NCBI RefSeq assembly: GCF_022662195.1
Contig: NZ_JAKMCS010000007.1
Location: forward strand, 62,001-126,000
Source of the DNA: Aestuariivivens insulae
GTDB taxonomy: Bacteria > Bacteroidota > Bacteroidia > Flavobacteriales > Flavobacteriaceae
Direction: 5' to 3'
DNA length: 64,000 nt
Part shown: one piece after another, positions 1-64,000 of the stretch
Layout: each line of letters starts with the position of its first letter
Numbering within the stretch: the first letter of the stretch is position 1
Position numbers and translations under genes: made by a program
Notes under the pieces: model-generated
Database searches by the model: none
What the model was told of the DNA's origin: nothing
Seen by the model: the letters and a program-made list of their open reading frames with translations, nothing else

Positions 1-2871
1 CTTCTTCAATCTGGCAGTCAAACCTTAGTGCTTTCTTATATTGGCTACAAAACCCAAGAAGTTGCTATAGGTAGTCAAACCACACTAAATATATCACTTG
101 AAGAAGATATTGCAGCCTTGGATGAGGTGGTTGTAATTGGTTATGCACCTATTGAACGTAAAAAAGTATTAGGTTCTCTTGTTTCTGTCAAGGCAGAATC
201 AATAGAGCAAGCTACTCCGGTACAAGCATTTGATGCGGTTCAAGGTAAACTTTCTGGTGTTCAAATTTTATCTAACAATGGGCCAGGTAACGGATTCGAT
301 ATCAAGATCCGTGGAGTGTCTACGTTTGGTAGTGGAACATCACCTTTATATGTTGTAGATGGACAACAGCTTGATAATATCGATAACATAAACCCAGATA
401 ATATAGCTTCTTTAGAGGTTTTAAAGGATGGTGCAACGGCCGCTATTTATGGTGCGCAAGCTGCAAATGGGGTTGTTTTAATCACTACCAAATCTGGTAA
501 GACAGGAAAAATGAGATTGGATATTTCTACGGTAACAGGGATAAATGCTTTGGTAGGTGATTTACCAGTAGCCAATACAAAAGAAAGATTGCTTTATGAA
601 AGCTTAAGAAGAAATAACTCTACTACACTGTTAGGGCAAGAAAGAGACTCATTAAGTTTGCTTAACAGAAATTCTTACGATTTACAGAAATTATTAACCA
701 GACCTGCAGTTAGGCACCAAACCAATGTGTCTTTAAGTGGAGGTACAGATAAGGTTAAATATTATTGGAATACAGGGTTTTTAAATGAAGATGGTATTGT
801 AAGAAATAGTGGTTATAAGAGGGTTAATACCCAAGTGAAGCTGGACATTAATGCTACTAATAAATTAAAAGCAGGAACTAGAGTAGCACTTTCTTACGAA
901 AATCAAGGAGGTATAGCTACGGGGAATGTATTACAGCAATTGGTGGAACGAATTGCTTATTATCCCTTATTTGAACCTAACGGAGATTTTACACCTACGT
1001 TGTTTGGTCGTCAAAACCCGATTGCTAATGCCGAATTAAGAACGATTGACAATAGAAATTTTAGAGCCCAAATATTTAATTATGTGCAGTTGGAGATTTT
1101 ACCTAAGTTAACGTTAAAGTCAACATTAGGTATTAACTTTAGGCTGCAAAAACGAGATGATTTTACACCATCTTTATTAATTGGAAACGGAGGTGGAGGA
1201 ACGCCTAGAGGTAGAGAACGTAATTATTTAAGTTATAGAATTCAAAATGAAAACTTTGTAAATTATAAAAACTCATTTGGCAAGCACGATGTTGCAGCTT
1301 TTGCTGGGATGCAGATAACAAAAGATGTAAGAGAGTTTTCGGACTTTAGCAGTTTGTTTAATGATGATTTGATCCAAACTTTCAATAACACTGCGCCTAT
1401 GGCAATCACAAGTGCAAGTGAAAATTCAAGAAACAATCTCTATTCGTTGTTTGGTGGTATTAATTATGATTTTGCAGATAAATATTTGATAGGTGCTACA
1501 ATAAGACGTGACGGATCTTCTAGATTTGGAGATGAAAATGAATTTGGTATTTTCCCATCAGCAAATGTAGGTTGGAGGATAAGTAGTGAGGGTTTTCTTA
1601 AAGGAAGTAGTACGATTAATAATTTATTGTTAAGAGCAAGTTATGGTGTGGTTGGTAATCAGGCTATACCGAATTATGAATTTACCGGCGCCCTGTCTCC
1701 GGGATTTAATTATGCTGGTTTAGGAGGGGTGGCCCCAACGCGTTTAGGTAACTCAGATCTGAAATGGGAAAGAACAGAATCAACAAACCTTGGTTTTGAC
1801 CTATCCATGTTCAAAAATAGATTAACCTTAAATTTTGATGTTTGGGAGAAAAAGACAACCGACTTATTGGCAATAACGCCGTTACCTGAAGAATCTGGTT
1901 TTGCTGGTATAAGAAGAAATGTTGGTGCTGTGGAGAACAGAGGTATAGATATCAGTATTACAGGTACAATCTTAAAAACAAAGGATTTTACTTGGAGTAG
2001 TAACTTTAACATAGGTCTGTTGGAAAATGAAGTAACAAAATTGGATGGAGGTCTACCTTTTGACTCTGGTCAATTTAGAGTAGAAGAAGGAGAGCCTATA
2101 GGAAACATGTTCGGGTATAAAAACTTAGGTATTTTCCCTTACACCGAATCAAATGCCTTTACGCCAGAGGGTGTACAGTTAACGCCAGTTTTTGATGGAG
2201 ATGGCGCCTTCTTAAGTTACACATTAAATGGCGCGGAATATGCTGGCGATATTGAGCGTTTAAAAGCGGCTAACAGAACCTTAGAAGGAGGAGATATTTA
2301 TTGGGAAGATGTAGATGGTAACTTTGTAATAGATGCAAACGATAGACAAATAATAGGAAATGGTCTGTCTACAGTCTTTGGAGGTTTTTCACACGATTTA
2401 AGATATAAAAATTTATCTGTAAGTCTATTGTTCGATTATAGTTTAGGTAATGATATTTATAGAAGATACGATGAAACTAGAAATGATTTAAATTCATCTA
2501 ACGAAACGCCTGGACCAGATAGAATTTATGGTGCATGGCGCGAACCAGGAGATATTACAGAATATCCAAGACTTACCAGAGTGCCACAACAGCGTTTACG
2601 TCCAAATAGTTTTTATGTTACAGATGGTAGCTTTATTAAATGGCGTTATATCAGGTTTAACTATGCCTTGAACAAGAAATTTCTAGAAAAGATTCCTGGT
2701 GTTAAGGCGCTATCATTTAATTTGGCAGTGAATAATGTTTTAACATGGACCAATTACATTGGATATAATCCAGAGTTAGGTACACGTGGAAACCCTCTAC
2801 AACCAAATGTGGATAATTTAAGGTATCCAAATGACAGAGAGCTCATATTAGGTTTAAAAGTTCAGTTTTAA
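1..2871 (+). CDS. SusC-like TonB-dependent outer-membrane receptor (5' end outside window)
   Basis: This is the oligosaccharide import channel of a SusCD pair in the outer membrane. The reading frame is open from base 1, so the signal peptide and most of the carboxypeptidase-like N-terminal domain lie upstream; the GTG at 28 is an internal codon. Visible in order are the end of the N-terminal domain (SYIGYKTQEV), the TonB-box-like segment LDEVVVIGYA, the plug domain (VQGKLSGVQI, KIRGVSTFG, YVVDGQQL, LKDGATAAIYGAQAANGV) and a long beta-barrel ending in the typical aromatic LKVQF. The SusD gene starts 17 bp downstream. It is one of two SusC genes in the window, and the two are clearly divergent. 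The family call is firm; the substrate, ulvan fragments, is inferred from the neighbours. Confidence 0.95.
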   Translation, partial: LLQSGSQTLVLSYIGYKTQEVAIGSQTTLNISLEEDIAALDEVVVIGYAPIERKKVLGSLVSVKAESIEQATPVQAFDAVQGKLSGVQILSNNGPGNGFDIKIRGVSTFGSGTSPLYVVDGQQLDNIDNINPDNIASLEVLKDGATAAIYGAQAANGVVLITTKSGKTGKMRLDISTVTGINALVGDLPVANTKERLLYESLRRNNSTTLLGQERDSLSLLNRNSYDLQKLLTRPAVRHQTNVSLSGGTDKVKYYWNTGFLNEDGIVRNSGYKRVNTQVKLDINATNKLKAGTRVALSYENQGGIATGNVLQQLVERIAYYPLFEPNGDFTPTLFGRQNPIANAELRTIDNRNFRAQIFNYVQLEILPKLTLKSTLGINFRLQKRDDFTPSLLIGNGGGGTPRGRERNYLSYRIQNENFVNYKNSFGKHDVAAFAGMQITKDVREFSDFSSLFNDDLIQTFNNTAPMAITSASENSRNNLYSLFGGINYDFADKYLIGATIRRDGSSRFGDENEFGIFPSANVGWRISSEGFLKGSSTINNLLLRASYGVVGNQAIPNYEFTGALSPGFNYAGLGGVAPTRLGNSDLKWERTESTNLGFDLSMFKNRLTLNFDVWEKKTTDLLAITPLPEESGFAGIRRNVGAVENRGIDISITGTILKTKDFTWSSNFNIGLLENEVTKLDGGLPFDSGQFRVEEGEPIGNMFGYKNLGIFPYTESNAFTPEGVQLTPVFDGDGAFLSYTLNGAEYAGDIERLKAANRTLEGGDIYWEDVDGNFVIDANDRQIIGNGLSTVFGGFSHDLRYKNLSVSLLFDYSLGNDIYRRYDETRNDLNSSNETPGPDRIYGAWREPGDITEYPRLTRVPQQRLRPNSFYVTDGSFIKWRYIRFNYALNKKFLEKIPGVKALSFNLAVNNVLTWTNYIGYNPELGTRGNPLQPNVDNLRYPNDRELILGLKVQF

Positions 2872-2888
2872 GAATAAAAAAAATAGAT

Positions 2889-4502
2889 ATGTTAGAAAAT
2901 AAATTAAACAGATTTAAAGTAATTGCGGGAGCACTGTTCTTTATAGCAGCGTTTTATTCATGCGAAGAGCTTGTGGACGAAGTACCTATTAGTGAGTTAA
3001 GTCCAATTAGCTTTTATGAAACTAATGAACAACTATTGGCTGGCCTTGTAGGGGCTTACGATGGTATGCAGGGAACTTATAGAGATAAGACATTCTTCTG
3101 GGGTGAATTCAGATCAGATAATCACCAACCATTCCCGTCTGGTCAAGCACAGCAAAACAATTTAGAAATCGTTAATAACGATATTACCCAAGGCAATCCG
3201 GGATCAAGATGGGATCGTTTCTATTTTATGATAGACAGAGCCAATCAAGTTATTGTTAACGCACCTAATGTGCCAAGTTTGGATGAAAGCTTATTGGCAG
3301 AAGCATTGGCAATTAGAGCAAAGGCTTATTTTGATGCCGTAAGAGTTTGGGGAGATGTACCTTTATTTACAGAACCTGTACAAGTATTAGCAGATGCGAC
3401 TAGACCGGTAACCGATGCTAATACTATTATGAATGAGGTGGTTATTCCAGATATGCTTCGTGCGGAGGAATTAATTACACCGCAATCGGATGATTTTAGA
3501 TGGTCTAAATCCAGTATTTACTGTTTGCAGGCAGATGTGTATATGTGGTTAAAAGATTATGCCAAAGCAAAAGAAGTTTTAGATGCTATGGTAGCTTTAG
3601 GTACTCATAGTCTGGTGACAAGCCCACAAGCATGGGATGATATGTTTTACAATAATCCACCATTAGCGGCATTTCCTGAAGGTTTAGGTAAAATACAGGA
3701 AGGTTCAGAGCTAATATTTTCTATACGCTATGAAATTGAAGAAGAACGAGATGCGCCTGCGGGCTATCCAAGTAGAACCAGATGGAACCGTTCAGGAGTC
3801 ATGAGCGCATTCTATGCTGGAATTCCATCTTTTGTTATGTCAGAGGCGATAGAAAACAAATGGCGTGAAAAATTCCCAGTTGTAGATTCGTTGTGGACTG
3901 AAAAATACCCTAATACAGACCCGGTATTAACCAGAACTGTTTTACAAGATGACGGAATGGGCGGAGTTATTGAGGTAGAAGAGCCTGTATATGGAGACTG
4001 GAGATATTATTTCACCAGACAGGGAAGGGTAGAAGGTTTTAACTCCGTAGAAATTGGAGAAGCAAGAACTGCTAAATGGCAGCAAACTAATTATAATGCT
4101 AATGACGATGACACTGATATTGTATTATATAGATATGCAGGAATGTTATTATTATTGGCTGAGGCTGAGAACCAATTGGGTAATGATGCAAGAGCATTAG
4201 AACTTGTTAACCAAATAAGAACAGCTAGACAGTTACCTACTGTGGATGCAACAGATTTTGGAGCTACTCAAGAGGAACGATTGAATTATATTTTGGATGA
4301 GCGCCAATTAGAACTTTTTGGAGAAGGTAAAAGATGGTGGGACTTGCTTAGAAATGATAAACAATATGAGGTTCTAAACCCTATATTGGAGGCAAGACCA
4401 GAAGGCGTACCACTAACTGAAGATCGTTTAGTTTGGCCTATTCATATAGACCATTTAATAGAGAATCCTTTATTGAATCAAAATCCTGGATACATTAATT
4501 AA
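2889..4502 (+). CDS. SusD/RagB-like outer-membrane glycan-binding lipoprotein
   Basis: Surface lipoprotein that caps the upstream SusC and binds the glycan. The N-terminus has a signal peptide with a lipobox ending FYSC (Cys 25). SusD-family signatures are the N-terminal stretch around ISFYETNEQLLAGLVGAYDG, the TPR-like segment AIRAKAYFDAVRVWGDVPL, and the C-terminal pattern LLLLAEAENQLGN...ALELVNQIRTARQ followed by DERQLELFGEGKRWWDLLR. The length of 537 residues is normal for the family. It is translated 17 bp after SusC and 13 bp before the next lipoprotein gene, so all three are probably one transcript. Confidence 0.95.
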   Translation: MLENKLNRFKVIAGALFFIAAFYSCEELVDEVPISELSPISFYETNEQLLAGLVGAYDGMQGTYRDKTFFWGEFRSDNHQPFPSGQAQQNNLEIVNNDITQGNPGSRWDRFYFMIDRANQVIVNAPNVPSLDESLLAEALAIRAKAYFDAVRVWGDVPLFTEPVQVLADATRPVTDANTIMNEVVIPDMLRAEELITPQSDDFRWSKSSIYCLQADVYMWLKDYAKAKEVLDAMVALGTHSLVTSPQAWDDMFYNNPPLAAFPEGLGKIQEGSELIFSIRYEIEEERDAPAGYPSRTRWNRSGVMSAFYAGIPSFVMSEAIENKWREKFPVVDSLWTEKYPNTDPVLTRTVLQDDGMGGVIEVEEPVYGDWRYYFTRQGRVEGFNSVEIGEARTAKWQQTNYNANDDDTDIVLYRYAGMLLLLAEAENQLGNDARALELVNQIRTARQLPTVDATDFGATQEERLNYILDERQLELFGEGKRWWDLLRNDKQYEVLNPILEARPEGVPLTEDRLVWPIHIDHLIENPLLNQNPGYIN

Positions 4503-4515
4503 AAAAAAGGTAATT

Positions 4516-5244
4516 ATGAAAAAAATTATAAAACAAAATGTTATTCTAATGCTGTTAGTAGGTGTTATCCTTACGTCATGCGATTTAGAGTTACAAGAAA
4601 GCTTCGATTTTGTGCCAGAAGTAGATTTGACTGATCCTTTCGCCGATATGACGGCTTGGGAGTACATACAAACAAGAACGACCTTGAATGATGAAGGGAA
4701 ATTGAGTGGTGAAGAACTCAATTATATGATCGCGGCTATAAAGAAAGCAGGTTTTGAAGAATATTATAATCAAACAGCAGATACTACTAGAACTTATTTG
4801 TTGTTGAATAATAATGCTTTTACAGGCAATGGTGACATAATAAGCATGGTTACCGGTTCTGCCTCAGTTGCAGATGGAGAAACGCCTGAGCAAGTTATGG
4901 AGCGCGTGGATACACCTGAAAAACTGCATATATTAAGAAAAATTTTAAGTTATCATATTGTGGATGAGTATGTTGCTCAGGTACCTACCCTTGCAGAAAC
5001 AAATGTTAGATATTACTTTCCAACGTTTCTAACAATTTATGATTCTTCTATACCAGAAGAAGATGGTGTTATTTCTTTTTACAGAAGAGAGCGTTGGGAA
5101 ATGAGAGTTAACTATGCGCCATCAATTCTTCCGAGTACGGCAACTTCGGGTGGCTGGAATGAGCAAGTTAGAAACCACAACTATGTATTTAATAATGGCA
5201 TTGGTCATTATTTAAATGATGCTGTTAGGAACAGACCGTATTAA
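4516..5244 (+). CDS. FAS1 (fasciclin)-like lipoprotein accompanying SusCD
   Basis: Small predicted lipoprotein of 242 residues with lipobox ILTSC (Cys 22). The rest resembles one degenerate fasciclin/FAS1 domain: TAWEYIQTR near residue 47, AIKKAGFEEYY near 73, the strand RTYLLLNNNAF where FAS1 proteins have a (Y/F)TLFAPTNEAF-like motif, and LRKILSYHIVDEYV near 152, matching the FAS1 LKxILxYHVV element. FAS1 domains mediate adhesion or carbohydrate contact, and such proteins are sometimes found as a third gene after SusCD. Here it probably sits on the outer membrane as a helper of the SusCD complex; that role is inference. A strong terminator follows, so this is the last gene of the first operon. 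Confidence 0.6.
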   Translation: MKKIIKQNVILMLLVGVILTSCDLELQESFDFVPEVDLTDPFADMTAWEYIQTRTTLNDEGKLSGEELNYMIAAIKKAGFEEYYNQTADTTRTYLLLNNNAFTGNGDIISMVTGSASVADGETPEQVMERVDTPEKLHILRKILSYHIVDEYVAQVPTLAETNVRYYFPTFLTIYDSSIPEEDGVISFYRRERWEMRVNYAPSILPSTATSGGWNEQVRNHNYVFNNGIGHYLNDAVRNRPY

Positions 5245-5325
5245 TTTATATAGAATATCTATAAACCAATCAATTTTTACAGTAGATTAAGATAGTTTAG
5301 TTTATAGTAGTTTGAGTTAGTCATT

Positions 5326-5368
5326 GCTCTTCATTATAAATATTATTTTATGATGGAGAGCTTTTTTT
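5326..5368 (+). terminator. Rho-independent terminator after the first SusCD operon
   Basis: Imperfect long inverted repeat (GCTCTTCATTATAA paired with TTTATGATGGAGAGC) immediately followed by seven T. It lies 80 bp after the stop of the FAS1-like gene, with no further gene on this strand before 5621. Confidence 0.75.
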
Positions 5369-5430
5369 AGTGAAACCCTATTTTGATAAGTTGCAAAGTA
5401 ATGAAATCAAAATAGTTGGTTGAACTCTTG

Positions 5431-5468
5431 CCTGCTGGCAAGCAGGAATTCTGCTGGAAAGCGGAATT
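5431..5468. repeat. Two adjacent short hairpins in the intergenic region
   Basis: Two back-to-back stem-loops: CCTGCT-GGCA-AGCAGG (5431-5446, perfect 6-bp stem) and AATTCTGCT-GGAA-AGCGGAATT (5447-5468, 8 of 9 pairs). Neither has a T-run, so they are not ordinary terminators. They look like a short palindromic intergenic repeat, but I see only one copy here. The rest of 5369-5490 shows nothing recognisable. Confidence 0.45.
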
Positions 5469-5490
5469 TATTTCCTAAATACTTTGCACA

Positions 5491-5537
5491 TTCAGGACAG
5501 TGCAGGATAAAGTAAATGCATTTTTGGTTTAGCTTTA
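5491..5537 (+). promoter_or_regulatory. Tandem TGCAGGA operator with -7 box (copy a)
   Basis: Half-sites TTCAGGACAG (5491-5500) and TGCAGGATAA (5501-5510), then 19 bp, then the -7-like box TAGCTTTA (5530-5537). This is one of nine copies with the same architecture; see the first finding. It precedes the sulfatase-rhamnosidase gene at 5621. The distance to that start, 110 bp, is longer than the 51-65 bp seen for the other copies. Confidence 0.75.
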
Positions 5538-5620
5538 TAAATTATTATAATCTTTAGCTTATTTTTATGTCAAGAGCTAAAATTATTTGAAAAAAATCTT
5601 TAACAGTAAATTAAAGTTTA

Positions 5621-8600
5621 ATGTCTAAAATCAAAGTTTTATTCGGACTAATTTTATCAATTGGAAGTTTAAACATTATTCTTGCTCAAGAAAAGCCTGA
5701 CAGTCAGAACGAGTCGAAGCCTAATATCATATTTATTCTAACCGATGATCAACGCTTCGATGCTATTGGATATGCAGGAAACCAGTTTGTTGAAACGCCA
5801 GAAATGGATAATTTGGCCAATTCAGGGACATATTTTAATAAAGCTATTGTCACTACGCCAATATGTGCGGCAAGTAGAGCAAGTATATGGACGGGGCTTC
5901 ACGAAAGAGCGCATAATTTTAATTTTCAAACAGGAAATGTTCGGGAAGAATATATGGCAAACTCTTATCCGACACTATTAAAAAACAATGGCTATTATAC
6001 AGGTTTTTATGGTAAATATGGGGTGCGATATAATGATTTAGATAAGCAGTTCGATGAATATGAATCTTATGATAGAAATAATCGATTTAAAGATAGAAGA
6101 GGATATTATTACAAGACAATAGATAATGATACCGTTCATTTAACTAGATATACAGGGCAACAGGCTTTAGATTTTATCGATAAAAATGCATCAAACAACA
6201 AACCTTTTTGTTTGTCGCTTAGCTTTAGTGCTCCCCATGCCCATGATGGAGCGCCGGAACAATATTTCTGGCAAGAAACAACCAACGGTCTTTTACAAGA
6301 TGAAACCATTCCTGATCCTGAATTAGGAGATGACAAGTACTTCTTGGCACAACCAAAAATTGTACGAGAAGGGTTTAACAGGTTACGTTGGACCTGGCGT
6401 TATGATACGCCAGAAAAGTATCAGCATAGTTTAAAAGGTTATTACAGAATGATTTCAGGGATTGATTTAGAGATAAAAAAGATTCGTGAAAAGTTAAAGG
6501 AAAAGGAGATAGACAATAATACGGTTATCATTTTAATGGGCGATAATGGTTACTTCTTAGGAGAAAGGCAGTTGGCTGGTAAATGGTTAATGTATGATAA
6601 TTCCATTCGTGTCCCTTTAATTGTTTTTGACCCTAGAGAGAACAGGCACCAAGATGTAGATGATATGGTACTGAACATTGATGTTACCTCTACTATTGCA
6701 GATTTGGCAGGTATAAAAGCCCCAGGTTCTTGGCAAGGCAAAAGTTTAATGCCCATAGTTAGGCAAGAAACAAATACAATTGATCGGGATACCATTCTTA
6801 TTGAACACATTTGGGATTTTAGTGAAATTCCACCGAGTGAAGGGGTTCGAACCAAAAAATGGAAATACTTTAGGTATGTGAACGATAAGACTATTGAAGA
6901 ACTTTACGATTTGGAAAAAGACCCTCAAGAGGTTAAAAACTTAATTGGGAAGAAAAAATATAAAATAGTGGCCGATGAGTTAAGGGCCAAGCTGGATGAA
7001 CTTATCAAGAAAAACAGTGACCAGTACAGGGCGGCCCCAACAGATTTGACGGTGGAGTTGATTAGGGAACCAGCTAATGAGGTTAAAATATTCGATTTAA
7101 AACCTGAGTTTGGATGGAGCGTACCCTTAGCATCTAAATTTCAATCGGCCTACCAAATTCTTTTGTCCTCAAGTAAAGCAAATATCGATGCTAATAATGG
7201 TGATGTTTGGGATAGTGGGCAAGTGCGCTCAACAATATCAACAAATGTAGAATATCAAGGAAAGAATCTTGAAATAGGCCAAGCCTATTATTGGAAGGTA
7301 AGAATATGGGATGAGGAAAACAGACTAGTAGATTACTCTGTAGCCCAAAAATTCACAACGGGTAAAAGCGATGGTTATATCATCTCAACGGAGAATAAAT
7401 ATAGTATTGAAAAGATAAACCCTATAAAATTTGAAAAGCGAGGCGATCATTATTTTATGGATTTTGGAAAGGCTGCTTTTGCAACGGTTAATTTTAACTA
7501 TAAGGCTAAAACGCCCCATACGATAACGGTAAGAATTGGCGAAATGTTAGACGATAAAGGGAATGTCAACACAAGACCTCCTGCAAAGAGTAATATCCGG
7601 TACCAAGAAATCAAGGTTGATGTAGGGCCGGGACAAACACAGTATCAAATTAACATTACGCCAGATAAGCGAAATACCTTGCCTTATAAAGCCATTGCAT
7701 TGCCCGAAGGGTTTCCTGTGCTAATGCCATTTAGGTATGCAGAAATTGAAGGAGCGAAAGTCACCATAAATGCTGAAGATGTAGTGCAACTGGCACATTT
7801 TAGTTATTGGGATGAGCAAGCGAGTCATTTTGAGAGTAATAATGATATTTTAAACCAAGTATGGGATTTATGCAAATATTCCATTAAAGCTACAACTTTT
7901 AATGGCTTATATGTAGATGGGGAACGTGAGCGTATTCCGTATGAAGCTGATGCCTATTTAAATCAATTAAGTCATTACAATACCGATAGAGAATATGCCA
8001 TGGCTAGACGTACCATAGAATATTTTATGGAGCACCCAACATGGCCTACCGAATGGCAACAGCATGTAGCGTTGTTAATATATGCAGATTATATGTACAC
8101 TGGAAATACCGAACTAATTGAGCGGTATTATGAACCTTTGAAGTATAAAACGCTTTACGAATTATCCAATGAAGATGGGTTGATCACTTCTACTAAGGTG
8201 ACCGAAGAATTTATGTATAAACTTGGCTTCAAGCCAGGTTACAATAAGCCGTTAACCGATATTGTAGATTGGCCCAATGCCAATTTTATGAAAAGTGGAA
8301 ATAAAGGTGAGCGTGACGGGTTTGAATTTAAACCTTACAGTACAGTTATCAACGCTTTCTTTTATGAGAACATGAAAATCATGGCGGAATTTGCTAAGAT
8401 TTTAGGGAAAACACAAGAGGTCTTGGACTTTCAGTTAAGAGCAGCAAAAGCCAAAAAGGCTGTGAACGAACAAATGTTTGATAAAGAACGCGGTATTTAT
8501 GTGGATGGTATTGGTACAGACCATGCATCGCTCCATGCCAATATGATGCCATTGGCCTTTGGTTTAGTGCCGGAGGAGTATTTTAATTCGGTTGTGGATT

Positions 8601-9157
8601 TTGTGAAATCTCGTGGGATGGCTTGCAGCGTTTATGGAGCGCAGTTCTTGATGGACGGGTTATATAATGCAGGGGAAGCAGACTATGCATTAGAGTTATT
8701 GGCCAGTACAGCAAAGAGAAGTTGGTATAATATGATTAGGGCAGGCTCAACAATAACCTTAGAGGCGTGGGATTACGATTATAAGGTGAATTTAGATTGG
8801 AATCATGCTTGGGGCGCTGTTCCTGCTAACGCAATACCACGAGGATTATGGGGCATAAAGCCTAAAACACCAGGTTTTGGTATAGCCACTATAAAACCGC
8901 AGATGAGCAAACTTAAATCTAGTGAAATTACTGTGCCCACTGTTAGAGGTGCTATAAAAGGAAAGTACACTTATAATGGTGATAGATTACAAACATATGA
9001 AATTGAAATACCTGGTAATATGGTAGGTGAGTTTTTATTGAACGATGTAAACGGAAAAGATTTAATACACAATGGTGAAAAAGTACCACCGGCATTTGAA
9101 TCTATAAGGTTATCCCCTGGTAAACATATCATACAGCTTAAAATAAATTCGTTTTAG
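5621..9157 (+). CDS. Bifunctional S1 sulfatase / GH78-type alpha-L-rhamnosidase fusion
   Basis: A two-enzyme polypeptide of 1178 residues with a Sec signal peptide (cleavage probably after LAQ, residue 23). Residues about 34-490 form a family S1 arylsulfatase: metal ligands in ILTDDQ (42-43), formylglycine motif CAASR (82-86, Cys type) and [10 protein letters not shown]. After a linker, about 495-590 is the Fn3-like N-terminal domain typical of GH78 rhamnosidases ([15 protein letters not shown]). The GH78 (alpha/alpha)6 catalytic part follows, with [12 protein letters not shown] around 766-777 at the place of the GH78 acidic signature, and a C-terminal beta-domain. The likely job is to remove sulfate from a rhamnose 3-sulfate and then release the rhamnose. 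The Formosa ulvan PUL has a comparable S1-GH78 fusion. It is first gene of a tight three-gene operon (6 bp to the next). Confidence 0.9.
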
Positions 9158-9163
9158 TAATTA

Positions 9164-11014
9164 ATGGAGCAACGTTTATTAATACTGTTGTTAACCTTTT
9201 TTGCTTGTTTCAGTTGTAAAGAACAAAATGAAATAAGAATTGATGGAGAACTAAAAAAATGGCATCGCATTACACTAAATTTTGAGGGGCCTGAGACCAG
9301 TGAAATGGATGTCGATAATCCGTTTTTAAACTACCGTTTGGATGTTACCTTTAAAAATGGAGCAAAAACTTATATAATACCTGGGTTTTATGCGGCAGAC
9401 GGCAATGCAGCTGTAACCAGTTGTACGTCAGGTAATGTTTGGCAAGTGCGTTTTACGCCAGACACGGTCGGTAATTGGGTCTATTCTGTGTCCTTTAAAA
9501 AGGGTGAAAATATTGCTGTATCCCAGGTCGTATCAGGTGCTTCAAGTGCCGGTTTTATGGATGGGAACACAGGAACTTTTACTGTTACCGAATCGGACAA
9601 AACAGGAATTGATAATAGAGCAAAAGGCCGTTTGCAATATGTTGGAGAATCGTATTTAAAATTTGCCGACAGTCAAAAGTATTTTATTAAGTTAGGGGTA
9701 GATGCTCCAGAAAATTTATTGGCTTACAATGATTTTGATATGTCTACAAATGCCCTCGGCTTGCAAAAGGATTGGCAGCCCCATGCAATGGATTTTGAGG
9801 AAAGAGCATCTCCTTATCTTTGGCAGGGAGGAAAAGGAAAGAACCTTTTAGGAGCCATAAACTATTTGGCTAGTGAAGGGCTGAATGTGTTTTCATTCTT
9901 AACCTTTAATGTAGATGGAGACGATAGAAATATATTTCCTTATCTATTAAAAGTGCCAGTTGAAGAATATGAACTCTATGCCAGTATAAAAAAGAACAAG
10001 GATGCATGGGGTACCATGTTCCATAGAACCCGATTTGATGTTTCTAAATTGGACCAATGGGAACGGGTTTTTGAATATGCTGAAACAAAAGGTATGTTTT
10101 TGCATTTTAAAACCCATGAAACAGAAACAGACCATTTAATGGATAAAGGTGTTTTTGGTATTGAAGGCAAACTTTATTACAGGGAATTAATAGCTAGATT
10201 TGGTCATCATCTTTCAATGAATTGGAACTTGGGAGAGGAAAACAATCAACCGATTGAAGAAGTGAAAAAGGTGGCCCATTATGTGTCGAATTTAGATGCT
10301 TATAATAGTCATTTGGTTATTCATACCTTTCCAAATCAGGATGACCGATATGCAAAATTAGTTGGCAGTCAATCCCCTTTAACAGGAGCTTCTTTGCAAT
10401 TAAGTCACCCAGAATTTAGAGATGTGCATTCACGTGTTTTGAAGTGGCGAGAAAAATCAAATACCACTGGTAAAAAATGGGCTTTAGCAGTTGATGAACC
10501 AGGAAAAGCGGATATTGCCTTGCTGTCAGACGACGAGGATCCAGAGCATAATTATGCCAGGTCAAGAGCCATGTGGGGAACCCTTATGGCGGGTGGTTAT
10601 GGCGTAGAATGGTATTTTGGTTATGCAAGTCCTAATTCCGACCTAACCTGTCAGGATTTTAGAAGTCGTGATATGTTCTGGGATCAAAATAAGTATGCTC
10701 TAAACTTTTTCAACAAGAATATTCCTTTTTGGGATATGGAGCCAAATGATTCCCTAACCCTTGATTCGGTATCGTACTGTTTCGCTAAACAGGGTGAAAT
10801 ATATGTGGTTTATGCTGAAAGTAATGCTGATAAGATCAAGTTGGATATAGGTGCTTCAGGAAACATATTTGAAATAAAGTGGTACGATCCAAGAAACGGA
10901 GGTGGTTTACAAGATGGTTCAATTGCATTAGTAAAAGCAAATGGATCTGTTGATTTGGGAAGACCTCCAACAGCCCTGGACAAAGATTGGGTGATTTTGG
11001 TTAAAAGAAAATAA
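9164..11014 (+). CDS. DUF5060-containing putative glycoside hydrolase
   Basis: Predicted lipoprotein of 616 residues (lipobox FSCK, Cys 18). Residues about 22-130 resemble a DUF5060 beta-sandwich (WHRITLNFEGPETSE, NPFLNYRLDVTF, FTPDTVGNWVYSVSF). The middle (about 165-510) looks like a TIM-barrel glycosidase, with NWNLGEENNQ near 350 and ALAVDEPGKAD near 440 as likely acidic active-site strands. The C-terminus (about 525-616) resembles the putative collagen-binding domain usual in these proteins (IKWYDPRNGGGLQDGS). Members of this group act as exo-glycosidases on plant or algal glycans, but the exact activity cannot be read from sequence. It lies between the sulfatase-GH78 gene and a heparinase-like gene, so a role in trimming sulfated rhamnose/uronate oligosaccharides is inferred. 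Confidence 0.7.
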   Translation: MEQRLLILLLTFFACFSCKEQNEIRIDGELKKWHRITLNFEGPETSEMDVDNPFLNYRLDVTFKNGAKTYIIPGFYAADGNAAVTSCTSGNVWQVRFTPDTVGNWVYSVSFKKGENIAVSQVVSGASSAGFMDGNTGTFTVTESDKTGIDNRAKGRLQYVGESYLKFADSQKYFIKLGVDAPENLLAYNDFDMSTNALGLQKDWQPHAMDFEERASPYLWQGGKGKNLLGAINYLASEGLNVFSFLTFNVDGDDRNIFPYLLKVPVEEYELYASIKKNKDAWGTMFHRTRFDVSKLDQWERVFEYAETKGMFLHFKTHETETDHLMDKGVFGIEGKLYYRELIARFGHHLSMNWNLGEENNQPIEEVKKVAHYVSNLDAYNSHLVIHTFPNQDDRYAKLVGSQSPLTGASLQLSHPEFRDVHSRVLKWREKSNTTGKKWALAVDEPGKADIALLSDDEDPEHNYARSRAMWGTLMAGGYGVEWYFGYASPNSDLTCQDFRSRDMFWDQNKYALNFFNKNIPFWDMEPNDSLTLDSVSYCFAKQGEIYVVYAESNADKIKLDIGASGNIFEIKWYDPRNGGGLQDGSIALVKANGSVDLGRPPTALDKDWVILVKRK

Positions 11015-11024
11015 TCTCAAATAT

Positions 11025-13583
11025 ATGTTAGGATATTTTAAGACTATGATGTGCGGAGTCTTGTTATTCCAATGGATAATTGGATCGGCCCAAAAGACGG
11101 AAAGACCATTTATTTGGGTGTCCCAAAGCGATAGAGAAGAAATTTTAAATGAAATTGAAACCCAAGACTGGGCGAGATCGTTCTTTAAGGGGTTTAAGGA
11201 GAGATTAGACTCTAGCATTGTTTTGCATAAAACTTCACCTTATAAATTTTTAAAAGAGCTACCTTTTAATTGGTCAATTCAAAAGAAGGAGGGAGTGCCT
11301 CCTTTTAAGACCATTACAAAATTTGATGGGACTACAGCAAAGGACAGATATAATCTCAATACATATTTACAGGTTGGAATTGATAGTGGTGTTATGTACT
11401 ACTTGACAAATGAGAAACGTTATGCGCAATGTGCGTTAGATGTACTGTATAATTTTATTGAGGCTTTAGTTCAAATGAAGCCATCAATCCAACGGGGAAA
11501 TGGAGGATGGGTATATCCAAACGATCATTTAAGGGAAGCCCGCGTAATAGGGGCGCAGTTGCCCATTATTTATGATTTTATAGGATCCTTTCTTGAAAAA
11601 AATAAGAAGGCATACAGTGTTGGAGCAAAAGATTATAGGATGTTCTCAGTTGAAAATGCTCAAAAGGTCTTTCTTACTTATGCCAAACTTGCCGTTGAAC
11701 ATGGACATACTGGATCTAATTGGTCGGTATTGGAATCATACAGCCTAGTACAAAATGCTTTGGCCCTGAATGACTTGAAATTACGGCAACAGTATTTAAA
11801 TTATTATTTAGTGGATGGAACAGATACACAGGATGCCCTTCCAGATATTGGGGCAAAATACAAAAAGGAGGGAGATGTGTTTCCAGAAACATCACAATAC
11901 TCTAACGGAGTGGCCTCGTATACTACAACCTTAATGTACATGCTAAATAAATATCAACCAGATTTAAGATTAGGGAAAAAGTACTATAATATCCCTTTAG
12001 CCTTGGATAGATGGAATGCGTTGCGTTTTCCAAATAAAGAGATCATTAGATTTGGAGATGGACACCGGAAGTTTCGTACATCCTATGTTTCTTATGATAT
12101 GGCTTATTTGCTGGGACAACAAGATAGTGTTGATAAGCTTAAGGATAAATATGGTCCATTATTATCAAAGGGCATTGTAGAAGGATCTTATGATCGAGGA
12201 GCCGTAGGGAGACGATCAATGAGCGTTACAGTTTATACAACCCCATTACGGTTGCTTTGGATTCGAAAAACCAAAGATTATAAATATGGACCTTTTAAAG
12301 AACCAAGAACCGATAAATTCACCCATGCAGGTGTTTATTTGCAAAGAAATTTAAGTGCCACCCAAGATCCAAATTATGGTTTAATGTGTTTTGTAGGTGG
12401 AGCGCATATGGTACATGGCCATGCCAGTGGTATGGATATGGAACTTTATGGGGTAGGAGAGGTGTTAGGTGTAGATCACGGCCGGGGCAAGTATAGAACC
12501 AATTTGCATGAAAATTACTCGAGGTTATTTGCAGCCCATAATTCAGTAATTGTAAATGGAGCCAGTCAGGGTGAAGGCGGTTGGGTAAACTTGGGCATGA
12601 ACAGCACTCAATTAGTAGCTATGGAGCCAAAACCAAAAGAAAAGGCTGTATCACCAAACTACTCATTTACCAGAACACATTTTGTAGATGATAAAGGCGA
12701 TAAAGCAGAGGCCGTTCAAGATCGTACTATGGCCTTGGTAAGGACGTCACCTACCACAGGGTACTATGTAGATGTTTTTCGTTCAAAATCTTCATTGCCA
12801 AATGAATATCATGACTATTTGTACCATAATATCGGAGATCAGGTAACGTTTTTAAATGACGATTTAGACTTGAATCCAGATGAGAATAGATTTAAGGCTA
12901 ATGCCAATGCAGAGCATTTGTACAATAAAAAGTTTAGGAATCCTGGATGGCATTTTTTTGAAGACGTAAAATCATCGGGGATATATGAAAAAAATGTTAA
13001 TGCGACCTTTAAAATTTCGAGATTATTAGATGGTAAAGATAGGTCAATGCATGTATTTATAACAGGGGATAGTAATAGGGAGTATACTGTGGTTAATGCG
13101 CCAATTACATTTGAGGCTCCTGTCCCTTACAATCGAAAACCTACACCAACAATAGTAATACGCCAAAAAGGAGAGGCTTGGACACAACCTTTCGCAGTGG
13201 TTTACGAACCGTCATTAAGTAAAACTCACCAAGAAGGTATACAAGCCGTCTCTAAGTTGGAAAGTAATGGTAATTTTAAAGGAATTGAGGTAGTTAGTAA
13301 GATCAATTCTAAAAAGCTTACGCAAGTTATAATTAGTCAAGAGTCCAATGCCCTTTATGAAAATAAAGAACGGGATATAGAATTTATTGGGGCTTTTGCC
13401 ATTATTACCTTCGATAACAATAATAACCTGTTGGATGTTTATATGGGGCAAGGCACACAATTAAGAGTTAAAGACGTTAGCTTTAAATCAAAGGGTAAAA
13501 GCCCTGGATCTGTTTTTGTTGACTTCAAAGAAGAGATTCCAAGGATAGTATCTTCAAACAATGCGGAGGTGAAACTTAAATAA
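11025..13583 (+). CDS. Heparinase II/III-family lyase or dehydratase
   Basis: Secreted protein of 852 residues with a signal peptide ending GSAQ. Residues about 25-400 look like an (alpha/alpha)-toroid (NGGWVYPNDHLREARVIGAQ; EHGHTGSNWSVLESYSL). The following half matches the beta-sandwich region of heparinase II/III proteins, with the histidine-rich block AHMVHGHASGMDMELYG near 464-480 and the HENYSRLFAAHNSVIVNG block near 502-519. Known members are uronate-specific lyases. One heparinase-like protein in the Formosa ulvan PUL has been described, as I recall it, as an oligosaccharide dehydratase, so either lyase or dehydratase activity on rhamnosyl-uronate oligomers is possible. It is the last gene of the operon starting at 5621, 10 bp after its neighbour. 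Confidence 0.7.
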   Translation: MLGYFKTMMCGVLLFQWIIGSAQKTERPFIWVSQSDREEILNEIETQDWARSFFKGFKERLDSSIVLHKTSPYKFLKELPFNWSIQKKEGVPPFKTITKFDGTTAKDRYNLNTYLQVGIDSGVMYYLTNEKRYAQCALDVLYNFIEALVQMKPSIQRGNGGWVYPNDHLREARVIGAQLPIIYDFIGSFLEKNKKAYSVGAKDYRMFSVENAQKVFLTYAKLAVEHGHTGSNWSVLESYSLVQNALALNDLKLRQQYLNYYLVDGTDTQDALPDIGAKYKKEGDVFPETSQYSNGVASYTTTLMYMLNKYQPDLRLGKKYYNIPLALDRWNALRFPNKEIIRFGDGHRKFRTSYVSYDMAYLLGQQDSVDKLKDKYGPLLSKGIVEGSYDRGAVGRRSMSVTVYTTPLRLLWIRKTKDYKYGPFKEPRTDKFTHAGVYLQRNLSATQDPNYGLMCFVGGAHMVHGHASGMDMELYGVGEVLGVDHGRGKYRTNLHENYSRLFAAHNSVIVNGASQGEGGWVNLGMNSTQLVAMEPKPKEKAVSPNYSFTRTHFVDDKGDKAEAVQDRTMALVRTSPTTGYYVDVFRSKSSLPNEYHDYLYHNIGDQVTFLNDDLDLNPDENRFKANANAEHLYNKKFRNPGWHFFEDVKSSGIYEKNVNATFKISRLLDGKDRSMHVFITGDSNREYTVVNAPITFEAPVPYNRKPTPTIVIRQKGEAWTQPFAVVYEPSLSKTHQEGIQAVSKLESNGNFKGIEVVSKINSKKLTQVIISQESNALYENKERDIEFIGAFAIITFDNNNNLLDVYMGQGTQLRVKDVSFKSKGKSPGSVFVDFKEEIPRIVSSNNAEVKLK

Positions 13584-13629
13584 GTTCTCCAAATATTTCT
13601 AAGGATACATTTGTCATTTTTACTGTTTA

Positions 13630-13954
13630 ATACCAATTCTAACTTAAAATTACTCACTAAAACTTGCTCTTTTTCACCCAAACATCAAAATAAAACTTAA
13701 CTTAGCTTAGGCTAGGCTTGCGTTTTCTTTTTCGCTTAGATAATACCAAATCCACCATAGAACACCGCTAATAATCAATTTCTTTTTCTACTTATACTTC
13801 GTTGAAAAATAAAACCGTAGCTAATGCTATGCTTTGATTTTTCGCCTCACATAAGTGAAAAATAATCTTAACTCTATATGTTGCATTTTATAATAGATTT
13901 GGTATAAAAAATTGCTGCGTTTTATCTGGGAAATTTCAAATAAGAATTGGTATA
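13630..13954. repeat. Intergenic repeat A, copy 1 (interrupted by repeat B)
   Basis: The flanks match the uninterrupted copy at 41168-41327 read on the other strand. The left part runs from ATACCAATTCTAACTT to the TTTTCGCTTAG segment (13630-13740); the right part is ATTGCTGCGTTTTATCTG...AAGAATTGGTAT (about 13910-13954). The outer ends are inverted repeats of each other (TACCAATTCT / AGAATTGGTA). The inside holds TAGCTTAGGCTAGGC, a near-palindrome. The whole stretch 13584-13963 is otherwise non-coding. Confidence 0.75.
13743..13905. repeat. Intergenic repeat B, copy 1 (inserted inside repeat A)
   Basis: A 163-bp segment with perfect 10-bp inverted ends ATACCAAATC / GATTTGGTAT. It sits in the middle of repeat A, and a second copy lies at 32313-32472. 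The core around AACCGTAGCTAATGCTATGC resembles the core of repeat A, so A and B belong to one family. It has no coding capacity and looks like a MITE-like or otherwise mobilised non-autonomous element. Confidence 0.75.
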
Positions 13955-13963
13955 AATAGCACG

Positions 13964-14010
13964 TGCAGTATAGTGCAGGACAGGTTTTGGTAAATCCTAT
14001 TTTATCTTTA
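13964..14010 (+). promoter_or_regulatory. Tandem TGCAGGA operator with -7 box (copy b)
   Basis: Half-sites TGCAGTATAG (13964-13973) and TGCAGGACAG (13974-13983), 19 bp, then TATCTTTA (14003-14010). It lies 55 bp before the ATG at 14039 and drives the six-gene run 14039-25348. Confidence 0.8.
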
Positions 14011-14038
14011 AGCTTTAAATTTCATCTCTGTAAAGTAA

Positions 14039-15007
14039 ATGAATACGGTCAATTGGGGAATTATTGGATGTGGCAATGTGGCCGAAGTTAAAAGTGGCCC
14101 TGCTTTTCAAAAAGTAAAGCACTCTGCTTTAATATGCGTGATGCGCAGAAACGAAGAAAAAGTAAAGGATTTTGCCAAAAGGCATAACGTGCCAAATTAT
14201 ACAACCAGTGTTTCTAAATTGGTTAATGATGAAAGGGTGAACGCTATCTATATTGCAACCCCGCCTTCTTCACATTTACACTATACATTACAGGCCATTC
14301 AAGCAGGTAAAAGTGTGTATTTAGAAAAACCAATGGTGTTACATAGCAAAGAAGCCCATATACTTTTAAAAGCATTGAATAAAAGCAATGTAAAAGTTAC
14401 GGTAGCGCATTATCGTAGAAATTTACCTTTGTTTACTGAAGTGAAATCATTATTAGGTGCTAATGTAATTGGAAAAGTAGCTTCGGCAGAAATTGAAATA
14501 GCGCAATCGCAAAGTGCAAATTTAATAGCCAAAACAGATGAAAATTGGAGGTTAGATCCAGAAATTTCAGGTGGTGGCTATTTTCATGATATAGCACCGC
14601 ATCAAATAGACTTAATGTGTTATTATTTTGGAGATGTAGCCAAAATAAAAATAAATGCTATTCATGATAGTATGTCACCAAGTGATATGGTGAGTGGTGA
14701 AGTGGAATTTGAAAACGGCGTTCAATTTAAAGGAAGTTGGAACTTTGCTGCTTCAGAAGACAGTGACAGATGTACAATTACTGGCGAAAAGGGGACCATT
14801 ACATTTTCTTTTTATAGTGATGAGATTAGGGTTGAAACAACAGAAAAAAGAGAAACTTTTAAGTTTCAAAACCCAAAGCATGTACAGCAACCTATGATAG
14901 AACAGGTTGTGGGGTATTTTTTAGGCGAAAATGAAAATCCATGCTCGGTAGAAGAGGCCGCAGTGGTAACTGAAATTATGGATGCATTTTGTGGAATTGA
15001 TTACTAG
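14039..15007 (+). CDS. Gfo/Idh/MocA-family oxidoreductase
   Basis: NAD(P)-dependent sugar oxidoreductase of 322 residues without a signal peptide, so cytoplasmic. The N-terminal Rossmann fold shows WGIIGCGNVAE (residues 6-16). IYIATPPSSH and YLEKPMVLH follow, the latter containing the EKP motif with its catalytic-type lysine, and GGGYFHDIAPHQIDLM near 178 carries the active-site histidine region. It is the first gene after operator copy b and 2 bp ahead of the GH43 gene. In an ulvan locus it may oxidise or epimerise a released monosaccharide; the true substrate is unknown. It differs clearly from the second family member at 61701. Confidence 0.85.
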   Translation: MNTVNWGIIGCGNVAEVKSGPAFQKVKHSALICVMRRNEEKVKDFAKRHNVPNYTTSVSKLVNDERVNAIYIATPPSSHLHYTLQAIQAGKSVYLEKPMVLHSKEAHILLKALNKSNVKVTVAHYRRNLPLFTEVKSLLGANVIGKVASAEIEIAQSQSANLIAKTDENWRLDPEISGGGYFHDIAPHQIDLMCYYFGDVAKIKINAIHDSMSPSDMVSGEVEFENGVQFKGSWNFAASEDSDRCTITGEKGTITFSFYSDEIRVETTEKRETFKFQNPKHVQQPMIEQVVGYFLGENENPCSVEEAAVVTEIMDAFCGIDY

Positions 15008-15009
15008 TT

Positions 15010-16365
15010 GTGAATATAAATTTTAAAATATCAAATGGAGTTGTAATTGCAATGTTGTTAGTTGTAACATCTTTAAGGTCTCAAAACCCCATAGTTCCAA
15101 ACATAGGGCTAAATGATCCGCATATTCATATTTTTAATGACACCGCTTATGTTTACGCTTCACATGATACAGCTATAGATAATGACAAGTTCATCATGGA
15201 AGATTGGTGGGTGTGGTCATCGCCCGATTTAGTAAATTGGACGAAACGAAGTGTTTTAAGTCCTAAAGATACTTACATTGGAAAAGAATTTTCAAGATGT
15301 TGGGCTACCGATGCAGCTTTTAAAAATGGAAAATATTATTTCTACTTTTCAGAAGGCAACGAACAAACAGGCGTGGTAGTTGGCGATACTCCTATTGGGC
15401 CTTGGAAAGAGGTTTTAGGAAAGCCTTTGTTAAGTTCTAATTTAACACCTACTCACGAATATGATATGGCGGTTTTTGAAGACAATGGAGAGCATTACAT
15501 CATCTTTGGCGTATGGGATTATTACATCGCAAAACTTAATAATGATATGGTTAGTTTAGCAGAATTACCAAAGAAAATTGAAATTAATAATCCCCGAGGG
15601 CCATATAATCCATACGGCGAAAATAAAAAAATGCCAACAGATGATAAGCCTTTTGTGCATAAATATAAAGGAAAGTATTATTTGTCATGGGGTTGTTTTT
15701 ACGCCATGGCTGATAACCTTTATGGCCCTTATGATTATAAAGACACGGTTATTAAGGAAAAGAGTTTTGCCGAAGGTTTTGATGCACCCACATGGCCTAA
15801 CGGCTTTTTACAAGGTCGTCATGGGTCTTTCTTTGAATGGCATAACCAATGGTATTATATATATTGTGACGTAAGTCAAACGGGAAATCGCTATTTTAGA
15901 GATAGCTTTATAAGTTATATTCATTACAAGGATAATGGTGAAATGGCAACTATAAGAGTTGATGGTATTGGAGTAGGCAATTATGATGCTAACGCTAGTG
16001 TGGAAGCAGAAGATTATTTTAAGGCCGAAGGCATTAAAAAAGTGGAAAACACTTTGGGAGGATTTTCAATACAGCCGTGGGCAGATCAAAGTTATGTTGT
16101 TTACCCGAATGTGAAAGGCTTGCATAATAAAACAATATTAGCGTTTGAGGTGTTGGCTAATACATCGGCTAAAATAGAAGTTAGAGAGGCTAGCCCTAAC
16201 GGAAAACTTCTAACAATACTGGAAATACCTAAAAATGATAATTACACATTTCAAAAAAGACCATTCAAAATTAAAGATTTGAAGGAGGTTGTGTCTATTT
16301 GTTTTGTGTTTAAAACAGATGCTAATGAGTCCTTTGCAATAAATCGATTTGAATTCAAAAATTAA
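15010..16365 (+). CDS. GH43-type glycoside hydrolase (putative beta-xylosidase)
   Basis: Secreted five-bladed beta-propeller enzyme of 451 residues. The start is a GTG two bases after the previous stop; a later ATG at 15052 would shorten the signal peptide, so the GTG is preferred. GH43 features are NIGLNDPHIHIF with the catalytic-base candidate Asp 36, YVYASHD, WWVWSSPDLVNWTKRS, YYFYFSEG, and THEYDMAVFEDNGEHY with a candidate pKa-modulating Asp. Residues about 330-451 look like a carbohydrate-binding beta-sandwich (VEAEDYFKAEGIKK). In ulvan systems GH43 enzymes remove xylose, which fits here; an arabinofuranosidase activity is the alternative. Translation is closely coupled to the oxidoreductase gene. 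Confidence 0.8.
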   Translation: MNINFKISNGVVIAMLLVVTSLRSQNPIVPNIGLNDPHIHIFNDTAYVYASHDTAIDNDKFIMEDWWVWSSPDLVNWTKRSVLSPKDTYIGKEFSRCWATDAAFKNGKYYFYFSEGNEQTGVVVGDTPIGPWKEVLGKPLLSSNLTPTHEYDMAVFEDNGEHYIIFGVWDYYIAKLNNDMVSLAELPKKIEINNPRGPYNPYGENKKMPTDDKPFVHKYKGKYYLSWGCFYAMADNLYGPYDYKDTVIKEKSFAEGFDAPTWPNGFLQGRHGSFFEWHNQWYYIYCDVSQTGNRYFRDSFISYIHYKDNGEMATIRVDGIGVGNYDANASVEAEDYFKAEGIKKVENTLGGFSIQPWADQSYVVYPNVKGLHNKTILAFEVLANTSAKIEVREASPNGKLLTILEIPKNDNYTFQKRPFKIKDLKEVVSICFVFKTDANESFAINRFEFKN

Positions 16366-16388
16366 AACTATACAAACATTCAATACTA

Positions 16389-18650
16389 ATGAGAAGATTA
16401 CTTTTTTTAGCCTTACTGGCAATTTTTGTTTCCTGTGAAAAGGGAGCCTCTAATTCCAAAGATTATAAAGATGCTTCACTGTCTATAGAAGAAAGAGTTG
16501 AAGCACTATTGGCAAAATTATCTCTTGAGGAAAAAGTAGCACAAATGCGAATTTTTCATGCCAACATTGGTGTGAACCATAATGAAGATGGAAGTCTTAA
16601 ACTTTCCGATAGGGTGGTGGAAAAATTAAAATTAGGAATTGCCGGTATAAAAAATCCAGGTGAACACATTGATGCAGTTTCGGCGGCAAAATTCAATAAC
16701 GAACTTCAAAAGTACATTATTGAAAATAACCGATGGGGCATTCCTGCCTTATTCGTAACGGAATCTTATAATGGTGTTGACGCTACTGGATGTACTAAAT
16801 TTGGGCGTCCTATGACATCGGCAGCAACATTCAACCCAGAGCTTGTTCAAAGACAATGGGATGTGGTTGGACGTGAAGCCCGTTTACGCGGGATGCACAT
16901 GTGCCACTCTCCTGAAGCTGACTTAGTACGTGACCCAAGATTTGGACGTATGAGTGAGGCTTTTGGTGAAGATACTTACTTAACAACGCAAATGGTTAAA
17001 AATGCCATTATAGGTGTACAAGGAAATTATGAAGGTTTAGGTAAAGGTACTCATATTGGTGCTGTTGCTAAGCATTTTGCAGGTTATGGGCAAGTATTGG
17101 GAGGTTCCAATTTTGCCGCTATCGAAATTTCTCCAAGAACTTTAATAGATGAAATATATCCGCCATTTGAAGCAGCTGTTAAAGAAGCTAAAACGTTGGG
17201 GATTATGGCATCCCATGGCGATATTAATGGTGTGGCTTCCCATGGTAATCCAGAGTTGCTTACTGGTGTTTTGAGAGACCAATGGGGCTTTGAAGGGTAT
17301 GTGGTTTCAGATTCTAATGACATTGCACGTTTACATTATTTTATGAATGTTGCCGAAACCCCAGAAGACGCAGCGCGTATGGGCTTGGAAGCTGGTATTG
17401 ATATCGATTTATATGCTGAAGATTCGTATGCTTACCTGCCAGAAATGGTAAAGAAGAGCCCTGAATTAGAAACGTTGATTGATAGGTCTGTTAGACGTGT
17501 GTTGCGTACTAAATTCATCCTAGGTTTGTTTGATAATCCATATATCGATATTGAAACCGTTAAAAAAGGAAATAGAATGGAATCGTCATTGGAATTGGCA
17601 AAAGTATCAGATTTAGAGTCGGTTATTCTTCTTAAAAACGAAAATAACGCCTTACCACTTAACCCTAATAAGTCTACTAAAATTGCACTTTTGGGGCCAC
17701 TTCTAAAAGAGAATACTAAGGCTATGTTCAAGTCCGTAGTAGAAGATAACATTACGTTTGTAGCTGAAAAAGGCTTTCATTTAACCGATGAAAAAGGAGG
17801 AGAACCAAAACTGTTGGAAAGAGATGGTAAAGCTTTGGATAACCTCGTAAATATAGCTCGAAGCTCAGATATCGTTGTTTTGTTTTTAGGAGGTGATGAG
17901 TTTACGTCAAAAGAAGCCTTCTTTAACCATGCTTTGGGGGATAGAGCAACAATAGACCCTGTAGGCCCACAGGATGAATTAGTAGAACGCATAAAGGCTT
18001 TGGGGAAACCCGTTGTTGTAGTGCTAAAACACAGAAGAACTTTATCTATCAATACCATTGCAGAAAAAGCTGATGCCATATTAGATGTGTGGGATTTAAG
18101 TGAGTTTGGAGATGAATCTACAGCACGAATTATTTTTGGTGAAGTGTCGCCATCAGGAAAATCACCAGTTACAATACCAAGATCGATTGGGCAGTTGCCA
18201 TTTCATTATAGCATGAAAGAAATAAACTATAAAAAGGAGTATTTATTCCTTGACAAAGGACCATTGTATCCGTTTGGACATGGTTTAAGCTATGCCAATT
18301 TTGAGTATTCTGATATTAAAATTTCAAATTCTGAAATCACTCCAGGTACTGAATTGGAAGTAAGCGTAACAGTAACCAATACAAGCGATGTAAAAGCCAA
18401 AGAGGTGGTTCAAATGTATATAAAGGATGAAATAGGTTCTGTTACTCGTCCTGATAAAGAATTAAAAGGATTCCAGAAGATAGAATTTGATGCTGGAGAA
18501 AGTAAACAAGTAGCTTTTAAAATAACGCCTAAAATGCTGGAATTTATAGGTATTACAATGGAAAAAGTTTTGGAGGCTGGAGATTATACAGTAATGATCG
18601 GGACGTCTTCAAGAGATTATTTAAAAACAACATTTAAACTAAAAAAATAA
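16389..18650 (+). CDS. GH3 glycoside hydrolase lipoprotein (first)
   Basis: Periplasmic or surface lipoprotein of 753 residues (lipobox FVSC, Cys 16). The GH3 N-terminal TIM barrel shows [28 protein letters not shown] and the nucleophile motif VVSDSND with Asp 308. The (alpha/beta)6 sandwich domain includes [14 protein letters not shown], and a C-terminal Fn3-like domain ([21 protein letters not shown]) ends the protein. In the acid/base loop, FNHALGDR replaces the GEGxDR seen in the second GH3, so the two differ in specificity. Beta-xylosidase or beta-glucosidase activity is plausible, and ulvan contains xylose in place of some uronates. It lies 23 bp after the GH43 gene and 7 bp before GH105. 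Confidence 0.9.
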
Positions 18651-18657
18651 AAACATC

Positions 18658-19788
18658 ATGAATAAAACCATTATAACATTAGTAGCAGCAGTATTAATGT
18701 TCAATTGTTCTACTGCCCAGAAGGTAGTGGAAGTTCAAGCTATTTATAAATCTGATGTGAGAACCTCTATGGTTAAGGCATTAGAGTGGCAAGAAACACA
18801 TCCAATTTTCGCTATTTCACCAACAGATTGGACAGCAGGAGCATACTATGTGGGAGTAGCACGAGCCCATAAAGCAACCAAGGATATGATATATATGGCA
18901 GCTTTAAAGAATCAAGGTTACTGGAATAATTGGCAAACCTATAAACGTTTACATCATGCCGATGATGTGGCTATCTCATATAGTTATATTTATATTGATA
19001 AATACGCTGGTAGACGGAATTTTGTGGATTTAGAACCAACCAAGAAATTCTTAGATGCGCATCTTTATGGTGATGATGAGTGGAAGGCAGGTACTGATAA
19101 AAGCAATATGGGCAAGACTATTTTGTGGTGGTGGTGCGACGCTTTATTTATGGCGCCTCCTGTACTTAATTTATATGCCAAACATACCAAGCAGCCTAAG
19201 TACTTAGAAGAGATGCATAAGTATTATATGCAGACTTATAACCAGTTGTATGATAAGGAAGAACAGTTGTTTGCAAGAGACATGCGTTTTGTTTGGAAAG
19301 GTAACGATAATGACACGAAAGAACCAAACGGTAAAAAAGTATTTTGGTCTAGAGGTAACGGTTGGGTATTTGCTGGGTTAGCATTGATTTTAGACGATAT
19401 GCCAGCAGACTATGAGAACCGTCCATTTTATGAAAACCTGTACAAGGAAATGGCAGAAAAAATATTGAAGATCCAACCAGAAGATGGTTTATGGAGAACA
19501 AGTTTATTATGCCCGGAGTCTTACGACCACGGTGAGGTAAGTGGTAGTGGTTTCCATACGTTTGCTTTAGCTTGGGGTATTAATAATGGTTTGCTAGATA
19601 AAAAACACACGCCTGCTGTTAAAAAAGCGTGGAGTGCTTTAAAAGCTTGCCAGCATGAAGATGGTCGTGTAGGTTGGGTACAAAATATTGGCGCTTTCCC
19701 AGAACCGGCGTCAGCCGATTCTTGGCAGAATTTTGGAACTGGAGCATTTTTAATGGCGGGTAGTGAAGTTTTAAGTTTCGGTCAATAA
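18658..19788 (+). CDS. GH105 unsaturated uronyl hydrolase
   Basis: Removes the 4,5-unsaturated uronic acid that polysaccharide lyases leave at the non-reducing end, by hydration of the double bond. It has 376 residues with an N-terminal signal peptide ending STAQ and a Cys at 17 that may serve as a lipobox. The (alpha/alpha)6-barrel shows GH105/YteR landmarks: HHADD (Asp 102/103), [12 protein letters not shown] (Asp 161) and [13 protein letters not shown]. The spacing of the two acidic residues matches YteR-type enzymes. It stands in the middle of the exo-enzyme operon and directly links the lyases in the window to monosaccharide release. Family assignment is firm; specificity for an unsaturated glucuronyl-rhamnose 3-sulfate is inferred. 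Confidence 0.92.
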
Positions 19789-19854
19789 ACACTATATAAG
19801 TGAAGCGTGTTTACACAATTTTTATGGCTTGTATAGAAACATAAATAGACCTTT

Positions 19855-22800
19855 ATGAATAAATTAGTTCCAGTAGTTTTAATAGTAATTTTGATTTTTG
19901 GTTGCCAATCCAAAGGAAGTGATTTGTCAACTACTGCAAATGCATTGGATTTTAATGAATTAAGGGGAGGGTTTAAGGATCCGTCTGTTATCTATCGCCC
20001 TGAAACTTGGTTTCATCTTAATGGTAACAATATTAGCAAAGAAGGCCTAACCTTGGATTTAGAAGCTATAAAGGAAGCTGGTCTTCAAGGGGTTCAATTG
20101 TTTAATAAGGCAGGACGATCTTATCCAGGTGTAAAGCCAATTAAAATTTTATCCCCCGAGTGGGAGGACATGATTCGTCATGCTGCAGATGAATGTAAGC
20201 GCTTAGGGTTAAAGTTTACTATGCAAAATTGTCCAGGCTGGTCTATGACCGGCGGACCTTGGGTGCCTGTTCAAGAGGCTCAACGCGAGATGGTTGAGTC
20301 GGAGTATCATGTTTCAGGAGGAATAAGGTTTAACGATACTTTAGAATTGGACAGCTTGTACCATACTCCTGATTATGATTATAAAGATATTCAGGTGTTG
20401 GCATTCCCAACACCAAAGGGAGCTAACTTGGAACCTTTTAATCCTTCAAGTATTGAAACTAACAATATTGTAGTTCCTTGGAAAGATATTTTCAACCCAA
20501 ACTCAAAAATTATTGTTACCCGTAAATCAACCCAACTCGATAAACCACTTAAAAAATATAGATCACAAGGTATATCAAAAGTAAATAATGCAGATACTTG
20601 GGTGAAAACTAAGTTTGAAAAAGAGGTGACGCTTCGATCAATTGTCTTACCACAATTGAGGCATGTTACTATGGATAACCAATATCCAAGGATAGACGTT
20701 ACAATTAATGTTGAAGCATTAATAAATGGTAAACTTGTTGAAGTGGCCAATTTAAATTTGCCAGATGCCAATTGGAATGACAGACGGAAGCACCTAACTT
20801 TTGCCATCCCTGAAACAACATCTAATGAGTTCTTATTTACCTTTAAAGGGAATCATAATTTAGCTCCAGAATTTATTCGGTTAAGTGCCAAACCCAAATT
20901 ACACAATTATGAGGCAAAAGCAGGTAAAGTATTGAGAAGGCTGGAAAAAGGAGTGCAATATAATTATGCTGAAAATACGATAATTAGGTCTAATAGGATC
21001 ATTAATCTAACTGATAAGATGAACATCGAAGGCAAATTAACGTGGGATGTTCCTGAAGGAGATTGGACAGTAGTACGTTTTGGTCATGTCAATATGGGCT
21101 TAACCAATAAACCAGCAGTTCCTGAAGCCACAGGTTGGGAATCTAGTAAGCTGGACAAAAAAGCTATTGAAAATCATTTGCGAAATGGTATGATAGGCAA
21201 AATGATACAAAATGGAGGGCCAATAGGTGATGGAAAATTGTACGGTTTATTAATTGATAGTTGGGAAAGCCATGTCCCAACTTGGACAATGAATTCACAA
21301 GATTTGTTCAGTGAATTTGAACAAAGGCGGGGATACAGTATGAAATCCTATTTACCTGCTACCATGGGGTATATTGTTGAAAACCATGAAGTCACCACTA
21401 AGTTTTTACGAGATCTTCGCCATACAATGGATGAGGTATACATTGATAATTTCTTTAAGCATTTTGCAACGGTAGCACATGATATGGGCGCTCTTGTATA
21501 TACAGAAGGTGCTGGCGGAGAGGTATTGCCAATAGATCCTATGCGTTATTATGGCGTTAGCGATATACCAATGACCGAGTTTTGGTACCCTTCTGCACCT
21601 TCTGCACAGAATGAGTATGCCAAGCCTATTTATAATGCTGCCTCTGCAACACATTTATACAATAAACCTGTTTTGGCAGCTGAGGCTTGCACACAAGTAG
21701 GCGTTAAATGGAACGAACATCCATTTTGTGTAAAATATTTAATCGATTATAATTTCACTAAAGGGGTTAACCACTTGGTGTTTCATACATTTTCACATAC
21801 ACCACAAACCAATGTCTTTCCAGGGTCTAGTTTTGGTGGACATATTGGTTTTCCATTAGTGAGAGCACAGACTTGGTGGAAGTATATGAAGGATTGGACA
21901 GATTATTTGAGCCGTAATCAATACATTTTACAGCAAGGTGAATATGTTGCAGATGTGTTGTGGTATTACGGCGATCATTTTGAACGTCCACCATTCGATT
22001 TGGATTATTTTCCTGAAGGGTATCGATTTGATTATTTAAATACAGAAATTCTTCAAGAAAAGTTAAGCATGCAAAATAGTAAAATTCATGTTGAAAATAG
22101 TGGGGATTATCGCATCATCATGTTAAGGGATTCAAAAGAGATGTTGTTGTCTACAGCAAAGAAGCTAAAGGAATTAGTATTAACAGGTGCAGTTATTCTT
22201 GGTGATAAGCCTGTAGGCTCACCTAGTTTGATGGATGACGAAAATGACTTACAAGAACTTTATAAAATCTCAAATGAACTATGGGGAGAGGGAGCCAGTG
22301 GAGTTAAACCGATAGGAAAAGGTAGAGTGTATTGGGGTAAAACATTGGATGAGGTGTTGGAAGATGAACATATTGCACCAGATGTTATAGTTCCAGAAGA
22401 TTTGGATATTAATTGGATTCACCGTAAGACAGGCAATGTCGATATCTATTTTGTAGCATCCAGAATGGATAAACCTGTTGACGCTACCTTAAGTTTTGGT
22501 GTTAGCAATGGCTCCCCACAAATATGGGATGCCTTTACAGGTGAACAACAAGCAGCTAAAATCTGGAATAAAGTGGACGGTAGAACCAATGTTGCTTTAT
22601 CATTAGCTCCAAGTGGCAGTGCCATTGTAGTATTCGCTAAAGAAGAAGGAATTCCATATGCTACAAAGGTTGTTTGTAATGAGGATATTATTTTAAATTC
22701 GGAAAAAGGATGGTATCGCATTCATGAGGATGAACCAGCTGAATCTATCTCATGGAAGGGGGATAAACCATTAGTTACAAAATCAGGCAAATATCAGTTT

Positions 22801-23340
22801 TATAATGCCCAAGGGGCAATAGAGGAAAAGACTATTTCAGTTACAACTCAATTGCTACAGCACCAGTGGCAATTGCATTTTAATAAAGGATGGGGTACAC
22901 CAGAAACGCTCAATATTCTAGAATTGATACCGTTAAACGAACTTCGGGATGAATCAGTAAAGCATTATTCAGGAACCGTGAACTATACAAAAACCTTTGT
23001 AGTAAATGAAAAAAGTGAATATGTCCTTATAGATTTAGGAGCTGTGTCCAATATAGCGGAGCTTTGGTGTAATGGTAAAAAGGTAGGTGTTAAATGGGCT
23101 CCTCCGTTTGTTTTTGATGTTTCAAAGGAAATACAAGACGGGGAAAATAAACTAGAAATTAAAGTGACCAATACTTGGCGCAATCAATTGATATATGATA
23201 ATTTACGACCGGAAAATGATAAAAAGACTTGGACCACTAATCCACCACGAATGGATGAAACCGAATTGGAATCTTCTGGTTTAATTGGGCCAGTTATACT
23301 TAAATCTATACGATCAGAAGGAATGCCCAACAATTATTAA
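19855..23340 (+). CDS. GH106-type alpha-L-rhamnosidase
   Basis: Large lipoprotein enzyme of 1161 residues (lipobox FGCQ, Cys 17). The N-terminal half carries the GH106 pattern: ETWFHLNGNNISKEGLTLDL, IKEAGLQGVQLFNKAG, LKFTMQNCPGWSMTGGPWVP and LLIDSWESHVPTW. TEGAGGEVLPIDPMRYYG and LAAEACTQVGVKWNEHP supply candidate acidic active-site residues in the TIM barrel. C-terminal beta-domains follow, the last a jelly roll around VNYTKTFVVNEKSEYVLIDLG. GH106 enzymes release alpha-L-rhamnose and are calcium dependent. With three GH78 genes nearby, it adds a different rhamnosidase fold to the same locus. It is in line with the GH105 gene (66-bp gap). Confidence 0.85.
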   Translation: MNKLVPVVLIVILIFGCQSKGSDLSTTANALDFNELRGGFKDPSVIYRPETWFHLNGNNISKEGLTLDLEAIKEAGLQGVQLFNKAGRSYPGVKPIKILSPEWEDMIRHAADECKRLGLKFTMQNCPGWSMTGGPWVPVQEAQREMVESEYHVSGGIRFNDTLELDSLYHTPDYDYKDIQVLAFPTPKGANLEPFNPSSIETNNIVVPWKDIFNPNSKIIVTRKSTQLDKPLKKYRSQGISKVNNADTWVKTKFEKEVTLRSIVLPQLRHVTMDNQYPRIDVTINVEALINGKLVEVANLNLPDANWNDRRKHLTFAIPETTSNEFLFTFKGNHNLAPEFIRLSAKPKLHNYEAKAGKVLRRLEKGVQYNYAENTIIRSNRIINLTDKMNIEGKLTWDVPEGDWTVVRFGHVNMGLTNKPAVPEATGWESSKLDKKAIENHLRNGMIGKMIQNGGPIGDGKLYGLLIDSWESHVPTWTMNSQDLFSEFEQRRGYSMKSYLPATMGYIVENHEVTTKFLRDLRHTMDEVYIDNFFKHFATVAHDMGALVYTEGAGGEVLPIDPMRYYGVSDIPMTEFWYPSAPSAQNEYAKPIYNAASATHLYNKPVLAAEACTQVGVKWNEHPFCVKYLIDYNFTKGVNHLVFHTFSHTPQTNVFPGSSFGGHIGFPLVRAQTWWKYMKDWTDYLSRNQYILQQGEYVADVLWYYGDHFERPPFDLDYFPEGYRFDYLNTEILQEKLSMQNSKIHVENSGDYRIIMLRDSKEMLLSTAKKLKELVLTGAVILGDKPVGSPSLMDDENDLQELYKISNELWGEGASGVKPIGKGRVYWGKTLDEVLEDEHIAPDVIVPEDLDINWIHRKTGNVDIYFVASRMDKPVDATLSFGVSNGSPQIWDAFTGEQQAAKIWNKVDGRTNVALSLAPSGSAIVVFAKEEGIPYATKVVCNEDIILNSEKGWYRIHEDEPAESISWKGDKPLVTKSGKYQFYNAQGAIEEKTISVTTQLLQHQWQLHFNKGWGTPETLNILELIPLNELRDESVKHYSGTVNYTKTFVVNEKSEYVLIDLGAVSNIAELWCNGKKVGVKWAPPFVFDVSKEIQDGENKLEIKVTNTWRNQLIYDNLRPENDKKTWTTNPPRMDETELESSGLIGPVILKSIRSEGMPNNY

Positions 23341-23434
23341 TAAGTGAACCGATGTTGTATTAATTAGGGCTTGCATTTGTTTGAAAGACATGTTCATGCT
23401 GGTATAACCATTGAGAAATAAATATTAAGTATAG

Positions 23435-25348
23435 ATGAAACGACGCAACTTTATACAATTATCGACTTTGACAGGAGTGGGCTTGTCATTACCAATTACG
23501 GGTCTATTGAATTCTTGCGCAGAATTCGCCAAACACTCCATAGAATACAAGAAGTTAACTTCAGGTCTATTAAAGGAATGGTGTGATGGTATGTTAAAAG
23601 TTCAAATTAAGAATCCTTCAAATTTAGAAGAACACGGGGCTTTGGGTTGTCCCTCATGCAGTCATATACATGGTAGGTGTATGGATGCAGTTTATCCGTT
23701 TTTGTATATAGCAGATAAAACAGGTGATAAAAAATATATAGAAGGGGCAAAATTGGTAATGCTTTGGGCCGAAAATAATGTCTCGCAGGAAGATGGAAGT
23801 TGGACAGTTATTAAAAACCCAAAATCATGGAAGGGGATTACTGTTTTTGGGGCCATTGCTTTGGCCGAAGCATTACAGTACCATGGTCATGTTTTAGATG
23901 AAGAAACTCGACTGGCTTGGATGGAACGATTAGCAAAAGCGGGAGAGTATATTTACAATACGTTTACTATCGATTTTACCAATATTAATTATCCTGGGAC
24001 AGCGGTTTATGGATTGGATTTAATTGGAGACCTTGTACAAAGAGATGATTTTAAAGTAAAAAGTAAAACACTAGCGTCTGAAGTGAAATCTTATTTTACA
24101 ACTAACGACAGTTTGTTGTTTGGTGAGTGTAAAAAGAGCTCCAGTAAACTAAGTGAAAAAGGCTTACATGGTGTGGATTTAGGTTATAATGTAGAAGAAA
24201 CCCTAAATAGCCTCGTGATGTATGCTTTAAAACATAATGATGAAGAGCTATTGCTAATTTTAACCAAATCTCTCAACAGCCATTTAGAGTTTATGATGCC
24301 CGATGGGGGATGGGATAACAGTTGGGGTAACAGAATGTACAAATGGACCTATTGGGGCAGTAGAACTTGTGATGGTAGTCAACCTGCATTTGGAATGATG
24401 GCGCATATTAATTCTGCTTTTGGAACCGCAGCGGTAAAAAATACGGAACTGTTACAGCGTTGTACGGCAGATGGTTTAATTCATGGCGGGCCGCATTTTG
24501 TGTCTGCAGGAATTCCTCCATGCGTACATCATACATTTACTCATGCAAAACCATTAGCAGCATTATTAGACCATTGGCAGCATTTACCGGAAATTAATAA
24601 AAATGCAGAACTACCAAGAGCCACAGCAGATGGTGTATCACATTTTAAAGATTTAGATGTGTACTTATTTGCAAGAGGTGATTGGAGAGGTACCGTAAGT
24701 GCCTATGATGCCGAATACCATTATATGGAAGATTATCGCCAAGCTTCAGGTGGGGCTTTGGGTGTATTATATCATAACAAAGTTGGTCTGTTATGTGCCG
24801 CCAGTATGGCCCAGTATTATTTGGTGGAAAAAAATAATCAACAACCGCAACCAAATGAAGATATTTGTTTAACACCTCGCATTGAAACATTTAAAGATGA
24901 AGTTTGGTACACTAATTTATATGATTTGCCAGCAACAATTGCTTCAAAAGATGAAAACCAAACTATAGAATTGTTAGTAGATGTCAAACTAAAAAATAGT
25001 TATAGACAGGAAGTTGAAGAAACCGCTTCAAACTTTAAAATTACTTATAAATGCAATGCCGATGAAACGAAAATTGTTGTAAAAACAGATCAGGATATTT
25101 TGATGCCTACAGCTTTTGTGTTGCCTATTGTTTCTACAAATGATGAGGTGGTTACGAATGTTAGCAGTACTGAAGTTACCATTCAAAAACCTGAAGGAAT
25201 AGTTACTATAAAAGCAAGTGAACCATTTAAAATGAAAGCGATTGTAGGCAAAAGAACCTTTAATATGGTTCCTGGTGTAGAGGCATTACCATTCGAATTC
25301 TTTTTTGATGATAGCAAGGAATTAGAAATTAAAATAGCAGTAAGCTAA
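23435..25348 (+). CDS. Tat-type secreted lipoprotein, putative (alpha/alpha)-toroid enzyme, family not recognised
   Basis: I do not recognise the family. The 637-residue protein starts MKRRNFIQ, a twin-arginine-like motif, followed by a hydrophobic stretch and a lipobox LLNSC (Cys 28), suggesting folded export and lipid anchoring. Residues about 35-400 are helix-rich with glycine/aspartate turns (GCPSCSHIHGRCMDAVYPF, DGGWDNSWGNRMYKWTYWG, GPHFVSAGIPPCVHHTFTHA), reminiscent of (alpha/alpha)6-barrel lyases and glycosidases. The C-terminal 220 residues look like a beta-sandwich, the usual companion of toroid lyases. Clustered His, Trp and Asp are candidate active-site residues. It is the last gene of the operon from 14039; its stop is 1 bp from that of the convergent regulator. 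A glycan lyase or glucuronidase is my best guess, unproven. Confidence 0.6.
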   Translation: MKRRNFIQLSTLTGVGLSLPITGLLNSCAEFAKHSIEYKKLTSGLLKEWCDGMLKVQIKNPSNLEEHGALGCPSCSHIHGRCMDAVYPFLYIADKTGDKKYIEGAKLVMLWAENNVSQEDGSWTVIKNPKSWKGITVFGAIALAEALQYHGHVLDEETRLAWMERLAKAGEYIYNTFTIDFTNINYPGTAVYGLDLIGDLVQRDDFKVKSKTLASEVKSYFTTNDSLLFGECKKSSSKLSEKGLHGVDLGYNVEETLNSLVMYALKHNDEELLLILTKSLNSHLEFMMPDGGWDNSWGNRMYKWTYWGSRTCDGSQPAFGMMAHINSAFGTAAVKNTELLQRCTADGLIHGGPHFVSAGIPPCVHHTFTHAKPLAALLDHWQHLPEINKNAELPRATADGVSHFKDLDVYLFARGDWRGTVSAYDAEYHYMEDYRQASGGALGVLYHNKVGLLCAASMAQYYLVEKNNQQPQPNEDICLTPRIETFKDEVWYTNLYDLPATIASKDENQTIELLVDVKLKNSYRQEVEETASNFKITYKCNADETKIVVKTDQDILMPTAFVLPIVSTNDEVVTNVSSTEVTIQKPEGIVTIKASEPFKMKAIVGKRTFNMVPGVEALPFEFFFDDSKELEIKIAVS

Positions 25349-25349
25349 G

Positions 25350-26225
25350 TTAATATACGGAGTTTCTAAATTGTCCTGGAGCCAAACCGGTTTTTCGTTT
25401 AAATAAACGATTAAAATAATAGGCAGATTCAAAACCAAGTTTATACGCAATTTCTTTTTGGGTCATTTTCGTGTTTAAAAGGAGTTCTTTGGATTTTTCA
25501 ATCTTAAGCAATAAATAGTATTGCAATGGAGATATCCCGGTTTGGATTTTAAAATCCGATCTGAATTTAGAATAACTTACCCCTAAATCTATTGCTATGT
25601 TTAATAAATCTATTGATTGGTCAATGTTCTTATACATCATGCCCTTGGCACGTGACACCATGGAATTAAGGTGTTCAATATGATCTCCAGCGTTTTTTAT
25701 ATTATGCAATTCTGCCATAAGCTGAATGCACACCCCAGATGCTAAACGTTGGAATCCAAAAGGTTCTTCATCAAATAGTTTAAACAGGATATTGAAATGG
25801 TTTAAAATAACTGGTTTGTTGCATTTTGATAGGATTGGGGCGTCAGCAGTGAAGAATCCGTTTGAAAGAAACTGTTTGGCTATATCCCCAGAAAAACCCA
25901 CCCAGCGTTCAGTCCATCCGGTTTTCTGCTTGGGCTTATAACGATGCCAAACACCGGGAAATAATAGAAATAAGTCACCATCCGAAACTTTTATTTTTCC
26001 GGTGGCCTTACTTTCAAAAGAACCTTCACCTTTTGTGATGAGCACCAAATGAAATTCATTCAAAACCCGCCCTTGTTCCCAAGTGAAAATATAGTTGTCA
26101 GGATGGTCCTTTGATGGATAAAGCGTATTTTTTTCAATAATAGTACGTCCTAAACTGTTGATGTAAAAGCCCCATTTTTTATCTTGTTCAAGAACAATAA
26201 GATATTTTCTGTACTTGTTTTTCAT
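25350..26225 (-). CDS. AraC-family transcriptional regulator
   Basis: Cytoplasmic regulator of 291 residues. The N-terminal 150 residues resemble the AraC cupin-type sensor domain (LVLITKGEGSFESKATGKIKV, DLFLLFPGVWHRYKP, TERWVGFSG). The C-terminal 100 residues hold two helix-turn-helix units with the family signature KEIAYKLGFESAYYFNRLFKRKTGLAPGQFR. AraC proteins place their two HTH units in successive major grooves about 10 bp apart, which fits the 10-bp half-site spacing of the repeated operator in this window. No other regulator is visible here, so it is the leading candidate to bind those operators; this is inference, since a hybrid two-component regulator elsewhere would fit too. It is divergent from the GH78-isomerase-RhaT unit and convergent with the gene at 23435. 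Confidence 0.92.
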   Translation of the reverse strand: MKNKYRKYLIVLEQDKKWGFYINSLGRTIIEKNTLYPSKDHPDNYIFTWEQGRVLNEFHLVLITKGEGSFESKATGKIKVSDGDLFLLFPGVWHRYKPKQKTGWTERWVGFSGDIAKQFLSNGFFTADAPILSKCNKPVILNHFNILFKLFDEEPFGFQRLASGVCIQLMAELHNIKNAGDHIEHLNSMVSRAKGMMYKNIDQSIDLLNIAIDLGVSYSKFRSDFKIQTGISPLQYYLLLKIEKSKELLLNTKMTQKEIAYKLGFESAYYFNRLFKRKTGLAPGQFRNSVY

Positions 26226-26418
26226 GTCATTTTGTGCAACAAATATATCAAAATGTCAATTTGATTTATGGGTTTAAATCAAGAATTTTATCTTCTTAAG
26301 TATTAATGTATAGTAATAAATAGGAAAATTTAATGTAGTGTATAAAGTCTTAATCAGATGAAATTACTAAAATGATACACAGTTAAAATAAAATCAAAAA
26401 ATACTAATTTTAAATACA
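26226..26418. promoter_or_regulatory. Divergent control region between the AraC gene and the GH78-rhaT unit
   Basis: On the minus strand TATATTTG (26247-26240) is a good -7 box for the AraC gene. I find no TGCAGGA tandem here, so the 26419-32289 unit is probably controlled differently from the rest of the locus. The remainder is AT-rich, and I see no convincing -7 box in the plus direction. Confidence 0.45.
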
Positions 26419-29400
26419 ATGCAAAGCAAATTAACAAAATATCAATACAAAAAGATGTTAAAGCTGTTTCTTGTTGTTATGACGATGTCATTAATGGGGT
26501 GCGATACTAATTCCAAGGTTTCGTTAGTAGATCTTAAATGTGAATATCGCATAAATCCTTTGGGTATAGACAATACCAAGCCAAGATTTAGCTGGAAACT
26601 TATTGAAAACAACCAATCTAGAGGTCAAAAGCAAACCGCATTTCAGATTTTAGTATCGAGTGGCTTAGACAATTTAAACAATAATATTGGTGATTTATGG
26701 GATTCAGGAAAGGTTGAAAGCAATAAATCAGTAAACAACGTCTATCAGGGAAATACCTTGGAATCTTCAAAGCAGTATTACTGGAAAGTCAAGGTTTGGG
26801 ATAAGGCTGGGCAGGCATCCAATTGGAGTGACTATGGTTTATTTTCAATGGGCCTTTTAAATAAAGAAGATTGGAAAGGCGCATGGATTTACAAAACCGA
26901 CCAAAGAAAGATAGACCATAACTGGTATCGGAAGAACTTTGAACTTCAAGAAAAGGCTGAATCAGCCTTTGTGCATGTGGCCTCTTTTGGGTATCACGAA
27001 TTGTACGTTAATGGGGAAAAGGTGACCAATAATGTCATGAACCCAGTATCGTCATATATGAAAAAAAGGATTCCCTATCTCACTTATGATGTTAAGGATT
27101 TTCTAAAAAAGGGAAAGAATGTTATTGGCGTATGGCACGCTGCTGGTTGGGCCAGATGGGACCGTATTAAAGAATACAGAAATCCGCCTTTTGTGTTTAA
27201 AGCGCAAGCCAATATTAAAACCAATAAGGAACATGTTAAACTTAGTACCGATGGCACTTGGAAGTGCAAAAAGAGCCATAGCTCCTATTACGGTGACTGG
27301 GATATCCTTGATTTTGGAGGAGAGACCATTGATGATAGAAAAAAGGAAGATGGTTGGAACACCATTGCCTATGATGACAGTAATTGGATGCATGCCGGTA
27401 TTTACGACCACGAAACTTTAAATGCCAACCTAAAGGAAATAAATGAAACAGTGGTTGTCAAGGAAGATAAGTTAATTGGAAAGGGCAAGTTTAAAAACCG
27501 AAGATTCAGTCCAATCACAGCAGAATTAAGCGCCCAAATGGTAGAGCCTCAGGTGAAATACAAAGCCATAAATCCTATTGGTATAAAGAATGATAATAAC
27601 GGTACCTATCGTATTGATATGGGCGAAAATTACACGGGGTTTTTCGAAATGAATTTATACCAGGGAAAGGAAGGGGACTCCATTTTATTTGAGATCAGTG
27701 ACCAGACAGAAAAAGTCATGAACTGGGCACAGAAAAGTAAATATATTTATGGAAAAACGGGTGAAGGTAAATTTACCAATAGATTTAATGTGGCTGGCGG
27801 ACGATGGATAACTGTTTACGGATTAAGTTATGAACCTAAACTTGAAGATGTAAAGGGCTATGTAATTACCAATGACCGTAAGCAAATAAGTAAGTTCCAA
27901 TCCTCGAATGAGCAATTAAATCAGATTTATCAAATCAATTTAGATACGTATATCGCTAATACCATGGATGGTATTTTGGTGGATTGCCCACATCGGGAGC
28001 GTCGTGGTTGGGGCGAAGTTACAGTGGCTGCCATGTACGGCGATGCCCTGCCAAATTTTGAAAGTGGAGCATATATGGATCAATATTTACAGTATACGCG
28101 TGATGCCCAGATGCCAGATGGCCAGATTCGTGGTATAGTTAACGAGAACGACCGCCCTTTTTTAATGTGGAAAGCGAATAGCCCGTTAACAGTCTGGGAA
28201 ACCTACCGAATGCTCGGCGATAAAAAGGTACTGGAAGATAATTATGAGTCCATGCAAAAATGGATGGATTGGATGTTTGAGAACTCAAATTACAATACCG
28301 GTGGGGCCATTATAGCAGGAGAACAAGGTGCCAGGGCATTTCCAGGCTTAGGAGATTGGTGTACGCCAAGAGGGAATTTTTGGACCAGTAGTAACTCACC
28401 AAATGCCTTACATTTCAATAATTGTATTTATGCCTATATGTTGGATAATGCGGTAAAAATAGCTAAGGCTTTAAATAGAACAGATGACGTGAAAGTTTAT
28501 GAAGATAGATTAAAAGTACAGCGTAAAGCTACCCATAAATTATTCTATAACCCTGAAACAGGACAATATGTAAATGGCCAACAAGTTAATCAGGCCTTTG
28601 CATTGTTAGCTGGAGTAACGCCAGAGCAAGAAAGGAAAAAAGTATATGATAATTTAGTCGATAATGTACTTTATAAATTCCCCTATTACGATACGGGTAG
28701 TTCCGGACAGGCACTCTACACCCGCTATTTTATAGAATCTGGAGAGCGTATGGATTTAATATATGAGTTGCTTCAAGATATGCACCACCCCAGTTATGGT
28801 TATTTTATAAAACAAGGTAAAACCGTATGGCCAGAGCGCTGGTCTGCTGTGGGCGTGAGCCAGATTCATACCTGTTATACTGGAATAGGAGGTTATTTTA
28901 TTAAGGGGTTTGGGGGTATCAGGCCTAATCCTGAAAGTTATGGGATGCAAAATATGATCATCAAGCCTGCATTGGTAGGAGACATATCCTTTGCCAATAC
29001 TGAATATGAATCCATGTATGGAAATGTAGTAGTGAATTGGAAAAGGGAAGGGGAAGGAGCCAAGTTCCATATTGAAGTTCCAATAAACAGTACTGCAAAA
29101 ATATATCTTCCGGCTAATAGAAGAGAAGACGTTAAGGAAGGTGAGGTTTTAGCCGAAAATTCAAAGGGAATAACCTATATAGGCAGTGAGAAAAGCGATG
29201 CCGTAGGGCAATATGTTATATTCAATGTAGTCTCTGGTATCTATGATTTAAGGGTTAAAGAGCTGCCAAAAGTTGAATTTCCACAACCATTAGGAAATCT
29301 AACAAATCTTACACTGTTAGGGCGAATGAATGCCTCCTCTATGTTTATTGAAACCGAAAAGCTACCAGGGTTTGAAGCTTTTAAGGCGAATGATGAAAAT

Positions 29401-29694
29401 GACGAAACCAGATGGCTTGCCGATGGTGCCCAAAATCAATATTTAGAAGTAATTTGGGTGAAACCCCAGAGGTTCAATTCTGTAGTCATTAATGAAGTTG
29501 GCCATAATATATCAAAATACCTGATTCAGGTTTGGAAGAATAACAAATGGCTTAATGTGGTTGAGGGTAGGTCTTGTGGCGTAAACAAAATCCATGATTT
29601 TGATGCTGTTAAAGCTACCAAGTGTAGGGTTCTTATTGAAGATTCCAATGAAGCACCATCAATAGCAGAATTTAAAATATTTCAGAAAAACTAA
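26419..29694 (+). CDS. GH78 alpha-L-rhamnosidase with C-terminal F5/8 type C domain
   Basis: Lipoprotein of 1091 residues; lipobox MSLMGC. A start at 26455 (MLKLFLV) would give a shorter signal peptide and cannot be excluded. Domain order is: Fn3-like GH78 N-domain (VDLKCEYRINPLGIDNTKPR; YYWKVKVWD), beta-domains for rhamnose binding (SFGYHELYVNGEKV), then the (alpha/alpha)6 catalytic barrel with VDCPHRERRGWGEV near 520-535, the GH78 acidic signature. A C-terminal beta-domain is followed by a discoidin/F5/8C-like carbohydrate-binding module (about 960-1091, ANDENDETRWLADGAQNQYLEV). It releases terminal alpha-L-rhamnose and stands 12 bp before the isomerase gene in a unit dedicated to rhamnose release, uptake and use. 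Confidence 0.9.
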   Translation: MQSKLTKYQYKKMLKLFLVVMTMSLMGCDTNSKVSLVDLKCEYRINPLGIDNTKPRFSWKLIENNQSRGQKQTAFQILVSSGLDNLNNNIGDLWDSGKVESNKSVNNVYQGNTLESSKQYYWKVKVWDKAGQASNWSDYGLFSMGLLNKEDWKGAWIYKTDQRKIDHNWYRKNFELQEKAESAFVHVASFGYHELYVNGEKVTNNVMNPVSSYMKKRIPYLTYDVKDFLKKGKNVIGVWHAAGWARWDRIKEYRNPPFVFKAQANIKTNKEHVKLSTDGTWKCKKSHSSYYGDWDILDFGGETIDDRKKEDGWNTIAYDDSNWMHAGIYDHETLNANLKEINETVVVKEDKLIGKGKFKNRRFSPITAELSAQMVEPQVKYKAINPIGIKNDNNGTYRIDMGENYTGFFEMNLYQGKEGDSILFEISDQTEKVMNWAQKSKYIYGKTGEGKFTNRFNVAGGRWITVYGLSYEPKLEDVKGYVITNDRKQISKFQSSNEQLNQIYQINLDTYIANTMDGILVDCPHRERRGWGEVTVAAMYGDALPNFESGAYMDQYLQYTRDAQMPDGQIRGIVNENDRPFLMWKANSPLTVWETYRMLGDKKVLEDNYESMQKWMDWMFENSNYNTGGAIIAGEQGARAFPGLGDWCTPRGNFWTSSNSPNALHFNNCIYAYMLDNAVKIAKALNRTDDVKVYEDRLKVQRKATHKLFYNPETGQYVNGQQVNQAFALLAGVTPEQERKKVYDNLVDNVLYKFPYYDTGSSGQALYTRYFIESGERMDLIYELLQDMHHPSYGYFIKQGKTVWPERWSAVGVSQIHTCYTGIGGYFIKGFGGIRPNPESYGMQNMIIKPALVGDISFANTEYESMYGNVVVNWKREGEGAKFHIEVPINSTAKIYLPANRREDVKEGEVLAENSKGITYIGSEKSDAVGQYVIFNVVSGIYDLRVKELPKVEFPQPLGNLTNLTLLGRMNASSMFIETEKLPGFEAFKANDENDETRWLADGAQNQYLEVIWVKPQRFNSVVINEVGHNISKYLIQVWKNNKWLNVVEGRSCGVNKIHDFDAVKATKCRVLIEDSNEAPSIAEFKIFQKN

Positions 29695-29706
29695 AAAGAG
29701 AGAGAT

Positions 29707-31119
29707 ATGGTAAAAGTTGGATTGTTCGGTATAGGATTAGATACCTATTGGCCACAGTTTGAAGGTTTATTAGAACGTTTGGAAGGCTATCAGCAACAAA
29801 TAGCCGAAAAGATAGAAGGCTTTGGTGCCGAAGTAGTCAATGTAGGTTTGGTAGATACTCCAGAAGTAGCAAGGGAAAAAGCAAATGTGCTAAAGACAGA
29901 GGATATTGATGTATTGTTTTTATATGTGTCTACTTATGCACTATCATCCACCGTTTTACCTGTGGTACAAAAATTAAAATGTCCAACTATTATTTTAAAC
30001 TTGCAGCCCGTAGCGGCCATAGATTATGAGAGATTTAATAAGTTGGGAGATAGAGGTATCATGACAGGTGAATGGTTGGCCCATTGTCAGGCTTGTGCGG
30101 TACCAGAGTTGGCCAATGTCTTTAATCGTTCGGGGATAGGTTATGAGTTTGTTACCGGTTATTTGGACGAACAAGAAGTATGGGATGATATTCAGGATTG
30201 GATCGATGCAGCCAGGGTTGTCAAAGTTATGACTAATAATCGTTTGGGGATTTTGGGGAATTATTATTGTGGAATGCTTGATGTTTATGCCGATTTAACC
30301 AAACAATCGGTTGCTTTCGGGACGCATATCGAGATTTTAGAAATGTGTGAGGTCAAAAAATACCGCGATGCTGTGACCGAGGTTGAGATAGAAGAAAAAA
30401 TTGCTGAATTCCGAAGTACTTTCGATGTCATTGACGCTTGTGAACATGGAGAATTGGTACGTGCTGCTAAAACCTCTATGGCCCTGGATAAGCTTGTTGA
30501 AAATCATAATCTGGGCTCAATGGCCTATTACTATGAAGGAGAAACGGCCAATGAATATGAAAATATAGTTACCTCGGTTATAGCAGGAAACACCTTGTTA
30601 ACAGGGAAGAATGTTCCAGTAGCCGGTGAGTACGAAGTGAAAAACGCCCAAGCCATGAAGATTATGGATGCCTTTGGTGTAGGGGGATCCTTCTCTGAGT
30701 TTTATGCCATGGATTTTAACGATGACATCGTCATGTTGGGACATGATGGTCCAGCACATTTTGAAATCGCCGAAGGCAGGGTACAATTGGTGCCGTTGCC
30801 AGTGTATCATGGAAAACCAGGAAAAGGATTGTCCATACAAATGACCGTAAAGCATGGTCCGGTAACCTTATTGTCAGTCGTAGAGGGTAAAGACGATGTG
30901 TTCTTATTGGTAGCCGAAGGCGAATCTGTTGAAGGGCCGGTGTTGCATATAGGCAATACCAATAGCCGTTACCGATTTTCAATTGGCGCAAGAGCCTTTA
31001 TGAACGAATGGTCTAAACAGGGGCCGTCTCACCACTGTGCTATTGGCGTGGGGCATATAGCCAATAAGATTGAAAAATTGGGTAAGTTGCTAAGTATGAA
31101 AGTAATTAGGATTTGTTAA
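29707..31119 (+). CDS. L-fucose/L-arabinose isomerase-family protein (putative L-rhamnose-pathway isomerase)
   Basis: Cytoplasmic protein of 470 residues related to the FucI/AraA fold: N-terminal VKVGLFGIGLDTYWPQF, the central ALSSTVLPVVQKLKCPTIIL strand region, YCGMLDVYADLTKQS, and a C-terminal half with FSEFYAMDFNDDIVMLGHDGPAHF (metal-ligand type Asp/His) and GVGHIANKIEKLGKLL. Members interconvert aldoses and ketoses. Lying between a rhamnosidase and the rhamnose transporter, it may act on L-rhamnose or another deoxy or pentose sugar. The classical RhaA is an unrelated TIM barrel, so this would be a non-orthologous replacement. A role with arabinose or xylose is the alternative. No kinase or aldolase gene is present in the window. 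Confidence 0.75.
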   Translation: MVKVGLFGIGLDTYWPQFEGLLERLEGYQQQIAEKIEGFGAEVVNVGLVDTPEVAREKANVLKTEDIDVLFLYVSTYALSSTVLPVVQKLKCPTIILNLQPVAAIDYERFNKLGDRGIMTGEWLAHCQACAVPELANVFNRSGIGYEFVTGYLDEQEVWDDIQDWIDAARVVKVMTNNRLGILGNYYCGMLDVYADLTKQSVAFGTHIEILEMCEVKKYRDAVTEVEIEEKIAEFRSTFDVIDACEHGELVRAAKTSMALDKLVENHNLGSMAYYYEGETANEYENIVTSVIAGNTLLTGKNVPVAGEYEVKNAQAMKIMDAFGVGGSFSEFYAMDFNDDIVMLGHDGPAHFEIAEGRVQLVPLPVYHGKPGKGLSIQMTVKHGPVTLLSVVEGKDDVFLLVAEGESVEGPVLHIGNTNSRYRFSIGARAFMNEWSKQGPSHHCAIGVGHIANKIEKLGKLLSMKVIRIC

Positions 31120-31236
31120 TGAATTCTTGTGCTTAAAATAAAATAATGGGAGGACATTGGTATGGAAAACGGAACAAATTTCTTAAAAATAAAAATGTGC
31201 TTAAAAGTAAATCAATATATTTCGTAAGATAAAAAT

Positions 31237-32289
31237 ATGCAAGCAATATTAGGGGTACTGTTCCATTCGTTAGGTGGTGTAGCAGCAGGTAGTTTTTACA
31301 TGCCATACAACAAAGTAAACGGATGGGCGTGGGAAAGTTATTGGATAGTTGGTGGTTTAATGTCATGGTTAATTGTACCACCATTAGCTGCCTATTTAAC
31401 TGTTCCTGGGTTTTTGGATATTATTTTAGCCGGATCCAGTTCTATTGTATGGTTTACTTTTTTAATGGGTTTACTCTGGGGTGTTGGCGGTCTATCTTAT
31501 GGGCTTGGGGTTCGTTATTTAGGAATGTCTTTAGGTAATTCTGTGGTTCTAGGTTTTTGCGCTGCTTTTGGAGCTTTGGTTCCATCGGTGTACTATAACT
31601 TTTATCCAGAGGAAGGTAAAACATCGTTTTCCGAAATGTTTGCTTCTTCAGGAGGAAGAATAGTTTTGTTAGGCGTTATGGTTTGCTTATTGGGTATTGT
31701 TATTTCGGGGAAGGCAGGCATGATGAAAGAAGGCGAACTTTCTGAGGAAGAGAAAAAGAAAACAGTTAGCGAATTTAACTTGGTAAAAGGATTGGTTGTG
31801 GCTACACTTTCAGGAATCCTAAGTGCTTTTTTTAGCTTCGGAATTGAAGCAGGTAAGCCTTTGGCAGATGCCGCTATTGTAGCAGGCTATGACCATTTGT
31901 ATGCTAACAATGTAACTTTTGTGGTCATTCTTTGGGGCGGATTGGTGACCAACTTGTTTTGGACAACCATATTGAGCATTAAATATAAGTCTTACACAGA
32001 TTTTACTAATAAGAACACACCGATACGTAATAATATCCTTTTTTCGGCATTGGCTGGAACGATATGGTTTTTACAATTCTTTTTTTACGGTATGGGGGAA
32101 AGTAAACTTGGTAGTGGCGCTAGTTCTTGGATACTACATATGTCTACCATTATTTTAACAGCTAATTTCTGGGGTATTTACCGCAAAGAGTGGCATGGTG
32201 TTGCTAAGAAAACCAAGTGGACCATTACGGCTGGTATTGCCGTAATTCTACTCTCTGTACTGCTTGTAGGTGTTGGTAACTCCTTATAG
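31237..32289 (+). CDS. rhaT: L-rhamnose/H+ symporter RhaT
   Basis: Inner-membrane transporter of 350 residues with about ten hydrophobic segments. RhaT landmarks are the N-terminal HSLGGVAAGSFYMPYNKVNGWAWESYW block, WGVGGLSYGLGVRYLGMSLGNSV and GAALxxP-like GAGxxP region at FGALVP, and the C-terminal WILHMSTIILTANFWGIYRKEW. It brings free L-rhamnose released in the periplasm into the cytoplasm with protons. It follows the isomerase with a 117-bp gap in which I see no terminator, so the two are probably co-transcribed. Repeat B copy 2 lies just downstream. Confidence 0.93.
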   Translation: MQAILGVLFHSLGGVAAGSFYMPYNKVNGWAWESYWIVGGLMSWLIVPPLAAYLTVPGFLDIILAGSSSIVWFTFLMGLLWGVGGLSYGLGVRYLGMSLGNSVVLGFCAAFGALVPSVYYNFYPEEGKTSFSEMFASSGGRIVLLGVMVCLLGIVISGKAGMMKEGELSEEEKKKTVSEFNLVKGLVVATLSGILSAFFSFGIEAGKPLADAAIVAGYDHLYANNVTFVVILWGGLVTNLFWTTILSIKYKSYTDFTNKNTPIRNNILFSALAGTIWFLQFFFYGMGESKLGSGASSWILHMSTIILTANFWGIYRKEWHGVAKKTKWTITAGIAVILLSVLLVGVGNSL

Positions 32290-32312
32290 TTGTATATCGC
32301 GGTCTTAGTTTA

Positions 32313-32472
32313 ATTCCAGATCAACCATGAAATACCACTAATAATTAATTTCTTTTTCTTTTAATTCCGTTGAAAATAAAACCGTAGCAAATGCTATGCT
32401 TTGATTTTCCGTCTCACATAAGCGAAAAATAAACTTAATGCTGTACGTTGCATTTTATAATCGATTTGGTAT
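32313..32472. repeat. Intergenic repeat B, copy 2
   Basis: About 160 bp matching 13743-13905 over its full length in the same orientation: shared segments include CCACTAATAATTAATTTC-like left arm, AACCGTAGCAAATGCTATGC core and GTTGCATTTTATAATCGATT right arm. The right end GATTTGGTAT is intact, while the left end has decayed (ATTCCAGATC). It ends 3 bp before the stop codon of the lyase pseudogene, between two converging genes. Confidence 0.75.
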
Positions 32473-32475
32473 ACG

Positions 32476-33323
32476 TTATTCCCTAATATGAATTAACATC
32501 TTTAAAGCCACATTCGCTGTTAAATCTCCAGTATCACAGGTGCCATAGGCTCCATATCTGGTATAAATGCGTTCTGTTGTATGGTTGTGAGTAATATATT
32601 TTTCGGTATTGCCAATTTTTACTTTTGAAAAGGTCACACCATTGGTGTTGTACCCAGTTTCATAAACAAAATTGTATTCTTCGTTGTAATTAAGTATTTC
32701 AAAATCTTGTACACCCTAGTGCCCCCAGTATCTGTTGTATATGGGTTCACAGTGACATGGGGTTCTAACTTAATCTTATTGCCGTCTGCTTTTTTAGCAT
32801 AAACTAAAAATTGAGCACTTCTATTCGTGCTGGCTGCTTCTTCACCCTATAAAGTATCTCCTCCGGCATGCGACTGGATGATACATGTATTACCATCACT
32901 TAAATCACGAATTCTTAAGGAGCCTGTAAGTATGGTCTTTTGGTTCACGTCATGTGAAATAGTTCTAAAGAAACGTTCCACTCTGGTTTTGGGACCATTA
33001 TATCTTACTGTACCACCAGTAATATTGTAACTGCCCCAATTTCCAGAGGTATTACTGTAACCACCAACTTTAGGGGCTGTTCTGCAGTTTAAAGTACTTT
33101 TGTTATTAGGGTTGGAAACGTCATCACAGGATTGTGGCGAACCAGGGACTAAATTTGGATAATCAGAGTTGTTATCACAATCTTGATAGGGTGCTGGGTT
33201 TTCTAATGATATGGGGTCGCTATCAATTGTTTTATCCATTTTCGTTTCACTGGAACACGAAAAAATAAGACTTAACATTAAAATGAATGCAGTTATACCA
33301 AACATTCTTAACTTGAATTCCAT
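32476..33323 (-). pseudogene. Broken secreted jelly-roll polysaccharide lyase (PL28/PL7-like)
   Basis: The open part (32847-33323, 158 residues) begins with a lipoprotein signal (IFSCSSE) and continues into RVERFFRTISHD and CIIQSHAGGDTL, then meets a TAG at 32847-32849. Translation past it stays protein-like (GEEAASTNRSAQFLVYAKKA, then TTDTGGT). A one-base frameshift near 32715 leads to a second frame with ILNYNEEYNFVYETGYN, VTFSKVKIGN and RIYTRYGAYGT, ending at 32476. The reconstructed protein would have about 282 residues. The R-E-R, Q-x-H and Y-x-R-x-G-A-Y pattern recalls beta-jelly-roll lyases; PL28 ulvan lyases fit the context, PL7 being the alternative. Two independent lesions make it a pseudogene or the record of sequencing errors. 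Its operator (copy c') is intact. Confidence 0.7.
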
Positions 33324-33360
33324 TAAAAACTTAATTGGCCTATATGGAATCTTATTCTTT

Positions 33361-33407
33361 GCAAAGTAGGTTGATTGCCTTTTATGAGTATCCTGCTGTG
33401 CTTACTA
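33361..33407 (-). promoter_or_regulatory. Tandem operator with -7 box before the lyase pseudogene (copy c')
   Basis: On the minus strand: weak half-site TAGTAAGCAC (33407-33398), strong half-site AGCAGGATAC (33397-33388), 19 bp, then a degenerate -7 box TACTTTGC (33368-33361). The start codon at 33323 is 64 bp away. Together with copy c it forms a 9-bp perfect inverted repeat (GTATCCTGC / GCAGGATAC) with a 34-bp spacer. Confidence 0.6.
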
Positions 33408-33419
33408 TTTCTCAAATAA

Positions 33420-33466
33420 AGCATGAGAGTGCAGGATACAGAACCTTTACAATTAATGTAATTTTC
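33420..33466 (+). promoter_or_regulatory. Tandem TGCAGGA operator with -7 box (copy c)
   Basis: Half-sites AGCATGAGAG (33420-33429) and TGCAGGATAC (33430-33439), 19 bp, then TAATTTTC (33459-33466). The ATG of the GH78 gene at 33498 follows after 58 bp. It serves the GH78-sulfatase-VOC operon. Confidence 0.8.
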
Positions 33467-33497
33467 GGCTATTAAAATGTTGAAGTAAATTTTTAAA

Positions 33498-36350
33498 ATG
33501 ATAAAAAAACAGCTTTACCTGTTCCTATTATTAGCGCTTTGTTTGTCATGTGAACAAAAGAATGAAGAAAGTAGCACACTTCATTTTAGGAAGCTTTTGG
33601 TCAATTCAAGTGTGAGCCCAATGACTGTTGAAAACCAACAACCTTTGTTTTCCTGGGTAATACATGCAGAAGGATTTAATAAATCACAATCAGCGTACCA
33701 TATTTTGGTAGCATCTACGTCAGATAAGCTGAATGATAATGAGGCGGATATTTGGGATTCCAAAGAAATTAACAGTAATGCATCTGCTCACGTTAAGTAT
33801 AATGGTAAACCATTACAAGCCTTACAAACCTATTATTGGAAAGTAAGGATTTGGGATGAAAATGGTGCGACTTCAAATTGGTCAGACGTACAAAAGTTTG
33901 AAATGGGTTTGATGAGTGAATCCAATTGGGGAGGTTCAAAATGGATTACTTTAAATAATGATACCAGAACATCTCCATATCGTTTTAGAGATTATAAAAC
34001 TGGAAAAATGGATAAACCTGTACCTGTAGCTGGTTTTCCTGCAAGTTATTTTAGAAAAGAACTTAATGTCGATAAAGAAATTGAGAATGCCCAAGTTTAC
34101 ATTTGTGGCTTAGGTTATTATGAATTGTATTTGAACGGAGAAAAAGTAGGCGAACATGTGTTAGACCCGGCACCATCAAACTATGATAAGCAAGCCTATT
34201 ATGTAAATTACGATGTGACAGAGGATTTGAAACCAGGTAAAAACATTTTCGGAATTATTTTAGGAAATGGCTTCTACGGACAAAATATTTCATGGAAAAA
34301 TGATCCGGAATCTGAAAGAGATTTGGCTTATGGTCCACCAACGGTGCGTTGTTTGGTTAAACTTAAATATGCCGATGGAAGCCAATCTGATTTTTATACG
34401 GATGGCACATGGAAAGAAGCAACAGGGCCTATAGTGTTCAATAACATTTATGGTGGTGATACCTATGATGCGCGGTACGAACTCGGGGATTGGGCAACCG
34501 CAGGTTACAATGATAAAAGTTGGGGGGGCGCTAAAGAAACGTCACCAAAGATCAAAAAGATAAGTGCACAACAAGTACCACCCATAAAAAAATTAAGAGA
34601 GCTGGAGCCCCAAAAGGTTTTTAAAGGTACAGATGGTGAATGGATTGTAGATTTTGGACAAAACATAGCCGGTTGGGTAAAGTTGAATGTAAAAGAAAAA
34701 GAAGGCCAGCTTATTGAAATAATTACTACGGAAGCCTTACTTACTGATGGAAGCGATATTTTTCCAGGTTCTACAGGTGGAGGAGCTAATGGGATGCCTC
34801 AAATATATCAATACATCTGTAAAGGAAATGAGTTGGAGTCTTGGGAACCTAAGTTTAGTTACCATGGATTTAAATATGCCAAAATTAAAGGTGTGTCCTC
34901 TAAACCCGATGCTAATATGATTAAGGCAGTCTTAGTAGCTACTGATATTCAGGAAACGGGAAGTTTTAGTTCTTCGGATGAATTGCTAAATAAAATGCAC
35001 AGTATCAGTAAATGGACCATTGTAGATAATGTTCACGGTATTCCGGAAGATTGTCCTCACCGTGAAAAATGTGGTTGGTTAGGTGATGCACATGCTTTTT
35101 GTGAGTATGCTTTATATAATTACGATATGTACGATTTTTATAAAAAATATATTGAGGACATCCGTACCCAAATGCGACCCACCAAAGGGTACAACAATCC
35201 AGAAATTAAGTTTCAAGTACCAACCATGATTGCCCCGGGTAAACGCACATCAACTTATGCTAAAATAGATTGGGGTGTGGCAACCATCTATTTACCGTGG
35301 TATAATTATAAATTTTACGGAGACGATGCCATTGTTAAGGAGTATTACAAAGATATGAAAGATTTGACCAACTTTTACTTAAATTTTAAAGGAGACAATG
35401 GTATTATGCAAGATGGGATGGGAGATTGGTGCCCACCACGCTGGGATAGAAGGCTCAATCCCAGTGCTATGGAATGCGACCCCATTATTTCCGCCAATGC
35501 CTATTTCTATGATGTGCTAGGTATCATGGAAACCTTCGCAAAAATGAATGGAGATAAGGGTTACGAAGCTCAAATGATAGAAGAAAAAGAAGCCTTAAAA
35601 TTAGCCTTCAATAAAGAATTCTTAGTTGAAATCCCAGAAACAAAACACAAGTGGTATCAAAGTCAAACAGCTACGGTGCAGGCTTTACAGTTTGGTATAG
35701 TACCAGATAAAGAGGTTGATAATGTAGTGAACGGATTGGTATATGATATTGTAGAGGTTAAAGGGGGGCATCACTCAACAGGAATCCATGGCAACAGATA
35801 TATTTATACCGTTTTGTCTAACTATGGAAAGGCTGATTTGGCCTACGATATTTTAACAACGCCTAATTTTCCAAGTCAAACCTATGTTATGAATTCAGGC
35901 TTTACCACATGGCCAGAGCGTCAATTTGTTTGGGAAGGAATGGAAGGGCCAACCAATTCATTAAATCACCCCATGCATTCTGGTTTTGCTGCCTATTTTT
36001 ACGAGTCATTAGGAGGTATCAAATCTTCTAATAAGAAAACAGGTTACAAAGAGTTTAGGGTTAATCCAGAGTTTCCTAGACAAGTTGGTGATACCAAAGT
36101 ATCCATTCCATCACCATATGGAGATATTAAAAATAGTTGGACTAAGAATGAAGGTGTTTTGTCAATGAAATTAGAGGTGCCTTTTAACACCAGAGCAAGA
36201 ATTTTTTTAACATCAGAAGAATTGGAATCACTTATAATTAATGGAGAGGCATGGGAGGTGTTTCAAAATAATTATGGTGCTACTAAGGATGGTTTAGATG
36301 TGATTTTAGGTTCAGGAACATACCAAATATCGTATAAAAAAAATGAGTAA
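33498..36350 (+). CDS. GH78 alpha-L-rhamnosidase
   Basis: Lipoprotein of 950 residues (lipobox LCLSC, Cys 18). It has the full GH78 layout: Fn3-like N-domain (about 30-140; [15 protein letters not shown]), sugar-binding beta-domain (VYICGLGYYELYLNGEKVGEHVLDPAPS), a further beta-domain with IVDFGQNIAGWVKL, the (alpha/alpha)6 barrel with the canonical EDCPHREKCGWLGDA near 515-530, and a C-terminal beta-domain. It is a closer match to characterised GH78 enzymes than the fusion at 5621. It probably releases rhamnose from oligosaccharides after desulfation; its 3' end overlaps the sulfatase gene by 8 bp, which suggests coupled synthesis of the two enzymes. Confidence 0.92.
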   Translation: MIKKQLYLFLLLALCLSCEQKNEESSTLHFRKLLVNSSVSPMTVENQQPLFSWVIHAEGFNKSQSAYHILVASTSDKLNDNEADIWDSKEINSNASAHVKYNGKPLQALQTYYWKVRIWDENGATSNWSDVQKFEMGLMSESNWGGSKWITLNNDTRTSPYRFRDYKTGKMDKPVPVAGFPASYFRKELNVDKEIENAQVYICGLGYYELYLNGEKVGEHVLDPAPSNYDKQAYYVNYDVTEDLKPGKNIFGIILGNGFYGQNISWKNDPESERDLAYGPPTVRCLVKLKYADGSQSDFYTDGTWKEATGPIVFNNIYGGDTYDARYELGDWATAGYNDKSWGGAKETSPKIKKISAQQVPPIKKLRELEPQKVFKGTDGEWIVDFGQNIAGWVKLNVKEKEGQLIEIITTEALLTDGSDIFPGSTGGGANGMPQIYQYICKGNELESWEPKFSYHGFKYAKIKGVSSKPDANMIKAVLVATDIQETGSFSSSDELLNKMHSISKWTIVDNVHGIPEDCPHREKCGWLGDAHAFCEYALYNYDMYDFYKKYIEDIRTQMRPTKGYNNPEIKFQVPTMIAPGKRTSTYAKIDWGVATIYLPWYNYKFYGDDAIVKEYYKDMKDLTNFYLNFKGDNGIMQDGMGDWCPPRWDRRLNPSAMECDPIISANAYFYDVLGIMETFAKMNGDKGYEAQMIEEKEALKLAFNKEFLVEIPETKHKWYQSQTATVQALQFGIVPDKEVDNVVNGLVYDIVEVKGGHHSTGIHGNRYIYTVLSNYGKADLAYDILTTPNFPSQTYVMNSGFTTWPERQFVWEGMEGPTNSLNHPMHSGFAAYFYESLGGIKSSNKKTGYKEFRVNPEFPRQVGDTKVSIPSPYGDIKNSWTKNEGVLSMKLEVPFNTRARIFLTSEELESLIINGEAWEVFQNNYGATKDGLDVILGSGTYQISYKKNE

Positions 36351-37950
36351 GAGTAGTTATTTTAAAAGCAAGATTTCAATAGTATTGCTTCCGGTTTTTT
36401 TATCGTTATTAATAGCTTGTAAATCAAATGGAATAGAGACTGTTTGTAAAAAGCCCAATATCCTATTCATTTTGGTAGATGATTTGGGCTATCATGATTT
36501 AAGTGTAACTGGCAGTACATTTTATGAAACGCCAAATGTAGATAAATTGGCAGCCGAAGGTGTGATGTTTACCAATGGTTATGCGGCAAGTAGGGTTTGT
36601 AGCCCATCTAGAGCAAGTATTATGACAGGTAAGTTTACGGCGCGCCATGGCATTACAGATTGGATTGGTGCAAAAGCAGGAGAGGACTGGCGAGCAAGAA
36701 ACAGACATGATAAACTATTGCCAGCAAATTATGTTATGCAATTGCCAAAGGACGATATTACTATTGCCGAAGCGTTTAAGGAGCAAGGTTACAAGACCTT
36801 TTTTGCTGGGAAATGGCATTTAGGCGATAAGGGGGCGTATCCGGAAGATCATGGCTTTGATATTAATATTGCGGGTATTGATGCAGGCTCTCCAAGGGGA
36901 GGTTTCTTTTCACCGTGGAACAATCCTAAGCTTCAAAACAAGGAAAAGGGAGAAAATTTAACATTACGCTTAGCGAATGAAACCGCAGATTTTATAGCCA
37001 AACATAAAGACTCGACTTTTTTTGCATTTTTGTCGTTTTACGCTGTCCATGCGCCTGTGCAAACCACTCAAGAAAAATGGGTAAAGTACAGAAATAAAGC
37101 TGATAGTATGGGGGTTGCAGATTCAGGTTACAAAATGGAGCGTGTGTTACCTATAAGAAGGGTTCAAGACAATCCTGTTTATGGTGGTTTGGTAGAAACT
37201 ATGGATGATGCCGTTGGTATAGTTTTAAAAGCATTAAAAGATAATGGGGTAGATGATAATACGATTGTGGTATTTACCTCAGATAACGGGGGTGTAGCCT
37301 CTGGGGATAACTACGCTACTAGTAATTTACCGCTAAGAGGAGGTAAGGGTTACCAATGGGAAGGCGGTATAAAAGAACCGTTTTTTATTAAAGTGCCTTG
37401 GTTAAAAAATATAAAATCTACAGAAGTGCCGGTAATAAGCACCGATTTGTATCCTACTTTGTTGGATTTGGCAAATCTACCTTTAAAAACTAATCAACAT
37501 TTAGATGGTATGAGTTTGAAGCCATTATTAGAAGGTGAAGGTTTTGATTCTAACAGACCATTATTTTGGCATTATCCACATTATGGTAATCAAGGTGGTG
37601 AGCCTTCTTCAATTATTCAAAAAGATGGTTGGAAATTAATTCATTATTGGGAAGATGGAAGAGAAGAATTGTTTAGGCTACCTTCCGAAGAAAAGGACAA
37701 TCAAAATGTTATTTCCCAACATACAGAGACTGCCAAAAATTTAAGCATTGAACTAATGACGTGGCTAAAAGAGGTAAATGCTAATTACACAACTACAGAT
37801 AGCGAATTTGATGCTAATAAGCGCAAAAAGTATTTGCAGAACATTATAAATCAAAAATTTCCAAATTTAGAAAAGCAGCGACAGGAAGTACTGTCTCCAG
37901 ATTTTAAACCAAATGAAGACTGGTGGGGAAGTCAGGCAATTGTTGATTAA
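36343..37950 (+). CDS. Family S1 sulfatase
   Basis: Formylglycine-dependent arylsulfatase of 535 residues with a lipobox-like LLIAC (Cys 26). Features: metal site ILVDDLGYHD (Asp 46-47), the maturation motif CSPSR at 86-90 (Cys type, to be oxidised by an anaerobic sulfatase-maturating enzyme that is not in this window), AGKWHLG near 163, VFTSDNGG, and the C-terminal beta-subdomain. It probably acts in the periplasm on rhamnose 3-sulfate or a related sulfate ester in ulvan oligosaccharides. The ATG lies inside the end of the GH78 gene, so translational coupling is likely. Confidence 0.93.
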   Translation: MSKSSYFKSKISIVLLPVFLSLLIACKSNGIETVCKKPNILFILVDDLGYHDLSVTGSTFYETPNVDKLAAEGVMFTNGYAASRVCSPSRASIMTGKFTARHGITDWIGAKAGEDWRARNRHDKLLPANYVMQLPKDDITIAEAFKEQGYKTFFAGKWHLGDKGAYPEDHGFDINIAGIDAGSPRGGFFSPWNNPKLQNKEKGENLTLRLANETADFIAKHKDSTFFAFLSFYAVHAPVQTTQEKWVKYRNKADSMGVADSGYKMERVLPIRRVQDNPVYGGLVETMDDAVGIVLKALKDNGVDDNTIVVFTSDNGGVASGDNYATSNLPLRGGKGYQWEGGIKEPFFIKVPWLKNIKSTEVPVISTDLYPTLLDLANLPLKTNQHLDGMSLKPLLEGEGFDSNRPLFWHYPHYGNQGGEPSSIIQKDGWKLIHYWEDGREELFRLPSEEKDNQNVISQHTETAKNLSIELMTWLKEVNANYTTTDSEFDANKRKKYLQNIINQKFPNLEKQRQEVLSPDFKPNEDWWGSQAIVD

Positions 37951-37986
37951 GCAAGCTTATTCAATTAATTTTATGATTAAGATAAG

Positions 37987-38355
37987 ATGAAAATAAACTT
38001 TAAAAAAATTAACCACGTTCAAATATGTATTCCAATAGGGGAAGAAGATAAAGGCCGTGAATTCTATTGTGATATTTTAGGATTAAAAGAAATAAAGAGA
38101 CCTGAATCTTTAAGTCATATGGGAGGATTCTGGTTGGAAATGGCCAATATTCACTTGCATATAGGAACTGAAAACCTGAAGGGGAAATCAAAAAGACATC
38201 CTGCTTATGAAGTTGAAAATATAAGCGAGGTTAAGTCATATCTCATAAATAAAGGTGTTAAAGTTACGGAGGATGTAGAAATATCAGGAATTATAAGGTT
38301 TTCGTTTTATGATCTCTGGGATAACCGTATTGAGTTGATTGAAAAAGTTTTTTAA
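37987..38355 (+). CDS. VOC/glyoxalase-fold protein
   Basis: Small cytoplasmic protein of 122 residues, one vicinal-oxygen-chelate domain: KINHVQICIP at the start with a metal-ligand type His, REFYCDILGLKEIKRP, FWLEMANIHLHIG, HPAYEVENISEVKSYLINKG and the terminal FYDLWDNRIELIE with the usual Glu ligand. VOC proteins cover glyoxalases, dioxygenases and resistance proteins, so no function can be assigned. It follows the sulfatase by 36 bp and is probably the last gene of the operon. It could deal with a reactive aldehyde made in rhamnose catabolism (inference). Confidence 0.8.
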   Translation: MKINFKKINHVQICIPIGEEDKGREFYCDILGLKEIKRPESLSHMGGFWLEMANIHLHIGTENLKGKSKRHPAYEVENISEVKSYLINKGVKVTEDVEISGIIRFSFYDLWDNRIELIEKVF

Positions 38356-38659
38356 CCCTTTGGAGACTTTCTGGAATCCTTAGGGGAGATGATGCCAATG
38401 GTCTTGGTAAAAAAAGCCTTGAAAAACAATTACAAGAATCATTCGAAATGGATTATTTCGCCGTGTCACTTCCAGAAGTATTAATTTTTGAGGATGACTT
38501 ACAGGGCTGTCATGAGCAATATTGCCATTGCTTAATGGGCTTAGGATTTTTGGGGCTATGGATCAAGGAAAAAGCAAAAAAGAATTCGAATTTATTTTAG
38601 AGTGGGAAACCTATCATATCGGGACCAGAATTTATATGAACTATTGTAATCACTATTAA
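38356..38659 (+). pseudogene. Degraded gene remnant, family not recognised
   Basis: No intact gene is present in this gap, but two adjoining frames read like protein. One runs to about 38600 with GDDANGLGKKSLEKQLQ and FAVSLPEVLIFEDDL; a second starts near 38558 (MDQGKSKKEFEFILEWETYH) and ends with TAA at 38657-38659. They look like two pieces of one former gene separated by a frameshift. I do not recognise the family. The rest, 38660-38743, shows nothing clear and no TGCAGGA operator. Confidence 0.35.
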
Positions 38660-38743
38660 TGAGCTATATTCAAAGCGTATATAATGGACCAATTTCATTG
38701 GTTTAAAAGATTGAGAAGTATTTAAACAAAAACAAAAAACAAG

Positions 38744-41053
38744 ATGATAAGAACATTAATTTTAGGGTTTCTTTGTATGTGTTCAGTAGCAAAGGCTCTG
38801 GATGTAAAGGATTTGAAATGTGAATCGAAAACCAACCCTACCGGAATAACTACCATTCAACCACAATTTAGTTGGACCTATGTTGGGGATGATGTGAGTC
38901 CAATGCAAGGCGGGTTCCGTATTTGTATGGCGACCAGCATAGAAAAACTTAAATATCCAGACATTTGGGACACTGGGCCAACAAGTACCTCTGAAACTGG
39001 ACCTTTTAAGTATTTAGGCGAGCCCTTAAAACCAGGGCAACGTGTATATTGGAAGGTAACGGTTTGGGGCAATAACAGAGGGGTGTCCCATAGTGAGCCA
39101 GCTTGGTTTGAAATGGGAGATATTAAAAACCCTTTACAATCATTCGAGCCACCTGTTTTGAAGCAAAAAAAAGGTGTTGTGCAAATTTCGCTTTGCCCAA
39201 AGGACAAGGGTAGGGTATTTGAAGGTATTGGTGGCGTTAGTGCAGGCGCTTCAACAGATTTGTTATATGACTATAATGACCCCGTTAGAAGTCAGATACT
39301 TGATTTGTTGTTTAAACCAAAGTTTGGAGCTGCATTTCAACATTTAAAAGTTGAAATGGGTGGTGGGGAAAACTCAACTTGTGGTTCTGAAGCATCACAT
39401 GCCATAACCCGGGATGAGTTAAAGAATCCAGTTTCTAGGGGCTATGAGTTTTGGTTCATGAAAGAGGCTAAAAACCGGAATAGAGATATTATTTTGGAAT
39501 ACCTCCCATGGAGTTTCCCAGGTTATCTGAAACATAATATTTTCACAAAGGAATCTGCAGAATACTTCGTATCCTTTCTTGATGTAGCCAAACGGGATTG
39601 GGATTTAGATATAGATTGGGTAGCCGCAGCTGAAAACGAAAACTACACCGACAGGGATTGGCTGGTTAACCACATGCGCCCTATGTTAGATGCCAAAGGA
39701 TACCAAAAAGTAAAAATTCAGGGGCCGGATGACAATAGTGGTGATTGGCAAATTTTTGAGGATTTAGAAATGGATCCTGAGTTTAATAATGTGGTTGAAG
39801 CCGTTGGTTATCATTATGTTACTGGTCGTGAATTTACCGAAGACATGGTAGATGGTCGCGGACGACCTACAACCAAAAAAGCAAAACAATCGGGCAAGCC
39901 GTTATGGGCAAGTGAAGATTGGAGTTGGACTGGTAAAGATTGGGGTGGTGCAGGAGCATTGAATTTAGCTCGTTTATACAATAAATTCTATATACGGGAT
40001 AAAATTACCAAAACATTGATTTGGGCACCAATTGGTTCTATATATCAATCCGTGATTTGGGATAAAGCCGGAGCTATGAAAGCCAATCGTCCATGGAGTG
40101 GTTATTACGAAGTTTGGCCGACCATTTGGGCTACGGCACATACCACACAGTTTGCGACACCGCATAACTGGCAGTATCTTGATGAGGCCTGCGGTCTGTT
40201 TGATGCTTCTACTTATAAAGGGAGCTGCGTGACTTTAAAAGAGAAAAACAGTAATAATTGGAGTATGATTATATGTACTGAAGAGGCTGAGTTATTAGAG
40301 GTAAACATCAAGAAAGGGCTATCTGATGAAATTGTTAATGTTTGGAAATCAGATGAGAATGAGCAATTCGTTCAACAAGATAGTATCATTCCAAAGCGTG
40401 GGAAGTTTAGCATAAAGCTGGATCCCAAGAGTATATATTCACTAACCACTACTACTGGCCAACAAAAAGGGCAATATAAAATACCCAAAGACGCCCCGTT
40501 CCCGTTTCCATATAAAGAAGACTACGAGGATAGGGAAGTAGGAGATTTACCGAAATACCATTCTGACCAAAAAGGAAGTTTTGAAATTGCACTCAAAGAG
40601 GATGGTACCAAATGTTTGAAGCAAATTTGTCCAGTAGAAGGTTATGATTGGATGCGCGTATACCGAAAATCATTTATCAAGCCCAATACGCTAGTAGGTG
40701 ATATAAACTGGTTAGATTACACCTGTAAAGTCGATGTGTATATTGAGGGCGGTCATGTGGAATTTGGTGGTCGTGTACAAGGAGCTATGTTAAAAGGGTA
40801 TCGTTTAAAGCTGGAAAAAAATGGAAATTGGGAACTTGTATTTGATAAAAGAAGTCTGGCAACAGGTCAGCTAGATGACTTTGATGGTGCTATTTGGCAT
40901 GAAATAAAACTAAAATTTAAGGGTAATACAGTGGAAGCATTTATTGATGGAACGGCCGTTGCAGAAGAAACAGATAGGACAAGAACTGGATATGTTATTA
41001 TGGCAAGTTCTTACAATGGCAATATGTTTGATGATTTAGAGGTAGGGCCCTAA
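38744..41053 (+). CDS. GH59-type (galactocerebrosidase-like) hydrolase with GH78-like N-domain
   Basis: Secreted protein of 769 residues with a signal peptide ending AKAL. Residues about 20-125 match the Fn3-like N-domain of the GH78 enzymes here (VKDLKCESKTNPTGI; RVYWKVTVWG). The catalytic TIM barrel follows with GH59 signatures: FEGIGGVSAGASTDLLYDY, FGAAFQHLKVEMGGG, YLPWSFPGYL, acid/base candidate Glu 299 in AAENENY and nucleophile candidate Glu 391 in WASEDWS. A beta-domain and a C-terminal lectin-like (LamG-type) domain (about 585-769) end the protein. GH59 is known for beta-galactosidase/galactocerebrosidase activity, so the substrate in this locus is an open question. The domain combination is unusual. 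No tandem operator precedes it. Confidence 0.8.
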   Translation: MIRTLILGFLCMCSVAKALDVKDLKCESKTNPTGITTIQPQFSWTYVGDDVSPMQGGFRICMATSIEKLKYPDIWDTGPTSTSETGPFKYLGEPLKPGQRVYWKVTVWGNNRGVSHSEPAWFEMGDIKNPLQSFEPPVLKQKKGVVQISLCPKDKGRVFEGIGGVSAGASTDLLYDYNDPVRSQILDLLFKPKFGAAFQHLKVEMGGGENSTCGSEASHAITRDELKNPVSRGYEFWFMKEAKNRNRDIILEYLPWSFPGYLKHNIFTKESAEYFVSFLDVAKRDWDLDIDWVAAAENENYTDRDWLVNHMRPMLDAKGYQKVKIQGPDDNSGDWQIFEDLEMDPEFNNVVEAVGYHYVTGREFTEDMVDGRGRPTTKKAKQSGKPLWASEDWSWTGKDWGGAGALNLARLYNKFYIRDKITKTLIWAPIGSIYQSVIWDKAGAMKANRPWSGYYEVWPTIWATAHTTQFATPHNWQYLDEACGLFDASTYKGSCVTLKEKNSNNWSMIICTEEAELLEVNIKKGLSDEIVNVWKSDENEQFVQQDSIIPKRGKFSIKLDPKSIYSLTTTTGQQKGQYKIPKDAPFPFPYKEDYEDREVGDLPKYHSDQKGSFEIALKEDGTKCLKQICPVEGYDWMRVYRKSFIKPNTLVGDINWLDYTCKVDVYIEGGHVEFGGRVQGAMLKGYRLKLEKNGNWELVFDKRSLATGQLDDFDGAIWHEIKLKFKGNTVEAFIDGTAVAEETDRTRTGYVIMASSYNGNMFDDLEVGP

Positions 41054-41060
41054 AGAAAAA

Positions 41061-41099
41061 GAACCGTTTACCATCGCAAACATAGGTGGTAAATGGTTC
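41061..41099 (+). terminator. Hairpin after the GH59-type gene, probable terminator
   Basis: Stem GAACCGTTTACCA / TGGTAAATGGTTC (12 of 13 pairs) with a 13-base loop, 8 bp after the stop codon. Only an AT-rich stretch, no strong T-run, follows, so termination is likely but not certain. Confidence 0.5.
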
Positions 41100-41167
41100 A
41101 ATATATAAATTTTTCAATACGCTTTACTGTTTTTCAACCTTTTGGTAAGTAGTGCTTGCCCACCTAA

Positions 41168-41327
41168 TGTCAATTCTTATTTGAAATTTCTCAGATAAAA
41201 TGCAGTAATTTTTGCCTAGGCGAAAAAGAAAACGCAAGCATAGCCTAAGCTACGGTTAAATTTATTTTTGATGTTTAGGTGAAAAAGGGCAAGTCTTAAT
41301 GAGTAATTTTAAGTTAGAAATGGTATA
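41168..41327. repeat. Intergenic repeat A, copy 2 (uninterrupted, inverted relative to copy 1)
   Basis: Read on the minus strand this matches the flanks of 13630-13954: ATACCATTTCTAACTTAAAA, then TTTTTCACCTAAACATCAAA, a core with GTAGCTTAGGCTATGCTTGC, and the arm CTGCATTTTATCTGAGAAAT up to AAGAATTGAC. It shows what repeat A looks like without the inserted repeat B. The remaining gap 41328-41454 has two small hairpins (GCCTCT-ACCT-AGAGGC at 41407-41422; AATAGTT-TAAAG-AACTATT at 41441-41459) and nothing else I can name. Confidence 0.75.
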
Positions 41328-41454
41328 AAAATAACCGTCCTGATCTGTTCTGTTTAAATTCTTCTAGTAAATACTTTCTATATAGTATGTTGCCTTATGG
41401 TGTTGGGCCTCTACCTAGAGGCTAAGTGATATTTACTGGGAATAGTTTAAAGAA

Positions 41455-42318
41455 CTATTTTTTCTTGGGTTCGGGATTCTGCATAACATAATCTTCCAGA
41501 AGCTTCTTTACAACTTCCAAACTGCCAGCTTCTAAACCATGGTTTACATTGGCTCCTGTAACCCAATATAGTACCATGCCAGCATCGGAGCAATCCCATT
41601 TTCCCTTTTGGAAATTCACAATATTGTCTATTTCAGCAAATTTACCAATAGTCCAAATTAATTGAATTCTTGGGTCAGGGTGGTTTTTAGCCCAGTCCCA
41701 TTGGGGTAAATCGACTTTTAAATTAATGTTCTGATCCGGAATACGTACCTCTTCAACCCCAAAATCTAAAATTTGTTGCCAATTAAAGAAATCTCCTGCA
41801 TTATCATTGGCAGGGTGATGTGTTACCACTTTAATATATTGGTGCTTTGCTTTGGGCGTCTTCTGTAAGGCCATGCCAATAATGTCTGGTTCACCTGCCT
41901 CAATAATCCATAAAGGGTCTTCTGCCGTGGAGGCGTTAATTGCCCAGCATAGGTCATTTATCGTTTCTTCCCTTTGCCATAAGGCATCATAAAAAGTTAA
42001 ATTACTAAAACCGCCCCATCGTCTAGCTGTCATGTCGCAAGCTACTTGCATGAGATAATGGCGTTCTTTTTCAGCATTTTTAGAGATTCGGTCATCCCTT
42101 ACCAAATCGCAGCTATGGGAATAATGAACAAGTCTGTTCTCTAGACCGGTTGCCCGTAATACGGCTAAGGTAACAGCGGTGCCTCCCAAATCATCAGGAT
42201 CAGGAGAATTACCATCAGCAACAATGGCGATACGTCCTTTTGGTGGATTAATGTTTTGGGTATAAACTATACTGTTATATAGCAATATATTGATTAGTAA
42301 TAAAAGTATTTTATTCAT
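41455..42318 (-). CDS. Secreted nucleoside-hydrolase-fold protein of unknown role
   Basis: Secreted protein of 287 residues, signal peptide ending IVYTQ. It resembles the inosine-uridine nucleoside hydrolase fold/DUF1593-type proteins: the early acidic block IAIVADGNSPDPDDLGGTAVTLAVLR is the counterpart of the DTDPGxDD calcium/ribose-binding loop, and DPLWIIEAGEPDIIGMAL plus KWDCSDAGMVLYW follow where that fold has its later strands. True nucleoside hydrolase activity seems unlikely for a secreted protein in a glycan locus; cleavage or binding of a pentose- or uronate-containing fragment is possible. It is the second gene of a two-gene minus-strand unit governed by operator copy d'. Confidence 0.6.
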   Translation of the reverse strand: MNKILLLLINILLYNSIVYTQNINPPKGRIAIVADGNSPDPDDLGGTAVTLAVLRATGLENRLVHYSHSCDLVRDDRISKNAEKERHYLMQVACDMTARRWGGFSNLTFYDALWQREETINDLCWAINASTAEDPLWIIEAGEPDIIGMALQKTPKAKHQYIKVVTHHPANDNAGDFFNWQQILDFGVEEVRIPDQNINLKVDLPQWDWAKNHPDPRIQLIWTIGKFAEIDNIVNFQKGKWDCSDAGMVLYWVTGANVNHGLEAGSLEVVKKLLEDYVMQNPEPKKK

Positions 42319-42384
42319 ATAGTTGTTGTTAAATTTTCTGAATAGTACCTGGTTTATTGGTTAATTTCAAACCATAATGTTTTT

Positions 42385-43650
42385 TTAGTTAGCGGAATAA
42401 GTTGAAGGCGCATCCTGTGTTTCTTTACCTTTTCCTAAAGGAGAAAAGATAATTCCTGCCCAGCGGGCACGGGTCCATTCATGCCCATCTGAACCTCCCT
42501 TTGCAATAACTGTGATTTTGTCACCTTTATAAAGCTTAATATTTTCCCAAAGCCCATTAAATTTTTTCCCTTCTTCAAATAGCTTGTCAGTTAATGGTGT
42601 TTGATATGAACCTATTACAATATCATTAACTAATATTGTAAAAGTTGAGTTTCCGTCGTTTTCACCAACACCTACAAACACTACATCGTATTTTCCACTA
42701 TCAAAATCGAATGTTTTACTCGTAATTGCCTTCTTATGCGTTTTGGGATTGATAGCTAACCAATTTTTCCCGTTTTTGTAAAAATTAGTACCGACAGAAG
42801 GGAATTCCTGGGCAGCTATGTGTTTGTTTTCGTCAAAAGCCTTGGAGATAGTAGTGAAATATGATTTTTTATGTTTATGGGCTTCGACTTCAGGAAATGT
42901 ATTAGGTAATTCGCCCTTTGCTAATAATACTCTAGGGCCTTTTTCAATTGGGGTATAGTTAATATCTGTCGTTAAAATAAATTTATCAAATTCAAAACCA
43001 TCCTCCCGCATACTAAACTGGATATCATGTTCGCCAGGTTCTTCTATTTCTAAAAAAATGGCATGAGGTATTCCACAATGTTCTTCTTTGGTCCTTTGTT
43101 TACTGGCCCAAGTCCAATGCCCTCTTCCATCACACCATTGCATACGACGCCCATGTTCTGGCCAATTACCGTTTAAGCCAACATGCAGGCCATTATCCTC
43201 GCTACCAGAACAAAAGGCTCTCGCCCAAACAAAATAGCGCCCTTTGTTAGTAAATTTTACTTTGTAATGAAGCACGGCCATTTTGCCAGCTTCTTCTGTG
43301 AAGTTTTCACCAATTACTAACTTATCGGAGTGTGTCACCCGTTCATCAGGTAATAGTTCGATATACGCATTATTGCTAGCCCCAAAACAATGTTGGTTGT
43401 CATCGTCTCTACCTACTTTGGCCAATTCGTTCTTCGATGTCCGGTACCATTGTCTAATGTTGGAATGACTTTGTTTGTAGAAATACTCGGCTTCCACAGT
43501 CACAAGTCCGTTTTTTTCCTCAAATACAGTTCCTGATTTCACTATGGGTTGATGTAAATCAGTGCTTTGGGCAACACTAATTTGGTCACTAAAGCTGAAT
43601 AATAGTGTTAGTAAAAAAACAACTTTAATTTTAAAAATAGGGCTGTTCAT
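42385..43650 (-). CDS. Secreted protein with tandem carbohydrate-binding-like beta-sandwiches (GH115 C-terminal-like)
   Basis: Secreted protein of 421 residues, signal peptide ending SVAQ. The first half opens with NGLVTVEAEYFYKQ and continues YVWARAFCSGSEDN-like FVWARAF and HDIQFSMREDGFEFDKFIL, the pattern of the beta-sandwich at the C-terminus of GH115 and of CBM6/35-type modules. The second half (about 265-421) looks like another small beta-sandwich (NWLAINPKTHKKA, KYDVVFVGVGENDGNST). No catalytic domain is apparent. It may bind glycan at the surface or in the medium. It is transcribed first in the minus-strand unit, 66 bp before the nucleoside-hydrolase-like gene, 51 bp after operator copy d'. 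Confidence 0.6.
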   Translation of the reverse strand: MNSPIFKIKVVFLLTLLFSFSDQISVAQSTDLHQPIVKSGTVFEEKNGLVTVEAEYFYKQSHSNIRQWYRTSKNELAKVGRDDDNQHCFGASNNAYIELLPDERVTHSDKLVIGENFTEEAGKMAVLHYKVKFTNKGRYFVWARAFCSGSEDNGLHVGLNGNWPEHGRRMQWCDGRGHWTWASKQRTKEEHCGIPHAIFLEIEEPGEHDIQFSMREDGFEFDKFILTTDINYTPIEKGPRVLLAKGELPNTFPEVEAHKHKKSYFTTISKAFDENKHIAAQEFPSVGTNFYKNGKNWLAINPKTHKKAITSKTFDFDSGKYDVVFVGVGENDGNSTFTILVNDIVIGSYQTPLTDKLFEEGKKFNGLWENIKLYKGDKITVIAKGGSDGHEWTRARWAGIIFSPLGKGKETQDAPSTYSAN

Positions 43651-43674
43651 GAGTTTAATAGGTTTAAAACTTAG

Positions 43675-43721
43675 TAAATATATGATAAGAAGCGAAATAT
43701 ATTAACCTGCTGTGTCCTGCT
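43675..43721 (-). promoter_or_regulatory. Tandem TGCAGGA-type operator with -7 box (copy d', minus strand)
   Basis: Read on the minus strand: AGCAGGACAC (43721-43712), AGCAGGTTAA (43711-43702), 19 bp, then TATATTTA (43682-43675). The start codon at 43650 is 51 bp away. It ties the two unknown minus-strand genes to the rest of the locus. Confidence 0.75.
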
Positions 43722-43775
43722 ATCCATGCTAAAGATGCGTACAAAATAGATTGGCTTGTTTTCTTTCTAGTGGCA

Positions 43776-43821
43776 ATCATGATAGTACAGGATTAAATTT
43801 TTCAATTAAGCTTTAATTTTG
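43776..43821 (+). promoter_or_regulatory. Tandem TGCAGGA-type operator with -7 box (copy d)
   Basis: Half-sites ATCATGATAG (43776-43785) and TACAGGATTA (43786-43795), 18 bp, then a perfect -7 box TAATTTTG (43814-43821). The sulfatase ATG is 58 bp from the motif. Copies d and d' are divergent in one intergenic region. Confidence 0.75.
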
Positions 43822-43853
43822 ATAAAATAGTTTTAATTACCATATATATTATT

Positions 43854-45632
43854 ATGAAACCATCAAATTACTTTTTTTGCATAGTAAAAATAAAGTGCTT
43901 ACTTGGTTTGGCTATATTTTTAGCTTTGTTTTTGCAGGGGTGTCAGTCCAATAAAAGCATAGCTAATCAACATGATGGTCATTTTCAAAACGAGACGGAT
44001 TTAGAACGGCCAAATATACTATGGTTAGTAACAGAGGATATGGGGGCTTATATTCCTCCTTTTGGAGACCCTACCATCGAAACCCCTAACTTAAGTCGGT
44101 TGGCCAATGAAGGGGTGGTGTATCCCCATTTGTATTCAACATCTGGTGTCTGTGCTCCTAGTAGGGCTGCTATCGCCACAGGAATGTATCCCTCCGGTAT
44201 AGGGGCTAACCATATGCGAACCAATTCATATATGGATAAAACAGGTTTGCCAGCATATGAAGCAGTTCCACCTCCCGAAGTGAAAATGATAAGTGAGTTG
44301 CTGAGAAGCAATGGGTATTACTGTACCAATAATTATAAAACAGACTATCAGTTCAAAGCGCCAGTAACCGCTTGGGATGACAACAGTCCGTATGCACATT
44401 GGCGAAACCGTAAAGGAGACCAGCCATTCTTTTCTGTATTTAATTTTACTGAAACACATGAATCCGGTTTGTTTGAGCCATATGGACACCGTTACATAGA
44501 AACAAGATACCACCATTTAGGCGATACAACTTTTGTTTGGAAGCGAGATAGGATGAGTGAGGAAGAAACACCTAAGCATGTGTCGAAAGATATTAAGTTT
44601 AAGGTGCCGCCTTATCTTCCCGATAATAATGTGGTGCAGCGTGACATGTGGAAGCTTTATAATAATATAGCTGAAATGGATAGACAGGTGGGACAAGTTT
44701 TAAAACAATTGGAAGACGATGGTTTACTTGAGAATACCATTATCTTCTTTTATGGAGACCATGGGGGGCCGTTACCTAGAGAAAAACGTCTTATATACGA
44801 CTCTGGATTAAATACACCATTGATTATCAGGTTTCCGAGTGGTGTCAATGCAGGAACAAAAGATAACCGGTTAATAAGCTTCGTTGATTTTGCGCCCACT
44901 TTATTGTCGTTTATTAATGTGCAACCACCTAAATACCTTCAAGGACAAGCATTTTTAGGTAAGTATAAAGTGAAGAACAAGCGAAAATATATCCATGCTG
45001 CGGCAGATCGTTTTGATGCTGAAACCGATGCAATAAGGGCTGTAAGAAGTGAACGGTTTAAATATATAAGGAATTATAGGCCAGAAAAGGGGTACTATTT
45101 GCCTATACAATATAGAGAGCGTATTCCTACTATGCAAGAACTATTAAGGTTAAGGGAAGAAGGGAGTTTAGATAGTATTCAAGAACAGTGGTTTAGGGAC
45201 GGAAAGCCAAAAGACGAATTATTTGATTGTATCAATGATCCATATGAATTAAATAATCTTGCAGAAAATTCAGAGTATGATTATATGCTCAATGAATTGA
45301 AGTTTGAAATGGATCGATGGTTAGTAAGTATTGGAGACCAGCCAAATTTACCTGAGAAAAAGCTAATCAATCAATTATGGAAAGGAAAGGGGGCGCAACC
45401 GCATACAGAAACGCCCAAAATTCAATTTGATGATACTTCACAAATTGCCCTTAGTGTAAAAACTGAAGGAGCCTCAATTGGGTTTAAACTAATACATGAA
45501 GACGGGGAAATTCCTAAATCGTGGACAATTTATAAAGAGCCTTTAACTAATTTAAAAAAGGGTGATACGCTATTGGTACAGGCCCACCGTTTAGGATTCA
45601 AGCCCAGTAAAGTTATTAATAAAGTATTTTAG
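43854..45632 (+). CDS. Family S1 sulfatase lipoprotein
   Basis: Sulfatase of 592 residues with a lipobox LFLQGC (Cys 30), so anchored in a membrane. Motifs: metal site LVTEDMGAYIPPFG where Glu-Asp replaces the usual Asp-Asp, formylglycine motif CAPSR at 100-104, the active-site stretch GIGANHMRT, and FFYGDHGGPLPREKR. The C-terminal 90 residues form an extra beta-domain (IALSVKTEGASIGFKL). The GxGANHMRT stretch is, from memory, typical of an S1 subgroup seen in ulvan loci. It differs strongly from the sulfatases at 5621 and 36343, so it probably handles another sulfate position or chain-length class. A terminator follows, making it monocistronic. Confidence 0.92.
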   Translation: MKPSNYFFCIVKIKCLLGLAIFLALFLQGCQSNKSIANQHDGHFQNETDLERPNILWLVTEDMGAYIPPFGDPTIETPNLSRLANEGVVYPHLYSTSGVCAPSRAAIATGMYPSGIGANHMRTNSYMDKTGLPAYEAVPPPEVKMISELLRSNGYYCTNNYKTDYQFKAPVTAWDDNSPYAHWRNRKGDQPFFSVFNFTETHESGLFEPYGHRYIETRYHHLGDTTFVWKRDRMSEEETPKHVSKDIKFKVPPYLPDNNVVQRDMWKLYNNIAEMDRQVGQVLKQLEDDGLLENTIIFFYGDHGGPLPREKRLIYDSGLNTPLIIRFPSGVNAGTKDNRLISFVDFAPTLLSFINVQPPKYLQGQAFLGKYKVKNKRKYIHAAADRFDAETDAIRAVRSERFKYIRNYRPEKGYYLPIQYRERIPTMQELLRLREEGSLDSIQEQWFRDGKPKDELFDCINDPYELNNLAENSEYDYMLNELKFEMDRWLVSIGDQPNLPEKKLINQLWKGKGAQPHTETPKIQFDDTSQIALSVKTEGASIGFKLIHEDGEIPKSWTIYKEPLTNLKKGDTLLVQAHRLGFKPSKVINKVF

Positions 45633-45653
45633 AATTATATGTAATTCACTATA

Positions 45654-45682
45654 AGGCTACATTTAGAAGTAGCTTTTTTTTT
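45654..45682 (+). terminator. Rho-independent terminator after the sulfatase gene
   Basis: Stem GCTAC / GTAGC with an 8-base loop, followed by nine T (45674-45682), 22 bp after the stop codon. Confidence 0.85.
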
Positions 45683-45775
45683 GTGTGTTTTTCTATAAAG
45701 AAAAATAAAAACAATATAAAGATTTAATGGTAATTTGTAAATCTTTACCTTCAACTTTATGAATTTAACACTTAT

Positions 45776-45822
45776 AGCATGTTAGAGCAGGATGGACTAT
45801 CATTATTTAACAAATAATTTAG
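45776..45822 (+). promoter_or_regulatory. Tandem TGCAGGA-type operator with -7 box (copy e)
   Basis: Half-sites AGCATGTTAG (45776-45785) and AGCAGGATGG (45786-45795), 19 bp, then TAATTTAG (45815-45822). It is 56 bp before the ATG of the second SusC gene. The first half-site is almost the same as in copy c. Confidence 0.8.
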
Positions 45823-45851
45823 AGGCCTATTAACAAATTAACTTAAAATTT

Positions 45852-48800
45852 ATGAAACTAAAAACTACATCAAATGAGACATTTAATTTGAGAAGAATTA
45901 AGTTGTTTTCCATTTTGTTTTTTTCATTCATGGCAATGTCTTTTGCCCAAACAGTGAAAGGAACGGTAACAGCAGATGGACAACCCCTACCTGGGGCAAC
46001 TATTTTGGTTAAGGGAACGACTACGGGGACAAGCACCGATTTTGATGGGAATTTTACGGTCAATGCGGAAGCTTCAAGCACACTTGTATTTTCCTATGTT
46101 GGTTATGCTACAAAGGAAGTGGTTGTTGGAGATCAAACAGAGATTAATGTAGTGCTGGAGGCTGATAATAAACTAGACGAAGTCGTTGTTATTGGTTATG
46201 GTACGCAACGTAAGTCTGATTTAACAGGGTCTGTGTCTTCGGTAAGCGCCGAAGATATTAATGCAACACCTGTATCCAGGGTGGATCAAGCCTTACAAGG
46301 TAGAGCAGCGGGTGTGCAGGTAACACAAGTAAGTGGTGCGCCTGGTGCAGGAACCGTTATAAGGGTAAGAGGAGGAAACTCTATTACAGGAAGTAATGAA
46401 CCACTTTGGGTTATTGATGGTATTGTAGTAGGGACAAACTTTAACCTGAATAACATTAATAGTAATGACATCAAATCTATTGAGATCTTAAAAGATGCTT
46501 CTTCAATCGCCATTTATGGGTCTAGAGGGGCAAATGGGGTTGTATTGGTGACTACCAAGAATGGAAAAGCTGTGGGGACTGGGAAACCGCAAGTGAGTGT
46601 AAACCTTTATACCAGTTCACAGATGGTTCCAGAATTACCTCATATGCTTACCCAGGAGGAACAGATAGCCTTTACCAATGAGAGTGCTCGCTTTAGAAAC
46701 ACTGCAGAACCATTCCCAAATGATCCTTCAACCTACCCTGATAATGATTGGTATGATTTAATTATGAATACAGCGCCTATTTATAGTGCAGATGTGTCCA
46801 TTTCTGGAGCAACAGACAATCTGAACTATTATAATTCCTTAAGCTATTTTAATCAAGAAGGTATTGTAAAGAGTTCAGGTATTGAAAAGTTTATTTTTAG
46901 ATCCAATTTAGACTATACCTTAAGTGAAAAATTAAAAGCTGGATTTAGGATAAATTATTCAAGAATTAATCAAGATAATGGTGTTGTAGGCTTTGGTAAC
47001 GCTTTTGGAACCCTAAGAACCCAGCCTATATATAATGATGATGGATCCTATAATGGGTTTAATGATGTTGTTGGAGCGCCTTTTGATAACCCTTTAGCGG
47101 CTATAGAGTTAAACACTAATGAAACGTTTACCAATAACTTATTGGCTACAGCTTATGTAGAGTATAGCCCTGCTGAAAACTGGATAATCCGTTCTACATT
47201 TAGTCCAGAATTTAACAATGTGAAACAAAATAGATTTATCTCGAGTCAAATGCCAGGTTTTCTTGCCATAAATGTAGGCGATGGGGGAGAAGCTAGTATA
47301 AGAACAGTAGCCAGTACAGGATGGAACAATGAGAACACCATTCAGTATACCTCAAATTTTAGTGAAGACCATAGCTTGGTTGCACTTGCAGGAGCTTCAT
47401 TTCAGAAAGTATCAACAGAAATAGAAATGGCAGAAGCCTTTGGTATTACAAGTGATGCAGCTGGGTTTAATAATTTAGGTTTTTCAGATCCAGCAAGATC
47501 AGTTGTAAGTAGTGATTTTACAGGATTTCAAATAGCGTCCTTTTTTGGAAGGTTAAACTATACCTATAAAGACAAATACCTTTTAACTTTAGTGGGAAGA
47601 ACAGATGGTAGTTCCCGCTTTGCACCAGGTAATAAGTATGAGTTCTATCCTTCTATAGCAGGAGCTTGGAAAATAACGGAAGAACCGTTTATGCAAAATC
47701 AAAGCACTTTTCAAGACTTAAAGTTAAGAGCCAGTTGGGGTAGGTCTGGAAATCAAGCTATTGGAGCGTATAGAACACTAGGGCTTTTAACAGAAGCAAA
47801 CACTACCTTAGGCGGTAGTGAGTTGCCAGGTTTAACTATTGGTAGACCGGCAAACCCCAATTTAAAATGGGAAACAACAAGTTCTTACGATATCGCATTG
47901 GAGGCTTCTCTTTTTGGAGGCAAGTTGTTTACAGAGTTAAATTATTACTACAAGAAAACCGAAGACTTATTATTGGACGTAACTATCCCTAGACAAACTG
48001 GGTTTACAAGTCAATTACAAAACATCGGATCGTTAGAGAATCAAGGTTGGGAGTTGATGGTTAATTCCACGAACATTAGTAATTCGAACTTTAGCTGGAA
48101 TTCGACGGTAACTTTGTCGTCTAATAATAACAAGATATTAGACTTAGGAGACGTAGATTTTATAGATGTTACGGTAGATGAAATATTAGGATCTGGTAAC
48201 ACTCGTTTAATTGTAGGGCAACCAGTACCTGTGTTTACAGGTGCTAGATATTTGGGGACATGGAAAAGTCAGGCAGAAATTGATGCATCTGGAATTACAA
48301 GTCCTACTGTGGTTGGTGGAGCTAGGTATGAAGATGTTAATGGAGATGGCATAATTTCATCGGAAGACTATGTGATATTGGGAGACCCCACACCGGATTT
48401 AATATTTGGTATTGAGAACACGTTTTCTTATAAAAATTGGGATTTATCATTCTATTTTCAAGGTACTACAGGTAATGAAGTGTTTAACTTAACAATGCGT
48501 AATAATTATTTTAACCGTGGAGAAACCACTAAATATGGAGATATAGCGGACCGATGGACACCGGATAACCCAGACTCAGATATTCCAAGGGCAGGGCAGG
48601 ATTCTGTGACAAATACACCGCCAAACTCTGAGTATGTTGAAGATGGGTCGCATATTCGTCTTAAGACTTTAAGATTAGCATATAATGTGCCGGTTAACGA
48701 CTGGGGGTTAAAAGGGGTATCAGATGCCACAATCTATTTCTCAGGAAATAATTTATTATTGTTCTCAGATTTTAGATTAATCGATCCCGAAGCCAGTAGA

Positions 48801-48899
48801 TTTGGAAGAACCGGTTTAGGAAATATTGCCCAAGGTTATCATAATGGGTCTTACCCTAATCCTCGAGTTATAACCCTTGGCTTAAACGTAACATTTTAA
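45852..48899 (+). CDS. SusC-like TonB-dependent outer-membrane receptor (complete)
   Basis: Complete receptor of 1015 residues. Signal peptide ends SFAQ (about residue 32). Then come the carboxypeptidase-like domain (VKGTVTADGQPLPGATILVKGT...DFDGNFTV), the TonB-box-like LDEVVVIGYGTQ, the plug (VDQALQGRAAGVQVTQVSG, IRVRGGNSI, LWVIDGIV, ILKDASSIAIYGSRGANGV) and a 22-strand-type beta-barrel ending in LGLNVTF. It forms the import channel with the SusD encoded 18 bp downstream. Compared with the first SusC it is closer to the family consensus (VVIGYGTQRKSDLTGSV). The nearby sulfatase, GH3 and lyase genes suggest that it imports sulfated rhamnose oligosaccharides. Confidence 0.96.
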   Translation: MKLKTTSNETFNLRRIKLFSILFFSFMAMSFAQTVKGTVTADGQPLPGATILVKGTTTGTSTDFDGNFTVNAEASSTLVFSYVGYATKEVVVGDQTEINVVLEADNKLDEVVVIGYGTQRKSDLTGSVSSVSAEDINATPVSRVDQALQGRAAGVQVTQVSGAPGAGTVIRVRGGNSITGSNEPLWVIDGIVVGTNFNLNNINSNDIKSIEILKDASSIAIYGSRGANGVVLVTTKNGKAVGTGKPQVSVNLYTSSQMVPELPHMLTQEEQIAFTNESARFRNTAEPFPNDPSTYPDNDWYDLIMNTAPIYSADVSISGATDNLNYYNSLSYFNQEGIVKSSGIEKFIFRSNLDYTLSEKLKAGFRINYSRINQDNGVVGFGNAFGTLRTQPIYNDDGSYNGFNDVVGAPFDNPLAAIELNTNETFTNNLLATAYVEYSPAENWIIRSTFSPEFNNVKQNRFISSQMPGFLAINVGDGGEASIRTVASTGWNNENTIQYTSNFSEDHSLVALAGASFQKVSTEIEMAEAFGITSDAAGFNNLGFSDPARSVVSSDFTGFQIASFFGRLNYTYKDKYLLTLVGRTDGSSRFAPGNKYEFYPSIAGAWKITEEPFMQNQSTFQDLKLRASWGRSGNQAIGAYRTLGLLTEANTTLGGSELPGLTIGRPANPNLKWETTSSYDIALEASLFGGKLFTELNYYYKKTEDLLLDVTIPRQTGFTSQLQNIGSLENQGWELMVNSTNISNSNFSWNSTVTLSSNNNKILDLGDVDFIDVTVDEILGSGNTRLIVGQPVPVFTGARYLGTWKSQAEIDASGITSPTVVGGARYEDVNGDGIISSEDYVILGDPTPDLIFGIENTFSYKNWDLSFYFQGTTGNEVFNLTMRNNYFNRGETTKYGDIADRWTPDNPDSDIPRAGQDSVTNTPPNSEYVEDGSHIRLKTLRLAYNVPVNDWGLKGVSDATIYFSGNNLLLFSDFRLIDPEASRFGRTGLGNIAQGYHNGSYPNPRVITLGLNVTF

Positions 48900-48917
48900 A
48901 AAAAATAAAGAATAGAT

Positions 48918-50507
48918 ATGAAAACAAAACATATATTTTTATACGTATTCATGATTTTCTCATGTTTAGCTTGTGAGGAATTTTTGGAAGAAGAACCAAG
49001 AGCATTAATCTCTCCAGAGACATTTTTAGCAACAACTAGTGATGCTAAGCAATTTATAAATGGGTACTATGCCATTTTAAAAAATAATTCAATTTACGGA
49101 CAAGTTGGATTGGATCATTTTTATGATAACGGTGCGGATATTATTGAGCCAAACCGTTCGGCTAATTTTGTAGAGCCCATTGGCAATTATTCACTTAATG
49201 AAGCAATAGCTGATGTATCTGTTCAAAAAATGAGCGTTTCTGATACCTGGAAGGATTTTTATAGGGTAATATTAAATACAAATATCTTAATTTCTAGAAT
49301 AGCTGATAATGAAGCAATACCTCAAGAAAACAGAACGGATTTTATTGCCGATGCAAGATTTGTAAGAGCTTTGTGTTATTGGCATATCACCAACCTTTGG
49401 GGGGCAGCACCGTATTATACAGAGGACCTTACCCTTGAAGAGATAAGTTCTTTGGGAAGAACGGATGAGGCCACTATAATAACCGGTATTTTAGATGATT
49501 TAGCTTTTGCCCAAGCAAATCTAAAAGATGCTTATATTGGAGAAGATGCTGGAAGGGCTTCAAAATGGGCAGCCGCTGTAATAGAGGCAAAAATCCATAT
49601 GCAGCAAAAAAATTGGCAAGAAGGATTAAATAAGTGTTTAGAAATTATTAACCAATCACCACATGCATTATTGCCAACTTATGCGGAGGTATTCGATCCT
49701 AATAACGAGTATAATGCAGAAATTATTTGGTCTTTAGACTTTGCTAAAGATATTCGAGGACAGTTTGAAGAAGGAGTGCTTAGAGCTGATGGTTCATTGC
49801 CAAGTTTTGCAGGTAATGGTAACTGGAGACCTAGTATGTTTAATCCGCGTTTAAGGGATGAGCCTGCAAATACGGCCGATACTGATGCTTTAAAGGCTGC
49901 TTTAGCCGCTAATGGAGAAGCTTTTAATGGTACCGGTTTACAAATTGCATCAAAGGACTTTGCTGAAAAATTTCCTGTGAATGACTTAAGACGGCCATTA
50001 AACGTTTCCGATACTTATGAAGGCATTCAATTAAATCACACTTACATGCCAAAATTCATGAATTTATCACTAGAAACATCGCCTCGTTTCAATCACTCTG
50101 ATAACAGAATGGTATTTCGTTTGGCAGATATTTATTTAATGGCTGCAGAATGTGAAAACGAATTGAATGGTCCTGCCAATGCATACCAATATATTCATCC
50201 AATAAGACAGCGTGCGTATGCCACGCAAGCTGAGTGGGAATTAGTAGGTTTAAGCCAACAACAATTTAGAGAAGCTATTTATGATGAGCGTAAATGGGAG
50301 TTGGCAGGTGAAGCTTGGAGAAGATATGACTTAATTAGATGGGGCATCTTGTTAGATGTAGTTCAAAATTTGGAATATCGTTTCTGGAATCCGGCCGCCA
50401 ATATTAGACCATGGCATGTGAAATTGCCAATTCCATTACAGGAACTTATTAATAATCCTGCATTGCTGGAGTATGACCCAACCAATAATGGGTACAGAAG
50501 TAATTAA
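48918..50507 (+). CDS. SusD/RagB-like outer-membrane glycan-binding lipoprotein
   Basis: Partner of the second SusC; 529 residues, lipobox FSCLAC (Cys 17 or 20). SusD landmarks: ISPETFLATTSDAKQFINGYY near the N-terminus, ADARFVRALCYWHITNLWGAAPYYTEDL in the TPR region, FRLADIYLMAAECENELNG and the C-terminal DERKWELAGEAWRRYDLIRWG. It binds glycan at the cell surface and closes the SusC barrel. It lies 18 bp after SusC and a terminator follows, so the operon consists of only this pair. Confidence 0.95.
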   Translation: MKTKHIFLYVFMIFSCLACEEFLEEEPRALISPETFLATTSDAKQFINGYYAILKNNSIYGQVGLDHFYDNGADIIEPNRSANFVEPIGNYSLNEAIADVSVQKMSVSDTWKDFYRVILNTNILISRIADNEAIPQENRTDFIADARFVRALCYWHITNLWGAAPYYTEDLTLEEISSLGRTDEATIITGILDDLAFAQANLKDAYIGEDAGRASKWAAAVIEAKIHMQQKNWQEGLNKCLEIINQSPHALLPTYAEVFDPNNEYNAEIIWSLDFAKDIRGQFEEGVLRADGSLPSFAGNGNWRPSMFNPRLRDEPANTADTDALKAALAANGEAFNGTGLQIASKDFAEKFPVNDLRRPLNVSDTYEGIQLNHTYMPKFMNLSLETSPRFNHSDNRMVFRLADIYLMAAECENELNGPANAYQYIHPIRQRAYATQAEWELVGLSQQQFREAIYDERKWELAGEAWRRYDLIRWGILLDVVQNLEYRFWNPAANIRPWHVKLPIPLQELINNPALLEYDPTNNGYRSN

Positions 50508-50544
50508 TAACAAGTAATTTGATTTTTTGAATTGTTTAGTTTGT

Positions 50545-50577
50545 AAAGACCGGAGTACATGATCCTTCGGTCTTTTT
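50545..50577 (+). terminator. Rho-independent terminator after the second SusCD pair
   Basis: Stem AAAGACCG / CGGTCTTT with a 15-base loop, ending in a T-run, 38 bp after the stop of SusD. Confidence 0.85.
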
Positions 50578-50609
50578 GATTAAATAAAATACTTTATATA
50601 TCTAAACTC

Positions 50610-50656
50610 TACGGCACAGTGCAGGACGCATAACCCAGTAGCCCTTGTTATTTTTA
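50610..50656 (+). promoter_or_regulatory. Tandem TGCAGGA operator with -7 box (copy f)
   Basis: Half-sites TACGGCACAG (50610-50619) and TGCAGGACGC (50620-50629), 19 bp, then TATTTTTA (50649-50656). The start codon of the GH3 gene is 62 bp away. Confidence 0.78.
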
Positions 50657-50691
50657 ATCTATAATTCAACTTTTACTATTTAACAGTTTTG

Positions 50692-52881
50692 ATGATCCTA
50701 AAATTTATGAAGAAAATACTCTCTATCAGTCTTATTGCAATTACTTTAATTGCTTGTAAAACAGAACAGACTAATCCGGATTTAAAAAATCAAGAAGATT
50801 TAGAGATTGCTCAGAAAGTTGAGGCATTGGTAAGTCAGATGAACCTAGATGAAAAAATAGCTGAAATGACACAAGATGCGCCAGCTAATGAGCGATTGGG
50901 TATTCCTGTTATGAAATACGGAGAAGCATTACATGGATTATGGCTAGTTCTTGATTATTATGGTAACACAACAGTTTATCCGCAAGCGGTAGCCTGTGCT
51001 TCTACTTGGGAACCTGACCTAATTAAAAAAATGGCATCTCAAACAGCCATAGAGGCACGGGTATTAGGTGTGACACATTGTTACTCACCTAATTTAGATG
51101 TCTATGCAGGAGATGCCCGCTATGGTCGTGTTGAAGAATCCTATGGTGAAGATCCTTATTTGGTTTCGCGAATGGGTGTTGCATTTATTGAAGGTTTACA
51201 AGGTACGGGAGATGAGCAATTTGATGAAAATCATGTTATAGCAACCGCCAAACATTTTGTGGGATACCCAGAAAACCGCCGTGGTATAAATGGTGGATTC
51301 AGCGATATGTCCGAACGTCGTTTGCGTGAAGTTTACCTTCCACCGTTTGAGGCTGCAGTACAGGAAGCAGGAGTAGGCTGTGTTATGCCGGGGCATCAAG
51401 ACTTTAATGGTGTACCTTGTCATATGAACACCTGGTTGTTAAAGGATATCTTAAGAGATGAGCTCGATTTTGATGGTTTTATTGTTTCTGATAATAATGA
51501 TGTAGGGAGAATAGAAACTATGCATTTTATTTCTGAAACCAGAACTGAAGCGGCTATATTAGGTTTAAAAGCGGGTGTTGACATGGACTTGGTAATTGGA
51601 AAAAACGTTGACCTGGCAACTTATCATGCTAATGTTTTGAAGGATACAGTAATGCAGGATCCTTCATTGATGAAATATATAGACAAAGCCGTATCACGTA
51701 ATTTAACCGCAAAATATAAATTAGGGTTATTTGATATTGAACCAAAAGAAATTGATACGGAAACTGTAGAAGCTGGCACTGAAGAACATCGAGAGTTTGC
51801 ATTGGAAATTGCAGAAAAATCTATTATCATGTTAAAAAATGATAATAATCTCTTACCTCTGGATGTATCAAAAATAAAATCATTAGCTGTTATTGGTCCT
51901 AATGCCCACGAAGAAAGACCAAAGAAGGGAACCTATGAACTATTGGGTGGATATTCAGGGTTGCCACCATATTATGTTTCAGTTTTAGATGGATTAAAGA
52001 AAAAAGTAGGTGGAAATGTTAAAATAAACTACGCTAAAGGTTGTGATATTGATAGTTTTTCAAAAGACGGATTTTCCGAGGCTATTGCTGCTGCTAAAAA
52101 GTCAGATGCTGTTGTTTTAGTTGTGGGTAGCTCTCACAGAACCTGCGGTGAAGGCGGCGATCGTTCTGATCTTGATTTGTATGGTGTCCAAAAAGAATTG
52201 GTAGAGGCTATTCATAAAACAGGAAAGCCTGTTATTGTGGTGTTAATTAATGGTCGCCCATTGAGTATAAACTACATTGCTGAAAATATACCGTCTGTAC
52301 TTGAAACGTGGTATGGCGGCATGAGAGCTGGTGATGCTGTTGCCAATGTACTTTTTGGTGATGTAAACCCTGGAGGGAAACTAACCATGTCTTTTCCACG
52401 ATCCGTAGGGCAGGTACCTGTTACTTATTTGGAACGTCCAGACTTTATTGGATCTGGAAAAGGAAAGTATCGATTTAGTGATAAATCACCATTATTTCCA
52501 TTTGGATATGGATTAAGTTACACCTCTTTTGAAATATCTGAGCCAAAGCTTCAAAGTGATAGTATTAGTACAGACAGTAGCACAACCGTTTCAGTTGAGG
52601 TTACTAATACTGGTGATAGGGAAGGTGATGAAGTTATTCAAATGTATGTGCGTGATGATTATGCTTCGGTTGGGAGATATTTAAAGCTATTGAAAGGCTT
52701 TGAGCGTATTTCCCTAAAGCCAGGTGAAACCAAAACGGTTAGCTTTGATTTAGGTTTTGATGAATTGAATGTTTTGAACCAAGAAATGACCAAGGTAGTT
52801 GAACCTGGAACATTTACCATTTCTGTGGGAACATCCTCCTTAGAGAAAGATTTACAGAAAGTTTCTCTATTGGTGGAGTAG
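50692..52881 (+). CDS. GH3 glycoside hydrolase lipoprotein (second)
   Basis: Lipoprotein of about 729 residues. Two ATG codons are possible (50692 and 50707, the latter giving MKKILSIS); both leave an intact signal and lipobox LIACK. GH3 order: TIM barrel with GRVEESYGEDPYL, AKHFVGYPENRRG and the nucleophile Asp 267 in IVSDNND, then the (alpha/beta)6 domain with the acid/base loop CGEGGDRSDLDLYG, and a C-terminal Fn3-like domain (VSVEVTNTGDREGDEVIQMYV). The full GExxDR loop makes it a more conventional beta-glucosidase/beta-xylosidase than the GH3 at 16389. The C-terminal domain is nearly duplicated in a remnant at 55134-55433. The next gene starts 78 bp on without a terminator. Confidence 0.92.
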   Translation: MILKFMKKILSISLIAITLIACKTEQTNPDLKNQEDLEIAQKVEALVSQMNLDEKIAEMTQDAPANERLGIPVMKYGEALHGLWLVLDYYGNTTVYPQAVACASTWEPDLIKKMASQTAIEARVLGVTHCYSPNLDVYAGDARYGRVEESYGEDPYLVSRMGVAFIEGLQGTGDEQFDENHVIATAKHFVGYPENRRGINGGFSDMSERRLREVYLPPFEAAVQEAGVGCVMPGHQDFNGVPCHMNTWLLKDILRDELDFDGFIVSDNNDVGRIETMHFISETRTEAAILGLKAGVDMDLVIGKNVDLATYHANVLKDTVMQDPSLMKYIDKAVSRNLTAKYKLGLFDIEPKEIDTETVEAGTEEHREFALEIAEKSIIMLKNDNNLLPLDVSKIKSLAVIGPNAHEERPKKGTYELLGGYSGLPPYYVSVLDGLKKKVGGNVKINYAKGCDIDSFSKDGFSEAIAAAKKSDAVVLVVGSSHRTCGEGGDRSDLDLYGVQKELVEAIHKTGKPVIVVLINGRPLSINYIAENIPSVLETWYGGMRAGDAVANVLFGDVNPGGKLTMSFPRSVGQVPVTYLERPDFIGSGKGKYRFSDKSPLFPFGYGLSYTSFEISEPKLQSDSISTDSSTTVSVEVTNTGDREGDEVIQMYVRDDYASVGRYLKLLKGFERISLKPGETKTVSFDLGFDELNVLNQEMTKVVEPGTFTISVGTSSLEKDLQKVSLLVE

Positions 52882-52959
52882 TACTTTAAATTGTTTTCTG
52901 TTAACGTAAAATGTTTTTATGCTTCTTTATTGTTATTGACTAAATAAAAATTTATTTCA

Positions 52960-54864
52960 ATGAAACGTACCGAAAAAACTAATCTTAATAATAAGATTTC
53001 AGTAGCTAAACTCTTGATGATTTTGGTTTTAACATTGCATTTTGGTTTTTTATCTGCACAGGTTACGGAAAAACCAACTTTGAAATTAAAAATACAAGAC
53101 AAAACCCTTTTGGTTGAAGCGATGTTACCAGACAATGTAAGGCAATTTGAACTTCGTATTGAAAGTTCACGAAATAAACCTATGAGTAGGTTTTCCACCG
53201 TTTCACAGATTGATCCAGATAGTTTAATACGCAAGAAATTATATAATAAGACAGACCATGAAACTTGGTTTCCTGTTGTCGACATAAGACCAGAGCAGGG
53301 AATGGAAGGCGTATGTGTTTTTAAAGGTAATCCAACGGGTACTTATACATTTGGTGGTCCTTATTATGATGATACACATAAACTTAAAAAACAAATTATT
53401 TTTCCATCGGGAAGGTTGGAGCATTGGGAAAACTCTTTGAGGGTAAGTTCAAAGCAAATTGAAGTTGAGAACTTTTATTTGAGAAAAACCTATCCGGTAT
53501 TATTGAAGGAATTCAGGCATGAAATAGAGTTGATTTCTGAAGATTGGAGTGGTAGTGTAAGTATATTTATTGATGGAAAAGATGGGCAATATGAGTTCGC
53601 AAGGAAAACTATTTCACCTGAAAATACAGAATGGAAACATTATGAACTTGAACAGCTACGGGGTGAAGGCTTGTCGAAAAAACGTTTGATAACCTCTTTG
53701 GAAGCGGTAATAGACAATGGTTTAAGACGACAGAATTTAAATCCGGATAGCCCTACCTACGGTTCCTTTTTTACCTTTTACGATTTAGACGCACGACTTC
53801 ATCGTTCATCTTACTGGTTGTGGGGTGGTTCTCCAATAGTGAAAATGGTTTTAGATGCCATAAAAGTACCAGAAATAGCCAGTAAGTATGACACTCAAGA
53901 GCTAATTCAACGGATGGATGAAGTAGGTAAGCTTTATTTGAAGTATCAGGTTCGAGAAGAAAACCACCCATCGCGGGGATCATTTTTGGTAATTTGGCTC
54001 AGGTCGCCCAATGGATATGAAAAATGGGTAGGCACATCAGACTCTGGAATTATGTTTAAATGGGCTTTGGCACCTTTATTTGAAACAACCGGGAACAGCG
54101 CTTATTTAGAGGCAGCCAATTTTTGGAATACCGAAAAGGGGAAGTTAATAGAAAGACATGAAATTTTACCTCATAACTATTTGTATGATATTAATGAGTT
54201 CCATAAGAACATTCTGGATGAAACAGGCTGGGATCCGGAAGGGCACAGCGTTTTTTATAGAATTACTGGTGACGAAAGTTTTAAAGAAGTCTCAAAACGT
54301 TACATGGATAAGCATATGCGTAAATTTCAAAATGACAATGGTTTATGGAACAGAAGCTGGTCATTAGAAAAAAATAAAGCTGTACCTCCTCTAAAAATGA
54401 CGCGTGGTACCGGTTGGACTATGGAAGGTATGTTGGCAATGAACGAAATGTTTCCCGATAGCATTTATTTAGATTATGCCCTAAAAATAGGGAACCAGTT
54501 AGTGGATAATCAAAATCCTGATGGCTCATGGAATTTTGTGTTCGATTCGCGTGAAGACCCTAGAACAGCCATTCCAACAGATAAAGGAACGCCTTTGTGG
54601 AGCCTACTAATGTACAGGCTTTATGAAACCACCAATAACTCCAAGTATTTACAGTCGGCACGAAAAGCACTTATATGGTGTCTTGAAAATCAATATCTAG
54701 GGCCTGATCCAGAAGCTATTGGTAGTATTGTAGGAAGAACCAATGCCTCAATGGTCGGGTACCGCTTTTACTATGATGCCACATGTGCCTATTCAACAGG
54801 TTTTTTTGGCTTGGCCATACTGAAAGAACTGGAGCTGCGGGAAAAGGAATTGAATAAAAATTGA
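52960..54864 (+). CDS. Secreted putative (alpha/alpha)-toroid glycan-active enzyme, family not recognised
   Basis: I do not recognise the family with certainty. Secreted protein of 634 residues, signal peptide ending FLSAQ. The first 240 residues look like a beta-rich domain (LKLKIQDKTLLVEAMLPDNV; TWFPVVDIRP). Residues about 255-630 have the helical repeat pattern of an (alpha/alpha)6 barrel as in GH88/GH105 or pectate-type lyases: FYDLDARLHRSSYWLWGG, GTSDSGIMFKWALAPLFE, LDETGWDPEGHSVFYR, MTRGTGWTMEGMLAMNEM and PTDKGTPLWSLLMYRLYE. Acidic residues sit in the turns where such enzymes keep their active site. It shares its operon with the second GH3, so a role in trimming oligosaccharides is likely. 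It does not obviously resemble the toroid-like protein at 23435. Confidence 0.6.
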   Translation: MKRTEKTNLNNKISVAKLLMILVLTLHFGFLSAQVTEKPTLKLKIQDKTLLVEAMLPDNVRQFELRIESSRNKPMSRFSTVSQIDPDSLIRKKLYNKTDHETWFPVVDIRPEQGMEGVCVFKGNPTGTYTFGGPYYDDTHKLKKQIIFPSGRLEHWENSLRVSSKQIEVENFYLRKTYPVLLKEFRHEIELISEDWSGSVSIFIDGKDGQYEFARKTISPENTEWKHYELEQLRGEGLSKKRLITSLEAVIDNGLRRQNLNPDSPTYGSFFTFYDLDARLHRSSYWLWGGSPIVKMVLDAIKVPEIASKYDTQELIQRMDEVGKLYLKYQVREENHPSRGSFLVIWLRSPNGYEKWVGTSDSGIMFKWALAPLFETTGNSAYLEAANFWNTEKGKLIERHEILPHNYLYDINEFHKNILDETGWDPEGHSVFYRITGDESFKEVSKRYMDKHMRKFQNDNGLWNRSWSLEKNKAVPPLKMTRGTGWTMEGMLAMNEMFPDSIYLDYALKIGNQLVDNQNPDGSWNFVFDSREDPRTAIPTDKGTPLWSLLMYRLYETTNNSKYLQSARKALIWCLENQYLGPDPEAIGSIVGRTNASMVGYRFYYDATCAYSTGFFGLAILKELELREKELNKN

Positions 54865-54953
54865 TAGCATTATAGCACTTCTTGGCGCAATTTTGCTTTT
54901 TCGCCTCTTGATTTGGCCTTTTGCTTAACGAAGTAAGATTGAAATTTTCACGA

Positions 54954-55139
54954 CTACAGTGAGTCCCGAATGGCACTAACATTTAGGATGTAATTTGTTA
55001 AAGGTTTAATTTCATTTTTGAATTCGGGATTCATAATCGGATTAGCCCACTCATTGGGATCGGCTTAATGGTCATATAATTTGTCGGTTCCATCTTGATG
55101 ACAGATGTAGCTGAATTCTCCGGCCATGGCAGTATAATC
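54954..55139 (-). pseudogene. Sulfatase C-terminal remnant
   Basis: No intact gene, but the minus strand reads GEFSYICHQDGTDKLYDH, a stop, then ADPNEWANPIMNPEFKNEI, ending at a TAG (54956-54954). This is the typical C-terminal pattern of S1 sulfatases (xYI-xx-DGT-xx-LYDH-xx-DPNEW-xN). About 60 codons remain, with one internal stop; protein-like sequence may continue to about 54880 in the same frame. It abuts a GH3 remnant on the opposite strand at about 55134, pointing to a deletion or rearrangement. Confidence 0.65.
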
Positions 55140-55433
55140 CTTTCTGTTACGGTAACCAATACAGGAGAACGGACGGGAGATGAAGTTATTCAAATGTATG
55201 TGCTTGATGATTATGCAACGGTTGGAAGATATTTAAAAATGTTAAAAGGTTTCGAGCGTATCGCGCTCAAGTCGGGAGAAACTAAAACGGTGTCCTTTAA
55301 ACTTGGATTCGATGAGCTTAATATTTTAAATCAGGATATGGAAAATGTAGTTGAACGGGGTAAATTTACAATTTCAGTAGGCGCTTCTTCTTTAGAAAAA
55401 GATTTGCAAAAAGTAAGACTTAAAGTAAAATAA
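55134..55433 (+). pseudogene. GH3 C-terminal (Fn3-like domain) remnant
   Basis: The frame open from 55095 to 55433 encodes only the last domain of a GH3 enzyme from about 55134 on: VTVTNTGERTGDEVIQMYV, GRYLKMLKGFERIALKSGE and SVGASSLEKDLQKV. These line up with the C-terminus of the GH3 encoded at 50692-52881 at most positions. The first dozen residues are just the antisense of the sulfatase remnant. A free Fn3-like domain with no signal peptide would not be exported, so this is a broken paralogue. Its stop codon overlaps a possible early start of the mutarotase gene. Confidence 0.8.
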
Positions 55434-55453
55434 TGGTAAAAACATTAATTGTT

Positions 55454-55768
55454 ATGAAAAGACTGGCATTTAAAATGAAATTACATGAAGGGCAAATGAA
55501 TGCCTATAAAAGTCGCCACGACCAATTGTGGCCAGAATTAAAAAAATTACTTAAAGATAGTGGCGTAAGTGAGTATTCTATTTTTCTTGATGAGGAAACC
55601 AATACACTATTTGCCTTTCAAAAGGTAGTAGGAGATGGTGGCTCTCAAGATTTAGCCGATAATCCTATTGTTAAAAAATGGTGGGATTTTATGGCAGACA
55701 TTATGGAAGTAAATCCAGATAATTCACCTGTTTCTATACCTTTAGAAGAGGTGTTTTATATGGAATAA
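55454..55768 (+). CDS. rhaM: L-rhamnose mutarotase
   Basis: Interconverts alpha and beta anomers of L-rhamnose in the cytoplasm, supplying the form used by the isomerase. The protein of 104 residues starts MKRLAFKMKLHEGQMNAYKS, with the catalytic-type His in LHEG, and continues RHDQLWPELKKLLKDSGVSEYSIFLD and WWDFMADIMEVNPDN, all family landmarks. An in-frame ATG at 55433 would add seven residues and overlap the previous stop; the start at 55454 gives the usual family length. It lies directly after the GH3 remnant without an operator of its own, so it is probably read from the upstream GH3 promoter. Together with RhaT it supports rhamnose as a main product of this locus. Confidence 0.92.
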   Translation: MKRLAFKMKLHEGQMNAYKSRHDQLWPELKKLLKDSGVSEYSIFLDEETNTLFAFQKVVGDGGSQDLADNPIVKKWWDFMADIMEVNPDNSPVSIPLEEVFYME

Positions 55769-55788
55769 CCAATATTTAGGGTTAAACC

Positions 55789-55835
55789 AACAGTACAGTA
55801 CAGGATACGAGCATGGACTAAAGTATTTAATTTCA
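55789..55835 (+). promoter_or_regulatory. Tandem TGCAGGA-type operator with -7 box (copy g)
   Basis: Half-sites AACAGTACAG (55789-55798) and TACAGGATAC (55799-55808), 19 bp, then TAATTTCA (55828-55835). The lyase ATG at 55874 is 65 bp downstream of the motif. Confidence 0.75.
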
Positions 55836-55873
55836 TCCAATTATTCTAAATTGGAATTAGAAAGCATTGAATC

Positions 55874-58066
55874 ATGAAAACAAAGTACATACTCCAAAGG
55901 AGAAGTCAGGTGAATATCTTTTTGGTGCTACTGCTCGTATCTTCCAGTATTTTAAAAGCTCAAGTCGTCCTAGAAAAGGAAATTAAAATAACAGATTTAG
56001 GGTTACATTTTGATGGTGGTCAAGTTGCAAGTGGAGCTTCTAATACAGGAGATAACGCTCCTTACGATTATTATTTTGGACGTAACATTTCGGCACATGG
56101 TGATTGTATAAAAACCTACGGTAATTATGTTTTTATGACATGGTACCGTGGGGGAAAAGCAGACCGCCATGTGATGTTAACGCGTTATAATATGCTTACA
56201 GGTGCTCTGGTAACCATAGAGTTTCCTCATAGGCACACTGGTTATCAAAATAGATATTGGATTGGTGAATCACACAATACGATAGCTATAGGGGTAAGCC
56301 CTATTGATGGTACTATTCATTTATTGTACGATATGCATGCCTATAGTGCAACAAAACCTTCAGATGGTAGTTTAGCCAATGATTATTTTAGGTATTCATA
56401 TTCAGTAAAGAATACGGCTTTCTTGCCGGATGCCGATTTTACCTTAGATAAATTTGTTCAAAACGATAGTGGTGGATATAAGCATTTAAGTATGCCAGGA
56501 AGTGCCCCTGAGACTGAATTTGTAGCTCTAACCTATCCAAAGTTCTTTCTCAATGATGCTGGAGACCTTTTTATGTTTATGCGAGAAGGAGGTAACAATA
56601 ATGGTATGTACAAGTTTATGAAATATGAAGCCAGTACGGGGAGCTGGACTGATTTTACCGATTTTAATTCGTTAAACGCTAAAAATCAGCCAGGAATTAC
56701 ATACAACTGGGGACTTTATGGGGATATAAAATACGAGAATGGAAAAATACGCATTGGTTTTCAACGTAGGTCTTCTAACAATGATGATAAATACATCTAT
56801 CAAAATGGTGTGTATTATGCCTATTCAGATGATCAAAGTGGTGCTACAGGGTGGAAAAACTATAAAGGGGAATCGTTTGACCTACCATTGTGGGATGCCG
56901 ATTTTATAAAAGTTATGGAGCCTGGCGATTATGTACAGACCATTCAAAAAGACCAAGTACGTATTGTGGATGGCTTTGATTGGACTGTTACTGAAGACGA
57001 AGATGTACATATTATAAGTAAAGTAAAAGACAACCAATACAACGTCACAAAATATTTACATTCCTACAAACCTGCTGGCGCAACAGATTTTATTACCTCT
57101 GAAGATTTTTCAGGCGGTTCGACGATATACACTTCAGGTAATAGTGTGTTTCTTATTGGGCTAACCACTAGTAAACGTATTTTTGTTGAGAAGGCTGAAG
57201 GAGGCACTAACAACTTTACAAGAGTTTATGAAGCAACATCGGGTAGAACATTTGATCATGGTGTGGTACACATTGATAACGGTAAGGTTTACTATTATTT
57301 AATGGAAAACAAATCGGGTAATGCCCAACCACTGTACTTACAAATCCTAGATTTAGGAATAGTACCTAAAGATCCAACAGCTGTAAATAATTTTACAATT
57401 CAGTCTATTGGTGAAACCTGTGCAGATAAGAACAACGGAAAGCTTATTATTACAGGAGATGCTTCACACGACTATACCACCACTATCAATGGGGTAACAT
57501 ATAATTTCAATAAGAATACTGTCATAGAAGGACTAAGTCCTGGAACTTATGATTTTTGTATTGATGTAGTAGGAGAAAACTACAACCATTGCTATGAGGT
57601 TACCATAGCGGGAGGCGTAAGCTTAAGTGGAAAGATATCTGTTGTGAAGAAATCAGCAAGTGTCTCAGTAACCTCAGGTACAGGTCCTTATAGGGTTTGT
57701 AAAAATGGGGTGGAGTTATTTGAGACCCATCAAAGCCATTTTTCAATAGCCGTAGACCATGGCGATGAGATTCAGGTAAAGAGCAAGGAAGCATGCCAAG
57801 GAATAATGTCAAAGACCGTCAATTTACTAGAAGAGGTCAAGGCCTATCCGAACCCATCCGATGGATTATTTGAGCTATATATTCCCAATAGCATAGAGAC
57901 CCTTGACCTGGAGGTTTATAATATCCATTCACAGTTAATAAAGGTTAAAACGTATCGCGTAAATAAAGGGAAAGTTAGTTTGGATATAACAGATAAACCC
58001 AACGGGATCTATTTTGTAAGGATGAATTTGGAAAGACCGGTATTCACAAAATTAATAAAGAAATAG
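55874..58066 (+). CDS. BNR-type beta-propeller polysaccharide lyase, PL24-like (probable ulvan lyase), T9SS-secreted
   Basis: Secreted protein of 730 residues, signal peptide ending LKAQ (residue 30). Residues about 35-495 resemble a seven-bladed propeller of the BNR_4 type found in ulvan lyase families PL24/PL25. The histidine-rich stretch HGDCIKTYGNYVFMTWYRGG (His 75) and FPHRHTGYQNRYWIGESHN (His 119, 121, 134) offers the His/Tyr/Arg set such lyases use. Residues about 503-650 form a beta-rich module shared with the protein at 58881, a likely ulvan-binding module. A type IX sorting domain ends the protein (AYPNPSDGLFELYIPN...GIYFVRM). It would cleave the polymer outside the cell and leave unsaturated uronyl ends for the GH105 enzyme. 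Specificity is inferred from context and similarity by eye. Confidence 0.75.
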   Translation: MKTKYILQRRSQVNIFLVLLLVSSSILKAQVVLEKEIKITDLGLHFDGGQVASGASNTGDNAPYDYYFGRNISAHGDCIKTYGNYVFMTWYRGGKADRHVMLTRYNMLTGALVTIEFPHRHTGYQNRYWIGESHNTIAIGVSPIDGTIHLLYDMHAYSATKPSDGSLANDYFRYSYSVKNTAFLPDADFTLDKFVQNDSGGYKHLSMPGSAPETEFVALTYPKFFLNDAGDLFMFMREGGNNNGMYKFMKYEASTGSWTDFTDFNSLNAKNQPGITYNWGLYGDIKYENGKIRIGFQRRSSNNDDKYIYQNGVYYAYSDDQSGATGWKNYKGESFDLPLWDADFIKVMEPGDYVQTIQKDQVRIVDGFDWTVTEDEDVHIISKVKDNQYNVTKYLHSYKPAGATDFITSEDFSGGSTIYTSGNSVFLIGLTTSKRIFVEKAEGGTNNFTRVYEATSGRTFDHGVVHIDNGKVYYYLMENKSGNAQPLYLQILDLGIVPKDPTAVNNFTIQSIGETCADKNNGKLIITGDASHDYTTTINGVTYNFNKNTVIEGLSPGTYDFCIDVVGENYNHCYEVTIAGGVSLSGKISVVKKSASVSVTSGTGPYRVCKNGVELFETHQSHFSIAVDHGDEIQVKSKEACQGIMSKTVNLLEEVKAYPNPSDGLFELYIPNSIETLDLEVYNIHSQLIKVKTYRVNKGKVSLDITDKPNGIYFVRMNLERPVFTKLIKK

Positions 58067-58158
58067 ATGAAATGAGCCATAGTAAGGCATTGGTAATAGC
58101 TACTGGCTTGTTTATGGCGAATTCCATCTTAGCTATAAAAAACAATAAACTTTAAAAG

Positions 58159-58863
58159 ATGAAAAAGTCATATTTATATTTAGTTGTACTCACGAGTATT
58201 TTTGTATCCTGTAGTAGTGGCAGTGATGGTGATGGTGATCCAGGTCCAGACCCAGTAAACACGGCTCCTACAGTTCCAACACAGGTTTATCCATTAAGCA
58301 ATACCTTGTGTATTGACAACAATGTAGTTTTTGAATGGAACGCTTCAACAGATAATGAAGGAAATGCGATAACCTATAGGGTTGAAGTGTCTGAAAACAG
58401 TGATTTCTCTACATTGGCACATGATGTTTCAAGTTCATCAACCTCAAGAGTTATCACTTTAGAAAAGGGCAAATCCTATTATTGGCGTATAAAGGCAAGA
58501 GACGTTAAAGGCGAAGAGAGTGCTTATTCATCTGTTGGTCAATTTTTGACCGAAGGTGAGGGTGTTTCAAACCACCTTCCATTTGCACCTGAATTAGTTT
58601 CTCCAGCATTGAATTCAGAAATAGACGGTACGAGTGCGGCATTAAGTTGGATAGCTAGTGATGTCGATAATGATGCTTTAACCTTTGATGTGTATTTGGA
58701 TAAAAATAGCGATCCTACAACCAAAGTGTCAGAAGCACAATCAGCTACTATTTATGAAGCTACTGGGTTAACAGCATCAACCACGTATTATTTTAAGGTT
58801 GTCGTTAAAGATGGAAACGGAGGTGTTACTATTGGGCAAGTGTGGAGTTTTAGTACAAAGTAA
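58159..58863 (+). CDS. Surface-type lipoprotein with two fibronectin III-like domains
   Basis: Small lipoprotein of 234 residues: signal MKKSYLYLVVLTSIFVSC, then the acidic stretch SSGSDGDGDPGPD directly after the lipid-modified Cys (residue 18), which resembles the export signal that sends Bacteroidota lipoproteins to the cell surface. Two Fn3-like repeats follow (about 40-135 and 142-234), each with the pattern YYWRIKARD or YYFKVVVKDGNGG before a final strand (GQFLT, WSFST). There is no catalytic motif. It is probably a glycan-binding surface protein (SGBP-like) working with the lyase before it and the beta-helix protein 17 bp after it. Confidence 0.75.
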   Translation: MKKSYLYLVVLTSIFVSCSSGSDGDGDPGPDPVNTAPTVPTQVYPLSNTLCIDNNVVFEWNASTDNEGNAITYRVEVSENSDFSTLAHDVSSSSTSRVITLEKGKSYYWRIKARDVKGEESAYSSVGQFLTEGEGVSNHLPFAPELVSPALNSEIDGTSAALSWIASDVDNDALTFDVYLDKNSDPTTKVSEAQSATIYEATGLTASTTYYFKVVVKDGNGGVTIGQVWSFSTK

Positions 58864-58880
58864 TCTGAAAAAATAAAGCT

Positions 58881-61577
58881 ATGTTTAAAAATAATAGGTG
58901 TGTTATTGAGTCAGTTTCTCTATTAAGGCCTTCATTAATAAAATGTCTAGCTGTTTTCATCTTAATAGGCATTACTGTTAACGCCCAAAACAAAGAAGCT
59001 CCTTCTTGGGTAGATTTTTCAGTAAAAAAACCAAGGGGTAATTTGGCTGAAGCAAAGTTAAGCGATTTTTCATTTTCTGGGTATCATTTTTCTGAAAAGG
59101 AACTTCCAGATGTCTCTACATGGAACACGATTAGTGTATTAGATTATGGAGCCATCGCCGACGATACAGGGTATGATGATGTCGCCATTCAAGCTGCTAT
59201 AGATGCTGCCGAAGCAAGTAACCAGCCCACAGTTGTTTTTTTCCCTGCAGGTAAATACATCGTCTCCAGTGAAGCAACAAAAACACAACCTATTACAATA
59301 AATTGTAGTAACATAGTGTTAAAAGGAGCGGGTGCCGGTACTGGGGGCACTGAGATATATGCAGATAAATTCAATGAGAACAAGTTTGGAAACGGTATAC
59401 CTCATTATCGGTTTATGTTTATACCATCTAATACCGATTCAAACGATATAACGCAGGTAACAGCAGAAATTAGTAAAGGTGACTTTGAAGTTACGGTTAC
59501 GAGTACAGCCAACCTATCTGTAGGGCAATATGTAGATTTATATCAAAGAACTACTGATAACCTAGAAGCCAATATGCCTGGTTTAACGCCAAATGTAAAT
59601 TGGGGTGCTATTAAGAATAATGGGATTCGTCCTTATGAAAAACACCTGATAACTAAAATTTCAGGTAATAAAGTGACCTTTAAAAACCCTGTGCAGTTAA
59701 ATATGCCAGTGTCTTCAACTACAGTTTTAAAAACGTATAACACCATTAGTGAAGTGGGGGTAGAGGATATTTTATTTACAAGTGCCTGGAAGGACTATCC
59801 GGAAAATTTTGTGCATCATGCCAATGACATTGTGGATTCTGCATGGCAATCCGTTTATTTTGGAAACGTGGTAAATGGATGGATAAGGGATTGTGATTTT
59901 AAAGATTGGAATGAATGTGTTCAGATAGAAAGAAGTATGGCTGTTACCGTAAAAGACGTGCATATATATGGAAAAAGAGGGCACGCAAGTTACTTTTCTA
60001 AATTGAGTTACGGCGTGCTTTTTGAGAATTGTGAAGATACTTGCGATCAAGGCTTAGTCGAACCTGATAGAAAAGGAATGCTACATGGTCCAGGAATGCG
60101 ATGGAGTACTACAAGTTCAGTTTTTTTAAATTGTACTATGCAAAGTGAGCAACCCATAGACTGCCATGGCTATCATCCTTATGCTAATTTATTGGATAAT
60201 GTGCAAGGAGGAACTCTTGTAGGTAATGGGGGTGCAGAAAACGCGTATCCGAATAGTGGGCCTTATTTAACATTTTGGAATTTTAAACATGAGGCAAATT
60301 TCACTAGTAGAACATTTGACTTTTGGTATGTCTCTAATACTAGTAGTAGAAGAACTCACACTTTCGCTTATCCCTACTTTATAGGCTTTCAGCAGGGTGC
60401 TGGAGAAAACATTGGCTTCACTAATGAAGGTTTGGATGAACTTCGTGGAGAGCAGGTTTATCCTAGTTCATTATTTGATGCGCAATTGCAGTTACGTTTA
60501 TATGGAGGTTATATGTCGGCATCTTCATTTAAATCGAATGTAGAGGCGAAATTTGCAAATGATGCAGATGACCTTACATTTTGGGAATCTGATGGTGTTG
60601 GAGCGGGACAATGGTTGATGTTGGATTTAGGCATAAATAAATCTATCAGCGGTGTAACTATAAAGGAACCATCGGCAAAAATTAAAGATTGGAATATAGA
60701 ATATTGGGATGGCACAGTATGGAAAGAAATAGCAACTGGAACAGAAATAGGAATAGAAAAGAATATTTCTTTTAATAATGTTATTTATGTGCGTAAACTT
60801 CGTTTAAACGTTGTAAATATGTTAGCGGGACATGAAGCAGAGCCAGCTTCGATAATAGAATTAAAAATTATACCTGGCCCTTTTCAATTGGCAGCTAATA
60901 ACTTTTCTATTGAAACTATTGGAGAGACTTGTGTTGGAAAGAAAAATGGTAAGATTATAATAAATGCAGAGGAAACACATAACTATATTGCAACTATTGA
61001 TGGTGTTTTGTATAGTTTTATAAATGCACATACCATTGAAGGATTGATGCCAGGAACTTATGATTTATGTATTGAGGTTGAAGGAGAAGACTATAGGCAA
61101 TGCTATGAAATCGTTATTGAAGGATCTGTTGGTTTAAGTGGGAAAATAGCAGTTGCCAAAAAAACGGCCCATATAACAGTGGTTTCAGGCACAGCACCAT
61201 TTAAAGTGTACAAAAATGGACAAGAGATTCTTGAAACTTATCAATCGGATTTTTCTGTGGAAATAGACCATGGTGATGAAATCCAAGTTAAGACCATGGC
61301 GGATTGCCAGGGAAAAATGTCTAAAACAATCAATTTATTTGAAAATATTAGAGCTTACCCAAACCCTTCTAATGGCGGATTTGAAATTTATATACCAAAT
61401 GGTTTAAAAGTCGCAAATATAGAAATTTGTAACATGCATTCTCAATTGATAGATTTAAAAGAGTTTAACGTTGGTTACGGGAAGATTTCATTAATCCTTA
61501 AAGATAAACCAAGTGGTATCTACTTTGTTAAAATTAATATTGAGAAACCAATATTTGTTAAGTTGATAAAGAATTAA
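58881..61577 (+). CDS. Secreted parallel beta-helix protein with F5/8C and shared binding module, T9SS-secreted
   Basis: Secreted protein of 898 residues with an N-terminal signal ending TVNAQ. Residues about 75-530 are a right-handed parallel beta-helix of the pectate-lyase-3 type (SVLDYGAIADDTGYDDVAIQ; VVFFPAGKYIVSS; IVLKGAGAGTGGTEIY; later GMLHGPGMRWSTTSSVFLNC), similar to DUF4955 proteins. Residues about 535-668 resemble an F5/8 type C domain (AKFANDADDLTFWESDG). About 672-815 is the module shared with the lyase at 55874, followed by a type IX sorting domain (AYPNPSNGGFEIYIPN...GIYFVKI). Beta-helix proteins can be lyases, hydrolases or epimerases. Its exact activity is unknown, but secretion and the shared module point to attack on the intact polymer. 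Confidence 0.75.
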   Translation: MFKNNRCVIESVSLLRPSLIKCLAVFILIGITVNAQNKEAPSWVDFSVKKPRGNLAEAKLSDFSFSGYHFSEKELPDVSTWNTISVLDYGAIADDTGYDDVAIQAAIDAAEASNQPTVVFFPAGKYIVSSEATKTQPITINCSNIVLKGAGAGTGGTEIYADKFNENKFGNGIPHYRFMFIPSNTDSNDITQVTAEISKGDFEVTVTSTANLSVGQYVDLYQRTTDNLEANMPGLTPNVNWGAIKNNGIRPYEKHLITKISGNKVTFKNPVQLNMPVSSTTVLKTYNTISEVGVEDILFTSAWKDYPENFVHHANDIVDSAWQSVYFGNVVNGWIRDCDFKDWNECVQIERSMAVTVKDVHIYGKRGHASYFSKLSYGVLFENCEDTCDQGLVEPDRKGMLHGPGMRWSTTSSVFLNCTMQSEQPIDCHGYHPYANLLDNVQGGTLVGNGGAENAYPNSGPYLTFWNFKHEANFTSRTFDFWYVSNTSSRRTHTFAYPYFIGFQQGAGENIGFTNEGLDELRGEQVYPSSLFDAQLQLRLYGGYMSASSFKSNVEAKFANDADDLTFWESDGVGAGQWLMLDLGINKSISGVTIKEPSAKIKDWNIEYWDGTVWKEIATGTEIGIEKNISFNNVIYVRKLRLNVVNMLAGHEAEPASIIELKIIPGPFQLAANNFSIETIGETCVGKKNGKIIINAEETHNYIATIDGVLYSFINAHTIEGLMPGTYDLCIEVEGEDYRQCYEIVIEGSVGLSGKIAVAKKTAHITVVSGTAPFKVYKNGQEILETYQSDFSVEIDHGDEIQVKTMADCQGKMSKTINLFENIRAYPNPSNGGFEIYIPNGLKVANIEICNMHSQLIDLKEFNVGYGKISLILKDKPSGIYFVKINIEKPIFVKLIKN

Positions 61578-61641
61578 TGGGTGATAAACGATGCCAATGG
61601 TAGTTTAGAGTGCTTTGGGCTATCGGTGAATTATGATTTTT

Positions 61642-61673
61642 AAAGCCATAAAGTTTTAAAACTTTATGGCTTT
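61642..61673. terminator. Bidirectional terminator between converging genes
   Basis: Perfect palindrome: AAAGCCATAAAGTTTT / AAAACTTTATGGCTTT, with T-rich ends in both directions, centred between the stop at 61577 (plus) and the stop at 61701 (minus). Confidence 0.88.
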
Positions 61674-61700
61674 CTTAAGTTTATTTGATCTTGTTTCCAA

Positions 61701-62726
61701 CTATAAAATCACAGGGGCATTAATTTCTGCGGATTTGTAAACGGCCTCTTGAGCTTGCAATGTCTTTAAGTAATTTTTACCACTGGTTTCAAAGGAAGCC
61801 CCGTTAATTAATTTATCGATACAATCTCTTTGAAATATAAAACAGCAATCCCCGGCAAAACCAATATCGTTGTGCTGATAGGTATGGTTTTTCTCAGCTT
61901 CTCCCAATTTTTGAAGGGTTATAGTGCCGTCTGAATACAATCGAATAGAGCCTTTTGATCCATCAATTAAATATTCACCAAACGTATAGCGTTGTTTTTT
62001 GAAATTATTCTCATTGTAGCGATTCGCGTCCCATATGGCATGCGATTTGTTTTCAAAATTAAGAATCAGCAGTCCCGAATCTTCACCCTTAATGACTGGG
62101 TTTAACCTTTTCAATATGGCATAGACACTGTCTATTTCGCCTGCATGATAACGAAAGGTGTCTATAAAATGTACGCCCGTTTCATATATGAGTAGCTTTT
62201 TGTAATCCCTGAAATAGGGTTGTCTGGATAAATAGGCGTCTTCACCCCAACCATCACCCATACGGCTTCTAAAGTTAAGACTGAATAGATCCCCAATTTC
62301 ACCTTGATCAATGAGTTTTTTTATTTCCCTATGCCAAGGTTGGAATCTGAAATTTTCGTGAACCACAAAGCGTACATTTCTTTTTGATACATAGTCCACA
62401 ATCTTTTGAGCCTCTTCGAAGGTTGGAGCCAATGGCTTTTGGCAAATGATATGCACACCGTGATCTGCTGCAAACTTACACATTTCGAAGTGGGTTTCGG
62501 GAGGTGTTATAATGTCTACAAAATATGGTTTTTCTTTAAGGATCATATCCTTGTAATCGATATAGTGATTTTGAACACCGTAAGGCTCCATAATACTTTT
62601 GGCACGTTCTTTATTAGAATTACATAAGGCTGTTATTTCCACTTCCGGTATACGGGTCCAAGCTTCGTATTGAAATTTACTGAAGTATCCTGCGCCAATG
62701 GCAACCCCTTTTAATTTATTTTTCAT
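61701..62726 (-). CDS. Gfo/Idh/MocA-family oxidoreductase
   Basis: Cytoplasmic NAD(P)-dependent oxidoreductase of 341 residues. Rossmann-fold start KLKGVAIGAGYFSKFQYEAW, cofactor region FVDIITPPETHFEM, the motif ICQKPLAPTFEEAQ (QKP in place of EKP, still with the conserved Lys), and ETGVHFIDTFRYH with the active-site His. It overlaps the MFS transporter gene by 11 bp (62716-62726) and follows it on the transcript, so it probably acts on the sugar that transporter imports, possibly a uronate or its derivative. The second family member, at 14039, is only distantly related. Confidence 0.88.
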   Translation of the reverse strand: MKNKLKGVAIGAGYFSKFQYEAWTRIPEVEITALCNSNKERAKSIMEPYGVQNHYIDYKDMILKEKPYFVDIITPPETHFEMCKFAADHGVHIICQKPLAPTFEEAQKIVDYVSKRNVRFVVHENFRFQPWHREIKKLIDQGEIGDLFSLNFRSRMGDGWGEDAYLSRQPYFRDYKKLLIYETGVHFIDTFRYHAGEIDSVYAILKRLNPVIKGEDSGLLILNFENKSHAIWDANRYNENNFKKQRYTFGEYLIDGSKGSIRLYSDGTITLQKLGEAEKNHTYQHNDIGFAGDCCFIFQRDCIDKLINGASFETSGKNYLKTLQAQEAVYKSAEINAPVIL

Positions 62727-63987
62727 TTGTTATTGGTTTAGTTGAATCCATAAATATCCAGCAAATAATGGCAACTCCCCCAAGAAGAGCAGCCAGGAAA
62801 AAGAAAGAATCGTTAGATCCTGTCCATGATTGTAAATAGGGAAAGGCCAAGGCTGTTGCAAAAGCCCCAAGATTACCAGCCATGTTCATCATTCCAGACA
62901 CCTTACCAGAATGTTCTTTTCCAATATCCATACAAAACGACCACGATGGGCTAAGTGTCATATCTGCTCCAAAAATGGAAACCGATAGGCATAAAACTGC
63001 GCCTAATGCTGTGTCCATATAAAGACTGGAAAGGATTCCAATAACTACCATGCTAAAACCTATAATTGCTGGTATTTGTCTTGAGGTTTTCCATTTGCCC
63101 GTTTTGTAAATAGTGTCGACGGTATAACCAGATACCCAATTTCCTAATGCTCCTGCCAATAGGGGCATCATAGCATATAGTCCAGTAGTTATTAAATTCA
63201 AATTATACTTGTCTTTGATGTATGGGAAGAGCCAGGTCAACATAAAGAAGAAAATAAAGTTACTACCAATATACTGAACCATGGCAAGGATGGTATTTGT
63301 AGAGCCAAGAATACGTTTTACAGATAAATTTTCTTTGTCAATTTCTTTCCCTTGCTGACGATTATTAATAATAAAGGCCTTTTCGATTTCAGAAATGCCA
63401 GGGTGTTCTTCAGGTTTGTTTCTAAAAAATAAATAAAACAATAGGGCGCATACAATGCCTACGGCACCAAAGAAATAGAAAATGTTGCGCCATCCCCAAG
63501 CATCAATTAAATAAGCTACCAATGGGAGCGCAAAAGCGGCTCCTAATCTTGAACCAGAGAAATTAATACCTTGAAAAATACCCCTTTCTTTCAATGGTAT
63601 CCATGAATATGCGGCTCTCGCAATATTGGGAAAAGCACCAGCCTCTCCAGAGCCAAAAATGAATCTGGCCAAAAGCATGGATGTATAATTCCAGGCTGCA
63701 CCTGTCAACGCCGTAAAAATTGACCATAAAACCATAATAGAGGTCATTACTTTTCTAACGCCAAATCGGTCTCCCAATGCACCTCCTGGTACCTGAAATA
63801 GGGCATAGCCCAAGGCAAAAGCACTTAATACCCATCCCATTTGTATGTCGGTCAAGTTTAAATCACCTGTTATAGAATCTTTAGCAGAAGAAATACATAC
63901 TCTGTCTATGTATAATAGTAATGTAATTAAAAATGATCCTGCAAAGAATCCATATCTTTTTTTTGGAATGTGTTTTTCCGTATTCAT
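62716..63987 (-). CDS. MFS transporter, anion/hexuronate-type
   Basis: Inner-membrane transporter of 423 residues with 12 predicted hydrophobic segments. MFS landmarks: GALGDRFGVRKVM between TM2 and TM3, LLARFIFGSGEAGAFPNIARAAYSWIPLKERG, a stretch strongly reminiscent of ExuT/ACS-family hexuronate and organic-anion symporters, and a cytoplasmic loop NKPEEHPGISEIEKAFI in the middle. A uronate released by the ulvan enzymes, such as the product of the unsaturated uronyl hydrolase, is a plausible substrate; this is inference. The start ATG is 13 bp from the window end, so the promoter lies mostly outside. It is first gene of the pair with the oxidoreductase. Confidence 0.88.
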   Translation of the reverse strand: MNTEKHIPKKRYGFFAGSFLITLLLYIDRVCISSAKDSITGDLNLTDIQMGWVLSAFALGYALFQVPGGALGDRFGVRKVMTSIMVLWSIFTALTGAAWNYTSMLLARFIFGSGEAGAFPNIARAAYSWIPLKERGIFQGINFSGSRLGAAFALPLVAYLIDAWGWRNIFYFFGAVGIVCALLFYLFFRNKPEEHPGISEIEKAFIINNRQQGKEIDKENLSVKRILGSTNTILAMVQYIGSNFIFFFMLTWLFPYIKDKYNLNLITTGLYAMMPLLAGALGNWVSGYTVDTIYKTGKWKTSRQIPAIIGFSMVVIGILSSLYMDTALGAVLCLSVSIFGADMTLSPSWSFCMDIGKEHSGKVSGMMNMAGNLGAFATALAFPYLQSWTGSNDSFFFLAALLGGVAIICWIFMDSTKPITNEK

Positions 63988-64000
63988 GTTACGATAGTTT

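Follow-up and report, generated by a model that had tools for sequence, protein, structure and literature searches.

A tandem-repeat operator at a polysaccharide locus of Aestuariivivens insulae points to a GntR-type sugar regulator

Operator copies at the locus

The window analysed here, a 64,000-nucleotide stretch of contig C31 of the Aestuariivivens insulae genome, carries glycoside hydrolase, sulfatase and SusC-like genes, several of which are preceded by the same 20-bp element. The initial annotation had reported nine copies. With a scoring matrix derived from 16 sites, 8 of which are window copies, eight of the nine reach 20.9-26.6 bits, and the ninth, on the minus strand at 33388, is a half site of 4.6 bits. 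The features are listed below with their matrix scores and -7 boxes; a box was called where at least 4 of the 6 letters of TAnnTTTG matched.

5491..5510, plus strand: operator, 26.6 bits; box 5530-5537, 5/6 at 19 bp; GH78/sulfatase gene (by domains) 5621-9157 downstream
13964..13983, plus strand: operator, 24.2 bits; box 14003-14010, 5/6 at 19 bp; oxidoreductase (GFO_IDH_MocA) gene 14039-15007 downstream
25350..26225, minus strand: AraC-family regulator with AraC domains, considered not to regulate the element
33388..33407, minus strand: half operator only, 4.6 bits; box-like sequence 33361-33368, 4/6 at 19 and 18 bp; small gene 32847-33323 downstream
33420..33439, plus strand: operator, 23.4 bits; box 33459-33466, 5/6 at 19 bp; GH78 gene 33498-36350 downstream
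41335..41354, minus strand: orphan operator-like 20-mer, 18.4 bits; no box (2/6 at 19 bp) and no gene downstream, the next minus-strand ORF being about 8 kb off
43702..43721, minus strand: operator, 22.2 bits; box 43675-43682, 5/6 at 19 bp; gene 42385-43650 downstream
43776..43795, plus strand: operator, 20.9 bits; box 43814-43821, 6/6 at 18 bp (spacing exception); sulfatase gene 43854-45632 downstream
45776..45795, plus strand: operator, 21.0 bits; box 45815-45822, 5/6 at 19 bp; SusC-like (TonB plug) gene 45852-48899 downstream
50610..50629, plus strand: operator, 21.6 bits; box 50649-50656, 5/6 at 19 bp; GH3 gene 50689-52881 (scanned from 50707) downstream
55789..55808, plus strand: operator, 26.5 bits; box 55828-55835, 4/6 at 19 bp, tied with 18; BNR_4/secreted gene 55874-58066 downstream

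Across many related genomes the consensus is wACAGtACAGtACAGGATAG-N19-TAnTTTtG. The element had been described as two 10-bp half-sites, the first looser and often ending in AG; the tandem arrangement holds, but each half is itself two 5-bp repeats, the 20-mer being built of four 5-bp units with column similarity maxima at lags 5 and 10. A palindrome test identified the operator as a direct repeat and not a palindrome. At 33388 the second half-site, AGCAGGATAC, and the box-like sequence are present and the first half is absent. The box does lie downstream as claimed, at a distance that is essentially 19 bp rather than 18-19 bp: the gap between 20-mer and box is 19 bp in all nine copies but the one at 43776, where it is 18 bp, and at 55789 and 33388, where the two offsets are equal by letters (4/6 each), the TA starts at 19. 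Start codons follow the 20-mer by 51-65 bp in all copies except the one at 5491, where the distance is 110 bp, also as first described. There is no conserved TTG between the operator and the -7 box, which agrees with the proposal that the element occupies the -33 position, and no second operator copy about 21 bp upstream is conserved in 18 sites. Over a wider locus set the 19-bp spacing was counted in 90/100, a figure that is partly selected because many of these loci were fetched around model matches.

Leave-one-out scores of the 16 matrix sites range from 16.4 to 25.2 bits. At a score of at least 17 the window holds nine 20-mers (the eight reported copies and the orphan at 41335-41354), as compared to a mean of 0.08 and a maximum of 1 in 60 first-order Markov shuffles of the window. 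A scan for the 20-mer followed by a box found seven instances at 19 bp in the real window and none in the 60 shuffles. Since matches of the model in its own genome are training sites, any probability for 16/17 falling on one contig is inflated, and a strict window-derived pattern is the fairer test. This pattern has six matches in the 4.23 Mb genome, all on the window's contig and two of them beyond the window; the reversed pattern had none. The element is a genuine shared operator. One genome match at C27:142220 is probably due to chance, as the 2.3 kb fetched downstream contains no plus-strand ORF of at least 100 aa.

The wider regulon and a candidate regulator

The idea of a regulon with a shared operator stands, but it was drawn too narrowly. 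Contig C31 carries 16 strong sites within the window and beyond, the regulon spans at least C31:57119 to C31:166559 with the rhamnose catabolic operon included, and the element is present in dozens of other genomes. Behind the strong sites lie genes for GH78, GH2, GH3, a sulfatase, a SusC-like protein, the rhamnose operon, FBPase and uxuA. The element marks genes for degrading a sulfated rhamnose-rich polymer and for using rhamnose; the polymer is probably the algal polysaccharide ulvan. One strong site, C31:130641, is without a box at 19 bp (3/6 letters).

Adjoining the rhamnose operon, about 30 kb past the window's right end, is a gene for a candidate regulator.

C31:156546-157592: GntR-family regulator with a LacI/periplasmic-binding-protein sensor, 348 aa, here called RhaR-G

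Its N-terminal GntR winged helix (PF00392, 43.3 bits against a cut-off of 27) is joined to a C-terminal LacI/periplasmic-binding sensor (PF13377, 31.8 bits against 26.5); none of the NCBIfam models reaches its cut-off. The predicted structure has a pLDDT of 89.3 and finds its best PDB fold matches among LacI-family proteins, and the DNA-binding domain matches AraR structures (4egy and others). A paralogue with the same domains, encoded at C31:57206-58228, has the operator before its own gene.

Element and regulator co-occur. In 299 genomes of the same family, with the element called at a best E<1e-3 and the regulator at E<=1e-100, the element is present in 56 and the regulator in 60, with both in 54, the element only in 2 and the regulator only in 6. 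These counts use all 110 element entries, 63 of 126 for the regulator (the other 63, at E 7.7e-72 or weaker, all lie beyond the 1e-100 cut), 12 of 15 for AraC (the other three at E 4.4e-66 to 1.3e-51) and all 70 for rhaDA, and element matches per genome were counted among the best 19 or 23 scored candidates. Both element-only genomes, G031 and G075, carry a diverged regulator homologue (E 8.6e-85 and 1e-79), and five of the six regulator genomes under the element cut (G004, G132, G165, G229 and G246) have rhaDA sites that were read directly; the sixth, G281, has no rhaDA and so no promoter to read. Of the genomes with rhaDA, 59 have the regulator and 11 do not; the element, called here at a best E<1e-3 or by two matches, is found in 58 of the former and 2 of the latter (G031 and G075). 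Six genera (g1, g23, g54, g55, g59 and g84) are split, one member having element and regulator together and another lacking both or showing a single weak match; g60 is split likewise, but with weak matches only. Weak element matches only (best E 0.0024-0.049) were seen in another 48 genomes, all lacking the regulator, with two or three apiece in G030, G033, G130, G256 and G298; about 15 chance matches are expected at E<=0.05 in 299 genomes, the E-values being rough.

A second sample of 246 order-level genomes, overlapping the first in part, contained the regulator in 29, the element in 35 and both in 26. All 23 genomes with at least two element matches have the regulator, and in the three regulator genomes without a match the element does stand ahead of rhaDA, its box 19 bp away; nine genomes with one match (E 0.0009-0.0092) are without the regulator. 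In G060 the sole model match sits between rhaDA and the regulator gene.

Promoters of rhaDA were also fetched by gene and not by motif, giving 58 from regulator genomes, of which the species' own is a training site; G281 and G005, where rhaDA lies at a contig edge, contributed none. The element is present in 57 of the 58, with the box at exactly 19 bp in 57/57, the exception being G138, in which the regulator is present, rhaDA is diverged and there is no site. Seven rhaDA promoters from genomes that have no close regulator do not carry it. Regulator and operator also vary together to some degree. Residue 58 of the regulator aligns with R45 in the recognition helix of AraR (PMC4218819). Promoters from genomes with an E58 regulator have CAGGAY or CAGGAA in 47/48 cases, G138 again being the exception. 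Four diverged regulators have V in place of E58 in the recognition helix, and here CAGAAC replaces CAGGAY in two of four, the other two having no rhaDA site. A wider CAGAAC-variant regulon in the V58 genomes was rejected: the pattern occurred 8 times against 5 for reversed controls in the four V58 genomes, and six E58 genomes gave 3 pattern and 7 control matches. Because these counts are not clearly above the controls, the E58/V58 co-variation rests on single promoters.

Activation, repression or another regulator

The sequence evidence points to a GntR-type sugar sensor, and not the window's AraC protein, as the reader of the element. We consider it likely that RhaR-G responds to rhamnose and has the element as its operator, acting as a class II-type activator from a site that replaces the -33 box. 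The tandem repeats, lying roughly at -49 to -30 in the position of the -33 box, would be recognised by at least two RhaR-G winged helices, and the protein would touch RNA polymerase from a site held rigidly 19 bp from the -7 box. The signal would be rhamnose or a product of it, and RhaR-G would jointly switch on breakdown and uptake of the sulfated rhamnose polymer (probably ulvan) together with the rhamnose, uxuA and FBPase genes. Fixed spacing, a single orientation and the lack of a conserved -33 box fit activation, and the class II-type layout (-33/-35 position, fixed distance to the -7 box, one orientation) is found in 57/57 rhaDA promoters. For the full combination, in which a GntR/LacI-type class II activator uses a four-unit operator as its -33 element, ties the polysaccharide locus to rhamnose and has residue 58 (E or V) set an operator base, the chances appear evenly balanced. 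Counting against RhaR-G as activator at this operator are C31:130641, the 18-bp spacing at 43776, the missing site in G138 and the weak element matches in genomes without the regulator.

The same regulator could instead repress from the same operator by blocking polymerase at -33 until released by rhamnose or its product. The site overlaps the promoter, and AraR, the best-known relative of this make-up and a GntR/LacI protein with a known site, represses, on palindromes (PMC4218819), which also counts against RhaR-G as an activator. Repression would, however, need neither the exact 19-bp spacing of 57/57 rhaDA promoters nor a single orientation, and the polymerase would find no conserved -33 box to use; we regard it as unlikely. 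The co-occurrence would look the same if another regulator were co-inherited with the rhamnose operon, such as a hybrid two-component system, a factor encoded elsewhere or the GntR paralogue, which shares the domains of RhaR-G and has an operator of its own. That this is the case seems quite improbable: among nine 20-kb loci in which the GntR gene is full-length, GntR alone was recognised in eight by similarity to window-region genes (locus L081 also has an AraC homologue), the seven rhaDA promoters from genomes without a close regulator do not have the element, the operator change tracks the recognition helix in two promoters, and residue 58 is Y in the paralogue.

The window's AraC protein had been named as first candidate, with one helix-turn-helix on each 10-bp half-site. 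Its gene lies inside the locus, and all 12 genomes with a clear orthologue (E<1e-130) have the element. Bacteroides hybrid two-component and AraC-type RhaR motifs are likewise direct repeats, located ahead of genes for polysaccharides or rhamnose, but their reported periodicity is about 21 bp (PMC3878776, PMC3870299), as compared to 5 and 10 bp in the element. Those 12 orthologues among 299 genomes stand against 56 genomes with the element, 44 of which are without one, and the element precedes rhaDA in genomes that have no AraC orthologue. On co-occurrence this protein was rejected as the regulator, and the reading keeps only a very slight probability. Slighter still is the chance that the element is a special -33 box of an alternative sigma factor. 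Its position and fixed spacing would suit one, but the -7 box is the TAnnTTTG ordinary in Bacteroidota promoters, a tandem repeat 20 bp long does not resemble a sigma box, and the element co-occurs with a DNA-binding regulator.

Relation to known regulators

To our knowledge, few regulators or operators of marine flavobacterial polysaccharide loci have been described. Genome sequence here yields one operator, a candidate regulator, a regulon and a possible residue-base pairing, across dozens of genera. If RhaR-G acts as proposed, it would be a further GntR-type activator, one that works on tandem repeats of half a turn, and would tie a large marine polysaccharide locus to the pathway of one monosaccharide, rhamnose. 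It would also be a rhamnose regulator from a family not mentioned in the main text of a rhamnose-regulon survey, in which neither "GntR" nor "Flavobacter" occurs; the same survey gives imperfect 10-11-bp direct repeats as sites of the DeoR type (PMC3870299). Known L-rhamnose regulators, of the AraC, DeoR and LacI types, control the rhamnose pathway as RhaR-G would, but belong to other protein families.

Escherichia coli NanR, a GntR-type protein, has a FadR-like sensor, which differs from the PF13377 sensor of RhaR-G. NanR binds a repeat operator, (GGTATA)3, but is described as a repressor with its operator downstream of the polymerase site (PMC8012715), and its repeat differs from the element. 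Many MocR-type GntR activators (GabR, PdxR and TauR) are reported on direct repeats, that of TauR being the 10-bp CTGGACYTAA (PMC5320631). RhaR-G would share a direct-repeat operator with them if the regulator assignment is right, but has a LacI/periplasmic-binding-type sensor where theirs is aminotransferase-like. AraR of Bacillus subtilis combines a GntR winged helix with a sugar-binding sensor, as does RhaR-G as far as Pfam shows, and has a regulon for sugar polymers. AraR boxes are palindromic and repressing in the account of PMC4218819, whereas the element consists of direct 5-bp repeats in one orientation, 19 bp from the -7 box. In sequence, the GTACAG unit of the element is similar to the AraR half-box GTACAA.

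Operator anatomy and promoter geometry

An earlier reading of the window had placed a 20-bp element before nine genes, with a -7-like box starting 18-19 bp further on. Eight of the nine sites share a common 20-mer; at 33388-33407 (minus strand) only the second half-site is present. The spacing to the box is 19 bp in eight of nine sites, two of which tie with 18 bp by letter count, and 18 bp at 43776. At the cut-off score, nine 20-mers were found in the real window, the orphan at 41335-41354 being one of the nine, as compared to a mean of 0.08 in 60 shuffled windows.

The anatomy of the operator was determined from 100 sites of other genomes, selected by the 20-mer alone (score ≥20), with the consensus wACAGtACAGtACAGGATAG. 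Column similarity peaked at lags of 5 bp (0.62) and 10 bp (0.65) and did not exceed 0.30 at the remaining lags between 1 and 11, so the repeat unit is 5 bp, with four units per site. TAnnTTTG was matched in at least 5/6 letters at offset 19 in 90 of these sites; no site reached this level at offsets 18 or 20. Because the stretch between operator and box carries at most 0.19 bit per position, there is no conserved -33 TTG. Nearly all sites from the own and other genomes (116/117) lie outside ORFs of at least 150 aa. Arrays of three 10-bp repeats, as opposed to two, occur at C31:137879-137908 (C31 is the window's contig, with the window at 62001-126000) and, in loci from other genomes, at L066:4725-4754 and L072:9992-10021; such arrays would offer a binding place for one more protomer.

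Extent of the regulon in A. insulae

A strict pattern built from the window sites matched the 4.23 Mb genome six times, always on C31 and twice beyond the window, and the reversed pattern yielded 0 matches. A matrix scan of 184 kb of C31 gave 16 strong sites, eight of them outside the window; these eight are listed with one orphan inside it.

Operators outside the window, and an orphan site within it
C31:57119, before a GntR/PBP paralogue
C31:58345, before an SDR gene, then uxuA
C31:61659, before a large gene with TonB-receptor domains that extends into the window
C31:130641, before a GH78 gene
C31:137900, before a GH2 gene, three consecutive 10-bp repeats
C31:158829, minus strand, before FBPase
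C31:158989, before the rhamnose operon
C31:166559, before a gene of 470 aa whose match to NCS1 symporters stays below cut-off
Window 41335-41354, minus strand, operator-like 20-mer (18.4 bits) with neither -7 box nor downstream gene; may be a remnant

At E ≤0.05, a model of the 16 sites returned 17 matches in the genome, namely its own 16 and one on contig C27, where no fitting gene was found within the stretch read. The box reached at least 5/6 in 14 of the 16 (13 at offset 19, one at 18), and scored 4/6 at C31:117800 (window 55789) and 3/6 at C31:130641. In the rhamnose operon, rhaDA exceeds the NCBIfam cut-off for the bifunctional rhamnulose-1-phosphate aldolase/dehydrogenase, and its isomerase and kinase hit rhamnose models with scores under the cut-offs. 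Adjoining this operon is a gene for a 348-aa GntR-family protein with a LacI/PBP-type sensor (C31:156546-157592), the candidate reader of the element and hereafter the regulator. The paralogue left of the window (C31:57206-58228), which has Y at residue 58, is flanked by operators, one before its gene and one after it before the SDR/uxuA genes, and is possibly a second sensor of the same regulon.

Co-occurrence of operator and GntR-family regulator

Of 20 element neighbourhoods of 20 kb taken from other genomes, 9 also contain a GntR gene of full length, with 41-77% identity to the gene adjoining the own rhamnose operon. Among 299 family genomes, the element (best E<1e-3) was found in 56, the regulator (E ≤1e-100) in 60, and both in 54. 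The initial annotation had favored the window's AraC-family gene (25350-26225, minus strand) as the reader of the element. This gene has 12 clear orthologues among the 299 genomes (15 genomes match at E ≤1e-25), and all 12 orthologue genomes have the element. This leaves 44 element genomes that lack a clear orthologue, and the candidate was rejected. At the loose cut of E ≤0.05, 110 genomes matched the element, namely every one of the 60 with the regulator, G031 and G075, and a further 48 in which all matches were weak. At least six genera are split between a genome with both and another without the regulator and with at most one weak element match among the matches listed; a seventh, g60, agrees by weak matches only, again among those listed. 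In a second draw of 246 order-level genomes, partly shared with the first set, 29 had the regulator (E ≤1e-65), 35 the element (E ≤0.01) and 26 both. Nine had a single element match and no regulator. In the three regulator genomes without a model match, reading the rhaDA promoter directly showed that the element is there. Locus L081 of the small (1.7 Mb) genome G075 combines copies of the element with homologues of both GntR (41%) and AraC (33%).

Of the 299 genomes, 70 have rhaDA, and the element, scored as present at a best E<1e-3 or with two matches, occurs in 58/59 with the regulator versus 2/11 without; in both of the latter, a diverged homologue adjoins rhaDA. The rhaDA promoters were obtained by gene, independent of the motif. 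In 57 of 58 regulator genomes, the own included, the promoter contains a 20-mer scoring at least 14, followed in every case at exactly 19 bp by a box of 5/6 or better. No operator was found before the diverged rhaDA (66% identical) of G138 (L092), a genome that keeps the regulator and 12 element matches. Among the 11 genomes without a close regulator, the score was reached in G075 alone; G119, G232 and G031 have altered sites with the box likewise at 19. The remaining seven have no site before rhaDA, and two of them, G048 and G257, have a diverged homologue with V at residue 58 nearby.

Residue 58 and the proposed mode of action

Residue 58 falls within the recognition helix (54-66 in the predicted model, mean pLDDT 89.3) and aligns with R45 of AraR. 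Among 58 aligned proteins, a set that leaves out the paralogue with Y, 54 have E at this position and 4 have V. E58 accompanies CAGGAY or CAGGAA in the second operator half in 47/48 promoters, and V58 accompanies CAGAAC in both V58 genomes having a rhaDA site. A further CAGAAC tandem site lies in G119 between its regulator gene and the adjacent gene, with a box of 4/6 at 19. In G048, a related site, TACAGAATAG, comes directly after the regulator gene (box 5/6). Across whole V58 genomes, CAGAAC pattern counts showed no clear excess over reversed controls, and the joint variation of residue and operator, read from sequence, is therefore suggestive but short of proof.

We propose that the operator takes the -33 position, where the GntR-type regulator would act as a class II-type activator. 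Rigid spacing, a single orientation, an operator at -33 and a missing -33 box are what such an activator requires, which favors this reading, whereas a repressor requires none of them. Precedents exist in the MocR group, GntR-family proteins that activate on direct repeats (PMC5320631), as is proposed here, and in NanR for a repeat operator (PMC8012715). Among the papers listed, mostly freely accessible ones, titles and abstract openings gave no description of the operator or of a rhamnose regulator of GntR type from this group, which is weak evidence of absence.

From the gene neighborhood, we infer that the effector is rhamnose or a rhamnose product. Target genes in the window encode GH78, sulfatases, SusC-like and GH3 proteins, and the gene behind the half-site has a PL28 ulvan-lyase match just under cut-off (26.0 versus 27); these suit ulvan or a similar polymer. 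A short ORF at window 55095-55433 resembles by eye the GH3 gene (50689-52881) at its C-terminal end and is probably a duplication leftover. Left of the window, C31:2346-9180 holds a gene run of conjugative-transfer type, in which 2908-5325 has a TraG P-loop domain and the other genes are presumably of that type; the polysaccharide locus may thus adjoin a mobile element.
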